In this document: positions 1 to 64,000 of the stretch, piece after piece | Layout of the letters: every line of letters starts with the position of its first letter | How positions within the stretch are numbered: the stretch's first letter is position 1 | DNA from: Candidatus Omnitrophota bacterium | GTDB lineage: Bacteria > Omnitrophota > JACPQZ01 | Reading direction: 5' to 3' | Length of the DNA: 64,000 bases | Assembly (NCBI GenBank): GCA_016190205.1 | Contig: JACPQZ010000076.1 | Location: 52,167-116,166, forward strand | Position numbers and translations under genes: made by a program | The notes under the pieces: generated by a model | What the model was told of the DNA's origin: nothing | Seen by the model: only the letters and a program-made list of their open reading frames with translations | The model's database searches: none

Positions 1-219
1 AAAGTGCTGCCAAATCCCGGGCAGGTCATTAAATTTAAAATCCACGATCTGAATGTTGTTGTCCCGGATGAGTTTGGCCACCCGCTGGGCTTCCTGGGGG
101 CTTGTGCCCTGCCGGACTCGGGATTTGCCCACTTGAATCACATCATTCAGCGGGGTCTCCGCGCGCCGGGACCGATTTCGTTTTTCTACGTCTAATACAG
201 CACTCACACGTTTAGCCAT
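1..219 (-). CDS. glnA: Glutamine synthetase type I, N-terminal part (runs off the left edge)
   Basis: The first 73 codons of a glutamine synthetase, which joins ammonia to glutamate using ATP. Residues 58-73 read [16 protein letters not shown], the conserved start of the beta-grasp domain of GlnA. About 35 basic residues precede the point where most GlnA proteins begin, so either this lineage has an N-terminal extension or translation starts later; I kept the ATG at 217-219 because a purine-rich GGAAAGGAAG lies just upstream. A sigma70-like and a sigma54-like promoter lie upstream, next to a sigma54 activator gene, which suggests nitrogen-responsive control. The rest of the gene, including the active site, is outside the window. 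Confidence 0.85.
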
Positions 220-345
220 GCTACTTCCTTTCCTTTTTTATTGCCTTGCGAAGCCGCCACCGCGAACCTTAACCCTGTGGATCACCTTGGAGAAACTCAC
301 ATCCGGGGCAAAACGGAGGAATTTCCAGAATTTCTGCAACACGTA

Positions 346-375
346 ATGTTAACACAGGTTACGGCAACAAGTCAA
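346..375 (-). promoter_or_regulatory. Possible sigma70 promoter of glnA
   Basis: On the minus strand TTGACT (370-375) and TAACAT (346-351) are separated by 18 bp. The same two hexamers, 17 bp apart, occur upstream of gatC. Transcription would start near 339, leaving a leader of about 120 nt. This is a consensus match only. Confidence 0.45.
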
Positions 376-500
376 CTTAAAAATTCCTGACACAAGTGGC
401 GCGAAGGTTGCCTATGAACCTGTTACACAATAAGTTACACAAACGAACCGCCCGCATGTGAAGGTCCCCCTCTCGCGGGGCGCTCTTGAGTCCCAGATAA

Positions 501-517
501 GGCAATCACCATGCCAA
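501..517 (-). promoter_or_regulatory. Possible sigma54 (-24/-12) promoter of glnA
   Basis: The minus strand reads TTGGCATGGTGATTGCC, a close match to the sigma54 consensus, with the invariant GG and GC exactly 10 nt apart. It lies directly downstream of a gene for a sigma54-dependent activator and points at glnA, the classical target of such control. Transcription would start near 490, giving a leader of about 270 nt. Confidence 0.55.
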
Positions 518-566
518 CCGGTACAAGGCGTGGGCATGACGCGGGTCACGGTTCACAGAACAAAAG

Positions 567-584
567 TGTCAGATGGAACTGACA
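567..584. promoter_or_regulatory. Inverted repeat overlapping the activator stop codon
   Basis: TGTCAG and CTGACA are separated by 6 bp. The TGA stop of the activator gene (569-571) lies inside one arm. On the minus strand a T-rich stretch follows, so it could be a weak terminator. It also sits about 50-60 bp upstream of the sigma54 site and resembles a TGT-N12-ACA activator-binding site. I cannot decide between the two. Confidence 0.35.
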
Positions 585-2140
585 ATTTTGTATTTTTTGG
601 CCTTGTAACCTAAAATGCGTTCCGTGATGCCCAGCATCTTCGCCGCGCGGCTTTGATTTCCCCGGCTCGTGTTTAAGGCTTCCTGGATGAGCCGGGCCTC
701 CAAAGCCTTTACAGAATCCGTCAGACTCAACCGGCCCGCGTTCCCCTCATGAAACCGTTCCTCGGCATAGTGCGGCACAACCTTATGCCTTATGTTGGAG
801 GGTAAATCCCTCCTGCGGACGACGTGACCCTCCGCCATCACCACCGCCCGCTCCATGCAGTTTTCGAGCTCTCTGACGTTTCCAGGCCAGGGGTAGGTGA
901 TGAGGACATCCATTGCGTCCTGGGCCGGGCGCTCTACCGCCTTCCCATGTTCCTTCCCGGAGCGGCTGATAAAGTAATCGACGAGCTCCGGGATATCCTC
1001 CCTGCGCTCCCTTAAAGGCGGAAGGTAGATGGTGATGACGTTCAGGCGGTAGTAGAGATCCTCTCGGAACCGTTTCTCCCGCACCTCCTGATCGAGGGGA
1101 CGGTTGGTGGCCGCTATGATGCGCACGTCCACCTTGATGGTCTCGGTCCCTCCCACCCGCTCAAATTCGCGCTCCTGCAGCACCCGCAGCATCTTCACTT
1201 GGGCGGCCAGCGTGAGATCCCCTACCTCGTCCAGAAAAAGGGTCCCCCCATGGGCGAGTTCGAAACGACCGGGTTTTCTGGCGAGGGCCCCCGTGAACGC
1301 CCCCTTTTCGTAACCGAAGAGTTCGCTCTCGAGGAGGGTCTCGGGGATCGACGCTGCGCTTATTCTGACAAAGGGTCCGTCCGAGCGCGGGCTCATGTAA
1401 TGGAGGGCGCGTGCAATAAGCTCCTTTCCCGTTCCGCTCTCTCCTAAAAGCAGCACGGTAGCCTTGGAGCGGGCGCATTGATGGACGACGCGAAAGACGT
1501 CCTGCATGGCGCGGCTGGACCCTATGATGTTCTCGACATGGTAGCGGGTCTTGAGCTGCCGGCGGAGATCTGTATTTTCTTCTTCCAACCTGACGTGCTC
1601 CGTACGGACCTGCTGCCTCAAACGGACCGCCTGGGCGATCATAGAGGCGATGGTCGCAAGGAGGCGAACGTCCTCCTGCAGAGACACGGGCTGCTCAAAG
1701 AGCCTGTCCACGCTTAGGGCCCCAATCGTCTTACCGGCATATTTGATCGGAACACAGATGAAGGCGATGGTCTGCCGGGAGAGATCTCCGCGGGACCGCG
1801 TCCGGTTTAGGAAAAGGGGTTCCTTCCCGATGTTGGGGATTGCGATCGGTTCGCCCGCCTCCACCACCTTGCCCGTGATCCCCTCGCCCAGCTTATACCG
1901 GCCCCGCCGCATTTGCCGCCGGTCCATGCCCTTGGCCGCCTCGATCATGATCTTCTGGGTCTGGGGGTCCAAGAGCGTGAGTGTTCCGCGCTCCATGCCC
2001 ATTTCCCGGGCGAGGATATCCAGCACCGAGCGCAGGACATCGAGCTCAAGCGAGGAGGCCAGGGCCTGGCTGATTGAATGCAGGACATTGAGCTCTTTAA
2101 GCCCCTGGCGTAACTCGCCGTTCTTAAGATGATCGGTCAT
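569..2140 (-). CDS. Sigma54-dependent transcriptional activator, NifA-like (GAF, AAA+, Fis-type HTH)
   Basis: An enhancer-binding protein of 523 residues that would use ATP to open sigma54 promoters. An N-terminal GAF sensor domain (about 20-170) is followed by a short coiled-coil linker and an AAA+ domain with Walker A GESGTGKE (233-240), the sigma54-contact loop GAFTGA (280-285) and Walker B LFLDEVGD (301-308). A Fis-type helix-turn-helix lies at about 480-520. There is no phosphoreceiver domain, so a ligand or a partner protein is the likely input, as in NifA. The frame stays open upstream to 2299 but only through a heptamer array, so I chose the internal ATG at 2138-2140. glnA with a sigma54-like promoter follows, which makes nitrogen control a reasonable guess; the true regulon is unknown. 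Confidence 0.85.
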
Positions 2141-2157
2141 TTTAACCTTAAATAACT

Positions 2158-2475
2158 CTGTCCGTGATTCGTGTTTCGTGATTCGTGAAACGTAGTTGAC
2201 GACTTGAGTAACCAGAAACCAGCAACCAGATACCAGAAGATTCCAGAGACCAGATACCAGAGTGATACGATAAAATTCGAAATACGAAACTCGAAGCACG
2301 AAGCAAATTCGAATGACCGAAATTCAAAACTCGAAAACGGTTGTTTTGAATTTCTGATTTCGAATTTCTAACTTGCTTCTAATTTCGATCTTCGAATTTC
2401 GTATTTTTTCTGGTTACTGGTATCTGGTATCTGGTTTCTTTTTTTCACGATTCACGATCAACGATCCACGAACCT
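2158..2475. repeat. Heptamer array spacer, three families nested as one palindrome
   Basis: Three 7-nt families are arranged in mirror order. GTGATTC words (2163-2190) pair with CACGATT/CACGATC words (2445-2475); ACCAGAT/ACCAGAA words (2210-2263) pair with TCTGGTA words (2404-2442); CGAAATT-type words (2270-2335) pair with their complements (2341-2402). The first 98 bp recur at 63910-64000. It fills the gap between lpxI and the activator gene and touches the lpxI 3' end. Confidence 0.9.
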
Positions 2476-3289
2476 ACACTGCGACAATGCACACTCCCCG
2501 GGTGTCGGCTTCACAAAGCACCCGCTCACGTTCCAGGATGAGGGTCTCACCCGCCTCAATGGCGAGGACGCCTGTTTGGGCGTCGGCGAGCGCCTGAACT
2601 GTCTTTAGACCGATACAGGGAACATCAAATCGCACATCCTGTTTCGCCTTGCTTACCTTGACGATAACGATCCCCGGGCCCGCCACCTGAAAGGCGCGGC
2701 GGATCATGTCATCCGTTCCCTCCATGGCCTCCACCGCGACCACGGCCTTGGCCTTTACAGCCACTGCCTGTCCGACATCCAGGGCAGAGACCTTTTTGGC
2801 CAACTCGAACCCAAAGCGGATGTCCGCTTCCTGCTCCGGTGATGGGTTTCTCCGCGTCAAAACCCCCCTCGATGGGATGAGATCGCTCAAGTACGTCTTT
2901 GAGCTCAAGAGGGTAAGGCCCTTCCTGGCCAGATATTTGGCGACAGCCTTGAGCAGGGTGTCCGCCCGCTTATCCGGCGCCGTAGCCAAGATGAAGGCGA
3001 GGGCCGGATCGGGTTTAAAACCTGAAAAGAGTTTTTTATGTTTTATCTGCCCGGCCATCACAACATCCGTGACCCCCTCGGACTTCAAATATTCTGTCAG
3101 GCGTTCGAGATCCGTGACCTCGATCCAGTGTACCTTGTCTGCGAGCTCCTCGATGCCGCTCTCGGTCTCACCCCGCACAGCGACCGCCACCACCCGATGG
3201 CCGCGCTCCCGCGCCTTGCCCGCAAAAATCAGCGGGTATTGGCCGTTTCCGGCGATCAAACCGATCGTTTTAGGAGCTACTTTTTGCAT
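2474..3289 (-). CDS. lpxI: UDP-2,3-diacylglucosamine pyrophosphatase LpxI (DUF1009 family)
   Basis: A 271-residue protein of the LpxI family, which hydrolyses UDP-2,3-diacylglucosamine to lipid X and UMP in lipid A synthesis and replaces LpxH. The N-terminal half (about 7-130) starts with IGLIAGNGQYPLIFA and includes VVMAGQIKHKKLF; the C-terminal half (about 135-271) holds GLTLLSSKTYLSDLIPSRG, EGTDDMIRR and CIGLKTVQALADA, all typical of the family. It is the last gene of the run bamA-ompH-lpxD-lpxC/fabZ-lpxA-lpxI, which fits its role. The spacer to lpxA holds a heptamer hairpin. Confidence 0.9.
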   Translation of the reverse strand: MQKVAPKTIGLIAGNGQYPLIFAGKARERGHRVVAVAVRGETESGIEELADKVHWIEVTDLERLTEYLKSEGVTDVVMAGQIKHKKLFSGFKPDPALAFILATAPDKRADTLLKAVAKYLARKGLTLLSSKTYLSDLIPSRGVLTRRNPSPEQEADIRFGFELAKKVSALDVGQAVAVKAKAVVAVEAMEGTDDMIRRAFQVAGPGIVIVKVSKAKQDVRFDVPCIGLKTVQALADAQTGVLAIEAGETLILERERVLCEADTRGVCIVAV

Positions 3290-3375
3290 GCGTGTGTGAT
3301 TCGGGATCCGGGAAGCGGGAACAGGGAACCGCCACCGCTTCCCGCTTCCCGTTTCCCGGTTCCCGAACCGTCGTT
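3290..3375. repeat. Heptamer array hairpin, GGGAAGC family
   Basis: GGGAAGC/GGGAACA words (about 3309-3332) face the complementary CTTCCCG/TTTCCCG words (about 3339-3368) across a few bases, giving a hairpin with about 25 bp arms in the lpxA-lpxI spacer. The same family occurs at 13940-14020 and 40200-40235. Confidence 0.85.
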
Positions 3376-4164
3376 TTACTTTGTTATTCCCCGCTCGGAC
3401 TCTCGGATGAAGCGGACGAGGTGGGTCAATTCGGGGTACGAAGCGAGCTCTTTTTCGATGCGGGCAAGCGCTTGCGTGACCGCTAAATCAGAACGGTACA
3501 GGAGCCGGTGAGCCTTTTTGAGTTCATCTCGACAACGGGGCTCCAAACCAGCGCGCTCGAGACCCAGCCGGTTGATGCCAAAGACCTTCACCGGGTGGCC
3601 ATCGGCCATCATAAAGGGGGGGATATCCTTGACCAGTTTGGAAAAGCCCCCGATGATGGAAAGGCGCCCCACGCGCACGAACTGATGGATTCCGACCATT
3701 CCGCCCACGATGGCCTGGGATTCTATCGTGACATGCCCCCCCATGGTAACCGCATTGGCAATAATAACGCCGTCTTCGATCCTGCAATCATGGGCGATAT
3801 GGGCGTAGGCCATGATGAGATTCCGGTCCCCGATAAACGTCTCGCTTTCTTCGCCCGTGGCCGTATGCACGGTGACATATTCCCGGACCGTGTTTTGGTC
3901 TCCGATTCTTACGCGCGTGACCCCGCCCCTGTATTTGAGGTCCTGGGAGCGGGTCCCGATGACCGCACCCGGGTAGATCTCACAGCGCTCGCCGATTTCC
4001 GTATAGCCGTCCAGGACCACGTGCGACATCAGGCGGGTCCCCGGCCCTATCGTGACGTGTTCCCCAACCACGCAGTAGGGACCTACGTCGACACCTTCGC
4101 CTATCTGGGCCTTGGGATGGACACACGCGGTGGGGTGAATCTGGACCGTATAATTCGTTGCCAT
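3376..4164 (-). CDS. lpxA: UDP-N-acetylglucosamine O-acyltransferase LpxA
   Basis: A 262-residue acyl-ACP-dependent transferase for the first step of lipid A synthesis, adding a hydroxyacyl chain to the 3-OH of UDP-GlcNAc. The first 190 residues form left-handed beta-helix hexapeptide repeats starting HPTACVHPKAQIGEGVDVGP. The motif IMAYAHIAHDCRIED contains the catalytic His. A C-terminal helical part of about 70 residues follows, as in typical LpxA, and the length is normal. It sits 12 bp downstream of lpxC-fabZ, probably in the same transcript. Confidence 0.93.
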   Translation of the reverse strand: MATNYTVQIHPTACVHPKAQIGEGVDVGPYCVVGEHVTIGPGTRLMSHVVLDGYTEIGERCEIYPGAVIGTRSQDLKYRGGVTRVRIGDQNTVREYVTVHTATGEESETFIGDRNLIMAYAHIAHDCRIEDGVIIANAVTMGGHVTIESQAIVGGMVGIHQFVRVGRLSIIGGFSKLVKDIPPFMMADGHPVKVFGINRLGLERAGLEPRCRDELKKAHRLLYRSDLAVTQALARIEKELASYPELTHLVRFIRESERGITK

Positions 4165-4176
4165 GGACTTGGGTTT

Positions 4177-5493
4177 TTAGGCATCCACCAGGCTGAACAT
4201 GAGTCTCGCCTCCGCCACCACCTTATTCCCGACCTTGGCCACACCCTCGGTCAGCGTGGTGCGAGACTTAATCTTCAAGACGTTCACTTCCAGGATAAGC
4301 TCATCCCCCGGGAGTACCGTCCTCCTGAACTTCGCCCGCTCGATGCTCATGAAATACGCAATCTTCTTTAAGTTCTCCTGGCGCGAGAGCATGAGGATCC
4401 CGCTCACCTGCGCCAAGGCCTCTACGATCAAGACGCCCGGCATGACCGGATGGCCCGGAAAATGGCCGCCGAAATAGGCTTCGTCCGCTAGCACATGCTT
4501 GACCCCAACTGCCCGCTTGTTGGGAATAAACTCAACCACCTCGTCGACAAAGAGAAAAGGTTGGCGATGAGGAATAATGCGCTCGATCTCTGTCTGTCCC
4601 ATCACTGTTCCTTCAGAGAGAGGTTCCTGTACCACACTGGCGACCCCGGCGGCGCCGTCGCGCACGGCCTGCCGTTTGATTCGCTGGATGAGCGCAATAT
4701 TGAGAGAGTGTCCGCTCCTCACGGCGATGACATGACCCTTTAGATGCATCCCCAGGAGATACAAATCCCCGATGAGATCCAGGATTTTATGCCGCACAAA
4801 TTCATCCTGAAAGCGCAGCTCGTTGCGGATCACCCCCTCCGGGCCCACCACCAGGGTATTGTCGAAATCAGCCCCCTTCCCTAGGCCCTTTTCCCTTAAA
4901 AGCTGTCCTTCCGACTCCGTGCAGAACGTGCGGGCGGGCGCGATCTGGTTCACGAAGACGTCGTCCTTCAAGGTAAAGCTCGCGAATTGCGATTTCATTT
5001 CGGGGTGATCGAACATATAGCTCACCTTGAACGCATCATGCGGCAGAACGACAATGCTGGCATCTTGTTCCTGGATGTAAATCGGCTCTCGAACGGCGTA
5101 GACCTTGCGAGGCGCCTCCTGCTCCTGGTAACCGGCCTTGGCAAGCACCTGGGTAAATCCGAGCGCGCTTCCGTCCAGCCCGGGGAGTTCCTCCCCGTCT
5201 ATCTCAATGATGATATTGTCAATCCGCAGTCCCACCAGGCACGCCATGAGATGCTCGATGGTGTGCACCTCATAGGAGTTCACGCCCACGGAAGAGCGGC
5301 GCGGCCTCTTATTGAGGTCGATCACATGGTAGATTTCGGCGGGGATGGAAGGTTTTTCAGGAAGGTCAGACCGGACGAAACGAACGCCCGACTGCGGGGG
5401 GGCTGGCTTGAAAACGCAGTTGACCGTCTTGCCTGTGTGCAGGCCGACCCCGGAGAGCCTAGCCGGCTTTTTTATTGTCCGCTGAGACTCCAC
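4177..5493 (-). CDS. lpxC/fabZ: Bifunctional LpxC deacetylase - FabZ dehydratase fusion
   Basis: A 438-residue fusion. Residues 1-290 are LpxC, the zinc-dependent UDP-3-O-acyl-GlcNAc deacetylase that commits the cell to lipid A synthesis: HTIEHLMA (77-84), HKILDLIGD (235-243) and SGHSLN (260-265) carry the zinc and catalytic residues. Residues 300-438 are FabZ, the 3-hydroxyacyl-ACP dehydratase: [12 protein letters not shown] (308-319) and [11 protein letters not shown] (343-353), with the catalytic Glu in VEALAQ. The frame is open further upstream, but I chose the GTG at 5491-5493 because it follows GGAGAG at good spacing and the protein then begins like LpxC. It overlaps the end of lpxD by 35 nt. 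The fusion is known in Bacteroidetes and PVC-type bacteria. Confidence 0.93.
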
Positions 5494-6523
5494 CGAGCTT
5501 TCTCTCCAGACGTGCCACCTTGTCTTCCAAGGTGGAAAAAGACTTGAACATCTCGGGAAGCTTGGCCATGCAGGCGAAGATCCTCTTGGCCCGGTTAAAG
5601 GGCTTGGCCGGCTGGCCAAGGACACAGGCATTGTCGGGAACGGATTTGGTCACCCCGCTCTGTGCTGCGATGGTGACATTATCTCCGATGGTGATATGCC
5701 CCACGATGCCCGCCTGACCCGCCATCACCACGCCGTTTCCGACCGTAGTGCTCCCGCTGATACCGCACTGCGCGACGATGATGGAGTGCTCTCCAATCGT
5801 CACGTTATGCGCGATTTGAACCAGATTGTCAATCTTCGTCCCCCTCCCGATAAAGGTGGTGCCGAAACGGGCGCGATCAATCGTCACGTTGGAACCGATC
5901 TCCACGTCGTCGGAGAGAACCACGTTGCCGATTTGGGGGATCTTGTGATGCACGCCCTTGACCGTAGCAAAACCGAATCCGTCGCTCCCGATCACAGAGC
6001 CGGAATGAATGATGACGCGCGCCCCGATCTCGACATATTCCCGGATCGAGACGTTCGGATAAATCACCGTTGCCTTACCGATCTTGGTGTGGTGGCCCAC
6101 GTACACCCCCGCATACAGGATGACGTCATCGGCAATCTCGGCATAGTCATCCACTACCACGTAGGGCTGCATGGCTACGTTCTTCCCCAGCTTGACATGC
6201 TGGCCCAGAACTGCCGTCGAATGAATGCCCTTAGGCGTCACGGTCTCATTGGGAGCCAAGAGCGTGACGATGCGCGCAAAGGCAAGTGATGGATTTTCCG
6301 CGCGGATCAGGGAATGGTTGGGGATCGGCTCGAGATCTTCAGAAACAATGATGGCGGAGGCCTGCGTCGTATCGGCCAGGGGGACGTATTTGGGATTGGC
6401 CAGGAACGTGATATCCCCTTCCGAGGCTTCTTTAATACCGCTCACGCCCGTAATCACCGTATTGGGATCGCCGTCCACGCGGCCCCCGACGATTCGGGCG
6501 AGCTCCGAGAGGGTCTTTTTCAC
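5459..6523 (-). CDS. lpxD: UDP-3-O-acylglucosamine N-acyltransferase LpxD
   Basis: A 354-residue enzyme adding the second acyl chain to the deacetylated glucosamine of the lipid A precursor. It has an N-terminal uridine-binding domain (1-100), a long left-handed beta-helix (about 103-310), and a C-terminal helical tail. The motif [12 protein letters not shown] (233-244) carries the expected catalytic His at 239. Length and architecture are normal. The start overlaps the ompH-like stop by 4 nt, so the two are probably translationally coupled. Confidence 0.94.
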
Positions 6524-7047
6524 TGGACCCTCCTCTGGTACTGGTCATTCAAGATCGTAAGAATCTCATTCGTGACATCTACCTCGCCGCTGGAATACAC
6601 GAGGGCCCGGCCATGGAAGATAATATCATACCCCTTGCTCTTGCCGTACGAATCGATGACCGCTTGAATCTCGGTCAGGATATCCTTGACCAGATTGTCG
6701 CGGCGCGACCGCAATTCCTCGCGCGCCTTGCGGTCAAACTCCTGGAGTTCCTTGATCTTGGCATCGATATCCTGCTGCTTGCCTTGGCGGTTGTCTTGGG
6801 CCAGGAGCTCCAGCTCGTCCTTCAAGCGGCGCACCTCTTGAACCACCTTATCGCGCTCCTTCTGCTTGGCCTGGCCTTCCTGCTCCAGATCGGCGTCGGC
6901 CTCCTGGGTCCTCTTATAATCGTCAAAGAGCTTGGCAATATCCACGTATCCCATCTTGAGCCCGTCCTCGCGGGCATCGGCATGAGAGGGCGGCGCCAGG
7001 GTCCCGCAGGCCGTAAGGAGAATGACTGTCATCATTTTGAAACGCAT
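6520..7047 (-). CDS. Periplasmic chaperone of the OmpH/Skp family
   Basis: A 175-residue OmpH-family protein. Residues 1-24 form a signal peptide with a hydrophobic [15 protein letters not shown] stretch. The mature part starts with the family motif [18 protein letters not shown], continues as a charged coiled coil (about 50-120), and ends with the second conserved strand, [16 protein letters not shown]. Skp escorts unfolded outer-membrane proteins to BamA, whose gene is directly upstream. A Cys in the signal region (TACG) leaves open a lipoprotein form. Confidence 0.88.
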
Positions 7048-7061
7048 CTCACACCTCCGTG

Positions 7062-9359
7062 CTAAAATCCGCGCTCGATATCAAAGTAAAACCGGCCCTT
7101 GTCGTTTTCCTCGCCTTCCGGCAGATCCAGCGGAAAACCATAATCGATCCGCACAGGACCAATAGGCGTCTTAATCCGAATGCCCGCACCTACACCTTCG
7201 CGCAGATCCGTGATGTTAAAGTCGTAACTTTCGCGAAAAACGTTTCCGGTGTCAAAAAAGACCGCCCCTTTGATCAAATCCTCCACCAGGGGAATGGTGT
7301 ATTCGGCATTGGCGATGATCAGGGTGTTTCCGCCGATGGGGTCACCCCCGTCGATGGGACCTAAGCGCCGGTAGTTATACCCGCGAACGGTACTGGAGCC
7401 CCCCGCGAAGAAACGCTCATACACGGGGACCCGGTCGCTCGCGCCGAATTCCTCGGCGATGCCGAGCCTGAAGCGCAGATCCAGGACATGGTCCGTGAAA
7501 AAGGGGAAATACTTTCGCGCATCCAGCTGGAGCTTGTAGAAATCCTTGTCTCCACCCAGAAAACTGCCGAAGAGGCCCCCCTCCAGGGATACAACGTTTC
7601 CCGTGCTGGGCACAAAACGGTTATCCGTCGTATTGTGTGTAAGATCCAGGCTTAAGGCGCTTACCTGGGCCTTACCCTCTTCCGCCCGGATGTCCGCGGA
7701 GGCGTCCTCCGAAAGATCGGTCACGTCGATCTCCTGAAATGTGTAGTTCAAGCGGGCCGTATCGTACTCCGTAAACTCTTTTCCGAGGCGGAGCGTCCCC
7801 CCCAGCCGTTCCTCATCATAGTCTTCGCGCACATACGTCCGGCTGAAGAGATCGACCCCGAAAGAGAAGGGATAACCCAGCATCCACGGCTCCGTAAAAT
7901 TGAACTCGAAATCCTGGAAAACGGACCCCGCCTCGGCCCGCAGGCGGACTCTTTGACCCCCTCCCACGAAATGGGGCCAGTCGGTCAAATCAAAATTGCG
8001 CTGGATCACGTCTACGAACCCGACAAACCGCTGCGAGGTGCTGAAACCCGCCCCAAACGTAAACTCGCCTGTCTTGCGCTCCTTTACGTTGATGACTAGA
8101 TCGTTCGTGTCGGGGGCCCGGCCGGGTTCGGTATCATACGTGACCTCTTCAAAATAGCCGAGATTGACGAGCCTCTGCTGGCTCCGTTTGAGTTTCTCAC
8201 CGTCAAAGCGGTCGCCCGGTTTCAGCCGCATTTCCCGCCGGATGACATGGTCTTTCGTACGGTCATTGCCCGTGATCCGTATTTGATCAACAAAGGCCAG
8301 ATTGTTTTCGGTGATCCGGTACGAGACGGCGACCACCTGCCCGGTCTCGTCCAGACGCGTATCGGCGGCCACGCCGGCGTTCACATAACCCCTCTCAAAA
8401 TAGTAGGCCTGGATCTTGTTCAGGTCATCGCGCAGGTGAAAGCGGCTGAAAGGAGCCCCCTGCGACATGGACGTGTGGGACAGGATGTCGGAGGACGGGA
8501 AAAGGACATTCCCCTTGACCTCCACCGGCCCGGTCAGATACTGGCTGCCCTCGTCCACGGCAATAACGATATACATGTGCGACTTGCGCTCACCCAAGTC
8601 ATAGTGAAAAGAAGGGGTCACTTCTACATCCGCGTACCCCTTCTGCCAATACTTATATTTTATTCTTTCGAGGTCCACCTCAAACGCATCTTCGTCCAGG
8701 ATGCCGGACGTGAACAAGGTGTCCCGCCGCGTCTGGATGGCCTTAAGGAGCTCTTTATCCGAAAAGACGGAATTGCCTGTCACAAATATCTTCCGGATCT
8801 TAAGCTTGCCTCCTTCTTGAATGGTCACATACACCGTGGAGCGGTTGCGGTCTGGGTCGGTGTCGATCTCATACTCTACGGTAGCCAGCTGGTACCCTTT
8901 CTCGGCGTACAAAGAACGAACGGCCTTGATGCCCGACTTAAGCCCGCGCTCATCCAGCGGCTCGCCCACCACTGATTTAAACTGATCGCGAATCTGGCGC
9001 GTGCCCAACGCCTTATTGCCCTCTATCACGATTTCCTCAAGACGGCTTTTTTCTTCAACCGTAAAGAGGACATGCACGCCCTCGTCATCCTGTTCCGTCT
9101 CCACCCGGACATCGGAGAAAAAACCGCTGGCGTACAGGCGTTTGATGTCCTCATTCAGGACATCTTGATCAAAGATCAGGCCCGGACGGGTCTTGACCTT
9201 GGCGAGCACCGTAACGCTGCTGACTTCACGGTTGCCCCGCACCTCTACCGATTTGACCGCTGCGCCCGCTTCATCAGCAAAGGTCTCCAAGACGCCGTAA
9301 CCACCCGCAAGCCATAGAAATGCACAGATGCCGAACGCGATTCTCTTGGGTATGGTCAC
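7062..9359 (-). CDS. bamA: Outer membrane protein assembly factor BamA (Omp85)
   Basis: A protein of about 765 residues, the core of the machine that inserts beta-barrels into the outer membrane. A signal peptide (IAFGICAFLWLAGGYG) is followed by about five POTRA domains (roughly 35-390; the first begins VKSVEVRGNREVS) and a C-terminal 16-strand barrel that ends in aromatic-rich strands (GRFYFDIERGF). The barrel contains the Omp85 sequence RFFAGGSSTVRGYNYRRLG, including the conserved RGY-type lid-lock motif. The frame is open to 9449. I prefer the GTG at 9357-9359, directly before the signal peptide; GGGAGGG precedes it, unusually close. The exact start is uncertain. Confidence 0.93.
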   Translation of the reverse strand: MTIPKRIAFGICAFLWLAGGYGVLETFADEAGAAVKSVEVRGNREVSSVTVLAKVKTRPGLIFDQDVLNEDIKRLYASGFFSDVRVETEQDDEGVHVLFTVEEKSRLEEIVIEGNKALGTRQIRDQFKSVVGEPLDERGLKSGIKAVRSLYAEKGYQLATVEYEIDTDPDRNRSTVYVTIQEGGKLKIRKIFVTGNSVFSDKELLKAIQTRRDTLFTSGILDEDAFEVDLERIKYKYWQKGYADVEVTPSFHYDLGERKSHMYIVIAVDEGSQYLTGPVEVKGNVLFPSSDILSHTSMSQGAPFSRFHLRDDLNKIQAYYFERGYVNAGVAADTRLDETGQVVAVSYRITENNLAFVDQIRITGNDRTKDHVIRREMRLKPGDRFDGEKLKRSQQRLVNLGYFEEVTYDTEPGRAPDTNDLVINVKERKTGEFTFGAGFSTSQRFVGFVDVIQRNFDLTDWPHFVGGGQRVRLRAEAGSVFQDFEFNFTEPWMLGYPFSFGVDLFSRTYVREDYDEERLGGTLRLGKEFTEYDTARLNYTFQEIDVTDLSEDASADIRAEEGKAQVSALSLDLTHNTTDNRFVPSTGNVVSLEGGLFGSFLGGDKDFYKLQLDARKYFPFFTDHVLDLRFRLGIAEEFGASDRVPVYERFFAGGSSTVRGYNYRRLGPIDGGDPIGGNTLIIANAEYTIPLVEDLIKGAVFFDTGNVFRESYDFNITDLREGVGAGIRIKTPIGPVRIDYGFPLDLPEGEENDKGRFYFDIERGF

Positions 9360-9468
9360 ACCCTCCCGACAAGGAGGTAAGTAAAATAATTGGGTCAGTT
9401 TAACACAAGACCCTTGGGTTTGTAAACTCCGAGCTACAACATATTGCAAATATTGTATGTTTCTTCCC
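9360..9468. other. Gap between dnaB and bamA without heptamer array
   Basis: AT-richer than its surroundings and without a repeat array. It could hold a bamA promoter (TTGCAA and TTTACA lie 17 bp apart on the minus strand), but the match is weak and I do not call one. Confidence 0.3.
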
Positions 9469-10842
9469 TCATACCGGCTGACTTGCCGTTGGGGGCCCCT
9501 CTCTTAAAGACACGTTTTCAAAACGCGTATATTCCTTCACAAATGACAGGGTCAGCGACCCCACAGGACCATTCCGCTGCTTGCCGATGATGACCTCGGC
9601 CAGCCCCTTGTTCTCTTCAGTCGGACTGTAATATTCCTCGCGCAATAGAAGTATGACGACATCGGCGTCCTGTTCTATCGCCCCTGATTCCCGCAGGTCG
9701 GAAAGCTGCGGCCGGCGATCCGACCGGGATTCCACGGCCCGGGAAAGCTGACTCACTGCAATGAGAGGCACGGAGAGCTCCCGGGCCAGAGACTTCAAGC
9801 CGCGGGAAATATCGGATATCTCCTGCTGGCGGTTCTCCACGTTCCCCGTTCCTCTCATAAGCTGAAGGTAGTCCACAACGATGAGCTCGATCTTCTCCTG
9901 CACCTTGAGCCTGCGGGCCTTCGCCTTCAGTTCGAGGGCGGAGATGCCGGGCGTGTCGTCAATAAAAATCGGGGCCTCGCTTAACCTGCCCGCAGCTCCG
10001 GTAAGACGCGTCCAGTCGGTCTGCGACAGCCACCCGGTGCGAACCTTATGGGCGTCTACCCGGGCATGCGAGCAGAGCATGCGCTGGACCAGCTGTTCCT
10101 TGCTCATCTCCAGGCTGAAGATGGCGACGGGCCGGCGTTCAATAACGCCCACATGCTCGGCCAGGCACGCAATAAACGCGCTCTTTCCCATGGAGGGCCT
10201 GCCCGCCACCACGATAAGATCGGAAGGATGAAAACCGGACGTCATGGCATCCAGATCGATGTAGCCCGTGGCCAGCCCCGTCACGGCCTCCTGCTTTTGA
10301 TAAACCCGCTCGATCATCTCGATGCTTTCCTTGACCACTTCCTTGAAAGGCACGAAGCGGCCTTCGATACGCTTCTCGGAAATGGCCAGGATGGTCTGCT
10401 CCGCCTGATCCAGCACGCCGTCCACCTCGCGCGTAGGGTCAAACGAGTCTGTCACGATGCCCGTCGCCGCCTGAATCAGGCTGCGCAGGAGATATTTTTC
10501 CTTGACGATGCGAATGTAATGGCCGACATTCGCGGCGGTGGGGACGGCGGTCGAGAGTTCGGCCAGGAAGCTCGCTCCGCCGACCTCTTCTAAAGACCCC
10601 TCCTTGCGAAGCTGGTCCGTCAGGGTGACGAGATCGACCGCCCGTTCGCTGTCGAACAGCCTGACGACAGCTTGAAATATCTTGGCGTGCTCTTTCCGGT
10701 AGAAACTGGAGGGGGAGAGAAGCTCGATGGCCCGGCGAATCGCCTCCTCATCGATGAGCATCGAGCCCAAGACACTCGTCTCGGCCTCGACATCCTGTGG
10801 GGGGAGCCGCTCGGTGCGTAACTCGGTGTCGACCTGCTGCAA
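9469..10842 (-). CDS. dnaB: Replicative DNA helicase DnaB
   Basis: A 457-residue hexameric helicase that unwinds DNA ahead of the replication fork. The N-terminal all-alpha domain (about 12-115, PPQDVEAETSVLGSMLIDEE) is followed by a linker and a RecA-like domain with Walker A GRPSMGKS (214-221), IELIVVDYLQLM and the arginine-finger region GPVGSLTLSF. There is no intein. The start appears to be TTG at 10840-10842, preceded by AGAGG. It follows rplI in the common order rpsF-ssb-rpsR-rplI-dnaB, separated by a heptamer hairpin. Confidence 0.95.
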   Translation of the reverse strand: MQQVDTELRTERLPPQDVEAETSVLGSMLIDEEAIRRAIELLSPSSFYRKEHAKIFQAVVRLFDSERAVDLVTLTDQLRKEGSLEEVGGASFLAELSTAVPTAANVGHYIRIVKEKYLLRSLIQAATGIVTDSFDPTREVDGVLDQAEQTILAISEKRIEGRFVPFKEVVKESIEMIERVYQKQEAVTGLATGYIDLDAMTSGFHPSDLIVVAGRPSMGKSAFIACLAEHVGVIERRPVAIFSLEMSKEQLVQRMLCSHARVDAHKVRTGWLSQTDWTRLTGAAGRLSEAPIFIDDTPGISALELKAKARRLKVQEKIELIVVDYLQLMRGTGNVENRQQEISDISRGLKSLARELSVPLIAVSQLSRAVESRSDRRPQLSDLRESGAIEQDADVVILLLREEYYSPTEENKGLAEVIIGKQRNGPVGSLTLSFVKEYTRFENVSLREGPPTASQPV

Positions 10843-10929
10843 AGTAACCTCTATCAGCTTTCAGCTTTCAGCTATCAGCTATTAGCTATCAGCTTTCAGC
10901 TAACGGCTGAAGGCTGAAGGCTGACTTCG
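10843..10929. repeat. Heptamer array hairpin, CAGCTTT/CAGCTAT family
   Basis: Seven units such as CAGCTTT and CAGCTAT run without a break (10860-10905), followed by the complement as GGCTGAA units (10905-10923). The result is a hairpin filling the whole rplI-dnaB spacer. Confidence 0.9.
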
Positions 10930-11373
10930 CTATTGCTTCACGACCCAAACTTTAAGTTTGCCTGCGGCGTCCGGGTGGAGTTTGACTTCCACTGTGTAGA
11001 CACCCAGCTTTTTGATGGGTTCGGGGATCAGGATGTCTTTTCGGTCGATCGAAAGACCTTCCTGCTGAAGCGCCTGAGCAATATCAGCCGTCGTGAGCGA
11101 CCCGAACAGCTTATCGTCCGGTCCGGCCTTTTGAGCCACGGTGACCGACATGGAACTCAACCGCCGGGCGAGTTTCTGGGCCTCTTCCAGCGCCCTCTTT
11201 TGCCTCGCCTCTCCCGCCAGGCGCTTGCGCTCCAGCATCTTGACCTGTCCGGGCGTCACTTCCACAGCCAGCCGCTGAGCCATGAGATAATTCCGCGCAA
11301 AACCGTCGCTCGCCTGGACCCGCTCTCCGGCCTTACCTACCTTTTCTACGTCTTTCAGTAATAATATTTCCAT
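10930..11373 (-). CDS. rplI: 50S ribosomal protein L9
   Basis: A 147-residue L9 with the N-terminal RNA-binding domain MEILLLKDVEKVGKAGERVQ and the signature GFARNYLMAQRLA (about 25-37), a long connecting helix (41-75) and a C-terminal domain ending GKLKVWVVKQ. Length is normal. It lies between rpsR and dnaB, the usual place. Confidence 0.95.
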   Translation of the reverse strand: MEILLLKDVEKVGKAGERVQASDGFARNYLMAQRLAVEVTPGQVKMLERKRLAGEARQKRALEEAQKLARRLSSMSVTVAQKAGPDDKLFGSLTTADIAQALQQEGLSIDRKDILIPEPIKKLGVYTVEVKLHPDAAGKLKVWVVKQ

Positions 11374-11511
11374 AACAAACCTCTACGATCGTTCTTCGTT
11401 CATCGTTCTTCGTTCTTCGTTCTTCGTTCGACAACCCGGGTATTTGACATGGATTTCATTTTTTTGCTGTTACGAAGCACGATGCACGATGAACGAAGCA
11501 CGTCGTGCCAT
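11374..11511. repeat. Heptamer array hairpin, TTCGTTC / CGAAGCA family
   Basis: TTCGTTC units (11392-11428) are answered by complementary ACGAAGC/ACGATGC units (11473-11503) across about 45 bp of unrelated T-rich sequence. The same family is found at 60115-60235 and 61725-61803. Confidence 0.88.
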
Positions 11512-11820
11512 CTATTCCCCTGTGAATGGCGTCAGCGCCACCATACGCGCGCGCTTGATGGCCCGCGCGAGCTCACGCTGATGCCAGGCACAGTTTCCGC
11601 TGATCCGGCGCGGGACGATCTTGCCCTTTTCCGTCACGAACTTCACGAGCCGCAAGACATCCTTGTAATCCACCCGTTCCACTTTTTCAGAACAAAACTT
11701 GCACACCTTCTTCCTAAAGAATTTGCGCGCCTGGGCCTGCGCCTTCCCCTTCTTCCCTGCCAGCGCCTTTTTTCCTCTGGGGGGACGTTCACTTTCATAC
11801 TTTGATCCGAAATCTCTCAT
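11512..11820 (-). CDS. rpsR: 30S ribosomal protein S18
   Basis: A 102-residue S18. A basic N-terminal tail (1-35) precedes the core [18 protein letters not shown] and [19 protein letters not shown]. The CKFC pair resembles the zinc-binding form. It is longer than the E. coli protein because of the tail. The ATG directly abuts the ssb stop codon. Confidence 0.95.
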
Positions 11821-12276
11821 CTAAAAGGGTACCTCATCTTGGGGGTGCGCCTGGGTTTCATGCCCCGTTTTTTCTTCCTGCACAAGGGGAACCTCTTCCA
11901 CCTGGACACTGGGCACTTCATTCAGCTCCTGCTCGACCTTACCCTGCCCTTTGCCCAAAAATTGGACGTTATTCGCGACGACCTCGAGGGTGCTTCGCTT
12001 CTGCCCGTCCTGGGTCTCCCAGGACCGTGACTGGAGACGCCCCTCCACAAAAACGGGGCTCCCCTTCTTAAGATACTGCGCGCAAACCTCTGCCCGCCGC
12101 GCCCAAACAACCACCCGCACGAAACTGGCCTCTTCCCGGCGCTCCCCGTTCGTAGTAAAGGCGCGGTTCATCGCAAGGGTAAAGCTAGCCACGGCCTGCC
12201 CGCTGGGGATGTACCGGAGCTCGGGGTCGCGCGTCAGGTTGCCCATCAATAAGACGCGATTTAAGCTGGCCATCAT
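11821..12276 (-). CDS. ssb: Single-stranded DNA-binding protein
   Basis: A 151-residue SSB with an OB fold over residues 1-110 (LNRVLLMGNLTRDPELRYIP, then VFVEGRLQSRSWE) and an acidic, disordered tail. The tail ends in DEVPF, which keeps the terminal acidic-Pro-Phe peptide that recruits other replication and repair proteins. The start overlaps the rpsF stop by 4 nt and is preceded by GGAGGTG. It protects single strands during replication and sits in the conserved rpsF-ssb-rpsR run. Confidence 0.95.
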   Translation of the reverse strand: MMASLNRVLLMGNLTRDPELRYIPSGQAVASFTLAMNRAFTTNGERREEASFVRVVVWARRAEVCAQYLKKGSPVFVEGRLQSRSWETQDGQKRSTLEVVANNVQFLGKGQGKVEQELNEVPSVQVEEVPLVQEEKTGHETQAHPQDEVPF

Positions 12277-12593
12277 GCACCTCCTGTTTGAGGAGTTACG
12301 GTGAGTGTGTTTTTAGCAATCAAGTGTCTCATGACCTTGGGGTTAAGTGTCAAGGCGCGCGAGAAGTCTTTAACGCGCCCGGGATCCATCTCGAGGTGAA
12401 TAACGAAATAATGACCCTCCAGTTTCTTGTCAATCCGGTAAGCAAGCGGGCGCTTCTGAAGGTCGCGCCGGTCCACCACCTTCCCGCCCTCTTCCACCAC
12501 CTGCCGCTCGATACCCTGAATCACCTTGGCCAGGTCCTCCCCGCTGCCCTCCGCCTGTAAGATGAGCAATGCCTCATATGTTTGGGTCTTCAC
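12273..12593 (-). CDS. rpsF: 30S ribosomal protein S6
   Basis: A 106-residue S6 starting VKTQTYEALLILQAEGS and containing DRRDLQKRPLAYRIDKKLEG and YFVIHLEMDPG. The start is a GTG at 12591-12593 with GAGGAGAT at good spacing, overlapping the pth stop as GTGA. S6 pairs with S18 on the small-subunit platform; rpsR lies two genes on. Confidence 0.94.
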   Translation of the reverse strand: MKTQTYEALLILQAEGSGEDLAKVIQGIERQVVEEGGKVVDRRDLQKRPLAYRIDKKLEGHYFVIHLEMDPGRVKDFSRALTLNPKVMRHLIAKNTLTVTPQTGGA

Positions 12594-13165
12594 AAGATCT
12601 CCTCTAGCCCGTTGTAAACGTTCATAACGTGAGCGGCGCCCTCCCGAACCCAATCCTCACAAATCTGCGCCGCGTGATCCACCAGCCGCTTTAATCGGTC
12701 TTTCTCCTTCCGGTCCGCGGGGGCAAGGACATAATCCGTGAGGTCCTTAGGCAGGCTGGACTCGCCAATCCCGCAGCGTAAACGGGGAATCGCGTGGGAA
12801 CCGACCTCTTCCAGGATATTTTCCAGGCCCTGATGTCCCCCGCTCGTCCCGTGATCCCGGATGCGGAAACGGCCCAGCGGGAGATGGACATCATCCAGGA
12901 CCACCAAGATCTCGCTTGCCTCGACCGACCGGGCCTCCTGAAAGGAACGCACGGCCACCCCGCTTTGATTCATAAAGAGCAGTGGTTTGACGAGCCAGAC
13001 CGTCTCCCGGCCCACCGCCCCGCGGCCTTCCTCGTAACCGGGGTCCCGCCCGCAAAACTTGAGGCCCTGACGCCTTGCCAATTCGTCCAGCACCCAGAAG
13101 CCGAAGTTGTGCCACGTATTCCGGTAACGCTGGCCTGGATTACCCAGGCCCACGATGGCCTTCAC
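12590..13165 (-). CDS. pth: Peptidyl-tRNA hydrolase
   Basis: A 191-residue Pth, which frees tRNA from aborted peptidyl-tRNA. The motifs IVGLGNPGQRYRNTWHNFGF (catalytic His near residue 19), LLFMNQSGVAV and LDDVHLPLGRFRIRDHGTSG (general-acid Asp region) are all present. The start lies within the last codons of rplY (26 nt overlap), so the two are coupled. The order prs-rplY-pth is ancient and common. Confidence 0.95.
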   Translation of the reverse strand: MKAIVGLGNPGQRYRNTWHNFGFWVLDELARRQGLKFCGRDPGYEEGRGAVGRETVWLVKPLLFMNQSGVAVRSFQEARSVEASEILVVLDDVHLPLGRFRIRDHGTSGGHQGLENILEEVGSHAIPRLRCGIGESSLPKDLTDYVLAPADRKEKDRLKRLVDHAAQICEDWVREGAAHVMNVYNGLEEIL

Positions 13166-13901
13166 CCTTGCCCTTCTCTTCGGTCTTTTCCGGAGCAGCC
13201 TTTTCCTTGGCCGACGCCGGCGGTTTCTCCGCCGCTGGTGTGCCTTCCGGCACTTCTTCCTTCTTACCCTTGGTTATAACCTCGGGCTCCTGGGTCTCTG
13301 CCCCTTCCACAGCAACAGGCTCGGGTTCCTTTTCAGGATGCACCACCGTCACCACCACCGCATCGGGCTCATTCAGCACCTTTAAAGAGGAGGCGAGAAC
13401 CAGATCCTTGACATGGATCGCCTCGCCCATCTTAAGCAGGGAGCAGTCCACCTCGATCCGCTCCGGGATATCGGCAGGAAGGCATTCGACTTCCAGTTCC
13501 CATAAGATGCGTTCCAAAATTCCTCCATCCTGAACCACACCCACAGCCTCTCCCTTCACAGCGACAGGGACCTTGATCTTGATGCGTTGGGTGAGCGATA
13601 TGTGGTCAAAATCCACATGCTGGATGACCCCGGTGACCGGGTCCTGCTGGACCTCCCGGACGAGGACCGTCTTGGAATGGGCCTTCACGCCGCCCCTGAT
13701 TTCAAGGTCGATGATCACGTTCCCGCCCAGTCCAGTGCGGAGGGCACGCTCCAGATCAGACCTGGGAACCTTGAGATGTACCGAGGCCTCTTTCTTTCCG
13801 TACACAACTGCGGGGATAAATCCCCCGCGCCTTAAACGCCGAGCCTCGGCACTCCCGATCGTCGACCTTTCTTCAGTCTTCAGCTTGTATTTTTCTGGCA
13901 T
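13140..13901 (-). CDS. rplY: 50S ribosomal protein L25/general stress protein Ctc
   Basis: A 253-residue long-form L25 (TL5/Ctc type). The N-terminal 5S rRNA-binding domain (about 1-95: LKTEERSTIGSAEARRLRRG, FIPAVVYGKK) is followed by the beta-rich C-terminal domain (95-190) and a Glu/Pro/Ala/Lys-rich tail (190-253). The ATG at 13899-13901 follows GAGGGG. The tail resembles those of RpsM and RplQ in this window. The overlap with pth suggests translational coupling. Confidence 0.93.
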   Translation of the reverse strand: MPEKYKLKTEERSTIGSAEARRLRRGGFIPAVVYGKKEASVHLKVPRSDLERALRTGLGGNVIIDLEIRGGVKAHSKTVLVREVQQDPVTGVIQHVDFDHISLTQRIKIKVPVAVKGEAVGVVQDGGILERILWELEVECLPADIPERIEVDCSLLKMGEAIHVKDLVLASSLKVLNEPDAVVVTVVHPEKEPEPVAVEGAETQEPEVITKGKKEEVPEGTPAAEKPPASAKEKAAPEKTEEKGKGEGHRGPG

Positions 13902-14026
13902 ACACTGCCCCTCTATGACTTTCGCGGGATTCGCGTTTCGTGATTCGGGAATCGGGAACAGGGAATCAAAACCTTTTTTCAGCGGTACCCGCTTCCCGGT
14001 TCCCTGTTCCCGTGTCCCGGACACGG
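13902..14026. repeat. Heptamer array hairpin, TCGGGAA / TTCCCGG family
   Basis: TCGTGAT/TCGGGAA/CAGGGAA words (about 13935-13968) are answered by CTTCCCG/GTTCCCT words (about 13991-14020) across a short T-rich loop. It fills the prs-rplY spacer. Confidence 0.85.
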
Positions 14027-14980
14027 CTACACAAACAAGCTACTAACGGACTCCTCCAAATGAATCCTCCGGATCGCCTCTCCCAAAAGTGGAGCCACGC
14101 TCAAGACCTTAATTTTGCGGTGCCTCCTGCCCGGCCCCAGCGGGATCGTATCCGTCACAACCAGCTGCTGTAACGGGGCCTTGGCGATGCGTTCCATCGC
14201 CGGTCCCGACAGCACCGGATGCGTGACCGCCGCATAAATATCCTGCGCGCCGTGCTTCTTAAGGGCATGGGCCGCCTCGCAGAGAGAGCCTCCCGTGGCC
14301 ACGATGTCGTCCACAATCACAGCGGTACGGCCCCGCACCTCACCGAGGAGATTCATCACCTCGGCCTCTTCGTCGCTCACGCGCCGCTTGTCCACTATGG
14401 CGAGCTCGGCATGGAGCCGCTTGGCAAACGCCCTCGCCATCTTGATGCCGCCTACATCGGGCGAGACCACCACCAGGTTCTTAAACTGAGGCCTCTTAAA
14501 GTAATTGATAAAGACCGGGGCCGCATAGAGATGATCCACCGGTATATCGAAAAAACCTTGAATCTGCCCCGCGTGCATGTCCATGGAAAGCACGCGCTGG
14601 GCCCCAGCGCCTACCAATAGATTCGCGACGAGTTTCGCGGTGATGGGGACGCGCGGCTGGTCCTTTCGGTCCTGCCGGGCATAGCCATAATACGGCATGA
14701 CGGCCGTGATCCGGCTCGCAGATGACCTCCGCAGGGCATCGAGAAAGATCAAGAGCTCCATGAGGTTGTCGTTGGCCGGCGGCGACGTGGACTGAATGAC
14801 GAAGACGTCTTGCCCCCGCACATCGTCGTTGACCTTGAGGCGGATCTCGCCCTCGCTGAACCGGCCCACGTCCGCACTGCCCACCGCGAGCTTGAGATAC
14901 GCGCAGATCGCCTTTGCCAGATCGGGATTGCTATTTCCGGTAAATACCAGAATGCCGTTTTTCGGTTTGCCGCGGGTCAA
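14027..14980 (-). CDS. prs: Ribose-phosphate pyrophosphokinase (PRPP synthase)
   Basis: A 317-residue enzyme making PRPP from ribose 5-phosphate and ATP, used for nucleotides, His and Trp. Motifs: NGILVFTGNSNPDLAKAI at the N-terminus, MPYYGYARQDRKDQPR (catalytic flexible-loop region), DMHAGQIQGFFDIPVDHL, and the PRPP loop VIVDDIVATGGSL. I chose the TTG at 14978-14980, preceded by AGGAGG and overlapping the glmU stop as TTGA. Length is normal. Confidence 0.94.
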   Translation of the reverse strand: MTRGKPKNGILVFTGNSNPDLAKAICAYLKLAVGSADVGRFSEGEIRLKVNDDVRGQDVFVIQSTSPPANDNLMELLIFLDALRRSSASRITAVMPYYGYARQDRKDQPRVPITAKLVANLLVGAGAQRVLSMDMHAGQIQGFFDIPVDHLYAAPVFINYFKRPQFKNLVVVSPDVGGIKMARAFAKRLHAELAIVDKRRVSDEEAEVMNLLGEVRGRTAVIVDDIVATGGSLCEAAHALKKHGAQDIYAAVTHPVLSGPAMERIAKAPLQQLVVTDTIPLGPGRRHRKIKVLSVAPLLGEAIRRIHLEESVSSLFV

Positions 14981-16101
14981 CGCCTGTCCTCCTTCGACAA
15001 TCCTTGGGCTTCGGCGGAAATCCACGGGCCCACTGAAAGAGAGCGTTGTGCCATCGTCCCGGCGCCGACATCCACCCTCCGGGGCACCTTGCAATCCGTC
15101 AAGAAGGCGTGGTGATGCACCGTGGTGTCGCTTCCGATGACCGACTCCGCCACCTCCACAAAATTACCGAGGGTCACATTGTCTCCCACCACCGTGCCCG
15201 ACCGGACACGGCAGAACGGTCCAATCCGGCAATTCCGGCCGATGCGGACACGGCCTTCGAGCATGGTGAAGGGGTAGATGATCGTGTCACGTTCGATCGT
15301 CACCTGGCTGTCAATGTACGTGGTGGAGGGGTCGACAATGGTCACCCCATTGGAAAGATGCGCATCCAGGATGCGGTCTTTCATCACCTTGTGCGCCAGC
15401 GTAAGTTCCCTGCGCGTGTTGACGCCGATGATTTCGCTGGGATCGTTGGTTGACACCGATTCAATGCGAAGCCCCTGCTTGGCCAGGACAGCGATGCAAT
15501 CGGTCAGATAATATTCATTCTTCTCATTGACGGGGGCGATCTCCTTCAGGGCCCTAAAGAGCGGCTCGACGCGAAAACAATAGGCGCCCGCGTTGACCTC
15601 TCCGATCGCCCTCTCAAATTTGGCCGCATCCACTTCTTCCACGACGCGGCGGATACGGTTTCTGTCATCACGGACAATCCGGCCGTAGCCGGTCGGATTC
15701 GAGAGATAGGTCGTTAAAAGCGTGCAGTCGGCCTTGTTGCTGCGATGGCGGACGCACAAGCCCCGCAGGGTCTCCTCCGACAAAAGCGGCGTGTCGGCAT
15801 AGAGCACGAGGATGTGTCCCTTATGTCTCTTCAGCGCCGGGTATGTTTCCAAGACGGCATTTCCGGTCCCGAGAGAGTTTTTCTGCCGGATGGTCTCTAT
15901 ACGGGCTCCCAGGGCGCGCTTGACCCGGCCGCCTTCCTGGCCGGTCACGACAATGATGCGCTTCACCCCGATGCTGCGCACGGCAGTCAAGAGATAGTCA
16001 AAGATCGCCTGACCGCAGATGTGATGCAGCATCTTGGGGATAGCGGAATTCATCCGCGTATACTTGCCGGCGGCCAGGATCACGCCTACGATATCTTGCA
16101 T
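14977..16101 (-). CDS. glmU: UDP-GlcNAc pyrophosphorylase GlmU, shortened acetyltransferase domain
   Basis: A 374-residue protein. Residues 1-230 are the complete uridylyltransferase domain, which makes UDP-GlcNAc from GlcNAc-1-P (LAAGKYTRMNSAIPKMLHH, SLGTGNAVL, YADTPLLSEETL, EVNAGAYCF). The left-handed beta helix then begins (about 250) but stops at 374, against about 450 in full GlmU. The stretch TTVHHHAFLTDCKV corresponds to the region with the acetyltransferase catalytic His, but everything after VGAGT, including most of the acetyl-CoA site, is missing. prs starts immediately, so there is no room for the rest. Acetylation of glucosamine-1-P may need another enzyme. The neighbours prs-rplY-pth match the Bacillus gcaD cluster. 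Confidence 0.87.
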   Translation of the reverse strand: MQDIVGVILAAGKYTRMNSAIPKMLHHICGQAIFDYLLTAVRSIGVKRIIVVTGQEGGRVKRALGARIETIRQKNSLGTGNAVLETYPALKRHKGHILVLYADTPLLSEETLRGLCVRHRSNKADCTLLTTYLSNPTGYGRIVRDDRNRIRRVVEEVDAAKFERAIGEVNAGAYCFRVEPLFRALKEIAPVNEKNEYYLTDCIAVLAKQGLRIESVSTNDPSEIIGVNTRRELTLAHKVMKDRILDAHLSNGVTIVDPSTTYIDSQVTIERDTIIYPFTMLEGRVRIGRNCRIGPFCRVRSGTVVGDNVTLGNFVEVAESVIGSDTTVHHHAFLTDCKVPRRVDVGAGTMAQRSLSVGPWISAEAQGLSKEDRR

Positions 16102-16155
16102 AGGACTTGAGGAGTCGGGCCCCGTCCTGACACTCGATCTAATGGGCGGGGTAGG

Positions 16156-17397
16156 TCAGGCGATCTTCCGGTCTGAATCCTCGCCTGTCTTGGGAAAGAA
16201 AAGCGGCTCCGTTCGCTCGAGTATCACTTCCTCGGTGATCACGCACTCGGAGATGTCCTTCTTTGAGGGCAGCTCGTACATGATATCCAACATTACAGCT
16301 TCCAAAATAGAGCGCAACGCCCGCGCCCCCGTTCCACGCGCCATGGCGGCCTGGGCGACGGCCTTGAGGGCCTCGGGCGTAAACGTCAGCTTCACGTCTT
16401 CCATCTGAAAGAATTTGACATACTGCCGGATCAGGGCGTTTTTGGGCTTCGTCAGGCAGTCCATGAGGGCCCGCTCATCCAGCGGTTCGAGCGTCGCTAC
16501 AACGGCCATGCGGCCGATGAACTCCGGGATCATGCCGAATTTCAAGAGGTCCTCGTACTCCACTTGAGCCAGGAGGCGCCCCACGTCCCGGGCAGGGGCG
16601 TCTGCCACGCTAGGGGCAAACCCCAGGCCCCCCTGGCGCAATCTGCGCTCGATGATCTTGTCCAGATAATTGAAGGTCCCCCCGCAGATAAAAAGAATGT
16701 TCGTCGTATCGATCTGGATGTATTCCTGCTGGGGGTGCTTGCGTCCGCCTTGGGGCGGCACATTGGAAGTCGTTCCCTCCAATATCTTGAGCAGGGCCTG
16801 CTGTACCCCCTCGCCGGAAACGTCGCGGGTGATGGAGATATTCTCGTGGGTGCGCGCGATCTTATCGATCTCATCAATATAGACGATGCCCCACTCCGCG
16901 CGCCGGATATCGTAGTTGGCGGCCTGGATGAGTCTCAAGAGGATATTCTCAACGTCCTCGCCGACATAGCCGGCCTCCGTCAAGGTTGTGGCGTCGCAGA
17001 TGGCGAAGGGGACGTCCAGGATCCGGGCGAGCGTCCGCGCGAGGAGCGTCTTGCCGGACCCCGTGGGCCCGATCAAAAGGACCTTGCTCTTCTCCAGCTC
17101 GACTTCATCCTCCGCATGATCGCTCAAACGCTTGTAGTGATTGTGAACGGAAACCGAGAGCTGGCGCTTGGCCTTTTCCTGCCCGATGACGTAGGCATCC
17201 AGCTCCTTCTTGATCTCACGCGGCCGGGGAATGCGTTTTAAGACCGGGCGCGCCGAGCCCTTGTCCTGCATCCGATCCTTGGCCAGCATGTCGTGGCAGA
17301 CCGTGACGCAGAGGTTACAGATGTACACCCCGGGTCCCTGAAAGAGCTTATGAACCCGTTCTTTTTTTGTCCGTCCACAGAAGGAACAGCGTTCCAT
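16156..17397 (-). CDS. clpX: ATP-dependent Clp protease ATP-binding subunit ClpX
   Basis: A 413-residue AAA+ unfoldase that feeds proteins to ClpP. The N-terminal zinc-binding domain has Cys 4, 7, 27 and 30 (CSFC ... CNLC). Walker A GPTGSGKT is at about 110-117, followed by Walker B VYIDEIDK, pore loop GYVGED and sensor region [15 protein letters not shown]. No clpP is near. The neighbour glmU is 54 bp downstream with nothing notable between. Length is normal. Confidence 0.95.
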
Positions 17398-17564
17398 CTT
17401 ACTTCCTCAAATAGCTGCTTCGGTTATCGGTGTTCGGTGATCGGTTATCGCAAGAAAAAGCAATATGCCGGGTCTTCGGCTTTCAGCCGTCGGCCATCAG
17501 CCTTCGGCTTTCAGCTGACGGCCGACAGCGCGTGCGATTACCGACAAAGAGCGAAAAAACCTCC
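17398..17564. repeat. Heptamer array, nested CGGTTAT and TTCAGCC families
   Basis: CGGTTAT/CGGTGTT units (17420-17450) form the outer layer, answered only briefly near 17532 (GCGATTACCGAC). The inner layer has CTTTCAG/CCATCAG-type units followed by complementary CTGACGG units (17480-17525). It lies upstream of clpX. It may also contain a clpX promoter that I cannot recognise. Confidence 0.8.
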
Positions 17565-17855
17565 TCAAGCAGCTGATTTTCCCTGCTTCTTGTCTTTCTG
17601 AAAACTTAAGGGGTAAACCGAAAACTTGAGAAGAGCTCCAACAGATAGATCTTCATCGATTTTAGGCCAATGGATACCGATCCCACGACCGATCAACCTG
17701 CATTGCTTTCGCTGGGCCGATGTTGCCTTACAGAGACGAGGAAACCAAGCAAGGGGTACCTCCAGTTTCCTCTCATCCACCAGATAAACAATCAAGGCAT
17801 GGGCCGTGACCTGAATCTTTTCAGCACGTGGCTCATGAGACACGGAAGTACTCAT
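17565..17855 (-). CDS. DUF2442 domain protein
   Basis: A 96-residue protein (from the internal ATG; the frame is open to 17870). EKIQVTAHALIVYLVDERKL and LEVPLAWFPRLCKAT followed by GIHWPKIDEDLSVGALL match the DUF2442 family, small proteins of unknown function nearly always found beside DUF4160 proteins. The DUF4160 gene overlaps directly upstream. The pair has been discussed as toxin-antitoxin-like, but the sequence does not prove it. It lies between repeat-filled spacers, as accessory genes often do. Confidence 0.8.
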   Translation of the reverse strand: MSTSVSHEPRAEKIQVTAHALIVYLVDERKLEVPLAWFPRLCKATSAQRKQCRLIGRGIGIHWPKIDEDLSVGALLKFSVYPLSFQKDKKQGKSAA

Positions 17856-18072
17856 TCCACTTTTCCTCAATTTCTTCTTTACGCCGCTGAACGATTTCCC
17901 TGATCTTCCTCAATTCAGAACTGGAAAATTTATAGTTTCTATCCAGGCGGACCGGATTCAGCCAAAACTTGGCATACTTCTCTGCCTTTTCAATATGAAC
18001 ATGCATGGGTTCAGCGCCTTCATTGCTGAAAAAGAAAAATCGGAACCCACGAACGATAAATACCGTTGGCAT
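17833..18072 (-). CDS. DUF4160 domain protein
   Basis: A 79-residue protein. MPTVFIVRGFRFFFFSNEGA followed by EPMHVHIEKAEKYAKFWLNP is the DUF4160 signature with its conserved EPxHVHV-type motif. The rest is helical and charged (LRKIREIVQRRKEEIEEKW). It overlaps the DUF2442 gene, so the two are made together. Function is unknown. Confidence 0.82.
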   Translation of the reverse strand: MPTVFIVRGFRFFFFSNEGAEPMHVHIEKAEKYAKFWLNPVRLDRNYKFSSSELRKIREIVQRRKEEIEEKWNEYFRVS

Positions 18073-18310
18073 GTTTTGCGTACCGGCATTGCATAACCTT
18101 TGTCCGGTTATCGGTGTTCGGTGATCGGTTATCGCAAGCGTCGTAAGCTATCAGCTGTCAGCCTTCAGCCATCAGCTATCTGCTTTCAGCTGACGGCTGA
18201 CGGCTGAAAGCAGAAAGCCCGTTCTATTTCTTTTCTTGCAATAACCGATCAACGATGACCGATCAACGGATTGCGATCACCGATGACCGATTCCCGAACC
18301 GGTGGCTTTT
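18073..18310. repeat. Heptamer array spacer, two families nested
   Basis: Outer layer CGGTTAT/CGGTGTT (18110-18137) pairs with CGATAAC-type CGATCAA/CGATGAC words (18240-18297). Inner layer CAGCTGT/CAGCCTT words (18150-18187) pair with CAGCTGACGGCTGACGG-type words (18188-18215). The core CGTAAGCTATCAGCTGTCAG recurs at 33781, so this is a dispersed copy of the spacer at 33737. Confidence 0.9.
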
Positions 18311-18321
18311 TCGTTGAATAC

Positions 18322-18492
18322 CTGCCCGGCTAGGATTCGGCGCTTTGGGCTCGCAAGGTGGAATCTGAGTCAGCAGCGCGTTTCCTCTTGCTCGCCCAAA
18401 GTCGGCCACTCGCCGCGCCAAGGAATGTCGAGCTCGCTATTCGCTCGCTCGACTTTGTTTTGGGCGGCGCGGCTCACTTTCGAATCCTAGCC
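18322..18492. repeat. Palindromic element with tRNA-derived ends
   Basis: The left end repeats 18 bp of the neighbouring tRNA-Gln 3' part (18322-18339 equals 18515-18532). The right end (18481-18492) is the inverted complement of 18328-18339, giving 12 bp terminal inverted repeats. Inside are two GC-rich hairpins: one with TTTGGGC / GCCCAAA arms (about 18343-18402) and one with CGCCGC / GGCGGCG outer and GTCGAGC / GCTCGAC inner arms (about 18411-18467). No gene. It is similar in style to the palindromes after rplQ. Confidence 0.75.
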
Positions 18493-18514
18493 TTGGATAC
18501 AACTCTAAGAAACA

Positions 18515-18585
18515 CTGCCCGGCTAGGATTCGAACCTAGAATATCGGCTCCAAAGGCCGGTGTGTTACCATTACACTACCGGGCA
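18515..18585 (-). tRNA. tRNA-Gln (anticodon TTG)
   Basis: The minus strand folds as a full cloverleaf: acceptor TGCCCGG / CCGGGCA, D arm GTGT-AATGGTA-ACAC, anticodon loop CTTTGGA with anticodon TTG, T arm CTAGG-TTCGAAT-CCTAG. The U1-A72 pair and discriminator G73 are typical of bacterial tRNA-Gln. CCA is not encoded. One mismatch (27-43) tops the anticodon stem. It reads Gln CAA codons and sits between spoVG and the palindromic element. Confidence 0.9.
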
Positions 18586-18984
18586 TCACTCGTGGTACGA
18601 ACGTGTGCCCGGCCCTTTTGCCAGCTCCTTTTGGTAGGCATTCAAGACGGCCTTTTGAATAAACTCACGGCACTCGAGCGTAATGGGATGGGCTACATCC
18701 CGGTGGTCACTCTGCCGGGCGGATTCGTCCTCAATCCTCTCCTTAAAAGGGATCGCCGACCCGCATTGGCTGCAATATTTGCTCCTCACCGGATTGCGGT
18801 TACCGCACTTCGGGCACGGCTCCTTCAAGCGCCGGGACGGCATGGCCACAAAAAGGCCGTTATTACCTTCGATCACCTTCATATCGCGAACCACAAATTG
18901 GTTGTCAAAAGTGACCGTGGCAAAGGCCTTGAGCTTCTTATCAGGCCCGTCTTTTATGAACACCCTAACTTCTGTAATTTCCAC
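18586..18984 (-). CDS. spoVG: SpoVG family RNA/DNA-binding regulator with an inserted zinc ribbon
   Basis: A 132-residue SpoVG-like protein. Residues 1-52 (MEITEVRVFI, DNQFVVRDMKVIEGNNG, LFVAMPSRR) and 95-125 (RDVAHPIT, REFIQKAVLNAY) are the two halves of a normal SpoVG of about 85-95 residues. Between them sits an extra segment with Cys 57, 60, 71 and 74 (CPKC ... CSQC), a zinc ribbon replacing the usual short loop. SpoVG proteins bind nucleic acid and act as site-specific regulators. The GTG start follows GGAAGGGG. The neighbour ispE and the nearby glmU-prs-ctc-pth recall the Bacillus spoVG region. Confidence 0.88.
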   Translation of the reverse strand: MEITEVRVFIKDGPDKKLKAFATVTFDNQFVVRDMKVIEGNNGLFVAMPSRRLKEPCPKCGNRNPVRSKYCSQCGSAIPFKERIEDESARQSDHRDVAHPITLECREFIQKAVLNAYQKELAKGPGTRSYHE

Positions 18985-19035
18985 TGGAGACGGCCCCTTC
19001 CAAGCATATGCCGCACATGATTCGCACCCAGAATG

Positions 19036-19917
19036 TCAGCGACAAAAACTGGACCCAAGCGCCTTGGCCACAAAAAAACGCGCGGGTCCAGCACCCTGGC
19101 TACCCAACTGGCTGCGCAGACGGTCGCGCGTGCGAACCGCCTCCTCTTTCGAAGTAAATAGGGCAAAAACAGAAGGTCCGCTGCCGGACATGCATACGGA
19201 TTGAACGCCGATGGAACGCAGGCAGTGGATGAGCCTTCCCACCACCGGTTTTAAGACCACCGTGACTTTCTGTAAGTCGTTATGTAGCAATTGGATAATG
19301 TCAGAGAGCGGCTGAAGAATCTTACGCGGCATTCTAGCACCCAACACAGGACTTGTCAAGAATGGCCCCATAGACCCTATATACGAATATATCATATCGG
19401 TGCGCACCGGCACGGAGGGGGTTACGATAAGCGCCCAAAAGGGCGCACGCAAGTCAGCGGGCACGATCCGGTCACCCCTCGCGAGCCCCCAGGCGCTTCC
19501 ACAGCCGGACACAAAAAAGGGGACGTCCGCCCCGATGGCCCGGGCCTCCTCGTTCAAAACCTTCCTCGGCAAACGCAGATTCCAAAGACGGTTGAGTCCC
19601 AAGAGGGTTGAGGCGGCATTGGAGCTCGCTCCGCCCAAGCCTGCCGCCACCGGGATGCGTTTTTTGAGAAAGATTCGAACCCCCTGCCGGCCCCTCGTGA
19701 AACGCTCAAGCCGCCTCGCCGCCGCGACGCACAGATTGGTCCCGTCGCGCGGGACCCCGGCGGCCGATGTGGAAATGGAGACGCCTCGCGGTGCCTGCTC
19801 CAAGATAATCTCATCGCAGAGATCGACGAGTTGAAAGAGGGTGCGGATCTCGTGATACCCGTCCGGCCGTCTCCCCAATACCTCGAGCCGCAGGTTGATC
19901 TTGGCAGGAGACTTTAT
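19036..19917 (-). CDS. ispE: 4-diphosphocytidyl-2-C-methyl-D-erythritol kinase IspE, non-standard start codon
   Basis: A GHMP kinase of the MEP isoprenoid pathway, about 293 residues. The GHMP motif PVAAGLGGASSNAA is intact, as are PDGYHEIRTLFQLVDLCDE and the C-terminal CMSGSGPSVFALF. The conserved N-terminus SPAKINLRLEVLGRRPDGYH lies entirely upstream of the first ATG/GTG/TTG that could be used sensibly, and there is no standard start codon in frame before it. The best candidate is ATA at 19915-19917, overlapping the stop of the upstream gene as ATAA, or the ATC two codons earlier. A sequence error is possible. The end coordinate is therefore approximate. Confidence 0.85.
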   Translation of the reverse strand: MKSPAKINLRLEVLGRRPDGYHEIRTLFQLVDLCDEIILEQAPRGVSISTSAAGVPRDGTNLCVAAARRLERFTRGRQGVRIFLKKRIPVAAGLGGASSNAASTLLGLNRLWNLRLPRKVLNEEARAIGADVPFFVSGCGSAWGLARGDRIVPADLRAPFWALIVTPSVPVRTDMIYSYIGSMGPFLTSPVLGARMPRKILQPLSDIIQLLHNDLQKVTVVLKPVVGRLIHCLRSIGVQSVCMSGSGPSVFALFTSKEEAVRTRDRLRSQLGSQGAGPARFFVAKALGSSFCR

Positions 19918-21485
19918 TCGGATGCTTTTAACGGATCTTTCTCCAAGCGGCTCTTTAAGGCTGCCAGCTTTTCCTGAACCTTACTTTGCCCCGGATCCAG
20001 CTTCAGGGACTGCTCCCAGTGCTCCTGGGCCTGGGACCAGAGCTCGAGTTGATTATACATATCTCCCAAGTGATCTTGGATCACGGGGTCATCGGGCATG
20101 AGTTCGCCCGCGCGCTCCAGCCACTTCCGGGCATCCTCCCACATCCCCTTCTTAAAATACACCCATCCCAGGCTGTCCACGTAGGCCCCGTTATCTGGCT
20201 CGAGCTTAAGGGCCTGCTGAATAAGCTCCAGGGCTTCATCCAGATGCATCCCCGCCTCTGCGTACATATAACCCAGGTAATTGTAGGCATCGGCGTTTTC
20301 CGGATTAACCCGGATGGCGCTCTTAAACTCCTCCGCCGCCTTCTCCTTGTCACCCATGCGGTCATGCAGGGCGCCCAGCCGGAAATAGACATAATCATTC
20401 GTGGATTCGGCGTCCTTGGACTCGTTGAGAAACTGAACCGCCTCCTCATTTTGACCGAGCTCCGCATGCGAAATCCCGAGGAGGAAACTCACCTCGTAGT
20501 TTTTTCCCGCAAGACCCCGCGCCTTCTCCAACACCCCCACGGCCTCTTCATAGCGCCGCTCCTTTAAGAGAAGGTAGGCCAGCTCGATGAAGCCGTCCAC
20601 ATGGTCCGGCTTGAGCTCCATGAGAAGTTTGTACTGCTGGATGGCCTCTTCTACCCGCCCGGCCTGGTAGTACATCTGCCCTAGATGATGGTACACCCTT
20701 AAATTCAGGGGATTGACCTTGAGCACCTCCTCGTACTGGGCGATGGACCTGTCCTTTTCGCCCTGCATCTCATAGATGACGGCAAGCCCCAGGCGCGCCT
20801 CCACATAGCCGGGCTTAAGTTCTACGGCCTTGTTGAGCATTGAGAGGGCGGCATCATAGCGGTTCATCCGGCTAAACAGGATGCCCAGATTAAAATAGGT
20901 GACGGGCTCTGTCCGGCCCGCCGCGATTATTTTTTCATAGACGGCCACGGCCTGCGGCAGCTGGTCTTCCATGACATAAAGATCCGCCAGCGCGGTCAAG
21001 GCCTGTTCGTCTTGAGGCTCCTGCGCCAGGATCTTTTGATAATTCTCAATCGCCTTTGGGTACATCTGCCGCGAAGTATAGAGAAGGGCAAGCAGAAAGA
21101 GGGGGCGGGTGTTACCAGGATCGAGCTCCTGACTTTTTTCCAGGGCCTCCACGGCCTCGTCAAAACGGCCCATGCGAATGAGGCTCGCGCCCAACCGCAG
21201 GTGAATGATGGCATTGTCAGGATCGAGGCGCAGGGCCTCCTCGTAAGCATCTATGGCCGCTACGGTATTGCCGCGGTTGTCGTGCAAAAGGCCGCGCGTG
21301 TAGCTGGCCCAGGCCCGAGTCTTGTCGGTATCCGTCTTACCGGTCTTGCGGATGCCCGCGCATCCGGGCGCGAGGAGGGTGACCAGTATTAGGAGGGAAG
21401 CAGCGATTCGTACTGCGTACTGCGTACTGCGTACTGCGAGAGTCGACAGTCGACAGTCGACAGTCGACAACCTGCGACTCCGCAC
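19914..21485 (-). CDS. TPR-repeat lipoprotein
   Basis: About 520 residues: a hydrophobic signal stretch IAASLLILVTLLAPGC with a Cys that could be lipidated, then about a dozen 34-residue tetratricopeptide repeats through to the C-terminus (for example AIDAYEEALRLDPDNAIIHL and MYPKAIENYQKILAQEP). This is a scaffold protein, probably at the periplasmic face of a membrane; partners are unknown. The start is unclear: a GTACTGC heptamer array touches the signal peptide without any start codon, so translation must begin inside or before the array. The GTG at 21483-21485 is one option, TTG at 21468-21470 another. ispE follows with overlapping codons. Confidence 0.8.
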   Translation of the reverse strand: MRSRRLSTVDCRLSTLAVRSTQYAVRIAASLLILVTLLAPGCAGIRKTGKTDTDKTRAWASYTRGLLHDNRGNTVAAIDAYEEALRLDPDNAIIHLRLGASLIRMGRFDEAVEALEKSQELDPGNTRPLFLLALLYTSRQMYPKAIENYQKILAQEPQDEQALTALADLYVMEDQLPQAVAVYEKIIAAGRTEPVTYFNLGILFSRMNRYDAALSMLNKAVELKPGYVEARLGLAVIYEMQGEKDRSIAQYEEVLKVNPLNLRVYHHLGQMYYQAGRVEEAIQQYKLLMELKPDHVDGFIELAYLLLKERRYEEAVGVLEKARGLAGKNYEVSFLLGISHAELGQNEEAVQFLNESKDAESTNDYVYFRLGALHDRMGDKEKAAEEFKSAIRVNPENADAYNYLGYMYAEAGMHLDEALELIQQALKLEPDNGAYVDSLGWVYFKKGMWEDARKWLERAGELMPDDPVIQDHLGDMYNQLELWSQAQEHWEQSLKLDPGQSKVQEKLAALKSRLEKDPLKASE

Positions 21486-21687
21486 ATCCACGGCTAGCCT
21501 ATCACCCCTGCTCCTTCTTGCTTCTTCCTCCGTCTCTCGGCAGACCGTGAACTGTGGACTGTAGACAGCGGACAGTGGACCGTGGACCGTGGACTGTGGA
21601 CGCACAACGCACAACGCACCACGCACCACGCACGACGGGGGATTTTCGGCATGCGATCCCCGATCCCCGATCCCCGATCCCCGCACG
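21405..21687. repeat. Chain of heptamer arrays (GTACTGC, GTCGACA, GTGGACT, CGCACAA, CCCGATC)
   Basis: Five families follow one another: TACTGCG (21413-21441), GTCGACA (21443-21471), GTGGACT/GTGGACC (21546-21600), CGCACAA/CGCACCA (21600-21637) and CCCGATC (21657-21683). Unlike most spacers it is a chain, not a closed palindrome. It spans the hisG-TPR gene junction and overlaps the probable TPR start. Confidence 0.85.
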
Positions 21688-22593
21688 TCAGTTTATAACC
21701 TTGTTGAGCGGATACTCGATAATCCCCTCCGCGCCGGCGCTCTTGAGGCGTGGGATGAGCACGCGCACCTCTTTTTCATCCACCACCGTGTCCACATCGT
21801 ACCAGCCCGGCTGGGTCAGTTTGGCAACGGTAGGGCCCTTCAGCGCCGGAAGGATAGAGGTGACGCGTTTGAGATCTTTTCCGGAGACGTTCATCTTTAG
21901 ACCCACCTTTTCGCGGGCCAATAGAGCGCCTTCCAGAAGAAGCGCGATGTTGGCAACCTTGGCACGTTTGGCGCGGTCCTTCCAGGCCGCGCGGCTGGCA
22001 ATGAGAACTGTCCTCGATTCCATCACGGTATCCAAAATGCGCAGGCGGTTGGCCCTCAAGCTCGTTCCGGTCTCCGTGACCTCCACGATTGCGTCCGCAA
22101 GGAGGGGGGGCTTCACCTCCGTCGCACCCCATGAGAACTCCACCCGCGCGCGGACGCCGTTCTTCTTTAAATAGGCGCGCGTGACCTGGACGAGCTCCGT
22201 TGAGATGCGCTTGTCCTTAAGATCGCGCACCGATTGAAACGGAGAGTCCTCCGAAACCGCCAGGACCCAGCGCACCTTTCCCAGGCTCTGCTTGGCGTAA
22301 TCGAGGGCCGTAACCGTCACCACCTTTGATCCGTTTTCCTCAACCCAGTCCTTACCCGTGAGTCCGCAATCGATGACCCCGTCCTCGACGTAGCGCGACA
22401 TCTCCTGCGGCCGGAAGAGGATGACTTCTATCTCGGGATCGTCAATCGCGGGGTAATAAGAACGTGCACTCGCCTGAATATTAAATCCGGCATTCCGGAA
22501 AAGGCGGATCGTAGCCTCTTCCAGACTCCCCTTAGGTAACCCGAGCCTCAGGCGTGTCTTAACCCCTGTTGGTTTATCAGTGGCCTTTGTCAT
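21688..22593 (-). CDS. hisG: ATP phosphoribosyltransferase HisG (long form)
   Basis: A 301-residue enzyme joining ATP and PRPP, the first step of histidine synthesis. [17 protein letters not shown] opens the catalytic part; [15 protein letters not shown] and [17 protein letters not shown] are family motifs; the last 75 residues ([15 protein letters not shown] onward) form the regulatory ACT-like domain, so HisZ should not be needed. The start overlaps larC by 17 nt. No other his genes are present, so the gene is outside a his operon here. Confidence 0.93.
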
Positions 22594-23767
22594 TCAACCT
22601 CCTTGCGGCGATCTTCGCTTCTTCATAAACGTTCATGAGCGGCACTCGAAGACGCCGGGCGATGCGCCGGCAGTCTTCGTACTCCGGGGAAGCCCGGAGG
22701 ATACGGCCGTTGAGAAGCCCCAGTTTGACCTTCACAGAACCATGCCGGGTCGCGACGGCGGCTTGCCGCCGCTTAAGCTTCATCCGGCCCCAGTCCGAAA
22801 ACCGGACCCCGAAGCTCGTCGACTGCTCCAAAAGACACCGGGCGACCTTTTCGCGTGCCTCAACCGGAGCGATGACCGAGAGCTGGACGGCCGGTCTCTG
22901 TTTTTTCATCTGAATGGGCGTGAGGGTCACATCCAGGGCCCCTTTTTCAAACAAGGACTCGAACAGGACTTCGTAATTTAACGGAAGCATGTCGTCGATA
23001 TTGGCCTCGATCACCGTCACCCGGTCTTCGTCCAGCTGAGCTTCAAGCTCCCCAATTACGAGGGTAAGCACATTGGGTCGATCCTTGAGATCAAGGCTGC
23101 CAGCGCCATAGCCCACGCGCTCCACCTTGATGCAGGGCTCGCAGTCGAAATCGCGCGACCATTCTGCGAGCACAGCCGCACCCGTAGGGGTCAAAAGCTC
23201 CGTGTCAGGACCGCTCAAGTGCACACGCCGGTTCTCCAAGAGCCCCAGGACCGCTGGCGAGGGCACCGGATACTCGCCGTGCTCGGACTGGAACGTACCT
23301 TTCCCTGTAAACACATTGCCTACGTACACGTGCTCGAGCCCCAAGGCACGCCGCGCGATACATGCCCCGACGATATCTACCAAGGAATCGACGGCGCCCA
23401 CCTCATGAAAATGCACTTGGGAGACACTTTTTCCATGCCGCGCCGCTTCACTCCGGGCCAGGCGTTTGAAAATGGCCACGGACTCCTCCTTGACCCCTCC
23501 GGAAAGCCGGCTCGAGGCGATCAGGCGTTCGATGTCGCGGAACTTCGTTTCAACCCCTCGGGTGCGCTTGACCCGCACCTCAAGGTGGGTGGCCTTCAGG
23601 CCTCCTCTACGCACGCTGCGCGCTTCAAGCGAAAAGGCCCCCCGGGCCAGCTTGAGCTTGGCCAGCTCGCGCCTCAAGAGCGCGAGCCTAAGCCCGCACT
23701 CGAGAAACGCGCCCAGGATCATGTCCCCGGCTGCGCCGCTGAAACAGTTAAAGTAGGCAACTTTCAT
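22577..23767 (-). CDS. larC: Nickel-pincer cofactor biosynthesis protein LarC
   Basis: A 396-residue LarC, the CTP-dependent enzyme that inserts nickel into the pincer cofactor of lactate racemase and related enzymes. The N-terminus [19 protein letters not shown], then [29 protein letters not shown] and [14 protein letters not shown] are characteristic, and the C-terminal part (about 270-396, [20 protein letters not shown]) is complete, with no frameshift split as in some species. larB lies upstream across a heptamer spacer; larE and a LarA-type racemase are not in the window. Confidence 0.93.
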
Positions 23768-23994
23768 GGCACCTCGTTCGTACTGCGTACTGCGTCGTGC
23801 GTACTGCGTAACGTCTGGGCGAGCAGGATTCGTACAGCGTTAGGCATGCGACGATTAGCGTAGAGCGTAGAGCGTATAGCGTAGAGGAAAGGGTTTTACT
23901 CTATACGCTATCCGCTATCCGCTATCCGCTATCCGCTAAACGCTATCCGCTAAACGCTTCACGTTCCACGCTGTACGCAGTACGCTGTACGATC
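23768..23994. repeat. Heptamer array spacer, two families nested; copy shared with the rplC spacer
   Basis: Outer TACTGCG words (23780-23806) pair with GTACGCA/GTACGCT words (23966-23991). Inner TAGAGCG words (23856-23885) pair with CGCTATC/CGCTAAA words (23905-23958). The 63 bp at 23778-23840 are identical to 59581-59643, including a non-repetitive core, and both copies sit 10-13 bp from a start codon. Confidence 0.92.
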
Positions 23995-24756
23995 CTATTT
24001 CTCCCCAATTCGATTAACGAGATTCGCGAAATACCCGGCCCCGAAACCGTTATCTATATTGACGGCGACAACACCCGGGGCGCACGTGTTGAGTATAGAT
24101 AGGAGCGGTACGAATCCGCCCAAATGGGAGCCGTAACCGACGCTCGTAGGAACCGCCACCACCGGGGCGCTCACAAGGCCTCCGATGACGCTCGGAAGCG
24201 CTCCTTCCATTCCGCAGACTACGATGATGACCTTGGCTCGCGCCAGGACCTCTCGGTGTTCCAGCAAGCGGTGTATGCCCGCCACCCCGACATCATAAAG
24301 AGTCTCCACCCGGCTTCCGAAAAGCCTTGCCGTTACCACCGCCTCCTGGGCAACCGGGATGTCAGCAGTCCCAGCTGTCACCACAAGGACAAGCCCCCTT
24401 CCCACGGTGCGAGCGCGGCCATTGGCCGCAGTAATGACACGCCCCAACCGGTCGTAACGCGCTCCGCGAAACGCGCGGCTGAACTCCTTCCAACAAGCCT
24501 GGTCGGCGCGCGTGACCAGGACCGGATCACCCCGCCGCGCGATACGGCGGGCAATTTTCAAGACCTGCCCGGGAGTCTTTCCCTGCGCGAAGATGACCTC
24601 GGGACACCCCTTGCGTAAACTGCGGTGATGGTCCACCCTGGCGAACTTTAGATCCGAATACGGAAGGTCCTTCAAAAACCGGAACGCCTGCGCTTGAGAG
24701 ACCTTCCCCTCTTGGAGACCGGAGATCAATCTTTTAAGACGCGCCGCGTTCGACAC
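23995..24756 (-). CDS. larB: Nickel-pincer cofactor biosynthesis protein LarB
   Basis: A 253-residue LarB, which carboxylates nicotinic acid adenine dinucleotide to begin the pincer cofactor. The N-terminal helices (RLISGLQEGKVSQAQAFRFL) are followed by the PurE-like domain (about 125-245): TAGTADIPVAQEAVVTARLF, VCGMEGALPSVIGGLV and PVVAVPTSVGYG. Length is normal. It pairs with larC downstream. Confidence 0.93.
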   Translation of the reverse strand: MSNAARLKRLISGLQEGKVSQAQAFRFLKDLPYSDLKFARVDHHRSLRKGCPEVIFAQGKTPGQVLKIARRIARRGDPVLVTRADQACWKEFSRAFRGARYDRLGRVITAANGRARTVGRGLVLVVTAGTADIPVAQEAVVTARLFGSRVETLYDVGVAGIHRLLEHREVLARAKVIIVVCGMEGALPSVIGGLVSAPVVAVPTSVGYGSHLGGFVPLLSILNTCAPGVVAVNIDNGFGAGYFANLVNRIGEK

Positions 24757-24768
24757 ACGCCCCCCGCC

Positions 24769-25209
24769 TTATTCCCCCTCGTCGCCGCGCTTTGAAAAAC
24801 GGCGCTCGAGCCGGGAAAAGAAATGCAGGGCTACGAGCGCGATGGCCGTAGTGACGAGGGCCGCGAAGTAAAAGCCCATCCCGATGGCCAGCCCCACAGC
24901 CGCTATAGTCCAGATGCTGGCGGCGGTGGTCAAACCCCGAATCCCGGCGCGCTCCCGGATGATGGTGCCGGCGCCCAAAAACCCGATGCCCGTCACCACC
25001 TGCGCCGCGATGCGCGCCGGATCGGGCGCGGAACCCTGCCATTGTCTGGCAAGCTCGATGGAGATGAGCATGAGGAGGGCCGATCCGATGCACACGAGAA
25101 TATGCGTGCGCAAACCCGCGGCCCGTCCGTGGAGCTCCCGCTCGAGCCCAATCAGCCCGCCGAATATAGCAGCCAGCAATAGACGACACAGTATGGTCAG
25201 CTCATTCAT
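24769..25209 (-). CDS. mgtC: MgtC/SapB family membrane protein
   Basis: A 146-residue MgtC-family protein with four to five membrane helices. ILCRLLLAAIFGGLIGLERE, HGRAAGLRTHILVCIGSALL and IGFLGAGTIIRERAGIRGLT are the family hallmarks. The C-terminal soluble domain of longer MgtC proteins is missing. MgtC proteins are linked to magnesium limitation and ATP-synthase control in pathogens; the role here is unknown. The ATG is 4 bp after the tsaD stop. Confidence 0.88.
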   Translation of the reverse strand: MNELTILCRLLLAAIFGGLIGLERELHGRAAGLRTHILVCIGSALLMLISIELARQWQGSAPDPARIAAQVVTGIGFLGAGTIIRERAGIRGLTTAASIWTIAAVGLAIGMGFYFAALVTTAIALVALHFFSRLERRFSKRGDEGE

Positions 25210-25213
25210 ATCC

Positions 25214-26248
25214 TCAACCCTCCCCGCAAAAGGCGAGCGCCGGATCACAAGCAAGGTCGAGCGCATCAGGCCCCCGCTCCTTAAAAAGCCGAAACCCCCG
25301 GAGCGCGACCATCACGGCGTTGTCCGTGGTGTGCTCCCTTCTGGGATAAAAAAGCTTGATCCCGCGCTCGTTACAGGCCTCCGCCAGGGAGCGCTCCAGG
25401 GCACGGTTGGCCGCGACCCCTCCCCCCACGGCCAGGCGCGGGACGCGTCTTAACGCGCAGGCTGCGACCGCACGTGTCACGAGACTCATCACGACCGTCT
25501 TCTGAAAGGCGGCGCACAGGTCCCGGACATGCTGGACTTTTCCTGCTCGCCTCTTGTCAGCGGCAAGACCGTGCTTTTTCGCATAATAGAGCACCGCTGT
25601 TTTGAGTCCGCTGTAGCTAAAATCCAAGCCGAGATCGGAAGATAAATTGGGGAGCCTGACGCGGCCGGGATCACCCTTCCCCGCCCAGCGCTCGATGCGA
25701 GGTCCGCCCGGAAACCCCAGGCCCAATATCTTGGCTGCCTTGTCAAATGCCTCGCCGGCCGCATCGTCCCGCGTCTCGGCAATGAGCTCATAAAGGTCCA
25801 CCGCCCGGGCCTTAACCAGCGCGGTATGCCCCCCGCTCACCACAAGACCTATAAAGGGAAACTTGAGCGCCCGCTGCCCCCCATTTAAAAAGCAGGGCTC
25901 CAAATGGGCCTTAAGATGGTTGACGCCGACGATGGGAATTCCCGTCGCTTGAGCCAGGCTCTTGGCCATGGTCACGCCCACCATGAGGGCGCCCGCGAGC
26001 CCCGGCCCGTTCGTTACGGAGATGAGATCGCAATCCTTAAGTCTAAGCCGCGCCTTGGCCAAGGCGCGCTCCAGCACCGGCTGAAGAAGCCTGACATGCT
26101 GCCTCGACGCGATCTCGGGGACCACCCCCATAAAGCGCCGGTGGAATTTAATCTGAGAGGCGACTTGCGACGCCAGAATCTTCCGGCCATCCTCCACAAG
26201 GGCGCACGCCGTTTCATCACAGGAGGTCTCAATCCCCAGTGTGATCAC
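25214..26248 (-). CDS. tsaD: tRNA N6-adenosine threonylcarbamoyltransferase TsaD
   Basis: A 344-residue TsaD, which transfers threonylcarbamoyl to A37 of tRNAs reading ANN codons. LGIETSCDETACALVEDG opens the ASKHA fold; HLKAH carries the metal-binding His pair; FIGLVVSGGHTALV, LDFSYSGLKTA, RLAVGGGVAANRAL and HTTDNAVMVA are all present. The frame is open to 26353, but I chose the GTG at 26246-26248, where the family N-terminus begins, with GGAGGA upstream. It overlaps the ctpA end by 20 nt. Confidence 0.94.
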   Translation of the reverse strand: MITLGIETSCDETACALVEDGRKILASQVASQIKFHRRFMGVVPEIASRQHVRLLQPVLERALAKARLRLKDCDLISVTNGPGLAGALMVGVTMAKSLAQATGIPIVGVNHLKAHLEPCFLNGGQRALKFPFIGLVVSGGHTALVKARAVDLYELIAETRDDAAGEAFDKAAKILGLGFPGGPRIERWAGKGDPGRVRLPNLSSDLGLDFSYSGLKTAVLYYAKKHGLAADKRRAGKVQHVRDLCAAFQKTVVMSLVTRAVAACALRRVPRLAVGGGVAANRALERSLAEACNERGIKLFYPRREHTTDNAVMVALRGFRLFKERGPDALDLACDPALAFCGEG

Positions 26249-27521
26249 CCTGGATATTCCTCCACACCTCGATGCCCTTGATGAGATCAAGCGCTCGGGC
26301 AAGCTGACCGTCCAGGGCTGGAGGCTTGGCCTCTCCGGAGTCTGGATTTGCATCAGGCTCTCCCACCACCTTCACTTCGCGCTCCGCGATCTTGACCTCT
26401 TCCTCATCGGTAAGCTTCACCACGACGTCCGGCTCCACACCCACCTCATGGATGGACTGACCGGCGGGCGTGTAGTACTTGGCAGTCGTCAGGCGCACGG
26501 CGCTGCCATCCCTCAACGGGCTTACAGTTTGCACAGACCCCTTGCCGAATGTCTTGACCCCCAAAAGGATGCCGCGATGGTGATCCCTGATCGCGCCCGC
26601 CACGATTTCGGAGGCGCTGGCCGACCCTTCATTGACGAGGACAACCAGCGGGATATCGCCGTAGAGGTCTTTCTTTCCCTGGGCCTTAAATTCCATGGCC
26701 TGACTTTCCAAACGGCCCCGCGTCGAGACAATCACCTTGCCGCGCGGGATAAAGAACTCGCCGACGTCCACCGCAGAATTTAAAAGCCCTCCCGGATTGT
26801 TCCTTAAGTCCAGGATAAGGGCCTGCATTCCTTCCTTCTTCAATCTTTCGAGCGCCGCTTCCAGGTCGCGGGCCGTCTTTTCCTGAAACTCCACGATTTT
26901 GATGTACCCCGTGTGCGCGTCGAGCATCTTGGCTTCCTTAATGCTGTTGATTTCAATGATGTCGCGCGTCACGCGGAATTCCATGAGGGTGTTCACGTCT
27001 TCGCGCATGACCGTGAGCACGATCTCGCTCCCCGGTTTTCCGCGCATCATCTTGACGGCATCGAAGAGGCTCATGTCCTTGGTCGGCTTGTCGTCGATCT
27101 TCACAATGCGGTCGCCGGACTTAAGCCCCGAACGGTAGGCGGGTGTATCCTCGAGGGGGGTAACCACCGTGAGAAACTGGTCACGTATGGTGATGACGAT
27201 GCCTAAGCCTCCGAACTCCCCCTTCGTTTCAATCTGCATTTCCTTATACGTATCGGGGTCCATGAACTGGCTGTGGGGATCGAGCGACGAGAGCATCCCC
27301 TTCAGGGCGCCGTAGATCAGATCCTTCGTCGTGACCTCTTCGACGTAATCGCTCTGGATCACCGAGACTACATCCGTAAAAAGGGGAATCTCCTTATAAA
27401 AATCATCTTCCGCGTCCGACTTGGCGCTTAACTTTACGCCGCCCCCCAGCGCGACACCTAAGACAAGGGCAACAGCCACCGGGATGATCGACCTTCGAAC
27501 CCTCTCCCACACCTCGCTCAT
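26229..27521 (-). CDS. ctpA: C-terminal processing protease CtpA/Prc (S41)
   Basis: A 430-residue periplasmic serine protease. An N-terminal membrane anchor or signal (SIIPVAVALVLGVALGGG) is followed by the DYVEEVTTKDLIYGALKGML region, a PDZ domain (about 95-180, GGLGIVITIRDQFLTVVTPL) and the S41 catalytic part, with the Ser in VNEGSASASEIVAGAI and the Lys in GVKTFGKGSVQ. The start overlaps gatB by ATGA. It may trim or degrade envelope proteins. Length is normal. Confidence 0.93.
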   Translation of the reverse strand: MSEVWERVRRSIIPVAVALVLGVALGGGVKLSAKSDAEDDFYKEIPLFTDVVSVIQSDYVEEVTTKDLIYGALKGMLSSLDPHSQFMDPDTYKEMQIETKGEFGGLGIVITIRDQFLTVVTPLEDTPAYRSGLKSGDRIVKIDDKPTKDMSLFDAVKMMRGKPGSEIVLTVMREDVNTLMEFRVTRDIIEINSIKEAKMLDAHTGYIKIVEFQEKTARDLEAALERLKKEGMQALILDLRNNPGGLLNSAVDVGEFFIPRGKVIVSTRGRLESQAMEFKAQGKKDLYGDIPLVVLVNEGSASASEIVAGAIRDHHRGILLGVKTFGKGSVQTVSPLRDGSAVRLTTAKYYTPAGQSIHEVGVEPDVVVKLTDEEEVKIAEREVKVVGEPDANPDSGEAKPPALDGQLARALDLIKGIEVWRNIQGDHTGD

Positions 27522-28963
27522 AAAGCCCCCCCTTTTTTTACCGCAAGTGCTTTGAGTAAAAGCTGATGGGCCAGTGCCGGGTTGGCCTTGCCGCCGGTTT
27601 CTTTCATGACCTGCCCCACCAGAAATCCCAGGGCGCGCTCCTTGCCGCTTAAAAAATCCTGGACAGATTGACCGTTTTTGCGGATCACCTGCTCGACGAC
27701 GGGCTCGAGCGCGCCCGCGTCGGAGACCTGCTTCAGGCCCTTGCCCCGGACGACCTCATCGGGATCTTTTCCAGAATCGATAAGGGCCGGAAGGATCTCC
27801 TTGGCCATGGTGTTCGTGAGCGTGCGGTCCTCGATACGCATCAGGAGTTTGGCCAGGGCCTCCGGTTTGAGACCGAGCTCCCGGATGGTCTTGTGCCGCG
27901 CGTTCATCTCGGAAAGCACCGGTCCCGTGAGCCAGTTTGCAACCTGTTTGGGCCGCGGCACCGCGCGGCACACGGCCTCGAAAAATTCTGAAAGTGCCTT
28001 ATCGGAAACCAGAACCCCCGCGTCATAAGCACTTAACTCGTACTCCGTTTGAAAGCGATTCAGGCGCTCGCGGGGAAGTTCGCCGAGCGAGCTTCGAATC
28101 TCGTCCACTTCTGCTTGAGATATCCGAAAAGGCACGAGGTCAGGCTCCGGAAAATAGCGGTAGTCATGGGCCTCTTCCTTGGAGCGCATGGGCTGGGTCA
28201 CCGCCTGCCTTTCATCCCACAACCGCGTCTCCTGAATAAGGCGCCCCCCTTCCTCGAGAACCCGGCGGTGCCGGGACACCTCAAATTCCAGGGCCCTTTC
28301 CACCGCCTTAAAAGAGTTCATGTTCTTAAGTTCGGACTTGACCCCAAGTTCTTTGGAGCCGGGCCTTCGCACCGAGATATTGGCGTCACAGCGCAGGCTC
28401 CCCTCCTCCATGTTACAATCACTGACTTCCAAGTACAAGAGGATTGCCTTAAGCTCGCTCAAATAGAGGGCCGCCTCCTGTGGAGATGAAATATCCGGCT
28501 CCGAGACGATCTCAAGGAGCGGCGTGCCCGTCCGGTTAAAATCGACGCGGCTTCCTCCCTTCCCCACGTGCATGAGCTTGCCGGCGTCCTCCTCCAGATG
28601 CGCCCGCGTGATCCGCACGCGCTTTGGCCCTCCCTCGAAACCCACATCGAGCCACCCGCCGCGTGCGATGGGGAGATCGTACTGCGAGATCTGGTAGTTC
28701 TTGGGCAGATCCGGATAGAAATAGTTTTTGCGGTCGAATTTGGCGACTTGAGAAATCTCGCCATGAAGCGCGAGCCCCACCTTAACAGCCTTTCTAAAAG
28801 CCTCCCGGTTAAGCACCGGCAGCGACCCCGGAAGCCCCAGACACACCGGGCACGTTTGGCTGTTCGGTTGAGCGCCGAAAAGGGTCGAACAGCCGCAGAA
28901 GAGTTTGCTCCGCGTCAGAAGTTGGACGTGTACCTCGAGTCCAATAACCGTTTCGTATTCCAT
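27518..28963 (-). CDS. gatB: Asp-tRNA(Asn)/Glu-tRNA(Gln) amidotransferase subunit B
   Basis: A 481-residue GatB, the tRNA-binding kinase subunit that activates misacylated Glu-tRNA(Gln) or Asp-tRNA(Asn). It starts MEYETVIGLEVHVQLLTRSK and contains CPVCLGLPGSLPVLN, KNYFYPDLPKNYQISQYD and RTGTPLLEIVSEPDI, then the helical and YqeY tail domains from about 295. The frame is open to 29176 through repeat sequence; the ATG at 28961-28963 is the family start. It suggests that Gln-tRNA is made by the indirect route. Confidence 0.95.
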   Translation of the reverse strand: MEYETVIGLEVHVQLLTRSKLFCGCSTLFGAQPNSQTCPVCLGLPGSLPVLNREAFRKAVKVGLALHGEISQVAKFDRKNYFYPDLPKNYQISQYDLPIARGGWLDVGFEGGPKRVRITRAHLEEDAGKLMHVGKGGSRVDFNRTGTPLLEIVSEPDISSPQEAALYLSELKAILLYLEVSDCNMEEGSLRCDANISVRRPGSKELGVKSELKNMNSFKAVERALEFEVSRHRRVLEEGGRLIQETRLWDERQAVTQPMRSKEEAHDYRYFPEPDLVPFRISQAEVDEIRSSLGELPRERLNRFQTEYELSAYDAGVLVSDKALSEFFEAVCRAVPRPKQVANWLTGPVLSEMNARHKTIRELGLKPEALAKLLMRIEDRTLTNTMAKEILPALIDSGKDPDEVVRGKGLKQVSDAGALEPVVEQVIRKNGQSVQDFLSGKERALGFLVGQVMKETGGKANPALAHQLLLKALAVKKGGAL

Positions 28964-29054
28964 AGCGCTCTCACGAAGGGGATCGTCCCACGTCTCACGT
29001 CCAACGTCCAACTTCCTACGTCCCTCTTCGCTCCTCCCTCCTCTCTCATGCTTG
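28964..29054. repeat. Short degenerate heptamer array, ACGTCCA family
   Basis: ACGTCTC/ACGTCCA words at 28991-29025, passing into TC-rich sequence. No clear inverted partner. It fills the gatA-gatB gap. Confidence 0.65.
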
Positions 29055-30497
29055 TTATAAATCCGGTAAAAAGGGCCCTCCGACCTTCGTTTCATACGCA
29101 TGCGCGACACGGAAAAGCGTGGCTTCGTCAAATGGCTTGGCCAGGAGCTGCAGGCCCACGGGAAGACTAGGGTCACCTGCCGCGCAGGGAATGGATATTG
29201 CGGGCACCCCCGCGAGATTCGTAGAGATCGTGTAAATATCCGAAAGATACATCGTGAGGGGGTCCTGAATCTTTTCGCCTAAACGAAAGGACACTGTGGG
29301 CGACGTCGGAGTTGCCAGCACATCAACACGCTTGAAGGCCTCGTCGAAATCCCTCTTGATCAAACTGCGCACCCTAAGGGCCTTGAGATAGTAGGCGTCG
29401 TAATACCCGCTTGATAACACATAGGTGCCCAAAAGAACGCGGCGCTTGACTTCCATCCCAAAGCCCTCGTCGCGTGTCCTGCAATACATGTCCAAAAGGT
29501 TTTCGCTGGAGGAGCGCAAGCCATACTGCACCCCATCAAAACGGGCGAGATTAGAGCTCGCCTCCGCCGTGGCCACAATGTAATAAACGCTGATGGCATA
29601 TTGCGTATGAGGCATGGAGACAGGGTCACACTGGGCCCCCAGCGAGCGCAGGGTATCGATGGCGAGCTCAACATTCTCGCGCACCCCCGCGTCCAAACCT
29701 TCTCCAAAATATTCCTGGGGAATGCCGATGCGTAAGCCCTGGACGCCCCCCTCCAGAGTCTTTACGTAATCCGGAACGGGCATATCCGCAGACGTGGAGT
29801 CCATGGGATCCCAGCCCGCGATGACACCCAGCAGAAGGGCTGCGTCACGAACCGTAAGAGCCAAAGGACCGATCTGGTCAAGACTGGAGGCAAAGGCCAC
29901 CAGCCCATAACGCGACACACGGCCGTACGTAGGTTTTAAACCCACCACCCCGCAGAACGAGGCGGGCTGGCGGATGGACCCGCCCGTGTCTGATCCCAGA
30001 GCGAGCGGAATTTCTCCGGCCGCGACTGCCGCGGCACTCCCCCCGCTCGAACCTCCCGGCACCCGTGTTAAATCCCAGGGGTTCGCGGTCTTTTGGAAGG
30101 CCGAGTTTTCTGTCGAAGAGCCGAAGGCAAATTCGTCCATATTGGTCGTTCCACAGAGTATCGCCCCCGCCTGACGCAGCTTTCTGACAACAGTAGCGTC
30201 ATAAGGCGACTCAAACCCTTCGAGAATTTTAGAGGCACAGCGGGTTTTACGTCCCCGCACAACAATATTATCTTTCACGGCCACCGGAACGCCCCAAAGG
30301 GGGACGCTTTTGTCCATTGACTCAAGGCCCTTAAGCTGGGTCTCGATCCCCTCCCGGCATGTATCCAGGAACGCACTTACCTTACCGTCCACCGCCTCCT
30401 GCCGCCTTAGGAAATGTCCCACCCCATCCCTGGGGCTTAAAGCTCCGCTCCGGTATCGGTTCAGGAGTTCGGTGGCGGTGGTTGCCGTCCTAGGCAT
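29055..30497 (-). CDS. gatA: Asp-tRNA(Asn)/Glu-tRNA(Gln) amidotransferase subunit A
   Basis: A 480-residue amidase that releases ammonia from glutamine for the GatB reaction. The Ser-cisSer-Lys triad is visible: [11 protein letters not shown] holds the Lys, and [20 protein letters not shown] with [16 protein letters not shown] holds the serines. The C-terminal [12 protein letters not shown] and [14 protein letters not shown] are typical. The start overlaps the gatC stop by 8 nt. Length is normal. Confidence 0.96.
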
Positions 30498-30792
30498 CTC
30501 CCTTTCCTTCTATGACAAGCGGCACGACGACAAAGCCATCGCTTTTCTTGGGGGCTATTCTCAAAACTTCTGCGGGTTGGAGTGATGGTCGGTTCTCGTC
30601 GGTCCTGAAGATATTTTCCAGGCTAAGAACATGGGTCGTGGGCTCGATATTCGAGGTATCCACCTGGTTGAGCTTGGCCACGTAGTCCAAGATCTCAGCC
30701 AGGTCCTTCTCGAGCCGGGCCTCCTCCGTCTCGGTCAAGCTCACGCGGGCGAGCTTGGCTATGTAGTGGACATCCTTACGAGAGATGGACAT
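30490..30792 (-). CDS. gatC: Asp-tRNA(Asn)/Glu-tRNA(Gln) amidotransferase subunit C
   Basis: A 100-residue GatC, the belt that holds GatA and GatB together. [40 protein letters not shown] and [20 protein letters not shown] match the family end to end. First gene of gatC-gatA-gatB-ctpA-tsaD, with a promoter about 90-115 bp upstream. Confidence 0.94.
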
Positions 30793-30877
30793 AAAAGCTC
30801 CGGAATAGCTAGGGACGATCCCTACGGACCGTCCCCAAAGGCCACTTCATTCACTACCCATTGCAGCAGTGTAAGTT

Positions 30878-30906
30878 ATGTTAGCACGAATGTTGGGATA
30901 AGTCAA
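30878..30906 (-). promoter_or_regulatory. Sigma70-type promoter of the gatCAB operon
   Basis: On the minus strand TTGACT (30901-30906) and TAACAT (30878-30883) are 17 bp apart, a good sigma70 match. Transcription would start near 30871, with a leader of about 78 nt. The leader contains a GGGACG ... CGTCCC hairpin (30806-30831). The gap has no heptamer array. Confidence 0.6.
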
Positions 30907-30930
30907 TCACAGTTCATGTTGGAAAGAAAT

Positions 30931-30952
30931 CCAGACACGACATCGTGTCTGG
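30931..30952 (-). terminator. Hairpin terminator after ksgA
   Basis: A perfect 10 bp stem, CCAGACACGA / TCGTGTCTGG with a 2-nt loop, directly follows the ksgA stop codon and is followed on the minus strand by ATTTCTTTCC. It is a plausible rho-independent terminator closing the upstream operon before the gatC promoter. Confidence 0.65.
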
Positions 30953-30953
30953 G

Positions 30954-31799
30954 CTAGGAAAGCGCCTTAAATGCTCGTGCCAACACGCTGTATTCCACAA
31001 GTGAAAGTTCTTCGGGTCTCTTACCGGAGTCCATCCCCAAGTTCTGCAGAAACTTCTGAATGTCGCCCTTCTTAAAAGCCGGTGCGAAAAGGCCGGAGAG
31101 GGCGTTGTCGATGCGCTTGCGCCTATGCTGAAAGGCTGTCCGCACGACCAATCGAAAGGAATCCAGGTCCTGTTGAGAGACCCGGGGCTCGGGGAGGGGC
31201 GCGAGCTTTACGAAAGCTGATTCGACCTGCGGGGCCGGGTAAAAGGCACGCGCGGGTATAGTAAAAAGTGTGCGCGCTTCAAACCACACCCCCAAAGAAA
31301 GCGTAAGGACTCCGTAGTCTTTGTTCCCCGGCTGTGCCGCGATGCGCTCCGCAACCTCGCGCTGCATCGTAAGCCACACGCTTTTGAAAAGCGCGCGAAA
31401 TTTTAGCAGTTGAAACAGAATGGGAGTCGTGATGTGGTAGGGCAAGTTACCGATGGCAAGTGCCGCAGGAGACACGAGCTCCGCGAGGTCACAGTCCAAA
31501 AAATCCGCCTGGACCACGCGGACGCGCATATTGCCGGCAAAACGCTCCTCAAGATGCCGGGCGAAGGCCCTGTCCTTCTCGATCGCGACTACCGTCGCGC
31601 CGCGCTCCGCGAGACGTTCCGTAAGAATCCCCGTCCCCGCCCCGATTTCGAGGACGCTGTCCCCTGCACGTACCCCCGTGGCGTCCACGAGCCGTTCCCT
31701 GATAGCAGAGTCAATGAGGAAACTTTGGCTCCAGCGCTTTTTTGGATAGACCTTAAGCGCCCTTAGGGTTTTTCTAACTTCTGCTTTGATGAGGCTCAT
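30954..31799 (-). CDS. rsmA: 16S rRNA dimethyladenosine transferase KsgA/RsmA
   Basis: A 281-residue SAM-dependent enzyme that dimethylates two adenines near the 3' end of 16S rRNA. KKRWSQSFLIDSAIRERLVD, the SAM motif VLEIGAGTGILTERL, and the catalytic NLPYHITTPILF are intact, as is the C-terminal helical domain (FQHRRKRIDNAL). The start overlaps the upstream TPR gene by 4 nt. It is the end of a surA ... pdxA ... ksgA order also known in proteobacteria. Confidence 0.95.
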   Translation of the reverse strand: MSLIKAEVRKTLRALKVYPKKRWSQSFLIDSAIRERLVDATGVRAGDSVLEIGAGTGILTERLAERGATVVAIEKDRAFARHLEERFAGNMRVRVVQADFLDCDLAELVSPAALAIGNLPYHITTPILFQLLKFRALFKSVWLTMQREVAERIAAQPGNKDYGVLTLSLGVWFEARTLFTIPARAFYPAPQVESAFVKLAPLPEPRVSQQDLDSFRLVVRTAFQHRRKRIDNALSGLFAPAFKKGDIQKFLQNLGMDSGKRPEELSLVEYSVLARAFKALS

Positions 31800-33736
31800 G
31801 GCTTTGAGCCACCCAGTTCAAGGGCCTTCGCAAAATGTTCCATCGCCTCGTCATGCCTTCCTTCCTCTTGCAGCACCATGCCGAGGTTGCCGTGTACGCG
31901 CGGATCGTCCGGCATAAGCTCCAGCGCCCGGTGAAGAGACTTAAGCGCCCGCTTGCTGTCACCTTTCTTTGCCCACGTAGCCCCCAGGTTATTGTGCGCC
32001 TCCGCAAGATCAGGTTGAAGCCTGACCGCCTCCTCAAAGTGCAGGATGGCATCGTCCAGGTTTTCCTCGCGGGCCAGGGCATTGGCCAGATTGTAATGGG
32101 CCATCACGGAATCAGGCTGAAGGCGGAGGGCCTCGCGGTATTCGGCGATCGCTGCCTCCACGCGACCCAGCTTTAAGAGCGCATTCCCCAAATTGTAATG
32201 GGCCTCCACATGCGCGGGGGTAATGCGGACGGCCTCCTTCAGAGGCCCCAGCGCCTCCTCGAGCCTCCCCACTTCGCCCAAGGCTATCCCCAAATTATTG
32301 AGCGCTGCGGGATAATCGGGCATGAGCTTTATCGCCTTCTCATACATGGGAATTGCCTCATTAAAACGCCCCTCGCTCGCGAGAGCCACCCCGAGGTTAT
32401 AGTGAGCCCGGGGGTTAATGGGCCACTTCGAAATCGTGTCCCGCCAGATGGTTATCGTGCTCTCATAATCTAAGTTGCGGCTGGCCGTTACGAGCCCCCA
32501 TCCCCCGCCCAGAACGATGACCAAGATATATGAGATCCATCGGCGGCCCGCAAAACCCTTCGGGTCGCGGGCCAGCCGCGCGGCGGGGGCGGTCATCAGG
32601 CCGAAAAAATGATCCACCCCCACCACCCCCAAAACGATGACCGCCGCCAGCGGGACATACATCCGGTGCTCGAAGGCAAGATCTGCCAGAGGGATGAAGC
32701 TCGAGGTAGGAAGCAGCATAAGAAAAAAGAACGCCCCCAAAAATCCGAGCCTTGGCCTCGTGTGCAGGGCCCATAACACCAGCGCGACGAGCACGATGAC
32801 AGGAATGGAGGGAATGAGCACCTCCATAAAATGCCGGGGAACCCGCCAGGAATAATCCAGCACCAGGGGATGCGGCCAAAATACGAGCTTAAGGTAATGG
32901 AGGATGACACCCGGCTGGGCCGAGAGGTGCTGAAGGGGAGTCACATATTCATATGAAAAACCCGCGCTGGATGCGGCCGTGGGCGGCTGCGCCAGAAGGA
33001 ATGCGGCAAAAAGAAACCACGTGGAGGCAAGGCCCAGATAAAGCGCCCGCCGGTTTTCCCATGCATTGCGGAAAGAGCCCGCCACACTGCGCCGCGGACC
33101 GACGCCCGCCAGAAACGAGCGGTCATAACATAAGACAATAAGCGGGGCCATGACCATAATGAGTTTGCTCGCCATTCCCATCGCACAGGAAAAAATAGCT
33201 AAGGCGTGCCAGCCGCGGGGACGATTGCTCTCTGAAGCCCGTAATACGCTGTAAAGACACAGGAAAAGGAATAGGCCCATCATGGACTCGGCCCGCTGAA
33301 TGATGTAAGTCACGCTCTCTGTTTGGAGGGGGTGAACCGTCCAAAGAAGGGTGACGATGAGAGCCAAATCCTTTGCCCGGCCCCCGTAACGAGCACGCAG
33401 AGGCTCCAAAAGGAGGGTGCGCCGGACAATACCGAATAATGTAAGCGCTGCCAAGGCATGAACCAGCAGATTAAACGCGTGATAACCCCAGGCACTTAAC
33501 CCCCCCAGCGCGAAGTTTCCAGCCAGTGAAAGGTTGACGAGCGGTCTTAAACCCACGCTCCCCTCCACGCGCGAATTCATAGCCTCCCACGGCGGCCACA
33601 GCGTCCGGATGGAATCGTTGCGGACGATGTGCGCCAAATCGTCGAATACGAATCCGCCAGAAAAACTTGTCCCGTAGGCTGCGAGCGCCGCTGCCACTAT
33701 TAAAACGATCGGAAAAATATTGTGATTATCACGCAT
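31796..33736 (-). CDS. TMTC-like membrane protein with C-terminal TPR repeats (1)
   Basis: A 646-residue protein. Residues 1-425 carry about ten membrane helices with the GT-C-like start SGGFVFDDLAHIVRNDSI (acidic DD after the first helix) and the blocks PLQTESVTYIIQRAESMMGL and FEHRMYVPL. Residues 440-646 are six clean 34-residue TPRs. This layout matches bacterial relatives of animal TMTC proteins, which are protein O-mannosyltransferases. I infer, but cannot show, a lipid-linked sugar transferase. It lies beside a paralogue (33935-35662) and overlaps ksgA by 4 nt. Confidence 0.82.
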   Translation of the reverse strand: MRDNHNIFPIVLIVAAALAAYGTSFSGGFVFDDLAHIVRNDSIRTLWPPWEAMNSRVEGSVGLRPLVNLSLAGNFALGGLSAWGYHAFNLLVHALAALTLFGIVRRTLLLEPLRARYGGRAKDLALIVTLLWTVHPLQTESVTYIIQRAESMMGLFLFLCLYSVLRASESNRPRGWHALAIFSCAMGMASKLIMVMAPLIVLCYDRSFLAGVGPRRSVAGSFRNAWENRRALYLGLASTWFLFAAFLLAQPPTAASSAGFSYEYVTPLQHLSAQPGVILHYLKLVFWPHPLVLDYSWRVPRHFMEVLIPSIPVIVLVALVLWALHTRPRLGFLGAFFFLMLLPTSSFIPLADLAFEHRMYVPLAAVIVLGVVGVDHFFGLMTAPAARLARDPKGFAGRRWISYILVIVLGGGWGLVTASRNLDYESTITIWRDTISKWPINPRAHYNLGVALASEGRFNEAIPMYEKAIKLMPDYPAALNNLGIALGEVGRLEEALGPLKEAVRITPAHVEAHYNLGNALLKLGRVEAAIAEYREALRLQPDSVMAHYNLANALAREENLDDAILHFEEAVRLQPDLAEAHNNLGATWAKKGDSKRALKSLHRALELMPDDPRVHGNLGMVLQEEGRHDEAMEHFAKALELGGSKP

Positions 33737-33950
33737 CGATGTTGGTCGCTCGTCGTTCGGTTATCGTTGATCGCAAGCGCCGTAAGCTATCAGCTGTCAG
33801 CCTTCAGCCATCAGCAAAAGCTGGAGAAAATAGCTGACGGCCGAAGGCAGAAAGCCCATAATATTTCTTTTCTTGCGATAACCGATCACCGATAACCGAT
33901 CACCGAATTGCGATAACCGATCACCGATGACCGATCAACGATCCCCGAAC
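33737..33950. repeat. Heptamer array spacer, two families nested
   Basis: Outer CGGTTAT/CGTTGAT words (33756-33775) pair with CGATAAC/CGATCAC words (33877-33942). Inner CAGCTGT/CAGCCTT words (33789-33815) pair with GCTGACGGCCGAAGG (33831-33845). The spacer reaches into the 3' end of the upstream gene: the last residues FGDR and the TGA are array sequence. A related copy lies at 18105-18300. Confidence 0.9.
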
Positions 33951-35662
33951 GTTGTGCTTTCCGACGCTGCTCCGCCGTGTCCCGACATAAGAAGCACCTG
34001 TCCCAGGTTGCGCCCGGCTTCCTCAAGCGCGGGGTCAAGCGCCAGCGCCTCACGATAATACCCCGCGGCCTCCTTGAGCCTTCCCTGCTCAAAATAGACA
34101 TTTCCCAGATTATTATAAGCCTGGGCATGGGCCGGGTTCGCCTCAAGCGCTTTTCTTAAATACTCCTCCGCTTCTGAAAACCGGCCGGTGCGGCTCAGCT
34201 CTCCCCCCATATTCGTCAGGGCATCCACATGCCTGGGGCTTAACGACAAGGCCTCCCGGTAGTGCTTCATGGCCTCGGCGGGATTTCTTCGCCCGCTTTC
34301 AACGAGCCCCAGCGCATTGTGCGCATCCGGGTATTCGGCCTTCAGCGCGAGCGCCTTTTTAAGATGGTGAGCCGCCTCTTCGTACTGCGCCGAATGGAGG
34401 AGGGCGAACCCCAAGTTGTAGTGCGCCCTCGCGTTTGCCGGGCGCTTCTCTACGGTATCACGCCAGATCTCAGCGTCGCTTTGATAGTCCAGATTGCGAG
34501 CCACTGTAAGCACGCCCAGGACGAGGGCAGGGAGCATCGCAAAAGCTGAGCATAGAATGAGACGCCTTCGTTCCGGTTTCGCCCATTTGTTTAGTGCCCA
34601 ATACACCGCGAGGGTCGCCAAAGTAGCGACGCAAGCCAGAGGCAAATACATGCGGTGCTCAAACGCGGGATCCGGTAATGGAATGAAACCGGACGTGGGG
34701 GCCAGAATAAGAAAGAAGGCGAGCCCGACGAAACCCACCCTCGGATGCGCAACAGTGGCCCACAGCGCGAGGACAAAAAGTGCACCGAGGATGAGACCCG
34801 GAATCAGCACCCCTTCGCGGGCCACCTGAAGAGGCCAGGCATAATCCAGCACGAGGGGATGAGGCCAAACGCACAGCTTTAAATACTTGAGAATCACTCC
34901 GGGCTGAAGGGCGGCATACTTCAAAGGCGTAAGCTCCGAATAGGTAAACCAGGTGCCCGTCCCGTGCCTTGCCTGTGCCTGAAGCATAAGCCCCGCAGCC
35001 AAAAGTGTCGTTGAGAAAAGGGCAAGGTAAAACCCAAGGCGCCGGGCGAGGGCTTTAAAAAATGAACCTGTGACAAAACATCGGTCATAAAGAAGTATGG
35101 AGACGGGGACCGTTACCATGACGGGCTTGGCCAGCATGCCTAGGCAAGAGAAAAGAATGCTCGCCTTAAGCCACCCCTTCCGACCGCGAGGAGTCGTGCC
35201 GAGGATGAAGGCATAGAGCGCAGCCAGGTAAAAAAGCCCCATCATGGATTCGCTCCGCTGAATAACATACGTCACACTCTCGGTCTGGAGGGGGTGCACG
35301 AGCCACAGGAGGGAGATCGAAAAGGCGGGTCCCCACCGGAGCGCGGTCCTCAAGATGAAAAACAACAAAAAGGACGCAAGGACGTGGACCGCGAGATTAA
35401 ACGCATGATACCCCCAAGGATTCAAGCCGCCCAGGCGGTAATTAAAGGCAAGGGACAAATTGAGGAGCGGTCTTGACTCGCGTTCCCCGGGAATCGCGAA
35501 GAGGGTCTCCCACAGAGGCCACAGTTTACGGATGGACGGATTTTTTACAATGTAGCTTTCGTCATCAAAGACGAAATCGCCTGAAAAGCTGTTATGGTAA
35601 GCGAGGAGGGCGGCCACGAGAAGGAGGATGAGCGAAAGGGCTGTGCCGCGAGTCGCACGCAT
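33935..35662 (-). CDS. TMTC-like membrane protein with C-terminal TPR repeats (2)
   Basis: A 575-residue paralogue of the gene downstream. It shares the N-terminus FSGDFVFDDESYIVKNPSIR, WGYHAFNLAVHVLASFLLFF, HPLQTESVTYVIQRSESMMG and FEHRMYLPLA, about ten membrane helices, and four to five TPRs from about residue 409. The C-terminus is shorter, and its last few residues (FGDR) come from the heptamer array that follows. Probably a tandem duplicate; the predicted role is the same GT-C-type sugar transfer, unproven. Confidence 0.82.
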   Translation of the reverse strand: MRATRGTALSLILLLVAALLAYHNSFSGDFVFDDESYIVKNPSIRKLWPLWETLFAIPGERESRPLLNLSLAFNYRLGGLNPWGYHAFNLAVHVLASFLLFFILRTALRWGPAFSISLLWLVHPLQTESVTYVIQRSESMMGLFYLAALYAFILGTTPRGRKGWLKASILFSCLGMLAKPVMVTVPVSILLYDRCFVTGSFFKALARRLGFYLALFSTTLLAAGLMLQAQARHGTGTWFTYSELTPLKYAALQPGVILKYLKLCVWPHPLVLDYAWPLQVAREGVLIPGLILGALFVLALWATVAHPRVGFVGLAFFLILAPTSGFIPLPDPAFEHRMYLPLACVATLATLAVYWALNKWAKPERRRLILCSAFAMLPALVLGVLTVARNLDYQSDAEIWRDTVEKRPANARAHYNLGFALLHSAQYEEAAHHLKKALALKAEYPDAHNALGLVESGRRNPAEAMKHYREALSLSPRHVDALTNMGGELSRTGRFSEAEEYLRKALEANPAHAQAYNNLGNVYFEQGRLKEAAGYYREALALDPALEEAGRNLGQVLLMSGHGGAASESTTFGDR

Positions 35663-35809
35663 ATCAATCAGTCGCTAGTAACTGGTCGCTAGTCGCTGGC
35701 GAATGTTCTTCACGAGAGACTGTTAGCAAACCTCTAGCGACCAGCGACCAGCGACCCGCATCTGCTTTTTTGCTAGCGACCAGCGACCAGCGACCAGCAA
35801 CGAGAGGCA
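35663..35809. repeat. Heptamer array hairpin, TAGTCGC / CAGCGAC family
   Basis: CAGTCGCTAGTAACTGGTCG-type words (35668-35700) are answered by AGCGACC words in two blocks (35734-35757 and 35775-35800). The family also fills spacers at 51492, 55773, 56347 and 57591. Confidence 0.88.
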
Positions 35810-36790
35810 TCATGACTTTAACGAGAGCTTAACGGCCCAGCGAATGGCCTCGAGCATGGGGCGGGGGTTGGCCTTTCCCTTGCCGGCGATATCGAAGGCC
35901 GTGCCGTGGTCCGGCGCGGTGCGTATAAAAGGAAGCCCGATGGTGACGTTCACCGCCCGGTCGAAGGCGAGCATCTTTAAGGGGATGAGACCTTGGTCAT
36001 GATACATCGCCACTACGACGTCAAAACTTCCCCTGCGTGCAGTCCAAAAAGCCGAATCCGGGCTTAAAGGCCCCTCCACCCGAAACCCCCGCCGCCTCGC
36101 ACGGGCGATGGCAGGGCGAATCACCTTCTTTTCCTCACGGCCGGTTAAACCCCCTTCACCCGCATGGGGGTTGAGACCCAGAACCGCGACCCGTGGGTGC
36201 GCGATCTTAAAATATCTTTTGACGAAGCGGTGTGATCGCTCAATCGTGCGCGCGAGCCTTTGGGTGGTCAGAATGCGGCTTACGTCCCGAAACGGAACGT
36301 GGCGAGTCGCAAGGACCACGCGAATGGGCCCCCCCAGGAAAAGCATTTCGGCGTGCTGGACGCCCGCGCGGTACGCGAGATACTCTGTGACGCCTGGAAA
36401 CCGGAATCCCACCCCGTGTAGACCTTCTTTGCTGACGGGGGCGGTCACGAGCGCGGAAAGTCCTCCTTTGAGCGCAAGTAAAGTCCCATATTCCAGGCAC
36501 GCCAGGGCATAACGTGCCCCCTCCCGGCTGGGCCTGCCCGGCTTTGGCAGCGGACCATTCCAAGATAAAGATCGAATCCAGTCAAGACTCGTTAACATGC
36601 GCTTGGAGGCAAACTTGTTCAAAAGGCGGGGATCCCCGATCAAAAGACACCGGGACCTCGTCCCGGCTGGGATGTTCTTAAGCGCCCCGGCCACCACCTC
36701 CGGCCCCACCCCGGCCGGATCGCCCAGCGTGATGCCGATCAGAGACGATCCCGCCGTCGGATGCGGGTTCATTCTCTCAAGCCGCGACAT
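35810..36790 (-). CDS. pdxA: 4-hydroxythreonine-4-phosphate dehydrogenase PdxA
   Basis: About 326 residues; NAD-dependent step of pyridoxal phosphate synthesis by the DXP-dependent route. IGITLGDPAGVGPEVVAGAL, TAPVSKEGLHGVGFRFPGVT (substrate pocket), VLGLNPHAGEGGLTGREE and the metal-binding VVAMYHDQGLIPLKML are intact. The ATG at 36788-36790 overlaps the htpX-like end; the ATG at 36770-36772 is an alternative and neither has a strong ribosome site. Together with surA and ksgA it keeps a widespread gene order. Confidence 0.93.
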   Translation of the reverse strand: MSRLERMNPHPTAGSSLIGITLGDPAGVGPEVVAGALKNIPAGTRSRCLLIGDPRLLNKFASKRMLTSLDWIRSLSWNGPLPKPGRPSREGARYALACLEYGTLLALKGGLSALVTAPVSKEGLHGVGFRFPGVTEYLAYRAGVQHAEMLFLGGPIRVVLATRHVPFRDVSRILTTQRLARTIERSHRFVKRYFKIAHPRVAVLGLNPHAGEGGLTGREEKKVIRPAIARARRRGFRVEGPLSPDSAFWTARRGSFDVVVAMYHDQGLIPLKMLAFDRAVNVTIGLPFIRTAPDHGTAFDIAGKGKANPRPMLEAIRWAVKLSLKS

Positions 36791-38234
36791 AACTCTCAAT
36801 GCGGACCAGGCGGCCGCAGCGCCGGCAGATCATCTGGGGGGCTATGAAAGCGGGAGAGAGGGTCAGGGTCTGACCGCACCGGCAGGCGAATGATTCCCAT
36901 CCCGTCCCTCTTCGCCGGTGGATTTGGGGCGCCTCGTCCCCGCGCGCTCCCGAGGGCGCTTTCTTGCCCGCCGACACTCCTCGGCCCGCCAAAATGGCCG
37001 CGGCGGCGGCAAGCTGTGTGAGCGGGACATCCAGAACGCGCGAGCACTTGGGACATGTGATCGTCGAATGGTTAAACCGGGGAGGGATCTTGATCTTCAT
37101 TCCGCAGGCGCAAACCAAAAAGGCGAAGTCATTGATAGACCGCATCACATCCATGAGGTCGCGCGCTTGAGCCTTGCGGCCCCGCGGCTCCTCACTTGCA
37201 GGAGACGGGGCCCGAAGCGGGACCTCCGCTTTTTGAGAAAAGGCGGATGGAGGCAAAAGGGACGAGTCCCTTCCCCTGTAAAAAGAGGCATAGGCCTTTT
37301 GATAGCTGGCAAAGCCCGCCCCCTGCGCGATCGCCCTTAAGATACGGATGCGGTCAAGGATGGGCGGGTGCGTGTGCGTCAAACTCGAAGCGGCCCGCGG
37401 CTCAAAAATATACATCGGGGAAGTGATGGGATTTAAGACCGATGAGAACGAACCATCCTGGGAGATCTTCTCCAGGGCCGAGGCCAGGCCCTCGGGATAA
37501 CGCGTCAGGCGCACTGCACAGGCATCGGCGAGATATTCGCGTTTCCGGGAGAGAGAAAAGTAAAATATTTGCGCGAGGATGGGACCCAAAATCGCAAAGA
37601 CAAGCGCCGCCGCGAGGATCACCACCTGCGCCTGGCCCCCCACCCCGGCACGCCCTGCCGTGCGGTACCGGCGGCGCGAGCCGCCGCCAAACCACATGCC
37701 CCTTAAAAAGACGTGGGACAAAAGCCGGATGCTTCCCAGCACGATCCCCGCAAGCGTCATGTAATACACGTCGCGATTCGTGATGTGGCTCATCTCATGC
37801 GCGATGACGCCCTGCAGTTCATCGCGATTTAAGCGGGACACAAGCCCCGCCGTGACCGCGACGGCGCAGCGCTCCGGCTTAATTCCCGTGGCGAAGGCAT
37901 TCATGCCCGGGTCATCCATCACGTATACCCGGGGCATGTGCGCCAAATTGGACGCGATCTTCATCTCCTCCACCACGTTGAAAAGCTGGGGATAGAGCTC
38001 TTTCGAAACCTCTTCGGCGGCGCTCGAGGAAAGAAGGATCTGGTCTCCGGCCAAAAAACCGAGCGAGGTGAGAACAACCCAGATGAGCGCGGCCGCCCCG
38101 AGTCCATACACCGCACCCTCCGGCCCCAGCCAGGCGAGCCCTATGACACACCCCAGCCCTGCAAGGACCAGCCCTAGGAGAACCAAAAGGAGGACCGATT
38201 TCCTCTGGTTGGCTTGTATCAGTTCCCACATCAT
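36777..38234 (-). CDS. HtpX-like M48 membrane metalloprotease with C-terminal zinc ribbons
   Basis: A 485-residue protein. Two membrane helices (10-65), then the M48 zinc site VIAHEMSHI (143-151), another hydrophobic pair (about 155-235) and the third ligand region KREYLADACAVRLTRYP form the protease core, as in HtpX. Unlike HtpX it continues for about 150 residues: a low-complexity linker and two CxC ... CxxC ribbons at about 375-397 (CACGMKI ... CPKC) and 451-473 (CRCGQTL ... CRRC). The lemA neighbour is commonly linked to such proteases. It probably works on damaged membrane proteins; what the ribbons bind is unknown. Confidence 0.88.
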   Translation of the reverse strand: MMWELIQANQRKSVLLLVLLGLVLAGLGCVIGLAWLGPEGAVYGLGAAALIWVVLTSLGFLAGDQILLSSSAAEEVSKELYPQLFNVVEEMKIASNLAHMPRVYVMDDPGMNAFATGIKPERCAVAVTAGLVSRLNRDELQGVIAHEMSHITNRDVYYMTLAGIVLGSIRLLSHVFLRGMWFGGGSRRRYRTAGRAGVGGQAQVVILAAALVFAILGPILAQIFYFSLSRKREYLADACAVRLTRYPEGLASALEKISQDGSFSSVLNPITSPMYIFEPRAASSLTHTHPPILDRIRILRAIAQGAGFASYQKAYASFYRGRDSSLLPPSAFSQKAEVPLRAPSPASEEPRGRKAQARDLMDVMRSINDFAFLVCACGMKIKIPPRFNHSTITCPKCSRVLDVPLTQLAAAAAILAGRGVSAGKKAPSGARGDEAPQIHRRRGTGWESFACRCGQTLTLSPAFIAPQMICRRCGRLVRIESYVAA

Positions 38235-38261
38235 GAGCGCTGTAAAGCCGGCGGGCCGGTG

Positions 38262-38816
38262 CTAAAACTTGACCTGCGGGGCGGCGCGGTGCGCCGCATC
38301 GTCCATCTGGAAATATTCGCCCTGCTTAAACTGAAAGCACCCCGCAACCACATTGGAAGGGAACATCTGCAGTTTATTGTTATAGAAAAGGATTTGATCG
38401 TTGTAGCTCTGACGTGCAAAGGCGATTTTGTTCTCCGTGGAGCGGAGTTCCTCCTGCAGGGCCATGAAATTTTGGTTGGCCTTAAGCTCCGGATAATTTT
38501 CCACCACAAGAAAAAACTTGTTCACGGAATCCGTCAAGGCCCCTTCCGCGCGGGACTTTTCCCCCACGGATTGGGCACTCATGGCCTGCGAACGGGCGCG
38601 CGTTACGTTTTCGAGGGTCGCCCTTTCATGGCCCATATAACCCTTGACCGCCTCCAGGAGATTGGGGATAAGGTCATACCGCCGCTTAAGCTGCACGTCG
38701 ATCTGCGACCACGCGTTCTGGGTTTGATTCCTTAACGCCACGAGCGAGTTAAAGATCCCTATGAACATCAAAACCGCCAGGACGGCTGCGCCCAGCACAA
38801 TCCAAAGAATCATCAT
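38262..38816 (-). CDS. lemA: LemA family protein
   Basis: A 184-residue LemA. An N-terminal membrane helix (ILWIVLGAAVLAVLMFIGIF) is followed by the helical bundle with VALRNQTQNAWSQIDVQLKR, RYDLIPNLLEAVKGYMGHE, VENYPELKANQNFMALQEEL and STENKIAFARQSYND. The ATG at 38814-38816 overlaps the upstream stop as ATGA. LemA proteins are often encoded beside M48 proteases, as here. The molecular function is unknown. Confidence 0.93.
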   Translation of the reverse strand: MMILWIVLGAAVLAVLMFIGIFNSLVALRNQTQNAWSQIDVQLKRRYDLIPNLLEAVKGYMGHERATLENVTRARSQAMSAQSVGEKSRAEGALTDSVNKFFLVVENYPELKANQNFMALQEELRSTENKIAFARQSYNDQILFYNNKLQMFPSNVVAGCFQFKQGEYFQMDDAAHRAAPQVKF

Positions 38817-39226
38817 GGTCCTTCTCCTCCTCTCACTGTGTCTTGCGCTGCAAACACTTTCTGAAGGAACTGCCCCGTCGTGCGCGTGTCGCCGAGGCCC
38901 CCGCCCACCATAAGCTCGCCCAGCTCCCCCCGGTCGCACCAGAGCCCGTGCAGGCGCGGGCAGCGGTCTACGAGCACCTTCCGGTCTACGCCATGCGCCA
39001 CCTTCCTCATCCGCATCCGGCAGATGGGACAGCGCCTCTTTTTTTCACGGGACTTCAAGTCCTCCGCCCCGAACGACAAAAACACGCGAGCCCTCTCCGA
39101 GCCTTCCAGCAAAAGTTCCAACTCACCCTCATCGAGCCACACCCCCCCGCAGTCCATACAGTGGTCCAGCTCCACTTCATCTAGTTCCAGCACCACCATA
39201 GGATCTTTGCAGGCCGGGCAATTCAT
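38813..39226 (-). CDS. TFIIB-type zinc-ribbon protein (zf-TFIIB family)
   Basis: A 137-residue protein with two zinc ribbons of the bacterial zf-TFIIB family: CPACKDPMVVLELDEVELDH leading to CMDCGGVWLDEGELELLL (residues 3-40), and a second, CPICRMRMRKV ... DRCPRLHGLWCDRGELGEL (about 65-105). These small proteins are widespread and of unknown role. Both ends overlap their neighbours as ATGA (surA upstream, lemA downstream), so the three are made together. Confidence 0.85.
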   Translation of the reverse strand: MNCPACKDPMVVLELDEVELDHCMDCGGVWLDEGELELLLEGSERARVFLSFGAEDLKSREKKRRCPICRMRMRKVAHGVDRKVLVDRCPRLHGLWCDRGELGELMVGGGLGDTRTTGQFLQKVFAAQDTVRGGEGP

Positions 39227-40368
39227 TTGATCGAAATAAATGCCTCTTCTTTAAGTTCATTCACCCATGTCCGGAAGGCCGCAGAGAATTTTTCCTGGTA
39301 GAGCGCGTTCTCAATCTCATCGTTAACTTCTTGAAACGCAGGCAGGGATGCCTCCTGTCTCACATCCACCCTGAAGAAGTGGTAGCCCACGCGGGACTCG
39401 ACGGGGCCCGAAATTTCGCTCACCTTCAAAGAAAAGAGGGTCTTGTCAATCTCTTCCACCATTTCCCCCCGGGAAACGAACCCTAAGTCCCCGCCCTCGT
39501 CGCGGTTGGGGCCTTCGGAATACTGCTTGCAGACTTCCTCGAAGGGGGTCCCTTGCTCAAGAAGAGCGCGCACGCGCTCCAGTTTTTCAAGGACGAGGTC
39601 CTGACCCTCCACCGTTGCCTCGTCCTCCGCCTCCCCAAGGCCATCGCCGGCCGGGGCCTCATCTTCGGGGCGCGCCTTGCGTATGAGGATCATCCTGGCT
39701 CTAACCTTCTCCGGCGTCTTAAAATCGTCCGCATGAGCACTATAGTAATCTTGTATCTCCTTGGGAGATACGATGATACGAGATCTGACCTCCATTCCGA
39801 TAAGCTGCTGAATCAGGTGCTGGTCCCTGTACTTTTGCCTCAATTCTTCCAGCGAGAGCCCCTGCTCGCTCACAGCCTGATGGAAGGCTTCCTCCGATTC
39901 GAATTTTCCAATGACCTCGCGGACGCGCTCCTCCACCTGCTCGGCGCTCGCCTCGAGTCCCTTTTCACGCGCCCTCTGCAGAATGAGGTGATCCTCGATG
40001 ATCTGCCCCAGAATATCCCTGCGTGCCTCGGAGATCTTTCGCACAAGCCCTTCTCCCTGATAAACCGTCTGATACTGCGCGACAATGGGATTCAGGCGCT
40101 CCATGAGCTCGCTCTGCGTGACGATGTCTTCGTTGACGACCGCGACAATCCTGTCGACTACCTCTGCCACCGCTATAGATATAACAGGACGGAACCATGA
40201 TTCGGGAAGCGGGAAGCGGGAAGCGGGAAGCGAAAGAAACCAGATACCAGAAACCAGCAACCAGAAGAAACCAGTTACCAGAAACCAGAGATGGGGCGAA
40301 CGGATCTTTTTCTGGTATCTGGTATCTGGTATCCTCTGGTATCTGGTTACTGGTTTCTGGTTACTCAT
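39223..40368 (-). CDS. surA: SurA-like periplasmic peptidyl-prolyl isomerase, signal peptide encoded by a heptamer array
   Basis: A 381-residue chaperone. From residue 69 it is a normal SurA-type protein: EVVDRIVAVVNEDIVTQSEL, a SurA_N helical domain (to about 190) and one parvulin PPIase domain (about 225-345, EGPNRDEGGDLGFVSRGEM and SRVGYHFFRVD). Residues 1-62 are encoded entirely by ACCAGAT and GGGAAGC heptamer arrays, which give a basic start (VTRYQRIPDTRYQKKIR) and a hydrophobic run (LWFLVTGFFWLLVSGIWFL) ending LPAS, a plausible Sec signal. The ATG at 40366-40368 overlaps the mfd stop in ATGAGTAA. No other in-frame start lies nearer except a GTG that would leave no signal. Confidence 0.85.
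   Translation of the reverse strand: MSNQKPVTRYQRIPDTRYQKKIRSPHLWFLVTGFFWLLVSGIWFLSLPASRFPLPESWFRPVISIAVAEVVDRIVAVVNEDIVTQSELMERLNPIVAQYQTVYQGEGLVRKISEARRDILGQIIEDHLILQRAREKGLEASAEQVEERVREVIGKFESEEAFHQAVSEQGLSLEELRQKYRDQHLIQQLIGMEVRSRIIVSPKEIQDYYSAHADDFKTPEKVRARMILIRKARPEDEAPAGDGLGEAEDEATVEGQDLVLEKLERVRALLEQGTPFEEVCKQYSEGPNRDEGGDLGFVSRGEMVEEIDKTLFSLKVSEISGPVESRVGYHFFRVDVRQEASLPAFQEVNDEIENALYQEKFSAAFRTWVNELKEEAFISIK
40198..40368. repeat. Heptamer array palindrome lying inside the surA-like coding start
   Basis: GGGAAGC words (40205-40234), ACCAGAT/ACCAGAA words (40239-40290), a short centre, then TCTGGTA/TCTGGTT words (40314-40363). The ACCAGAT and TCTGGTA arrays are complements, so they form a hairpin of about 50 bp arms. 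The region is open in the surA frame. Confidence 0.9.
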
Positions 40369-42271
40369 GACGCCCACGCCCTCGTCCTTTCAACCGCTCC
40401 ACTTCCTGTTTCAGCAACTGACAGTACAAATCGAATCCCACTGCAATGATCCAGCCGTGCTGCTCCGACCCCAGGATATTGCCCGCCCCCCGTATCTCCA
40501 AGTCCTCCATCGCGATGTTAAACCCGGAACCCAGTTCCGTAAAGCGCTCGATCGCCTTGAGACGGCGGCTCCCCTTCTCTGGAATAACCTGCCTGCCGGG
40601 ATACAGGAAATAGGCATAGGCCTGCCGGTTAAACCGGCCCACGCGACCCCGCAACTGGTAGAGGTCGGCCAGCCCGAACTGATCGGCCCGGTTGACGATG
40701 AGTGTATTCGCGTTTGGGATGTCCAGCCCAGACTCAATGATGTTCGTCGCGACCAGGACATCCAGCTTTCCGTCCATAAACTTAAGGATGATCTCCTCAA
40801 GTTCATGTTCGTCCATCTGCCCGTGGCATATATCCATCTTAGCCTGCGGAACGAGCTTGCGCAAGCGTTCTGCCACATTTTCTATGCCCTCCACGCGGTT
40901 GTGCACGAAGAAAACCTGTCCCCCGCGCTTAAGCTCACGGCACATGGCATCCTGCACCACCTCATCGTTATAGGGCTCCACGTGAGTTTCGATGGGGACG
41001 CGGTTCTGGGGAGGAGTGCTCACGATCGAAAAATCCTTGATACCCATCAGAGACATATAGAGCGTTCGCGGGATAGGCGTCGCGGTGAGTGTCAGGACAT
41101 CCACCACGGTGCGGAAGGACTTGAGTTTCTCCTTGTGACGGACCCCGAAGCGCTGCTCCTCGTCGATCACCACGAGCCCCAGCTTCCGGAAGCGGATGTC
41201 TTTGGAAAGGAGCCGGTGCGTTCCGATAACGACGTCGCAGGAACCTTCGTCCAAAGCCTTAACCGTTTGTTTGAGTTCTTGAGAGCTTCGGAACCTAGAT
41301 AGCATTTGCACGTCGATAGGATATGGGGCGAACCGCTTCTTAAAGGTCCGGTAATGCTGTTCCGCGAGAATCGTGGTAGGCACGAGCAGAGCGGCCTGCT
41401 TGCCGCTCTCAACAGCCTTAAAAACCGCCCGGAGCGCCACCTCCGTTTTTCCGTAACCGACGTCGCCGCAGATGAGGCGATCCATAGGATAAAGGCGCTC
41501 CATGTCACGCTTGACCTCTTCGCTTGACCGGGTCTGGTCGAGCGTCTCCTCAAACTCGAACGACGCCTCCAGCTCCTTCTGCCACGCGCCGTCAGGCCCG
41601 AAGGCAAAACCCCGCTTCGCACGCCGAACAGCCTCCAGCCTCAATAAATCCTCGGCGAGATGACCCACCGCAAGCCGGGCCTTTTTCTTCATCCGCCCCC
41701 ATTCCGAGCCCTGCATCCGGCTCAATTTCGGGGCCCTTCCCCCCACCCCGACGTAGCGCCTCAAAAGCCCCGCCTGATCCACCGGGCAATAAAGCCTTTC
41801 ATTATCCGCGTATCGTATGACGAGGTGCTCGACCCGGCGGCGCTCAATCTCAAGGTACTCCCATCCCACGAAGCGGCCGATGCCATATTGAATGTGCACC
41901 ACGTGATCTCCGGGTTCCAGGGTGCGCAACTCATCGATGGGCGCGATCTCCCGCCATCCAAAGGGGGCCTCCTTGATTTGGGCGGGTTTAACGCAGCGGG
42001 CGGGGAGGATAACAACGCGCTGGTGGCTGGCGAGAAAGTGCCCTGCCTGATCGTCAAAGCTCCGCACAGAAATGACGGAATCTCCGGAAAACTCAACACG
42101 CAGGGGGCTGTGGTGGGTGATGGGGAAAATATCCACGAGCCCGCCGCGCACGCAAAAATCGCCCCGTTCCGCCACCCGGCGAACGCCCTGGTAGCCCAGC
42201 TCAACGAGGCGACTGGCAACTATGCTTGGCGAGCTTTTCTTATGTACTTCTACGGTGAGTAAATCAAACAC
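40361..42271 (-). CDS. mfd: Short Mfd-like transcription-repair coupling translocase
   Basis: A 636-residue protein, against about 1,150 for Mfd. The start (residues 20-90, LVELGYQGVRRVAERGDFCV, then LVDIFP) is the D2 part of the UvrB-homology region. The RNA-polymerase-interaction domain follows (about 117-185, PGDHVVHIQYGIGRFVGWEY), then a full RecG-type motor (Walker A GDVGYGKT, VVIDEEQRFG, TATPIPRTLYMSLMG, RGRVGRFNRQAYAYFLYPG). Missing are domain D1, D3 and the whole autoinhibitory D7: the frame ends after GFDLYCQLLKQEVERLKG. The GTG at 42269-42271 is preceded by an in-frame stop. It could be a working mini-Mfd or a remnant cut by the palindromes upstream. Confidence 0.82.
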   Translation of the reverse strand: MFDLLTVEVHKKSSPSIVASRLVELGYQGVRRVAERGDFCVRGGLVDIFPITHHSPLRVEFSGDSVISVRSFDDQAGHFLASHQRVVILPARCVKPAQIKEAPFGWREIAPIDELRTLEPGDHVVHIQYGIGRFVGWEYLEIERRRVEHLVIRYADNERLYCPVDQAGLLRRYVGVGGRAPKLSRMQGSEWGRMKKKARLAVGHLAEDLLRLEAVRRAKRGFAFGPDGAWQKELEASFEFEETLDQTRSSEEVKRDMERLYPMDRLICGDVGYGKTEVALRAVFKAVESGKQAALLVPTTILAEQHYRTFKKRFAPYPIDVQMLSRFRSSQELKQTVKALDEGSCDVVIGTHRLLSKDIRFRKLGLVVIDEEQRFGVRHKEKLKSFRTVVDVLTLTATPIPRTLYMSLMGIKDFSIVSTPPQNRVPIETHVEPYNDEVVQDAMCRELKRGGQVFFVHNRVEGIENVAERLRKLVPQAKMDICHGQMDEHELEEIILKFMDGKLDVLVATNIIESGLDIPNANTLIVNRADQFGLADLYQLRGRVGRFNRQAYAYFLYPGRQVIPEKGSRRLKAIERFTELGSGFNIAMEDLEIRGAGNILGSEQHGWIIAVGFDLYCQLLKQEVERLKGRGRGRHE

Positions 42272-42306
42272 GTCAACCCACTTTTACGTCGGGCCGATTT
42301 AAGCAG

Positions 42307-42531
42307 AGAACGCCCGGCCCGGCCCCTCGGGCCGCCTGCGGGCCGATCTCAAGCATCCAGGATACTGCACCCGGGGCCGGCACCCTTCTCCGCGAAACGT
42401 TCGCGCCCCAGCGAGGCGCTCACTCTGCATTTTTTGTGCACCGCAGCCCTCTTAAGCGAGCGGGCGGACCGTGCTGCACAAAAAATGAGGTTCGCTCCGA
42501 AGGGCGCCGCCCCCGGCTGCGATCGGCCCGC
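42307..42531. repeat. Large palindrome C
   Basis: Nested arms: GCGGGCCGATC (42338-42348) with GATCGGCCCGC (42521-42531); an imperfect GCACCCGGGGCCGGC-type arm (42367-42388) with its complement (about 42498-42519); and a perfect 13 bp pair CATTTTTTGTGCA (42428-42440) and TGCACAAAAAATG (42475-42487). The left flank, from 42307, repeats the outer arm of palindrome B (AGAACGCCCGGC). Confidence 0.75.
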
Positions 42532-42560
42532 TGGCCCCAGGGGTCGGATGACAGAAATTG

Positions 42561-42838
42561 AGAACGCCCGGCTCGGACCCTGAAGGCCGCTTCGGCTGTT
42601 TTAGGTGTTCTCCGCAGACGGCGAGGGATAGAGAACGGCTGCTGTCTGAGGCCCGATTCGAGCGCGATCCGCCGAAGGCGGAAAAATCAGCCAGTGGGCT
42701 GATTTTGGAAGCGCGAGTGCTTAATCGGGCCGAGTTCAGCCGTTCCCCGAGCCGGCCAGGAGAACACCGACCCCCTGGATGCTTGGTGGTACGGTGGGAA
42801 AACAGACGGCGGCCTGAAGGGGACGAGACGGGCGTTCT
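42561..42838. repeat. Large palindrome B
   Basis: Five nested arm pairs. Outer 30 bp arms (42561-42590 with 42809-42838) match at about 25 positions. Then GGTGTTCTCC (42604-42613 / 42759-42768), GAACGGCTG (42633-42641 / 42737-42745), GGCCCGATT (42650-42658 / 42723-42731) and, at the tip, AAAATCAGCC (42683-42692 / 42697-42706). It predicts one hairpin about 280 nt long. Confidence 0.8.
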
Positions 42839-42839
42839 A

Positions 42840-43002
42840 GAAGCTATCCCGAAACCCCCTTTCTGCTGCAATCGCTGCTTTTGGCCTGCGCCTTTGCGCC
42901 GCTCAGCTTGCGCACCGCTACGGGTGCGCGGCGCCTCACGCCGCTGCGGCTCGGCCTCAAAAGCAGCGATTTCGCTACGAAATGAGGTTTCGGGATAGCT
43001 TC
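42840..43002. repeat. Large palindrome A, directly after rplQ
   Basis: Perfect 17 bp outer arms GAAGCTATCCCGAAACC (42840-42856) and its complement (42986-43002), and a second arm pair AATCGCTGCTTTTGGCC (42869-42885) matched at about 42953-42971 with two extra bases. The centre has GTGCGC-rich small stems. It begins 11 bp after the rplQ stop, so it might serve as the operon's 3' end. Confidence 0.8.
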
Positions 43003-43012
43003 CAGTTTACGG

Positions 43013-43570
43013 TCAGGTGCCGCCGCGGCGGCGGAATATCGTGCGGAGCTTGCCTAGGAAGCTCTTCCCTTGGTCCTTCGGTCCGGGCTTAGTGTGCGGC
43101 GGGGCCTTGGGTTTGGCAGGTTTTTCAGCGGGCGTTTCCGCCTTGGGAGCCGCTTTCGGAGACTCCTCCTTCTTTTCCTTTTTGGGCTTGGGAGGCTTGG
43201 GCAGGGCCACCATCCGTTTTTCGACGAGTTCCAAAAGGGCCACAGGGGCACCATCGCCGCGGCGCCCGCCCAGATCCAGGATGCGCGTGTAACCCCCCTT
43301 ACGATCCTTGTAGAGCGGAGCTACCTCGTTGAAGAGCATCTTAACCAGCGACCGGTCCTTCAAAATGGCAAAGGCATGCCGGCGCGCCGCGAGGCTCCCC
43401 TCTTTGCCCAGCGTGATCATGCGGTCCGCGAGCCGGCCGGCCGCAGAGGCCTTGGCCGCAGTCGTCCGAATCCTCTGGTAACGGATAAGGCTTGAGACCA
43501 TGGCCCCCAGCATGGCTTCCCGGTGAGAACTCGTCCGGCCCAGTTTGGGCCCGCGTTTGGCGTGTCGCAT
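43013..43570 (-). CDS. rplQ: 50S ribosomal protein L17 with a long basic tail
   Basis: A 185-residue L17. The core (1-122: MRHAKRGPKLGRTSSHREAM, LIRYQRIRTTAAKA, RKGGYTRILDLGGRRGDGAP) is standard. A tail of about 60 residues rich in Lys, Pro, Ala and Glu follows and ends in KLRTIFRRRGGT. The tail is unusual for L17 but resembles those of RpsM and RplY here. It follows rpoA by 4 bp and is the last gene of the ribosomal cluster. Confidence 0.95.
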   Translation of the reverse strand: MRHAKRGPKLGRTSSHREAMLGAMVSSLIRYQRIRTTAAKASAAGRLADRMITLGKEGSLAARRHAFAILKDRSLVKMLFNEVAPLYKDRKGGYTRILDLGGRRGDGAPVALLELVEKRMVALPKPPKPKKEKKEESPKAAPKAETPAEKPAKPKAPPHTKPGPKDQGKSFLGKLRTIFRRRGGT

Positions 43571-43574
43571 GATT

Positions 43575-44582
43575 TTACGTGTTGATCTCGGCCTGCTGTG
43601 TCACGGCTTCCTGTGCCTGATCCATTTTCATTCCCAGGGAAAGGCTCATGCCCTCCAGGATCTTTTGAATCTCCGTCAGGGATTTCTTTCCAAAGTTCCG
43701 GTATTTCAGCATCTGGGCCTCCGTCTTTTGCACCAGGTCATGCAGGGTCTTGATATTGGCCGCCCGCAGGCAATTGGCGCTGCGCACCGAAAGCTCGAGT
43801 TCTGAAATAGGTTTATTCAAGAGATCCCGCAGGGCCTTTTCCTCTTGGGACTCCTCCTTCTCCTCCTCCTCCGGCGGAAGCTCACCCAAAGTCAAAAAGA
43901 TATCCAGATGGCGCTTGAGAATGTGAGAGGCCGCGAGCACAGCCTCCTCCGGTGTAATACTGGAATCGGTCCACACCTCGAGTATCAGACGGTCGTAATC
44001 CGTCATCTGGCCCACGCGTGTGTCCTCCACAGAGAAGTTGACACGGCGCACGGGGGTGAACACGGAATCGGTTGGGATCACACCGATCGGTTTATCTTCG
44101 ACACGGTTTCGCTCGGCGGGCACGAAGCCCCGCCCTTTGGAGACGGTAAGCTCCACACTGAACTTCACCTTCTTGGTGAGCGTGGCGATGTGCGCGTCCT
44201 TGCTCAACACCTCGACCGTGTCATCGGTCTGGATGTCCGCGCCGGTGACATCCCCGAGGCGCTCCACCTGGATACGGACCGTCTTGGGTTGACCGCTGTG
44301 AGAGCGGAAGACCAGCCTCTTGATGTTCATGATGATCTGGGGGACGTCCTCAAGTACCCCCGGAATGGATGAAAACTCATGCTGCACACCTTCCATCTTG
44401 ACGCTGGTGACCGCTGCCCCCTCAATGCTCGAGATCAAAACGCGCCGCAGCGAATTTCCGATGGTCGCCCCGAAACCCCGCTCAAAAGGCTCGGCGACGA
44501 AACGACCGTAGGTCGATGTCAGCGTCGATCGATCGACCTCGATCCGTTTTGGTACCTCAAACGTCCTCCAACGAATCCCCAT
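43575..44582 (-). CDS. rpoA: DNA-directed RNA polymerase subunit alpha
   Basis: A 335-residue alpha subunit. N-terminal assembly domain: RFVAEPFERGFGATIGNSLR, RRVLISSIEGAAVTSVK. A Glu-rich linker (about 242-256) leads to the C-terminal promoter-contact domain: DLLNKPISELELSVRSANCL, YRNFGKKSLTEIQ. A strong AAGGAGG precedes the ATG. It lies in the usual place between rpsD and rplQ. Confidence 0.97.
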   Translation of the reverse strand: MGIRWRTFEVPKRIEVDRSTLTSTYGRFVAEPFERGFGATIGNSLRRVLISSIEGAAVTSVKMEGVQHEFSSIPGVLEDVPQIIMNIKRLVFRSHSGQPKTVRIQVERLGDVTGADIQTDDTVEVLSKDAHIATLTKKVKFSVELTVSKGRGFVPAERNRVEDKPIGVIPTDSVFTPVRRVNFSVEDTRVGQMTDYDRLILEVWTDSSITPEEAVLAASHILKRHLDIFLTLGELPPEEEEKEESQEEKALRDLLNKPISELELSVRSANCLRAANIKTLHDLVQKTEAQMLKYRNFGKKSLTEIQKILEGMSLSLGMKMDQAQEAVTQQAEINT

Positions 44583-44687
44583 TTGTCCTCCTTATTGATC
44601 CCTCGTCGCCGCTAGGTCGCGGCTCCTCGGGATAAATTCGCCCGGACGGCTTGACGCTCCCTTTTGTCGCGCAAGCCGTGTGCTCAT
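44583..44687. other. rpsD-rpoA spacer with hairpins, no heptamer array
   Basis: 105 bp holding an 8 bp stem ACGGCTTG / CAAGCCGT (44646-44653, 44672-44679) and a smaller GCCGC / GCGGC stem nearer rpoA. It may be an internal processing or attenuation site. Confidence 0.4.
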
Positions 44688-45314
44688 TTATTTTGAATAA
44701 AGCTCGACGATCAATTGCTCCTGTATCTCACCGCCCACATCCGCACGGGTGGGACGGGCCAGGACCTCTCCAGTGAGTGCGGCGGGGTCCAGCTTAAGCC
44801 ACGCGGGAGTCGGACGATCCTTCCAGCTCTCCAGGCGTTCCTTGACTGCCTTCAAAAACTGTTCTTTGGCCTTGATTTCGATGCGGTCCTTCTGGCTCAC
44901 CAGATAAGATGGGATGCTTACTGCACGTCCGTTGACGTGTACAAATCCGTGCCGGACCATCTGGCGCGCCTGGGCCCGCGAAGCAGCCAGATTAAGCCGG
45001 TAGACACAGTTGTCCAGACGGCGTTCAAGCGCGCTCAAGAGGAGCTCCCCGGTAACACCCTTGGTACGCGCCGCGCTGCGAAAGATATTGCGAAACTGTG
45101 TTTCCAATAAGCCATAGATGCGCTTCACCTTCTGCTTCTCTCGAAGCTGTGTCCCGTAATCCGAGCGCTTCTTGCGCACCTTGCCGTGGAGACCCGGCGC
45201 ATACTCGCGCCGCGTGATCGCGCATTTGTCCGTGTGGCAGCGCGTCCCTTTCAAAAAGAGCTTCACCCCCTCACGGCGGCATAGGCGGCACACGCTTCCG
45301 GTATGTCTGGCCAT
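44688..45314 (-). CDS. rpsD: 30S ribosomal protein S4
   Basis: A 208-residue S4, which nucleates 30S assembly. Four Cys in the N-terminal part (CRLC at 9-12, then GTRCHTDKC) indicate the zinc-binding form. [18 protein letters not shown] and the S4 domain ([35 protein letters not shown]) are standard. The start overlaps the rpsK stop by one base (TAATG). Confidence 0.96.
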
Positions 45315-45685
45315 TACACCCTCCTCCGCTTCGGCGGACGGCAGCCGTTATGCGGGATGGGCGTCACATCCCGGATGACGCTGATCTTAAGCCCCGCTGC
45401 AGAAAGCGCGCGGATGGCAGACTCGCGCCCGGAACCAGGGCCCTTCACGCGGACCTCAACTTCCTTCATGCCCATGGCCATGGCCTTGCGAGCAGCCTGC
45501 TCGCTTGCAATTTGAGCGGCGAAAGGGGTTGATTTTTTCGATCCCTTGAAACCCGACGTTCCTGTGGATGACCACACCAGGGCATCCCCCTTCCGATCCG
45601 TGATGGTAATGATGGTGTTATTGAACGATGCCTGGATATGAGCGATCCCGCGCTCCACGATCTGTGTTTTTTTAACTTTGGCCAT
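45314..45685 (-). CDS. rpsK: 30S ribosomal protein S11
   Basis: A 123-residue S11. [38 protein letters not shown] and the C-terminal [20 protein letters not shown] are highly conserved. Length is normal. It follows rpsM after a short heptamer array. Confidence 0.97.
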
Positions 45686-45737
45686 TCATCCTTCTCCTTG
45701 CACTCTGCACTCTGCACTATGCACTAGCATATGTCGC
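45686..45737. repeat. Short heptamer array, TGCACTC family
   Basis: TGCACTC, TGCACTC, TGCACTA and TGCACTA follow in strict 7-nt steps (45700-45727). There is no inverted partner. It fills the rpsM-rpsK gap. Confidence 0.8.
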
Positions 45738-46214
45738 CTATTTCTCTTTCGAAGCTGGAGGAGCCGCCGCCTGCTTCGCAGGCGCCGTCTTAGGAGCGGG
45801 CGCTGCCTTTGCAGCCGAAGCTGCCTTGACTACGGTCGGTGCGCCACCCGCGCGGACACCGCCGATCCTGGTCCGACGGCCTTTACGCGTCCGGGCGTTC
45901 GTGTGCGTCCGCTGGCCGCGGACCGGAAGCCCCTTGCGGTGCCGCATGCCCCTGTACGACCCGATATCAATCAGGCGCTTGATATTCTGTGCGATATCGC
46001 GCCTTAACTCCCCCTCTACCTTATAATCCTTCTGAATGATACCGGTGAGGCGCGAGACCTCATCTCCCGTCAGGTCCTTGGCACGGGTAGCCGGGTTGAT
46101 ATTTGCCTTGCTGACAATCTGCGCCGCCAGGACCCGGCCGATTCCATAGATATACGTCAGCGCCGTTTCCACGCGCTTTTCCCTGGGCACTTCTACACCC
46201 ACTATTCTCGGCAT
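45738..46214 (-). CDS. rpsM: 30S ribosomal protein S13 with Ala/Lys/Pro tail
   Basis: A 158-residue S13. The core ([49 protein letters not shown]) is standard to about residue 120. A tail of about 38 residues rich in Ala, Lys and Pro follows, which is not usual for S13. The ATG at 46212-46214 lies close to rpmJ. Confidence 0.95.
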
Positions 46215-46218
46215 ACGT

Positions 46219-46332
46219 TTATCCCTGTCTCTGTTTGTGCTTTGGATTGGAGCAAATGACCCGGAGTACACCTTTCCGGCGCACGATCTTGCACTGCTCG
46301 CAAATCCGTTTGACGCTCGCCCGTACCTTCAT
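46219..46332 (-). CDS. rpmJ: 50S ribosomal protein L36
   Basis: A 37-residue L36, [20 protein letters not shown] ending [10 protein letters not shown]. The zinc ligands C-x2-C-x12-C-x4-H are all present. It sits between infA and rpsM as in most bacteria. Confidence 0.96.
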
Positions 46333-46640
46333 AATACTCCTTCGTATCTCGTATCTCGTGAAGCGTATTTCGCAAACCATTTGCCGCAAGATAACAATAG
46401 CCGCTGGCAGCTCGTGTCGTGTGCCGTGAATCGTGGATCGTGATTCGAAAGTGTTCAAATCCGAATCTCGAAATGCGAAGCACGAACAAATCTGAAGCGC
46501 GAAATTCGAAATTCAAAACCAGCCGTTTCGAATTTCGGACTTCATCTCATCGCTGGTTTCTTTTTTGCGATTCACGATCCACGAATCACAATTAACGAGA
46601 TGGCGCTTCACGCTTCACGAACGACGAGCGACGAACAAAT
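46333..46640. repeat. Heptamer array spacer, three layers
   Basis: 308 bp between infA and rpmJ with no gene. Layers in mirror order: TCGTATC/TCGTGAA words (46338-46362) with CACGCTT/CACGAAC words (46608-46635); CGTGAAT/CGTGGAT words (46410-46445) with ATCCACG/AATCACG words (46568-46598); CGAATCT/CGAAATG words (46461-46512) with TTTCGAATTTCGG (46527-46540). Confidence 0.82.
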
Positions 46641-46859
46641 TTATTTTGCCCTATAAATAATGCGGCCGCGCGTCAGGTCATACGGCGAAAGTTCCACCGT
46701 CACCTTGTCGCCGGGCAGGATCTTGATATAGTTCATCCGCATCTTGCCCGAGATATGGGCCAGGACTTTATGCCCTTTCTCCAGCTCGACCCGGAACATG
46801 GCGTTGGGAAGGGGCTCGATGACCGTCCCCTCCACCTCAATCGCATCTTCCTTAGGCAT
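46641..46859 (-). CDS. infA: Translation initiation factor IF-1
   Basis: A 72-residue IF-1. [40 protein letters not shown] and [12 protein letters not shown] cover the complete OB fold. It overlaps the map stop by 8 nt, and map-infA-rpmJ-rpsM is the common order. Confidence 0.97.
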
Positions 46860-47598
46860 TCGTCAAAACCTCCGTTCCACGCTCGGTCAGTGCCACGGTG
46901 TCCTCAAAATGTGCAGAGAGCATTCCGTCACACGTTACCACCGTCCATTGATCCTCGAGCACCCGCACGTCTGGTTTACCCATGTTGACCATCGGCTCGA
47001 TGGCGAGCGTCATGCCTTCCACCAGGCGCGGGCCTGTCCCCGGCTCGCCAAAATTAGGAACCTGCGGATCCTCATGCAGGTCGCGCCCAATGCCATGTCC
47101 CACAAACTCCCTCACGACACTGAACTCGTGCGCCTCCACGTAACCCTGCACGGCGGCCCCAATATCAGAGAGCCGTCCGCCGGCACGGAAACGCCCAATG
47201 CCTTCCCGCAAAGATTCCCGGGTAACCTCGATCAAGAGCTGGGCGCTCTTGCCGATCTTGCCGACCGCAAAGGTGCGCGCCGCATCGCCGTGGTAACCTT
47301 CCACTCGCACCCCCACATCCACCCCCACAATATCGCCTTCTTCGAGACGCCGTTCGCCGGGGATGCCGTGCACCACCTCTTCATTGACCGAGGTGCAGAT
47401 ATGGGCCGGGAACCCGCGGTAACCCTTGAAGGCCGATTCCCCTCCGCGGGTCTTAATGATTTCATAGGCCTTCATGTCTAGATCCAGGGTCCGGATGCCC
47501 GGCCGGATCTGGCCCGCCAGCCGCTCCAGAAGCTCCCGAACAATGCCGCATGCGCGCCGGATGAGCTCAAGCTCCCGTTCTGATTTTAGCAGGATCAC
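46852..47598 (-). CDS. map: Methionine aminopeptidase
   Basis: A 248-residue type I enzyme that removes the initiator Met. Metal ligands are visible in [20 protein letters not shown] (two Asp), [19 protein letters not shown] (His), a Glu in MTLAIEPM and the final Glu near TERG. Length is normal. It overlaps adk by 4 nt. Confidence 0.96.
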
Positions 47599-48248
47599 TT
47601 CGCTTTTCTTTCAAATAGCCTCTTGAGCTCTGCGTACTGATCCCCGGCTGTCTGCGCGCCGGAGACTTTGTGCAAAAGATCTTTCTTGCGGTAAAACTTA
47701 ACCAGCGGACGCGCGAAGTCCTCGTACACCCGAATGCGCTGCTCGACGGTCTGATCCTGGTCATCGGGGCGGATCATAAGCTCCCCCCCGCAACGGCTGC
47801 ACCGCCCGTTGGGCGAGGGGGGCAGGGCCTTCAAATGAAAATTGGTCCCGCAACTGGAGCACACCCTCCGCCCCATGAGCCGGTCCCTGACGACCTCGAC
47901 GGGCGTCTCAAAATGCACCACCAGGTCGAGCGGAATTTCCTCCTCCGCCAGAATCTCGTCGAGGGCCAAGGCCTGGGCCTGATTTCTCGGGTAACCGTCG
48001 AGGATGAACCCCCGGTGCCTGCGCGCCGCGCGGAGCCTTTCCCGCACGAGCGCCGTCACGAGCTCATCCGGGACGAGCTCCCCGCGCTCCATGTACACGC
48101 GGGCCTTCCGGCCGAGCTCGGAATTATCCTTGATCGTGCCGCGCAGAAGGTCTCCGGTCGAGATGTGCATGAGCTGATACGCCTCGGAGATCCTTTGGGC
48201 CTGCGTCCCCTTTCCGGCCCCGGGGGGCCCCAAAAATATCGCCCTCAC
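47595..48248 (-). CDS. adk: Adenylate kinase (zinc-type lid)
   Basis: A 217-residue kinase that balances AMP, ADP and ATP. P-loop FLGPPGAGKGTQAQRI (5-20), AMP site MHISTGDLLRGTI, GFILDGYPRNQAQA. The lid carries four Cys (CSSC ... CSRC, about 126-149), the zinc-stabilised form. It overlaps secY by 4 nt in the classic secY-adk-map order. Confidence 0.97.
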   Translation of the reverse strand: MRAIFLGPPGAGKGTQAQRISEAYQLMHISTGDLLRGTIKDNSELGRKARVYMERGELVPDELVTALVRERLRAARRHRGFILDGYPRNQAQALALDEILAEEEIPLDLVVHFETPVEVVRDRLMGRRVCSSCGTNFHLKALPPSPNGRCSRCGGELMIRPDDQDQTVEQRIRVYEDFARPLVKFYRKKDLLHKVSGAQTAGDQYAELKRLFERKAK

Positions 48249-49600
48249 CGCCTGCCCCGTAGCCGGCCCTTCTTCACGAAACCATCGTAATGCCTCATGA
48301 GCAGATGCGATTCGACCTGCTTCATCGTGTCCAGCATCACCCCAACGATGATCAAAAGCCCCGTCCCGCCGAAGAAGCTCGCTACGAGAAAGTCAATGCG
48401 AAATCCGCTGGCCACATAGGTCGGGAGTATCGCAATAAACGCAAGAAATATGGCGCCCGCGAGCGTGATGCGCGTCATCACGAAATCAAAGAACGCGGCG
48501 GTGGGCTTGCCCGGCCGGATGCCCGGCACAAAACCGCCGTACTTTTTCATATTGTCCGCCACCTCAACAGGATTGAAGATGATGGCCGTGTAAAAGTAAC
48601 AAAAGAACACGATGAGCAGCGAATAAAGAGCGGTGTGCAACAGCTGACCAGGCTGAAGGGCATTCGCAAGAGACTGTATAAACGTGTTGGGAAAGAGCCC
48701 CCCGATGGTCGCCGGAAAAAGGATTATAGATTGGGCGAAGATGATTGGGATGACCCCCGCGAGGTTCACCCTCAAAGGGATATAGGTGCTTAAACCCCCA
48801 AACATCTTGCGCCCCACCACCCGCTTGGCATACTGGATGGGGATGCGGCGCTGACCCTGTGTGATCAAGATCACCGCTATCACCACCCCCACTCCCATCG
48901 CGAGCATCACAAGAAAGGTGAGACCGTCGAGCTGTCTGCGGGCCGGATCCAGCGGCGAAAGGAGCTGCCAGACCCTGTAACCTGCCGTCGGCATGGCCGA
49001 GATGATTCCCACCGTGATGATGAGTGAGATGCCGTTTCCGATGCCCTTCACATCGATCTGCTCACCCAGCCACATGATAAAGGCGGTCCCGGTCGTGAGC
49101 GTGATGACCGCAAGGAGCCTGAAGCCCCAGCCGGGCAAGGCCACCAACTGGTACCCCTGGAAATTCTGCGGATTTTCCAGCCACAGGGCGATGAAGAACG
49201 ATTGGATGATGGATAGAACCACCGTTCCGTAGCGCGTGTACTGGATGATTTTCTTGCGCCCTTCCTCGCCCTCCTTGGACAGCTTCTCCAGGTGCGGGAT
49301 CACCACCGTCAAAAGCTGCAGGATGATCGACGCCGAGATATACGGCATAATCCCCAAGGCAAAGATCGTGAGCCTCTCCATGGCACCCCCGCTGAAGAGA
49401 TTCATGATGCCGAAGAGCGTACCTCCCGCCGTCTGCGAAATATTCTGCACAAATTGAGAAAGAGCTGCGGTATTAATCCCCGGCGTGGGAATGTAGGCCC
49501 CAATCCGGTAGACGATAAACATGCCGAAGGTAAAGAGGATCTTTTGCCTGAGATCCGGAATTCTTAAAGTATTCGCAAACGCTTGCAGCATATCACCCAC
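48245..49600 (-). CDS. secY: Protein translocase subunit SecY
   Basis: A 451-residue channel protein with ten membrane helices. IPDLRQKILFTFGMFIVYRI, PGINTAALSQF, ALGIMPYISASIILQLLTVV, the cytoplasmic loop ITQGQRRIPIQYAKR and IRPGKPTA are conserved. Length is normal. SecE and SecG are not in the window. Confidence 0.97.
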   Translation of the reverse strand: MGDMLQAFANTLRIPDLRQKILFTFGMFIVYRIGAYIPTPGINTAALSQFVQNISQTAGGTLFGIMNLFSGGAMERLTIFALGIMPYISASIILQLLTVVIPHLEKLSKEGEEGRKKIIQYTRYGTVVLSIIQSFFIALWLENPQNFQGYQLVALPGWGFRLLAVITLTTGTAFIMWLGEQIDVKGIGNGISLIITVGIISAMPTAGYRVWQLLSPLDPARRQLDGLTFLVMLAMGVGVVIAVILITQGQRRIPIQYAKRVVGRKMFGGLSTYIPLRVNLAGVIPIIFAQSIILFPATIGGLFPNTFIQSLANALQPGQLLHTALYSLLIVFFCYFYTAIIFNPVEVADNMKKYGGFVPGIRPGKPTAAFFDFVMTRITLAGAIFLAFIAILPTYVASGFRIDFLVASFFGGTGLLIIVGVMLDTMKQVESHLLMRHYDGFVKKGRLRGRR

Positions 49601-49677
49601 CGTCTCTTAAGCGTTTGTCGTGAGTGGTGCGTGGAGTGTGATGAGTCTTGTCTAAGTCACTCACCACTCACCACACA
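49601..49677. repeat. Heptamer array hairpin, GTGAGTG / CACTCAC family
   Basis: GTGAGTG/GTGTGAT words (49618-49648) face CACTCAC/CATCACT words (49657-49687), giving a hairpin in the rplO-secY gap that reaches the rplO stop. The family also occurs at 52147, 52438 and 57985. Confidence 0.88.
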
Positions 49678-50115
49678 TCACTCATCACAGCCGTGGCGCG
49701 CGATCAATATGGCTTTACCACCTGCTAGTTCGATCGCCTTCCGCGCCCCATCGGAAAACCCATGGGCCTTAACCGTCACAGACCGCTTCAGCTCTCCGCC
49801 GGCCAAGACCTTGATCCGCTCGGTTCCTCGCCGCACGAGCCCGGCCGCGACCATCTCCGCAGGCCCTACGCTGGGCTGTGTCAAGCGCCCCAGATCCCCG
49901 ACTTTTACGATAGCCCGTGTGGCCGCAAAACGCGCGTTGGAAAACCCGCGCTTCGGGACGCGCCGGATAAGCGGAAACTGTCCCCCCTCAAATCCCGGGC
50001 GGCTGCCCCCGCCCCTTCCCGAACGGGAGCGCTGGCCCTTGACTCCCCGCGTGGCGGTCTTGCCCATTCCCGAACCGGGCCCGCGCCCGATCCGCCGCCT
50101 AGGGGTTCGAAACAC
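49678..50115 (-). CDS. rplO: 50S ribosomal protein L15
   Basis: A 145-residue L15: [20 protein letters not shown], then [20 protein letters not shown] and a C-terminal [15 protein letters not shown]. It starts at a GTG overlapping the rpsE end by 17 nt and lacks the usual first ten or so residues. rpmD, normally between rpsE and rplO, is absent. Confidence 0.95.
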
Positions 50116-50575
50116 CGAAAACCTCCCTCTTCCGCAAGGAAGTAAGCCCGTTTATAGTCGCCTTCGCGGTATTCAATGGATTCTGGGAACCCAGGCTTTT
50201 GGTCAAGATATCCTTGATGCCGGAGGCCTCGCAGATCGCCCGCACCGCTCCTCCTGCAATGATGCCGGTCCCGGGTGAGGCCGGCCTCAAAACGACCCTC
50301 CCGCTCCCAAAGTGTCCCACGATCTCGTGCGGGATGGTAGGCCCGTCGAGGGGGACCTCAATAACACTCTTGCGGCATTCCTGACTCCCCTTGCGGATAG
50401 CGTCCACGACCTCCTTCGCCTTCCCAAATCCCAAACCCACCCGCCCCTGCCCATCTCCCAGTGCGACCAGGGCACTGAATGAAAACCGGCGGCCTCCCTT
50501 CACCACCTTGGCGCAGCGGTTTATCTTGATGACCTTTTCAATAATCGTCTCTTCATTGAGCGCAAGCTTCTGCAT
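50099..50575 (-). CDS. rpsE: 30S ribosomal protein S5
   Basis: A 158-residue S5. [20 protein letters not shown] and [20 protein letters not shown] form the S5 domain; the C-terminal part has [20 protein letters not shown] and [12 protein letters not shown]. The ATG overlaps the rplR stop by one base (TGATG). Confidence 0.96.
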
Positions 50576-50940
50576 CAGAATTTCAGCCCTTTCTCCCTGG
50601 CCCCATCGGCCAGCGCCTTGATCCTTCCATGATACGGCAGGCCCCCGCGGTCAAAAACGACCCGCTCGATACCCTTTTTGACGGCAGCCTCACCCACCAT
50701 TCTCCCCAACACCAAGGCCGCCTGGACGGTGCCGCCCGTCTTCATCTCCTTGCGGAAGCGTTTGCTCAATGTTGACTCGGAGAACAGGGTGCGGCCCTCG
50801 TGATCATTGATAATCTGAACGAACATATTCTGGTTACCGCGAAAAACCGACAGCCGCGGCCGGTCCGGCCGGCCTATGATCCTGCGGCGCAGCCTCCGAT
50901 GGCGGATCCAACGCGCTTCGAGCGCACTATCGACTCCCAT
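50575..50940 (-). CDS. rplR: 50S ribosomal protein L18
   Basis: A 121-residue L18, a 5S rRNA binder: [40 protein letters not shown]. Length is normal. It is 14 bp after rplF. Confidence 0.95.
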
Positions 50941-50954
50941 ATGGACAGACCTTT

Positions 50955-51491
50955 CTAACCGACTGCCTTGCCTTGCTTCCTTCTAATCTGCTCGCCCGCA
51001 TAATGCACGCCCTTTCCTTTATAGGGTTCGGGCGGATAGAAACTGCGAATCCGCGCTGCGGCCTGGCCCACTTGGCCCTTATCAATACCCTCTATAAGAA
51101 TGGAGTTGGGTTTGGGTGTTTTGATGACCAGGCCTTTTTCAATGGGAAAGATGACCGGGTGGGAAAATCCAAGCGCTATCTCCAGCGACTGTCCCTTGAC
51201 CGAGGCGCGAAAACCGACCCCCTCGAGCTCCAGCGCGCGGGTATATCCCTGGGTCACCCCCACCAGCATCTGCTGAAGGAGCCCCCTGACCAACCCCTGA
51301 TAAACCGCCCCTTGAGGATGGCCCGGTTCGACGCCCACTGTGACCTGGGAGTCCTTCACCGTAGCCTGGACGCCCTTCGGCAGTGCGCGCACCAGCCTGC
51401 CTTTCGGGCCCTCTACCACCAGACCCTCGGGCCCGGTGCTCACCTTAACCTTATCCGGTATTGCCAACGGCTTCTTGCCGATCTTAGCCAT
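50955..51491 (-). CDS. rplF: 50S ribosomal protein L6
   Basis: A 178-residue L6 with two similar domains: MAKIGKKPLAIPDKVKVSTG and the C-terminal signature PPEPYKGKGVHYAGEQIRRK. Length is normal. A large heptamer spacer separates it from rpsH. Confidence 0.96.
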   Translation of the reverse strand: MAKIGKKPLAIPDKVKVSTGPEGLVVEGPKGRLVRALPKGVQATVKDSQVTVGVEPGHPQGAVYQGLVRGLLQQMLVGVTQGYTRALELEGVGFRASVKGQSLEIALGFSHPVIFPIEKGLVIKTPKPNSILIEGIDKGQVGQAAARIRSFYPPEPYKGKGVHYAGEQIRRKQGKAVG

Positions 51492-51744
51492 GATTTCTAC
51501 TCTTAAAGCTTTACGCTTGTCGCTAGTCGCTAGATGCTAGTCGCTAGCAGAAAAGCAGTCGCTAGTGACTGGTCGCTAGCAAGAGTCGATAGACCACAGT
51601 CCATAGTCCACAAGCCAAACCGTGGACTGTTGACCGTGGACTGAGGACTACAGGCGCCCAGCGACTTTTTTCTTGCCAGCGACTGGCGACCAGCGACTTT
51701 TTTCTTGCCAGCGACTGGCGACCAGCGACTAGCGACTAAACCTG
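51492..51744. repeat. Heptamer array spacer, two families nested
   Basis: Outer TAGTCGC words (51516-51580) pair with CAGCGAC/TAGCGAC words (51658-51737). Inner GTCCATA/GTCCACA words (51587-51615) pair with GTGGACT words (51621-51645). One block of the outer right arm is duplicated (51659-51690 and 51691-51725). It lies between rpsH and rplF, inside the ribosomal operon. Confidence 0.92.
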
Positions 51745-52146
51745 TTAATATACCTTGCATAGTATCTCCCCGCCCACTTTAAGCTGTTTCGCTTTCCTAT
51801 GAGTCATAATGCCCTTGGGTGTTGACAGAATGGAAATGCCCATGCCGCGCAATACAGCCGGGATCGCACCATAGCCCGCGTACACCCTCCGGGACGATTT
51901 CGACACGCGTGCAATATGCTGAATGGGCGGATTCGCCTTGTCCTGGGGTTTGAGCTGCACCCGGATCAAGGACTGGGGCGGATGATCCTGAACGATGCGG
52001 TAATTGAGGATGTAGCCCTCCTCTTTTAAAACGCGGATGACTTCGCTCAAGGTCCGGGAACACGGTATCGTCACGCGCTCGCGCCCGGCATGTATCGCAT
52101 TTCGGACCTGCGTTAAACCGTCGGCCAGTATATCGTTTTGTGCCAT
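51745..52146 (-). CDS. rpsH: 30S ribosomal protein S8
   Basis: A 133-residue S8: DILADGLTQVRNAIHAGRER, VIRVLKEEGYILNYRI, and the C-terminal GMGISILSTPKGIMTHRKAK. Length is normal. Heptamer spacers lie on both sides. Confidence 0.96.
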   Translation of the reverse strand: MAQNDILADGLTQVRNAIHAGRERVTIPCSRTLSEVIRVLKEEGYILNYRIVQDHPPQSLIRVQLKPQDKANPPIQHIARVSKSSRRVYAGYGAIPAVLRGMGISILSTPKGIMTHRKAKQLKVGGEILCKVY

Positions 52147-52251
52147 TCTATCCTCTCAATCGAAACGCTTGTCGTGAGTCTTGTGTGATGGGTGGTGAGG
52201 CTTGTCATTCCTTATTCACCACACACCACTCATCACTCACCACCGACGTAG
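52147..52251. repeat. Heptamer array hairpin, GTGAGTC / CACTCAT family
   Basis: GTCGTGAGTCTTGTGTGATG (52168-52187) pairs with CACACCACTCATCACTCACC (52223-52242). It fills the rpsN-rpsH gap. Confidence 0.87.
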
Positions 52252-52437
52252 CTACCAACTTGCTTTTGTGATGCCCGGAATCATGCCTGTCATGGCCAGT
52301 TCCCTGAAGCACAGCCTGCACAGCTTGAACTTGCGCAAGTAGCCGCGCACCCGCCCGCATTTCTGACAGCGGTTGTAGGCCCTCACCTTAAACTTGGGCT
52401 TCCTCCGCTGCTTCACCATCAGGGATTTCTTTGCCAC
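52252..52437 (-). CDS. rpsN: 30S ribosomal protein S14, zinc type
   Basis: A 61-residue short S14 with zinc ligands in [20 protein letters not shown]. It starts [20 protein letters not shown] and ends [11 protein letters not shown]. The short form is typical of this class. Confidence 0.96.
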
Positions 52438-52537
52438 TTTTTACTCCTCAATTACCGCGTCGGTCGTGAGTCTTGTGTGATGTGTGGCGAGCCTCGTCTT
52501 TCTAACTCACTACTCACCACTCATCACTCACGACTCA
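52438..52537. repeat. Heptamer array hairpin, GTGAGTC / CACTCAT family
   Basis: GTCGTGAGTCTTGTGTGATG (52464-52483) is the same 20 bp as at 52168, followed by CACTCAT/CACTCAC words (52512-52543). It lies in the rplE-rpsN gap and reaches the rplE stop. Confidence 0.87.
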
Positions 52538-53128
52538 TCACTCACCACTTACCTTGTCGCCTACAGGTGCTTGGGCCGCCGTCTCCTGCCGGGCAAACGG
52601 CATCCCGAAGAGTTCAAGAAGCGTGCGGGCCACGGCGTCGTTTGCGGCCGTCGTCACAAACGTGATATCCATACCCTGCGTCTGCTTTATTTGATCGGCC
52701 ACAATTTCTGGAAATACGGTCTGCTCGCGTATCCCCAAGGAATAATTCCCTCTTCCATCGAAAGAACGGCCGGATACCCCGCGAAAATCCCTCAAGCGGG
52801 GCAGCACCACGTGGATCAGCCTCTGCATGAATTCGAACATGCGCTCCCCCCGCAGCGTCACCTTACACCCCAGGGGCATATCCTTTCGGATCTTGAACCC
52901 CGAAATCGATTTTTTCGCGCGGGTCACCAAAGGTTTCTGGCCCGTAATCCGGGCCAGATCCGCCGAGGCCTCGTCGAGTTTCTTGACATCCTCAACGGCC
53001 TCGCCTACACCCATGTTGACCACGATCTTCTCCAGACGCGGCACGGCGAGCGCATTTTTAAGGTGATAGGTCTTCATGAGCTGCGGCACGATTGTTTTCC
53101 TATAATGCTCTTTCAAAACGGCCGGCAT
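52538..53128 (-). CDS. rplE: 50S ribosomal protein L5
   Basis: A 196-residue L5, a 5S rRNA binder: [66 protein letters not shown]-type signature ([16 protein letters not shown] here). The tail is about 18 residues longer than usual. The ATG shares one base with the rplX stop (TAATG). Confidence 0.96.
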
Positions 53129-53442
53129 TAAACTTCCTCCCCGCACTTCTTACAGACCCTCACACGATTACCGTCCGGGCGCCGCTCGCGACGCGCGCGC
53201 GTGCCCTTGCTGCACCGAGGGCACACGAGCACCACATTCGAAATATGGATCGAGCCCTCGATCGTCTGGATGCCTCCCTGCGGAAAATCCTTCGACGGGC
53301 GCATGGCCCTTTTCACAAAATGAATGCCCTGGACCACCACACGCGCTTTGGCAGGCATCACCTGCAAGATCTTCCCCTTCTTGCCCTTGTCCCGGCCCGA
53401 AAGGATCTGAACCAGGTCATCCCTTCTGACGAAACTTGCCAT
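53128..53442 (-). CDS. rplX: 50S ribosomal protein L24 with Cys4 zinc site
   Basis: A 104-residue L24: the KOW motif region [20 protein letters not shown], then [19 protein letters not shown]. Four Cys in the C-terminal part (CPRC ... CKKC) form a probable zinc site. It overlaps rplN and rplE by one base each. Confidence 0.95.
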
Positions 53443-53810
53443 CAGACCACCTCCGGGGCAAGAGACACAATCTTCATAAACTCCTTGTCCCTCAACTCGC
53501 GCGCGACGGGGCCAAAGACGCGCGTTCCGATAGGATTCTTCTGATTATCAATCACCACCATCGCATTGGAATCAAACCGGACTGACGAACCGTCACGCCG
53601 CCGCACATGGGCCGCGGTGCGGACGACGACCGCCTTGACCACCTGCCCCTTTTTAACGGTGGCCTCGGGGATGGCTTCCTTGATGTGCGCAGTGATGATG
53701 TCGCCCACAGAAGCGTAACGGCGGTGGGTGCGCCCCATCACCTGGATGCACGCCGCCTTGCGCGCCCCCGTATTATCGGCCACCGTCAAGATTGAACGTA
53801 ACTGAACCAT
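53442..53810 (-). CDS. rplN: 50S ribosomal protein L14
   Basis: A 122-residue L14: [40 protein letters not shown] and [20 protein letters not shown]. Length is normal. Confidence 0.97.
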
Positions 53811-53987
53811 TTTCCGTCCTGCATTACATGCCCGTACTGCGTACTGCGTACAGCGTACTGCGTCATAGTCTAGTCACCAGGTTTACAGCCATTCGGCTCA
53901 TTTGCCCGTACTGCGTACAACGTACCGCGTGAAGAATCAGAATGGTTTTTCTTTCGCTGTACGCACGACGCTGTACGCTGTACGAAC
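53811..53987. repeat. Heptamer array hairpin, GTACTGC / GTACGCT family
   Basis: TACTGCG words in two blocks (53834-53865 and 53909-53932) are answered by CTGTACG/CTGTACG-type words (53958-53987). It lies between rpsQ and rplN. Confidence 0.87.
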
Positions 53988-54239
53988 TTATTTTCCCAGT
54001 ATAGTGACCAGCCTCCACCTCTTGTCCTTGGAAAGAGGCCGTGTCTCCCGAATCATGACCCGGTCGCCGATCTGCGCCTTATTTTTCTCATCGTGGGCCT
54101 TAAACTTCGTAAAGCGGCGAACCACCTTTCCGTAACGCGCATGGCCGACCAGCCGGTCCACCCGAACCGTAATGGTTTTCTGCATCTTATTGCTGGTCAC
54201 CACGCCGATCCGGGTCTTCGTGTAACCCCTATTTTCCAT
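53988..54239 (-). CDS. rpsQ: 30S ribosomal protein S17
   Basis: An 83-residue S17: [20 protein letters not shown] and [20 protein letters not shown]. The start overlaps the rpmC end by 11 nt. Confidence 0.96.
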
Positions 54240-54426
54240 TCTTGCGGACCTCCCGCTTCAGTGTCAGGATGCGTGCGATATCCTTTCGAATTCTGGAAAC
54301 CTGACTTGGTTTTTCCAGCTTCCCGGTCCGGGCGCGGGACCGGAGGTCATAGAGCTCGCGCATTAGACCAGAGAGTTTCTGGTCCCACTCGGTCGCTGAC
54401 ATTTGCCGTAAGTCCTTCGCCTTCAA
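54229..54426 (-). CDS. rpmC: 50S ribosomal protein L29
   Basis: A 65-residue L29 starting at a TTG (54424-54426): the protein then reads [20 protein letters not shown] and ends [24 protein letters not shown] precedes it at good spacing. The frame is open to 54492, but that part is heptamer array. Confidence 0.92.
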
Positions 54427-54531
54427 AAAAACCTCGCTTGTCCCAGGTCCCAAGTCCCAAGTCTCCGACCTTCGGAGCGGAACACGGAACACAAGACCTG
54501 GGACCTGGGACCTGGGACCTGGGACATGGAA
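54427..54531. repeat. Heptamer array hairpin, GTCCCAA / CTGGGAC family
   Basis: GTCCCAG/GTCCCAA words (54438-54462), a small CTCCGACCTTCGGAG hairpin (54462-54476), then five CTGGGAC words (54498-54530). It is the rplP-rpmC spacer and touches the rplP 3' end. Confidence 0.88.
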
Positions 54532-54945
54532 CTATCCTTTAGTCCTAGTTATAAACTTCGTCCGCAGGGGCAACTTATGCGCGCAAAGTCTCAAGGCCTC
54601 CCTGGCCAGCGGCTCGGGGATCCCCTCCATTTCAAAAAGGATCTTTCCCCTCCGAACCACGCTCACCCAGTGCAGCGGCTCACCTTTGCCTTTGCCCATC
54701 CGGGTCTCGGCCGGTTTCTTGGTCACCGGCTTATCTGGAAATACCCGGATGAGGACCTTTCCTCCCAGGTGCACATGGCGCGCCAATGCCACACGGGCCG
54801 CTTCGATCTGGATATTGGTCACCCAGCCGTTTTCGAGGGCCTTCACGCCGAATGCGCCGAAATTCAAAGTAGACCCTCGCAGGGCGATCCCGGTGCGGCG
54901 TCCCCTTTGAGCCTTCCTGAACTTTACCCGCTTAGGGAAAAGCAT
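54532..54945 (-). CDS. rplP: 50S ribosomal protein L16
   Basis: A 137-residue L16: [60 protein letters not shown]. Length is normal. It lies 5 bp after rpsC. Confidence 0.96.
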
Positions 54946-54950
54946 GATTT

Positions 54951-55772
54951 TTAAGACCTCATCCGGCTCGCATCACGGGGCCCCGTACCCCTGCCCCTGC
55001 GCGGGCGTTTTTGCCCGGAGAATAGCTCGTCACTGGACCAGGCATCGGTCTGCTTGGTCGGAAGACCTTCTTCAGACCTCTCCCGGGTAGCGCCCTTGAT
55101 GCGGTCTTTGATCTCCTGCTCCCGGCCCTCCCGGCTCGGACCCAGGACCTCGCCCTTATACACCCAAACTTTCACCCCGATGGTGCCATAGGTAGTCTGC
55201 GCCTCGCTGAAACCATACTGCACATCGGCCCGAAATGTCTGGAGCGGAACCTTGCCTTCATGATAGGTTTCCTTACGTGCAATCTCGGCGCCCGCGAGCC
55301 TCCCGCCGACTTTGATCTTGATCCCCTGGGCCCCCCGTGCCATGGCCGTTTGGATCGCCTTCTTCATGGCTCGCCTGAAAGCGACGCGCCTCACAAGCTG
55401 AAATGACACATTTTCCGCGATAAGCTGTGCGTCTATCTGGGGATGCTTGACCTCCTCTACATCGATCTTTATGTCGGGGGTGTCCCGGCCGGTCATCTTC
55501 GCGAAATCCGCGGTCAGGCGCTCGATCTCCTGACCCTTGCGCCCGATGATGACCCCTGGTCTTGCCGTCTTCAAAATAATGCGAATGCGGTTTGGGGTCC
55601 TCTCGATCTCAATCTTGGAGATCGCAGCATAGCCCAGCTCCTTTCGGATATGCTCACGGATGCGGATATCCTCATGGAGCTGCTTGGCAAATTCGTGGCG
55701 TGCATACCAACGTGAATTCCAAGTCTCGATGACTCCCAGTCGTACGCTTAAAGGATGTGCCTTTTGTCCCAT
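54951..55772 (-). CDS. rpsC: 30S ribosomal protein S3 with extended C-terminus
   Basis: A 273-residue S3: [20 protein letters not shown], the KH domain with [17 protein letters not shown], and the C-terminal [20 protein letters not shown]. From about residue 213 a charged tail of some 60 residues replaces the usual short end. The second ATG (55770-55772) gives the standard MGQK start with GAGG upstream. Confidence 0.95.
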
Positions 55773-55908
55773 CATCAACCTCTATAAACTTTTGCTTGTC
55801 GCTTGTAGTCCACAGTCCGCAGTCGACAGTCCACGGATTGGCTTGTGGACTATGGACTGTGGTCTGTCGACTCATGCTAGCGACCAGCGACTAGCGACTG
55901 AAATCTTT
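55773..55908. repeat. Heptamer array spacer, two families nested
   Basis: Outer TTGTCGC (55795-55808) pairs with AGCGACC/AGCGACT (55878-55900). Inner GTCCACA/GTCGACA words (55808-55836) pair with GTGGACT/ATGGACT words (55845-55873). It is the rplV-rpsC gap. Confidence 0.88.
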
Positions 55909-56346
55909 TTACGTCTTTGCCCCGGCTGCCATTTTCTTCAACCGGCGCCCCGCAGCCTGGATCCTCGCCGCTGCCGACTGCTGAACGGGAGTTCGCTTCA
56001 CAGGCGACTGCCCGGGACGAAGATCAAGCTCTACATGAATGTGGCTCGTCCGCTTCAAGATCCTGGAGGAGCGGCCCATGGCACGTGGACGGAACCTTTT
56101 CATGCTGGGGCCTATGTCTGCCGTAATCTTCGAGATGTACAACTGATCGGCCGTGTGACCTAAACGGCTTTCCACATTCGCCAGGGCCGAACGCAGGAGC
56201 TTCCCTACATGAAAGCCCGCCCTCTTATTGAGGTGCACTAACTGGGCGAGCGCCCAAGGGCAGTCTTTGCCCCGGATCACGTTTATGACCTGACGCACCT
56301 TCCGTGCCGACATCCGGACATACGTAACACTCGCCTTACCTACCAC
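55909..56346 (-). CDS. rplV: 50S ribosomal protein L22
   Basis: A 145-residue L22: ASVTYVRMSARKVRQVINVI, ISKITADIGPSMKRFRPRAM, GRSSRILKRTSHIHVEL. A basic tail of about 30 residues extends beyond the usual end. Confidence 0.95.
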   Translation of the reverse strand: MVGKASVTYVRMSARKVRQVINVIRGKDCPWALAQLVHLNKRAGFHVGKLLRSALANVESRLGHTADQLYISKITADIGPSMKRFRPRAMGRSSRILKRTSHIHVELDLRPGQSPVKRTPVQQSAAARIQAAGRRLKKMAAGAKT

Positions 56347-56477
56347 GTGTGTAGCTACTCCTGTCGCTAGTCGCTAGCAAAATAGGACCGTTCATAACGA
56401 CTGACGAAGTTTTTGTTTGCCAGCGACTGGCGACCAGCGACTGCTTTTTGCCAGCGACTGGCGACCAGCAACTGACG
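56347..56477. repeat. Heptamer array hairpin, GTCGCTA / CAGCGAC family
   Basis: GTCGCTAGTCGCTAGC (56364-56379) pairs with CAGCGACTGGCGACCAGCGA in two blocks (56421-56440, 56452-56471). The loop (56380-56418) resembles that of the spacer at 57591, so the two are related copies. Confidence 0.88.
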
Positions 56478-56762
56478 CTATGTTTTCTCAGCAGATTCCA
56501 CGCCCACCGCACCGTGCCTGCGAAACATGCGCGTGGGCGCGAACTCACCCAGTTTGTGGCCTACCATGGCCTCAGTGACATACACCGGCAGAAATTTATT
56601 CCCATTGTGGACGTTGAATGTTACCCCCACAAAATCAGGGGTAACGGTCGACCGGCGTGACCACGTCTTGATCGGGGCGCGATCCTTGGTCTTCTTCGCG
56701 CGCAGGACCTTCTGCATGAGTTTCTCATCCACATAAGGACCCTTGGAAAGCGATCGTCCCAT
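56478..56762 (-). CDS. rpsS: 30S ribosomal protein S19
   Basis: A 94-residue S19: [40 protein letters not shown] and [18 protein letters not shown]. Its ATG directly follows the rplB stop. Confidence 0.97.
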
Positions 56763-57590
56763 CTATTTCCTCCGCTCCACGATAAAACGGTCCGAGGGCT
56801 TGGCCCGGCGCCGCGTCTTGTACCCCTTAGAAGGACGGCCATAGAAATCACACGGGTGCCGGCCCCCGGCAGACTTGCCCTCGCCGCCGCCCAGCGGATG
56901 GTCCACAGGATTCATAGCCCGGGGCCGCGTGCGCGGCCTCCTTCCCTTCCAGCGATTGCGCCCTGCCTTACCCAACTGGACATTGACATGATCGGCATTG
57001 GATACCTGCCCGATCGTGGCAGAACAATCTTCCGGAAACCTGCGCACCTCACCCGATGGCAGTCTCACATGTGCCATGCCCTCTTCCTTGGAAAGAATAG
57101 TGGCGCTCGAGCCTGCGGAACGGACCAGGGTTCCCCCCCTTCCCTTGATGAGCTCTATGTTGAAAATAGGGGTCCCGGGCGGGATCTTGGACAAGGGGAG
57201 CGTGTTTCCCGGAGCTATCGGGGCGTCCGGACCGGACATGACCTTCTGTCCCACCTGAGCCCCTTCTGGTGCGAGGACATAGCTTTTCTCTTTATTTTCA
57301 TACTCAATGAGGGCAATGCGTCCTGTCCGGTTCGGATCGTACTCTATCGTCCGCACGGAGGCAGGGATATTGACGAACCGTGACCGCGTAAAATCGATGA
57401 GGCGATAGCGCCTACGGTGCCCGCCGCCCCTGTATTTCGCGGTGATGTGCCCGTGTACGTTCCGCCCCCCCCGCTTGCGGGAAGCCTCCGTCAGTGGACG
57501 GTAAGGCCTGTCCGCAGTTACCTCCGCAAACGTAGGCAGCGACGCTTTCCGCTGACCGGGGGTCACTGGATTCAATTTTCTGATAGCCAT
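56763..57590 (-). CDS. rplB: 50S ribosomal protein L2
   Basis: A 275-residue L2: RKLNPVTPGQRKASLPTFAE, GHITAKYRGGGHRRRYRLID, and the peptidyl-transferase-site region RGRAMNPVDHPLGGG-like (RPRAMNPVDHPLGGGEG here). Length is normal. Confidence 0.97.
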   Translation of the reverse strand: MAIRKLNPVTPGQRKASLPTFAEVTADRPYRPLTEASRKRGGRNVHGHITAKYRGGGHRRRYRLIDFTRSRFVNIPASVRTIEYDPNRTGRIALIEYENKEKSYVLAPEGAQVGQKVMSGPDAPIAPGNTLPLSKIPPGTPIFNIELIKGRGGTLVRSAGSSATILSKEEGMAHVRLPSGEVRRFPEDCSATIGQVSNADHVNVQLGKAGRNRWKGRRPRTRPRAMNPVDHPLGGGEGKSAGGRHPCDFYGRPSKGYKTRRRAKPSDRFIVERRK

Positions 57591-57705
57591 GTTTACCGAT
57601 ATTGCCTTGTTGTCGCTAGTGTCTAGTCGCTGGTCGCTAGCAAAATGAGTTGTTCATTAACAGTTGACGAGGTTTTTATTTGCCAGCGACTGGCGACCCA
57701 CGCCG
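57591..57705. repeat. Heptamer array hairpin, GTCGCTA / CAGCGAC family
   Basis: GTCGCTAGTGTCTAGTCGCT (57612-57631) pairs with CAGCGACTGGCGACC (57684-57698). It shares loop sequence with the spacer at 56347. Confidence 0.86.
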
Positions 57706-57984
57706 TTATGTAATCTCAATTTTCTCGCCGGCGGCCAGCGTCACCACCGCCCTCTTCACATCGGGACGGTACCCCGGCCGGGTACGCACTCGTTTGAGTT
57801 TTCCCCTCCGGATCGCCGTGTTTACCTGCACCACTTTCACTTTATACAGCTCTTCAACAGCCCGCTTGATATCATGCTTGTTGGAATGGCGGTCTACCGC
57901 AAAGAGGTATTTGCCCTGCGGGCCCATGAGGGACCCCTTTTCGGTCAATAACGGGTAGCGAATGACTTCAGTTGGGTGCTTCAT
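57706..57984 (-). CDS. rplW: 50S ribosomal protein L23
   Basis: A 92-residue L23: VIRYPLLTEKGSLMGPQGKY, VDRHSNKHDIKRAVEELYKV, KVVQVNTAIRRGKLKRVR. It lies at the tunnel exit and is short but complete. Confidence 0.95.
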   Translation of the reverse strand: MKHPTEVIRYPLLTEKGSLMGPQGKYLFAVDRHSNKHDIKRAVEELYKVKVVQVNTAIRRGKLKRVRTRPGYRPDVKRAVVTLAAGEKIEIT

Positions 57985-58077
57985 GTCAAGCTATCCTTCT
58001 TCCACGCGAGCAATGCCTGTCGTGAGGGGTGTGTGAAGTGTGATGAGGGGTACGATTGTTTCATCACTCATCACTCA
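57985..58077. repeat. Heptamer array hairpin, GTGTGAT / CATCACT family
   Basis: GTCGTGAGGGGTGTGTGAAG words (58019-58045) face CATCACT/CACGACT words (58060-58095), reaching into the rplD stop codon. Confidence 0.87.
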
Positions 58078-58740
58078 TCACTCACGACTCATCACGGCCG
58101 CTGTTCTTCCGTTCCATAAGAGCCTCTGCGTCACCATCCCCAGGGCCTCTCTTGAAAAAACGCACTGATCGTGAGATGCGACATCCTGCGCGGTCAAATC
58201 CTGGGCCGTCCGCGTATCGAGCCCGGGTACGTTGCGCCCGCAGCGTTCCACAGCCCTGTCCCTCGTCTCGATCACAAGGAGCGGCTTTGAGGTTGCTCCC
58301 AAACGCTTGAGCCCCTCCAGGAGCTCCTTCGTTTTAGCCTTTTCCAGGCCCACCCGGTCAACGATGATCAGTTTTTCCTGGCCGATTTTCTGGTTCAAGA
58401 CAGAGCGCAGGGCGCCCAGGCGCATCTTGCGGGGCAGGTGATACCTGATCGTCTTGGGATGCGGTCCGAATACGGTCCCTCCGCCTTTCCAGTGCGGCGC
58501 GCGAATCGAAGAGGTGCGGGCCCTGCCCGTTCCTTTCTGCCGCCATGGCTTGCGGCCGCCTCCCCGTACCTCCCCGAAGGTGCGGGTGGAAGCGGTAAAG
58601 GCGCGCCGATTCTGCCCGTAAGACCACAGCACCTCGTGGACCAGGGCGGGATTCAACTTTCCGTCAAAGACCTTGAGATCCAGAGGGGCCTCGCCCACTT
58701 TCTTCGCCTGCTTCCAGTCCAGTATAGGTAATCCAGCCAC
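58078..58740 (-). CDS. rplD: 50S ribosomal protein L4
   Basis: A 220-residue L4: LNPALVHEVLWSYGQNRRAF, GGGRKPWRQKGTGRARTSSI, HPKTIRYHLPRKMRLGALRS. The last residues come from the flanking CATCACT array (VMSRE). Confidence 0.95.
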   Translation of the reverse strand: MAGLPILDWKQAKKVGEAPLDLKVFDGKLNPALVHEVLWSYGQNRRAFTASTRTFGEVRGGGRKPWRQKGTGRARTSSIRAPHWKGGGTVFGPHPKTIRYHLPRKMRLGALRSVLNQKIGQEKLIIVDRVGLEKAKTKELLEGLKRLGATSKPLLVIETRDRAVERCGRNVPGLDTRTAQDLTAQDVASHDQCVFSREALGMVTQRLLWNGRTAAVMSRE

Positions 58741-58859
58741 TTTATCCCTCTAAAAACTTGCCCGTCGCTCGTTGATCGGTTATCGTTGATCGCAAGCCGA
58801 TACCTATGCTTTTTTTCTTGCGATCACCGATGACCGATGACCGATAACCGATCCACGAA
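58741..58859. repeat. Heptamer array hairpin, CGGTTAT / CGATAAC family
   Basis: GATCGGTTATCGTTGATCGC (58773-58792) pairs with GCGATCACCGATGACCGATG and the following words (58820-58851) across a T-rich loop. The same family occurs at 17398, 18073 and 33737. Confidence 0.9.
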
Positions 58860-59567
58860 TCATTGTTTCTTAACCCGCGCTTTGGCCTTTAGTTTCTTGG
58901 CGACCTGCTCAATACGTTCTTTACGGCGCGGCCGCTTGAGCGCCTTTTCGATCACCAGGTACTCGTTGCGCGGACCCGGAACTTGACCCTTGACGATAAG
59001 AAGATTCTTGTCAACCATGACATCCACCACTTCCACGTTTTCAACCGTTCGGACGCGGTGACCCATATGCCCCGGCATGTGATGCCCCGGGAACACGCGC
59101 GACGGAAAAGAGCTCGCACCGATAGAACCCGGCCGGCGGTGCGTCATGGAACCGTGGGTCTCATCCCCGCCTCTCCAATTCCAGCGGCGGACCCCCCCCT
59201 GGAAACCTTTGCCGATGGTAGTGCCCGTCACATCCACGCACTCGCCCGCGCTAAACCGGTCCACCTTCACCGGCTGGCCCTGGGCGTATGAATTCCGCTC
59301 CTCCTGTGACTTGATCTTGAATTCCCGGACAAAGCGCCGCGGCGCGACCGCCGCCTTCTTATACTCCCCCAGCTGGGGCTTGGGCGTCCGCTTCTCTTTG
59401 GCGCTCCCGAACCCCATGATCACCGCCTCGTACCCATCGGCTTCTTGGGTCTTAAAGCGAATCACGTCGCAGGGTCCGGCCTCGATAACCGTCACCGGCA
59501 CGCGCTCGCCGGAGGGGTCGTAGACCTGGGTCATACCTAACTTCTTACCTAGAATGCCTATAGCCAT
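58860..59567 (-). CDS. rplC: 50S ribosomal protein L3
   Basis: A 235-residue L3: MAIGILGKKLGMTQVYDPSG, GTTIGKGFQGGVRRWNWRGG, SIGASSFPSRVFPGHHMPGH. The ATG at 59565-59567 gives the family start; the frame is open upstream only through array sequence. The tail is basic. Confidence 0.96.
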   Translation of the reverse strand: MAIGILGKKLGMTQVYDPSGERVPVTVIEAGPCDVIRFKTQEADGYEAVIMGFGSAKEKRTPKPQLGEYKKAAVAPRRFVREFKIKSQEERNSYAQGQPVKVDRFSAGECVDVTGTTIGKGFQGGVRRWNWRGGDETHGSMTHRRPGSIGASSFPSRVFPGHHMPGHMGHRVRTVENVEVVDVMVDKNLLIVKGQVPGPRNEYLVIEKALKRPRRKERIEQVAKKLKAKARVKKQ

Positions 59568-59756
59568 GAAGAGACCTTGCTCGTACTGCGTACTGCGTCG
59601 TGCGTACTGCGTAACGTCTGGGCGAGCAGGATTCGTACAGCGTACAGCGTCGTGCGTACAGCGAACGAAAACCCATTCTCTACTTTCACGCAGTACGCCG
59701 TACGCAGTACGCTGTACGCTGTACGCGGTACGCTGTACGTAACCTGCAGCCAACGA
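59568..59756. repeat. Heptamer array hairpin, GTACTGC family; copy of the larC spacer
   Basis: TACTGCG words (59584-59610) and CGTACAG words (59633-59665) are answered by CAGTACG/CTGTACG words (59695-59742). Positions 59581-59643 are identical to 23778-23840. It separates rpsJ from rplC. Confidence 0.92.
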
Positions 59757-60086
59757 TCATGTCTTAATCTCCACATCCACGCCCGCCGGAAGATCGAGCT
59801 TCATGAGCGCATCCACCGTCTTTGCCGTAGGATTCATAATATCGATCAGGCGCTTATGCGTTTTGATCTGAAACTGATCCCGCGACTTTTTGTCGATCAC
59901 AGGACTGCGCAATACGGTATAGTCTTCCCGCTTGGTCGGAAGAGGGATCGGCCCCGATACCAGCGCGCCGGTCCTCAAGGCCGTGCTTACAATTTCAGCC
60001 GCAGACTTATCCAAGATGCGGTGGTCGTAGGCCCTGAGCCTGATCCTTACCTTCTGTTTCGCTTTAACAGGCGCTGTGGTTGTCAT
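59757..60086 (-). CDS. rpsJ: 30S ribosomal protein S10
   Basis: A 109-residue S10: [60 protein letters not shown]. About eight extra residues at the N-terminus. First gene of the S10 part of the cluster. Confidence 0.96.
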
Positions 60087-60245
60087 CTTTCACCCTCTTA
60101 GCGAGCCCGGTCCGTGCTTCGTTCTTCGTTCTTCGTGCTTCGTGCTTCGTGCGTCGTGCGTCCCACAGACTGCCGGGTAACGAGTGAGGGGATCTTTTTT
60201 AGCTGTTACGAAGCACGAGGCACGCGGCACGAAGCACGCCCTGTG
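60087..60245. repeat. Heptamer array hairpin, TTCGTGC / CGAAGCA family
   Basis: TTCGTTC/TTCGTGC words (60119-60162) are answered by ACGAAGC/ACGAGGC words (60207-60238) across about 45 bp. The loop end (TTTTTTAGCTGTTACGAAGC) resembles that at 11460-11480, so the two are related copies. Confidence 0.88.
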
Positions 60246-60398
60246 CTATTTATGCTCCTTGTGCTCAGTATGCTTCCGGCAGAACGGGCAATATTTCGAG
60301 CGCACCAATCGATCGGTATGCGTTTTCCGATTCTTGCGGGTTGTATAATTGCGCCGGCTGCAAACGCCGCACGCCATCGTTATAACCTCTGCCGCCAT
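60246..60398 (-). CDS. rpmG: 50S ribosomal protein L33, zinc type
   Basis: A 50-residue L33: after a short start ([13 protein letters not shown]) it reads [20 protein letters not shown] and [17 protein letters not shown]. The two CxxC pairs (residues 10-13 and 37-40) form the zinc site. Its place between tuf and rpsJ is unusual; it is more often found with secE-nusG. Confidence 0.93.
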
Positions 60399-60511
60399 CT
60401 TTCACTCTCTAAGCTTGCACGGTTCGTACTGCGTCTTGCGTCGTGCGTACTGCGAAAGAAAAACCATTCTCGTCCTTCACGCTGTACGCAGTACGCAGTA
60501 CGCTGTACGCT
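60399..60511. repeat. Heptamer array hairpin, GTACTGC family
   Basis: TACTGCG/TCTTGCG words (60426-60453) face CTGTACG/CAGTACG words (60480-60509), filling the tuf-rpmG gap and touching the tuf stop. Confidence 0.88.
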
Positions 60512-61699
60512 TCACGCGATGATTTCACTGACTACCCCGGCCCCCACGGTGTGGCCGCCTTCGCGGATGGCGAAGCGCACTTCCTTTTCCATGGCGATGG
60601 GGGCGATGAGCTCGATCTCGAGGTCGATGTTGTCCCCCGGCATGACCATCTCGACCCCTTTGGGAAGGGTGGCCACCCCGGTCACATCCGTCGTGCGGAA
60701 ATAGAACTGGGGCCGGTAGCCTGAAAAGAAGGGGGTGTGCCGGCCGCCTTCCTCCTTGGTGAGACAATAGACCTTGGCCTTAAACTTGGTGTGGGGGGTA
60801 ATCGTCCCGGGATGGGCCAAGACCTGTCCGCGCTGGAGGTCCTTTTTGTCGGTGCCCCGTAAGAGGACCCCCACGTTGTCCCCGGCCTGGCCTTCATCGA
60901 GGAGCTTGCGGAACATCTCGATGCCCGTGACGACCGTCTTTTTGGTGGGGGCGAGCCCCACGATCTCGATCTCTTCATTGAGTTTCACCTTTCCCCGCTC
61001 GATTCTCCCGGTGCCCACGGTGCCCCGTCCGGTGATGGAGAAGACGTCTTCCACCGGCATGAGAAAGGGCTTATCCGTCTGCCGCACGGGGGTGGGGACG
61101 TAACTATCGACCTTCTCCATCAGGGCCTCAATCCCCTTGCTCGCCTCGGCGTCTCCCTGCATGGCCTTCAAGGCACTTCCCCTTATGATGGGCACGTCCG
61201 AGCCGGGAAACTCGTATTTGGTCAAGAGGTCTCTCACTTCAAGCTCCACCAGATCCAAAAGCTCGGGGTCGTCGACCTGGTCCACCTTGTTTAGGAAGAC
61301 CACGATGGAAGGGACTCCCACCTGACGGGCCAAGAGGATGTGCTCCCGGGTTTGGGGCATGGGGCCGTCGGGGGCACTCACTACCAGAATCGCTCCATCC
61401 ATCTGCGCCGCGCCGGTCACCATGTTTTTGATGTAGTCGGCGTGCCCGGGGCAGTCCACGTGGGCATAGTGGCGTTTGTCGGTCTGGTACTCCACGTGGC
61501 TCACCGCAATCGTGATCCCGCGCTCCTTTTCCTCGGGGGCATTGTCGATGGAATCAAAGCTTCTCACCTCGCACAGGCCCTTCTTCGCCAAAACGGTCGT
61601 GATGGCGCTTGTCAAGGTAGTCTTGCCGTGATCCACATGCCCGATGGTGCCGATATTGATATGGGGTTTGGTGCGCGTGAATTTTTCCTTGGTGGCCAT
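60512..61699 (-). CDS. tuf: Elongation factor Tu
   Basis: A 395-residue EF-Tu, which delivers aminoacyl-tRNA to the ribosome. G1 [14 protein letters not shown], switch region [40 protein letters not shown] and NKVD are intact, and domains 2 and 3 are complete ([18 protein letters not shown]). Codon use looks highly biased, as expected of a very highly expressed gene. Only one copy is in the window. Confidence 0.98.
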
Positions 61700-61824
61700 T
61701 ATTAATCCTCCATGCTAGCTTTCCCCGTGCTTCGTGCCTCGTGCCTCGTGCTTCGTAACGGTTGACGATGAACGAAGCACGATGAACGAAGAACGAAGCA
61801 CGAACACATTATTTATGACTTAAT
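61700..61824. repeat. Heptamer array hairpin, TTCGTGC / CGAAGCA family
   Basis: CTTCGTG/CCTCGTG words (61731-61759) face ACGAAGC/ACGATGA words (61766-61803) with a short loop. It is the fusA-tuf spacer. Confidence 0.88.
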
Positions 61825-63903
61825 CTATGACTTAGCTACGATGACTTTCTCCGAGACATGCTTTGGAACCTCTTGATAATGATGCGGTTCCATGGTGTAA
61901 GTCGCCCGCCCTTGTGTCAGACTCCGGAGCGCTGTGGCATAGCCAAACACCTCGCTCAAGGGCACAAACCCGTCGAGGATCCGCATCTTGCCCCGGTCGC
62001 GCATGTTGGTGACCTGTGCCCTGCGGGAATTAAGGTCCCCGATCACGTCACCCATGTTCTCCTCCGGAGTAATGACCTCAATTTTCATAATGGGTTCCAA
62101 AAGAACGGGGTTCGCCTTCTTCGCCGCCGCTTGAAAGGCAATGGAGCCGGCGATCTTAAACGCGATATCCGAAGAATCGACCTCGTGATAGGAACCGTCC
62201 GTAAGCGTGACGCGGAAATCGATCACCGGGTACCCGGCCAGGGGGCCAGTTCTCAAAGCCTCTTCCACACCTTCCTCCACAGAGGAGATATACTCCTTCG
62301 GGATTCTCCCGCCTGTAATCTTGTCCACGAATTCAAAACCAGACCCCGCCTCCAGCGGCTCGAGTTCGATGTATACATGGCCATACTGGCCGTGTCCCCC
62401 CGTCTGCCGGATGAACTTGCCCTCCTGCTCCACTTTCTTGCGGACGGTTTCTTTGTAGGCCACCTGCGGCTTCCCCACATTGGCATCCACCTTAAACTCC
62501 CGCAGCATGCGGTCTTTCAAGACGTCGAGGTGGAGCTCCCCCATCCCCGAAATAATGGTCTGGCCGGTCTCACGGTCAGAACGGATCCTGAAGGTCGGAT
62601 CCTCGTCCGCCAGGCGGCTTAAGGCTACCGAGAGCTTATCCTGATCCGCCTTGGTCTTGGGCTCGATGGCCATGCTGATCACGGGGTCCGGAAAGTTCAT
62701 TGACTCCAGAACGATCGGATGGTCTTCATCCGAGAGGGTATCGCCTGTCTTTACATCCTTGAGCCCCACGCAGGCCACGATGTCGCCCGCGAAGGCCTCC
62801 GGATAGTCCTCGCGCTTGTTCGCATGCATGAGGAGCAGCCGGTTGATCCGCTCCCTGCTGTTTTTCGTCGCGTTATACACGTAAGACCCCGACTTAAGCA
62901 TCCCTGAATAAACCCGCACGTACGTGAGCTTCCCCACAAAAGGATCGGCTGAAATCTTAAAGGCCAGCCCGCTGAATGGTTCATCGTCACTGGGCTTGCG
63001 CTTGTCGGCCCCGTTTTGGGAACCCGGCCGCGTTCCTTCCACCGCCGTGATGTCGCTGGGCGCGGGGAGGTAATCCACCACGGCATCCAGAAGGGGCTGA
63101 ACCCCCTTGTTTTTAAATGACGATCCGCAGAGGACGGGCACCACCTGGCTTTGAACAGTCTGCCTGCGCAGGGAAGCTGCGATTTCTTCAATGCTCGGCT
63201 TTTTATCTTCGATATAATATTCCATCATACGCTCATCATGCTCGGCCAGACGCTCTATGAGATCGTGATGCGCCTTTTCGGCCTCCTTTTTAAACTCGGC
63301 CGGGATTTCGATCACGTCATATTGGGCACCTAGGGTCTCATCGTGATAAATGAGGGCCCTCATCCGCACGAGATCAATGACGCCCTTGTGCTGGTCTTCG
63401 ACCCCCAATGGAATCTGGATGGGCACGGCATTCGACCCCAGGCGGTCCCGCATCTCCTCCACCGCCTTCCAAAAGTTGGCCTCGATGCGGTCCATCTTGT
63501 TCACAAACGCAAGGCGCGGCACCTTGTACCGGTCGGCCTGCCTCCAGACGGTCTCGGACTGCGGCTCCACACCACCCACACCGCAAAAGACGCCCACCGC
63601 TCCATCCAGGACCCTTAGGGAGCGCTCCACCTCCATCGTAAAATCTACGTGGCCGGGCGTATCGATGATGTTGATGCGGTGCTCGCGCCAAAAACAGGTC
63701 GTGGCGGCAGAGGTAATCGTGATCCCGCGCTCCTGCTCCTGCACCATCCAGTCCATGGTGGCGGTCCCGTCATGGACCTCACCCATCCGGTGCAGCTTCC
63801 CCGTGTAATAGAGAATGCGCTCCGTGGTCGTGGTCTTGCCCGCATCGATATGGGCGATGATTCCGATATTTCTCGTTTTCTCTAAGCTATATTGTCGCGG
63901 CAT
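61825..63903 (-). CDS. fusA: Elongation factor G
   Basis: A 692-residue EF-G driving translocation. G1 [20 protein letters not shown], switch 2 [20 protein letters not shown] and NKMDR are present, as are domain IV ([20 protein letters not shown]) and domain V. The ATG at 63901-63903 has only a weak upstream GGA, because a heptamer array begins 6 bp upstream. rpsL and rpsG probably lie beyond the right edge. Confidence 0.98.
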
Positions 63904-64000
63904 ATGACATCCGTGATTCGTGATTCGTGAAACGTAGTTGACGGCTTGAGTAACCAGAAACCAGCAACCAGATACCAGAAGATTCCAGAGACCAGATACC
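63904..64000. repeat. Heptamer arrays GTGATTC and ACCAGAT, second copy of the 2161 spacer
   Basis: 63910-64000 repeats 2161-2258 in the same orientation with one substitution and exactly one 7-nt unit less. The right part of the spacer is outside the window. Confidence 0.92.

Follow-up and report, generated by a model that had tools for sequence, protein, structure and literature searches.

Genes and heptad arrays of the window

The 64,000-nt stretch analyzed here (the window) belongs to a 1.65-Mb draft genome of 76 contigs, recovered as a short-read metagenome bin, whose closest SecY relatives are Candidatus Omnitrophota (61–69% identity). Its spacers harbor degenerate tandem arrays of 7-nt units (heptads; Table 1), and the genes that flank arrays include rpsD, rpsK, infA, map, secY, rplR, rplE, rplN, rplB, rplD, rplC, tuf, and fusA. 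The initial annotation had reported about thirty such spacers in which different words share one 7-nt step; we find ≈28 array-bearing spacers in the window, and period 7 holds for all word families of the genome. Tandem Repeats Finder returned 119 rows for the window, the majority with a period of 7 or a multiple thereof and nearly all located in spacers. By lag autocorrelation, window spacers have a lag-7 match of 0.361 vs 0.254 expected (z 22), with further peaks at lags 14 and 21, whereas window genes show no peak (lag-7 z −1.9). This sharp signal, present in spacers and absent from genes as had been anticipated, extends well beyond the window: over the 1.48 of 1.65 Mb covered, the spacer lag-7 z is 59.6, and 434 arrays are found in 197 of 625 spacers of at least 40 nt.

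Arrays were also counted by period, as tandem segments scoring at least 12 in a 1.12-Mb subset. This gave 262 segments of period 7, 142 of period 14, 46 of period 21, and 19 of period 28, with off-multiple exceptions at periods 17 (8 segments), 24 (37), 25 (10), and 29 (4), and at most three segments at each remaining period; Markov shuffles yielded none at period 7. The exceptions are mainly register shifts of 3 to 4 nt (7n+3), which are clear inside ACCAGAA arrays. Array-free stretches are due in part to large genes and accessory regions; contamination as the source of array-free contigs was rejected, since most array-free stretches have tetranucleotide profiles like those of the remaining genome.

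Arrays in a short-read metagenome bin might be artefacts of assembly, given a draft in 76 contigs with arrays at 31 of 130 contig ends vs 9.5% of random windows, although such enrichment is what is expected of dispersed near-identical repeats. This explanation is scarcely credible: arrays are found well inside long contigs, flanked by intact genes in conserved operon order, and comparable arrays are present in independent assemblies. We rejected it on these two grounds.

Table 1. Heptad arrays and elements of the window, with the length of the host spacer beside the median of orthologous spacers in other Omnitrophota
Positions	Feature	Evidence or best copy	Spacer vs median in relatives
2163..2471	Three-tier nested foldback: CGTGATT, ACCAGAA, and CGAAATN arrays, loop, complements reversed	intergenic	
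3298..3365	GGGAANC / GCTTCCC inverted heptad arrays	fold z −5.0	
10851..10924	CTATCAG array, then GGCTGAA array (inverted)	fold z −5.9	
11389..11502	TCGTTCT / ACGAAGC inverted heptad arrays	array detection	
13930..14019	TCGGGAA / CGGTTCC inverted heptad arrays	fold z −4.2	
17420..17529	GGTTATC array and GGCTTTCAGCC arrays	~78–80% copies: window 18105, L071:16057	
18105..18297	Nested: GGTTATC / CGATAAC outer, CAGCTAT / GGCTGA inner	84%/182 nt to window 33755–33934	
21544..21683	GTGGACT, ACGCACA, and CGATCCC arrays, adjacent, unpaired	fold z +1.5, not hairpin	
23779..23991	Nested: CGTACTG / ACGCWGT outer, AGCGTAG / CGCTATC inner	88%/220 nt to L079:7953-7734	
33755..33934	Nested GGTTATC/CAGCTAT type, copy two	BLAST copy; fold z −8.1	
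35670..35804	GTCGCTA / AGCGACC inverted heptad arrays	array detection	
40203..40361	GGGAAGC array, then ACCAGAA / TCTGGTA foldback, ends AGAAACCAG...CTGGTTACT	fold z −10.7	
46413..46634	Nested: CGTGAAT, CGAAATN, and complements; directly 3′ of infA	84%/198 nt to L026:3753-3569	438 nt vs 179 nt (downstream of infA)
51502..51738	Nested: GTCGCTA outer, GTCCACA inner arms	fold z −11.4	253 nt vs 26 nt
52217..52243	CACTCAY array, complement nearby	repeat finder, BLAST	
52463..52537	Second CACTCAY foldback, adjoins rplE	85%/73 nt to 52171–52243	100 nt vs 32-nt overlap
53833..53984	CGTACTG / ACGCTGT element, adjoins rplN	86%/161 nt to L018	177 nt vs 18.5 nt
54440..54529	GTCCCAA / GACCTGG inverted heptad arrays	array detection	
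55794..55900	GTCCACA / TGTGGAC inner and AGCGACT outer arm	89%/107 nt to 51662–51556, opposite orientation	
56363..56474	GTCGCTA / CCAGCGA element, 31-nt tandem duplication	91%/65 nt to 51666–51730	
58762..58852	GGTTATC / CGATAAC foldback, rplC-rplD spacer	−39 kcal/mol, z −4.3	119 nt vs 41 nt
59582..59739	CGTACTG / ACGCWGT element, spacer upstream of rplC	91%/159 nt to L054:7598-7756, unrelated flanks	189 nt vs 48 nt
60113..60509	CGTGCTT / ACGAAGC and CGTACTG / ACGCTGT elements, spacer downstream of tuf	repeats, BLAST	425 nt vs 47 nt
61726..61804	CGTGCTT / ACGAAGA foldback, fusA-tuf spacer	fold z −5.8	
63904..64000	CGTGATT-ACCAGAA nested element, left part, cut by contig end	100%/97 nt to C71 start (L073:2-98)	

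Word families and foldback architecture

When clustered, the units sort into about a dozen word families, each built of a constant core plus one to three positions that vary; these include ACCAGWW, CACGAWN, ACGCWGT, TTCGAAN, CGATNAC, CACTCAY, CTWTCAGC, GTCCACA, AGCGACY, GTGCAAW, and GGGAANC, together with related words. Array pairs within one spacer are inverted in 134 cases and direct in 55, compared with a ratio of ≈1:1 for random pairs, and many of the direct pairs are a single interrupted array. The word of the 5′ arm is constant in every pair of families F1 (58 pairs), F3 (32), F2 (17), and F5 (9). The occurrence of “W first” on both strands was considered as a strand or orientation rule and discarded, as it is a property of inverted repeats and descent rather than of transcription direction. 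Tiers with different words are often nested in the order A B C...C′ B′ A′. The element at 2163–2471, folded as 2158–2475, reaches −130.2 kcal/mol (z −11.4) and has a ≈94% identical copy (L073:7-332) and a further close copy (L054:9396-9127). Genome-wide, the median fold z is −3.3 for array spacers vs −0.9 for array-free spacers, and some spacers, such as that with the arrays at 21544–21683, harbor unpaired arrays. Elements end in AGWAACCAG...CTGGTTACT or in CGTAC...GTACG, and on visual inspection they show no constant tag of the kind (GTAG or CGTC) that goes with the conserved 16-mer ends of REPINs. An Rfam search of the window returned tRNA-Gln only, with the heptad elements matching no described RNA family.

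Probable dispersal of whole elements

BLAST matches elsewhere in the genome are found for 148 of 155 array spacers vs 76 of 321 array-free spacers, with the reservation that in about a quarter of spacers the best match spans only 34 to 41 nt and possibly reflects word sharing alone. Near-identical copies of 190 to 330 bp, linkers included, are sharply delimited, occupy unrelated sites in either orientation, and reach identities of up to 94–99% between unrelated flanks. For example, L023:11654-11913 and L026:6230-5906 have arms, asymmetric linkers, and loop in common and are found in opposite orientation between unrelated flanks; L032 and L060 likewise share an element of 170 to 190 nt with AGWAACCAG-type ends. 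The order of unit variants is conserved between copies, which indicates that the arrays were inherited together with the element. The spread of the arrays is best read as dispersal of whole elements, independent generation in each spacer not being supported, and the recurrence of the same words in unrelated spacers, a further observation of the initial annotation, is real and follows from the dispersal of elements with conserved linkers and unit order.

We therefore consider it probable that the arrays are the arms of dispersed, noncoding, hairpin-forming elements with REPIN- or MITE-like behavior. Counting against dispersal, we found no transposition event, no empty site in a strain, no target-site duplication (by eye, in the flanks of ≈60 listed elements), and no autonomous partner. 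Dispersal alone also leaves the common step of 7 across all families unaccounted for.

Genomic setting and ribosomal-protein operons

The median distance from a stop codon to the first array base is 11 nt, and that from the last array base to the next start is 31 nt. When co-directional spacers are ranked by codon adaptation, the proportion bearing arrays is 15% in the lowest quintile and 52–54% in the top two (p = 2e-8). We compared the lengths of ribosomal spacers with those of orthologous spacers from 9 to 29 other Omnitrophota; array-bearing spacers are mostly longer, often by 60 to 380 nt (Table 1) and in some cases by little; array-free junctions are mostly similar in length to those of relatives, with some of them likewise longer. 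Comparable arrays are absent from the same ribosomal spacers of the other Omnitrophota compared.

Gain and loss of units and substitution pattern

Units within arms are gained and lost in 7-nt steps: indels of exactly 7 nt between copies number 68 unique events, vs 41 of 6 nt and 32 of 8 nt, and 81 of 269 gaps of at least 4 nt are multiples of 7, vs ≈38 expected. These 7-nt indels constitute a mutational signature. Substitutions between copies give a divergence of 6.4% at array positions vs 9.3% in linkers, and A–T exchanges account for 43% of substitutions at array positions vs 24% in linkers; both differences persist if the comparison is restricted to copy pairs that have 50 or more linker bases. 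ACGCAGT (105) and ACGCTGT (99) are similarly frequent, and C or G at the variable position is rare (8). One reading is that the core is constrained, with tolerance of A or T. The lower divergence of array positions disfavors the initial proposal of a structural role for which the period alone would suffice. Arm–arm complementarity within elements of this genome is not above an arm-swapped control and thus gives no sign of compensatory evolution here; among the candidates that we rejected, compensatory evolution of the arms is absent within the genome and slight in the CGAA family described below.

These data bear on whether the arrays are instead operon-spacer hairpins selected for transcript stability, attenuation, or translation coupling. 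Such roles have previously been suggested for REP/BIME and cyanobacterial STRR hairpins, and a selected role would fit the placement between stop and start codons, the codon-adaptation gradient, the strong folding, the lower divergence of array positions relative to linkers, and two compensatory pairs in the CGAA family. We nevertheless judge it unlikely, as complementarity of the arms is no better than after arm swapping, relatives run the same operons without the elements, the elements occur in both orientations, and several word families occupy the same kind of position. Such a function could coexist with dispersal.

Period-8 arrays and related elements in other genomes

Of 285 Omnitrophota genomes, 49 contain the ACCAG heptad pattern, a few of them in large numbers, and stretches from ACCAG-bearing Omnitrophota harbor lag-7 arrays with several words. 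The period of this core differs among genomes, as assessed in period-8 genomes by pattern counts and short loci. It matches 178 times at period 7 and never at period 8 in the genome studied here, but 97 times at period 8 and once at period 7 in G009; G145 and G236 carry both periods, and G056 and G253 have no period-8 match. The reversed ACCAG pattern, itself a heptad word, is not a neutral control, and the period-8 pattern was used instead. The presence of period-8 and period-7 arrays with the same ACCAG core across Omnitrophota argues that the period belongs to the element or lineage, 7 being the most frequent but not an obligatory value, and is at odds with a universal 7-nt process. The question of why 7 thereby becomes testable, with sister genomes that bear the same core at period 8 as a direct comparison.

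The inner CGAA element is 75% identical over 146 nt, loop region included, to dispersed copies in a Syntrophorhabdaceae genome (Desulfobacterota). The CGAA core AATTTGTTTMGTGCTTCG occurs sporadically in Desulfobacterota (18 of 395 genomes, with as many as 16 copies) and is present in 11 of the 285 Omnitrophota genomes, with as many as 20 copies; its reversed control was found in none of them. A 13-sequence alignment of the family has 16 paired positions, two of which are changed on both sides. The simplest reading of a CGAA element common to both phyla would be horizontal transfer, although the data point to neither a donor nor a direction. Among viral contigs, the CGAA core gave seven chance matches, none in heptad context, and this lead was discarded. 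In other phyla, we observe a weak lag-7 excess of 48 segments in 80 named loci, vs 1 to 2 at lags 5, 10, and 11.

The initial annotation had favored a single mechanism that copies in 7-nt steps whatever the word. Of this proposal, the single unit length, the restriction to spacers, and the excess of 7-nt indels stand; independent generation in each spacer is not supported, given shared linkers and unit order, and the words belong to only a dozen or so families. Stated fully, a word-free replication or repair process would make the arrays de novo spacer by spacer, with hairpins and shared words being secondary. One period for all word families, the 7-nt indel peak between copies, the weak lag-7 excess in other phyla, and published reports that heptamers are over-represented in many bacteria (PMC4692102, PMC4679880) all fit such a process. 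We hold it to be improbable in the face of the inverted pairing and nesting, the occurrence of the same core at period 8 in sister genomes, and the array-free state of the same ribosomal spacers in other Omnitrophota, and the linkers and unit order common to copies led us to reject purely word-free generation as the main cause. A DNA contact of ≈7 nt by the polymerase has been proposed to favor slippage (reported in PMC4692102, PMC4679880); within the arms of dispersed elements, this contact length may explain a preference for 7, one that period-8 relatives indicate is not obligatory.

Candidate mobilizing enzymes

The genome encodes four Y1_Tnp proteins, and extragenic inverted repeats without target-site duplication resemble REPINs (PMC3116915), which raises the possibility that the heptad elements are REPINs moved by the genome’s own RAYT or Y1 transposases. 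We regard this as very unlikely. The sole clear RAYT gene (L032:10212-11048) has on its flanks a different inverted REP, GGGGTCAGGTCTTGCATTAT, which elsewhere forms a REPIN, inverted heptad arms bracket none of the four Y1 genes (a lone array lies 64 nt from one of them), and G041, 87% complete, bears arrays without a Y1_Tnp match. With all four genes tested and none linked to heptad arms, the Y1/RAYT connection was dropped. A search for reverse transcriptases found none, and a screen for genes lying between opposite arms, with transposase families searched in part, gave two candidate intervals.

If the elements are dispersed as whole units, they might move as single-stranded or hairpin DNA, mobilized by a putative enzyme supplied in trans and acting without obvious target-site duplication. 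Their 7-nt arms would lengthen and shorten through misalignment of neighboring units during replication, and the elements would be retained where insertion is tolerated, mostly just past a stop codon between co-directional genes. More tentatively, and with considerable doubt on our part, the elements could represent a class of mobile hairpin DNA found across phyla, in which the arms are short-period tandem arrays (7 nt in this genome, 8 nt in some relatives) with a constant core and A/T-degenerate positions, and in which the putative enzyme would recognize hairpin structure and period instead of a single sequence, hence the many words per genome.

Relation to known repeats

Heptamer repeats noted earlier in several bacteria have lacked a common explanation. 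Those of this genome can be resolved into dispersed foldback elements, which enter even ribosomal-protein operons, with one family common to Omnitrophota and Desulfobacterota. The elements combine REPIN- or MITE-like dispersal with the unit size of STRRs and other bacterial heptamer repeats, and are not associated with a RAYT. Cyanobacterial heptads, the precedent named by the initial annotation, are too narrow a reference, since Xanthomonas GGGAATC and Beggiatoaceae TAACTGA are also many-copy 7-nt tandem units concentrated in spacers (PMC4692102, PMC4679880). Those repeats differ in using essentially one word per genome and in being rarely inverted (PMC4692102, PMC4679880), and the roles proposed for them (G-quadruplex, translation) do not fit the words found here. 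STRRs likewise usually consist of 7-bp units, are intergenic, and in some cases can form hairpins (PMC2670836), and the heptad elements share their tandem 7-nt spacer units. However, few STRR words are described and their hosts are (filamentous) cyanobacteria, whereas in this genome, from an unrelated phylum, about a dozen word families form nested inverted arms of dispersed elements of 100 to 330 bp.

BIMEs and the MITE-like repeats ERIC and NEMIS are similar in being mosaics of inverted units downstream of genes and within operons, and the heptad elements have the terminal inverted repeats typical of MITEs; they differ in their 7-nt periodic arms, in showing no target-site duplication by eye, and in having no identified parental insertion sequence. 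Finally, the heptad elements resemble REPINs as extragenic, inverted-repeat, nonautonomous, dispersed, hairpin-forming sequences without obvious target-site duplication (PMC3116915), including the inverted extragenic pair that folds into a hairpin. Unlike those of REPINs, their repeats flank no RAYT gene in the genome; their arms are degenerate tandem heptads that are longer and nested, and they coexist with the separate, ordinary REPIN family of this genome.

Counterparts of the heptad elements in other genomes

In five other Omnitrophota genomes (G009, G041, G167, G280 and G236; loci L252–L281), the ACCAG core is arrayed at a period of 8 nt in units of the form ACCAGAGC/ACCAGTGC and ACCAGCTG, several of these arrays having an inverted partner close by, and they constitute an octad counterpart to the heptad elements of the window's genome. 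A Syntrophorhabdaceae genome of the Desulfobacterota (loci L289–L296) has the CGAA foldback element in dispersed copies that share ≈75% identity with the copies in the window's genome, and it also carries AGCTATGAGCC heptads.

Internal structure and interruption of the elements

A 3-nt register shift recurs in ACCAGAA arrays of window spacers, giving rise to periods of 10, 17 and 24, and is preserved from copy to copy. One CGAA element is interrupted exactly at its loop (TTCG/CCCCGC...GGTGTG/CGAAG) by a foreign insert of ≈100 nt or more, as judged against the uninterrupted copy in L032, another stretch of this genome. The last 97 nt of the window's contig match the beginning of contig C71 without a difference; these contigs therefore probably adjoin each other, with the assembly break probably falling within an element.

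Other repeats

The genome also encodes an ordinary RAYT with its own REPIN. The doubling of 18 nt from the 3′ end of tRNA-Gln looks like an attachment-site duplication.

Locations of repeat features (L-handles, other stretches of the window's genome)
Feature	Location	Detail
ACCAGAA arrays with register shift (examples)	window 2207–2261; 40235–40361	
Interrupted CGAA element	L067:11798–12081	
Contig-end identity	window 63904–64000; L073:2–98	
RAYT gene with REPIN	L032:10150–11075 and L065:1835–1921	GGGGTCAGGTCTTGCATTATCACATT and inverted partner
tRNA-Gln 3′-end duplicates	window 18322–18339; about 18514–18531	18 nt, ≈190 nt apart
Dispersed repeat flanked by these duplicates	window 18333–18487	no heptads; ≈81% copies in L075, L067, L071
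GC-rich spacer	window 42272–42557	non-heptad inverted repeat, GCATTTTTTGTGCACCGC ... GTGCTGCACAAAAAATGAG

Follow-up and report, generated by a model that had tools for sequence, protein, structure and literature searches.

The spacer at positions 2158–2475 of the 64,000-nucleotide stretch of Candidatus Omnitrophota DNA analyzed here (hereafter, the window) is, judging from sequence comparison, quite probably a stack of gene-less copies of widespread small insertion elements that bear a gene when complete and are nested in one another's loops. A complete element consists of tandem 7-base units (8 or 9 bases in some lineages), one four-helix-bundle gene, and then the units inverted, with the two arms serving as terminal inverted repeats. 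Such an element would insert as a block, and at least one instance of a target-site duplication is seen for the family; the gene would often be lost by internal deletion, with both arms kept; and a second element in the loop of the first would produce an onion-like arrangement. Composite stacks would then be copied as units, and slippage would alter the length of the arms, one side at a time. The mirror order of the layers would follow from one palindromic element lying inside the loop of another. We infer that the layers in the window moved in the same way as the plasmid elements described below, and that insertion into loops built the stack.

Organization and predicted folding of the nested spacer

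Nearly the whole spacer is made up of three heptamer families in the order 1-2-3-3'-2'-1' (Table 1). It is flanked by two minus-strand genes, one LpxI-like (stop at 2474) and one for a NifA-like regulator (start near 2140). The mirrored order, first noticed in a sequence-only reading of the window, is real according to the repeat parse of the spacer. The heptamer units combine a constant core with a variable part, for example, ACCAG followed by two positions at which A or T accounts for 96% of the bases. In the window as a whole, 7 is the sole strong short period, with 550 windows passing at lag 7 and none at lags 5, 8, 9, 10, or 11. Neither a four-helix-bundle gene nor a relic of one was found within the window itself, the nested spacer included.

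The same reading had predicted long hairpins and had named beforehand, as the test, a comparison with shuffled heptamers. As RNA, the spacer folds at -119 kcal/mol, whereas dinucleotide shuffles reach -70 (z -11) and shuffled heptamers -79 (z -9); as single-stranded DNA, it folds at -73.5, compared with -34.5 for shuffles (z -9.9). The predicted shape is a single long hairpin that runs through all three layers, so that the expected hairpins would indeed form, albeit imperfect ones.

Table 1. Coordinates of the layers of the nested spacer, of other layered sites in the window, and of gene-bearing elements of the same genome
Feature	Position	Strand	Remarks
Outer layer, left arm: TCGTGWW heptamers	2163..2199	+	TCGTG-type arms also flank the four-helix-bundle gene at L120
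Middle layer, left arm: ACCAGWW heptamers (4 units, then a register shift and more units)	2211..2262	+	Architecture also in ~25 dispersed copies and around the four-helix-bundle gene at L122
Inner layer, left arm: CGAAATT-family heptamers	2273..2331	+	
Inner layer, right arm: complement of the inner left arm	2343..2406	-	Repeat parse and folding
Middle layer, right arm: CTGGT heptamers, of which just 4 units remain	2410..2439	-	
Outer layer, right arm: CACGA heptamers	2447..2475	-	
Two layers: CGGT family outer, CAGC family inner	18101..18302		
Two layers: CGTACTG family outer, AGCGTAT/CTATCCG family inner	23772..23997		CGTAC arms flank the four-helix-bundle gene at L119
CGGT-family hairpin with CAGC-family insert retaining one clear arm	33757..33952		
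Two clear layers, TCGTG outer and CGAA inner, plus single ACCAG/CTGGT units	46411..46638		
Two layers: GTCGCTA family outer, GTCCACA family inner	51501..51742		
Two layers: GTCGCT family outer, GTCCACA family inner	55792..55907		
Near-identical second copy of the outer and middle left arms of the nested spacer	63899..63983	+	At the contig end; contig C70 stops at window position 64000
Four-helix-bundle gene between CGTAC arms	L119		
Four-helix-bundle gene between TCGTG arms	L120		
Four-helix-bundle gene between GTGGTGA/CACTCAT arms	L121		
Four-helix-bundle gene between ACCAG arms	L122		

Order of the repeat families and dispersed copies in the genome

Order statistics were collected over 383 kb of this genome, sampled as stretches. 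Among the 114 array regions identified, 67 hold one family in both orientations, and neighboring arrays of the same family are inverted in 72 cases vs direct in 22. All 11 two-family spacers that parse cleanly are nested, with none serial and none crossed (p = 6e-6 against an expectation of 1/3), where the 11 cases represent 8 distinct core pairs, some of these being rotations of one family, and are partly non-independent because ACCAG/CGAA copies recur. The initial claim that the matched mirror order goes beyond chance is thus supported.

The ACCAG layer is found, gene-less, in about 25 further spacers of the 383-kb sample, with a single common architecture (4+3 / 3+4), in which four units and, after a register shift of 3–4 bases, three more lead to a variable loop, beyond which the mirror image follows. 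The copies vary in that some have a TCGTG layer outside, some a CGAA layer inside, and some neither. Composite elements exist as dispersed copies as well, given that the left half of the nested spacer recurs at 63899–63983. Overall, gene-less copies far outnumber complete elements in this genome. Two pairs of ACCAG elements (L109:5821-6325 with L117:11570-12008, and L107:8322-8634 with L107:10256-10626) have reverse-complementary loops, as if by inversion of the loop between the arms or by insertion of the element in the opposite orientation.

A four-helix-bundle gene between the arms

Profile search detected five PF05635 genes in this genome. Four of them are directly enclosed by inverted heptamer arms, with a different heptamer family at each; the fifth, which is the weakest match, has no clear arms. 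All four arm-flanked proteins match both TIGR02436 and PF05635 above the cut-off, and the one from L120, with which this was tested, is related to the solved Xanthomonas protein 2gsc. Two of the three layers of the nested spacer, ACCAG and TCGTG, thus have arms of a type that also flanks four-helix-bundle genes in the same genome; gene-bearing members were not found for the innermost CGAAATT family or for the CGGT, CAGC, GTCGCTA, and GTCCACA families.

The loop of one ACCAG copy retains the start and the end of a four-helix-bundle gene. At L104:18961-19214 lies a version of the L122 element shortened by about 240 bases through internal deletion, in which the gene ends and both arms are kept; some 1.2 kb separates the two copies, whose flanking DNA is also duplicated.

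Insertion on cyanobacterial plasmids

Insertion can be read from related cyanobacterial plasmids. At site A, the plasmids of Trichormus and Scytonema are filled, and six plasmids at ~97.5% identity are empty. The left flank joined to the right flank minus five bases gives the empty site exactly, which corresponds to a 423-bp insertion with the duplication GTAAT; this clean target duplication comes from site A only, on the Trichormus plasmid, that is, from a genome other than that of the window, sites B, D, and E being too diverged to read. Other plasmids carry the 423-bp element at different positions, where homology stops at the element ends, and a gene-less internal-deletion copy of it is present on a Nostoc plasmid (L274). 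Several hallmarks of mobile elements are accordingly observed: an empty site and a target-site duplication at site A, and unrelated positions with homology ending at the element ends, the latter both on the plasmids and for the ACCAG copies in the genome of the window. The elements provide ready-made pairs of filled and empty sites in cyanobacteria that can be cultivated.

At L266:909-1217, Nostoc ATCC 53789 has a gene-less GGGAACA hairpin at a site that, in two other Nostoc plasmids, is occupied by a complete element of the GGGAACA unit.

Association of the arrays with the gene across phyla

The association extends well beyond this genome. Of the 29 PF05635 loci from other genera of the phylum sample, which were drawn by gene score alone rather than chosen for repeats, 19 are flanked on both sides by arrays of 7-base units no more than 220 bp away; the same holds for 23 of 30 loci from named genomes of other phyla, which were picked because ACCAG arrays are present in them. 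Arrays are found on both sides at 46 of 64 four-helix-bundle loci, compared with 2.8% of random positions and none of 26 loci of HepT, a control gene family of similar size; periods other than 7 appear at 0–2 of the 64 loci. When the left and right arms of one locus are compared, the inverted match beats the direct one in 43 of 46 loci, and the unit sequence differs at nearly every locus. The signal is weaker in an unselected Bacteroidota sample, with period 7 on both sides at 6 of 29 loci and period 8 at 4 of 29.

The four-helix-bundle protein is encoded on 43 plasmid records, mostly cyanobacterial, and is without a match in phages. In all 16 plasmid regions that were read, the gene is accompanied on one side or both by arrays of 7-, 8-, or 9-base units, and most of the regions have inverted arms. 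The plasmid genes occupy the cas10-cmr3 and cas6-cas4 intervals and are also found in conjugation (tra) operons; from such positions inside cas, conjugation, and other operons, the elements can alter gene expression and genome structure. The elements inside CRISPR-cas operons (cas10-cmr3 and cas6-cas4) are those at L254:1432-1910, L260:1110-1935, and L251:1-3348; in the one from Pseudanabaena, between cas6 and cas4 (L251:1390-1980), the arrays are direct, not inverted (AAAGCTA on the left, AAAGCCA on the right). At several loci (L184, L188, L198, L201, L254, L255, and L256), the arms have 8-base units or, at L256, 9-base units in place of 7.

Variation of the arms

The sequence-only reading held that the two arms must either form by inverted copying or be selected as pairs. 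The latter possibility was rejected because both unit numbers and variable bases differ independently between the arms. In related plasmid insertions, the arms change singly: the left arm at site A counts five heptamers on the Trichormus plasmid but three on the Scytonema one, with the right arm unchanged, and the right arm at site B has five or six, with the left arm unchanged. The variable bases of 29 parsed ACCAG arm pairs, a set that includes some overlapping or shifted rows, agree at a level of 0.43 within a pair vs 0.51 between elements, and a stricter alignment of only 10 pairs gives the same direction without significance. Over all elements, the unit numbers of the two arms are correlated (rho 0.41), in part because the ACCAG copies share one architecture. 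The cores of the ACCAG arms are 0.91 identical, whereas the variable positions drift yet remain A or T at the above frequency. At L151, the arms are identical over 30 bp, and some other loci are alike in this respect, which suggests that arms may start identical and then drift.

Could slippage grow the 7-base arrays and inverted copying at hairpins (template switching) make the second arm, with no mobile element involved and an incidental link to the gene? Heptamers are the commonest long simple repeats in bacteria, for which polymerase slippage has been proposed by authors cited in passages of PMC4679880 and PMC4692102; the unit number differs between related insertions, and arm pairs such as that of L151 look as they would after inverted copying. 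This explanation nevertheless appears improbable, given that it accounts neither for the inverted arrays on both sides of this gene family at most loci, with none for the control, nor for the exact 423-bp insertion with a target duplication, the internal-deletion copies, and the fixed 4+3 / 3+4 architecture of ACCAG. Slippage probably does act on arm length.

The conserved cores and drifting A/T-rich positions are also what a bound motif would show, and Geobacter metallireducens has paired arrays of five heptanucleotides (class 3 sites in a passage of PMC2700814), but regulatory protein-binding arrays of the IHF/HU type, as proposed for that bacterium, with cores under selection, would leave unexplained the gene inside the arms, the insertions, and the nesting, and we consider them very unlikely. 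If the cores were bound by the protein of the element itself, this explanation could merge with that of nested insertion elements.

SbcD and candidate mobilizing enzymes

The sequence-only reading had advised a check for loss of sbcCD, given that something must tolerate or maintain palindromes of this kind. SbcD is indeed absent from this genome; as a cause of the palindromes, however, the loss was rejected because SbcD is missing across the phylum sample too (0 of 58 over the cut-off) and similar elements are present in Bacteroidota and Cyanobacteria.

The element itself contains no recombinase gene, and its mobility might conceivably be at the RNA level, but no match to a reverse transcriptase was found in this assembly, which is 92.8% complete. 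The four Y1_Tnp genes above the cut-off in this genome raise the prospect that REP/BIME-like palindromes are moved in trans by REP-associated tyrosine transposases, REPs likewise being dispersed intergenic palindromes, yet none of the four genes has arrays on both sides, vs four of five four-helix-bundle genes between heptamer arms, and REPs of 20–40 bp with GTAG/CGTC tags, as given in a passage of PMC3733652, differ from the 80–330 bp arrays of 7-base units seen here, which leaves this prospect very unlikely.

Relationship to known elements and the possible role of the protein

A close parallel to the nested insertion elements is offered by the intervening sequences (IVS) of 23S rRNA, such as that of Coxiella burnetii (S23p/IVP gene), which are small elements, cut out of the RNA by RNase III, in which terminal inverted repeats form a stem whose loop holds a single four-helix-bundle gene. 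In the Coxiella IVS, the gene is immediately preceded by 2–3 tandem heptamers (GACAGAT), which vary from strain to strain (PMC4990558), and authors cited in a passage of the same paper proposed that rRNA intervening sequences were once mobile. Like an IVS, the complete elements of this genome have the PF05635 gene in the loop (the gene-less nested spacer of the window does not), and the terminal inverted repeats are predicted to form a stem. Unlike an IVS, they are not in a 23S rRNA gene: the window elements lie between protein genes, and the plasmid copies in tra, cas, and other operons. In addition, both arms are arrays of 7–9 base units, and gene-less copies greatly outnumber complete ones and nest mutually.

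The elements resemble MITEs in being short and gene-less, with terminal inverted repeats, one clean 5-bp target duplication, and derivation from the gene-bearing copy by internal deletion, but the gene of the complete copy is no known transposase, and the inverted repeats take the form of tandem arrays, with differences from one element to the next. With REP/BIME and REPINs they share the many-copy dispersed intergenic palindromes, and differ in unit structure, size, and the associated gene; the Y1_Tnp genes here are outside arrays. The window arrays are tandem and intergenic, as are the 7-base units, partly variable and sometimes in inverted pairs, of the heptanucleotide repeats of Xanthomonas (GGGAATC), Nostoc (GGGGATT), Beggiatoaceae (TAACTGA), and Geobacter metallireducens (paired); passages of PMC4692102, PMC4679880, and PMC2700814 that describe these do not link them to a four-helix-bundle gene, insertion events, or nesting. 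Our search of the open-access literature found no earlier description of a link between heptamer repeats and the four-helix-bundle gene.

The protein is also a distant relative of Avd, the accessory protein of diversity-generating retroelements (NF033474, E 1e-4 to 1e-6, far below the cut-off); this genome is without a reverse transcriptase match. Avd binds nucleic acid. The constant association with the arrays and the weak kinship with Avd suggest that the four-helix-bundle protein may bind the arms of its own element, in the form of either DNA or an RNA hairpin like that of the rRNA intervening sequences, and take part in mobility. We would tentatively go further and entertain the possibility that the protein, either unaided or together with a host enzyme, acts as the specificity factor for previously unrecognized minimal mobile elements, reading arms of 7–9 base units, with each protein matched to its own unit, and moving gene-less copies in trans; such elements would be a main source of bacterial heptamer repeats, and the rRNA intervening sequences would be one branch of them. 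Two old puzzles, namely, the reason that 7-base units outnumber all other long simple repeats in bacteria and the role of the IVS four-helix-bundle protein, would then become one testable question, and the link to mobile elements could explain the commonness of 7-base repeats in bacterial genomes.

Additional layered sites in the window

Further layered sites had been listed by the sequence-only reading. Two layers were recovered at those starting at 18105, 23768, 51492, and 55773, but not at 33737, where the inner layer has one clear arm only; the supposed three-layer site at 46333 did not withstand parsing as a clean three-layer structure (Table 1). The right arm of the site at 51492 contains a 32-bp direct repeat (2.4 copies, 97%; 51653-51730). 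The contig ends within the composite repeat at 63899-64000, and arrays are also nearby at the contig ends C12, C60, C71, and C74; these elements, therefore, probably break the assembly. The density of arrays is very uneven, from 0.5–1.5 per 10 kb over the opening 52 kb of the contig (G000:C70:1-52166, L100-L102) to 11.4 per 10 kb in the window.
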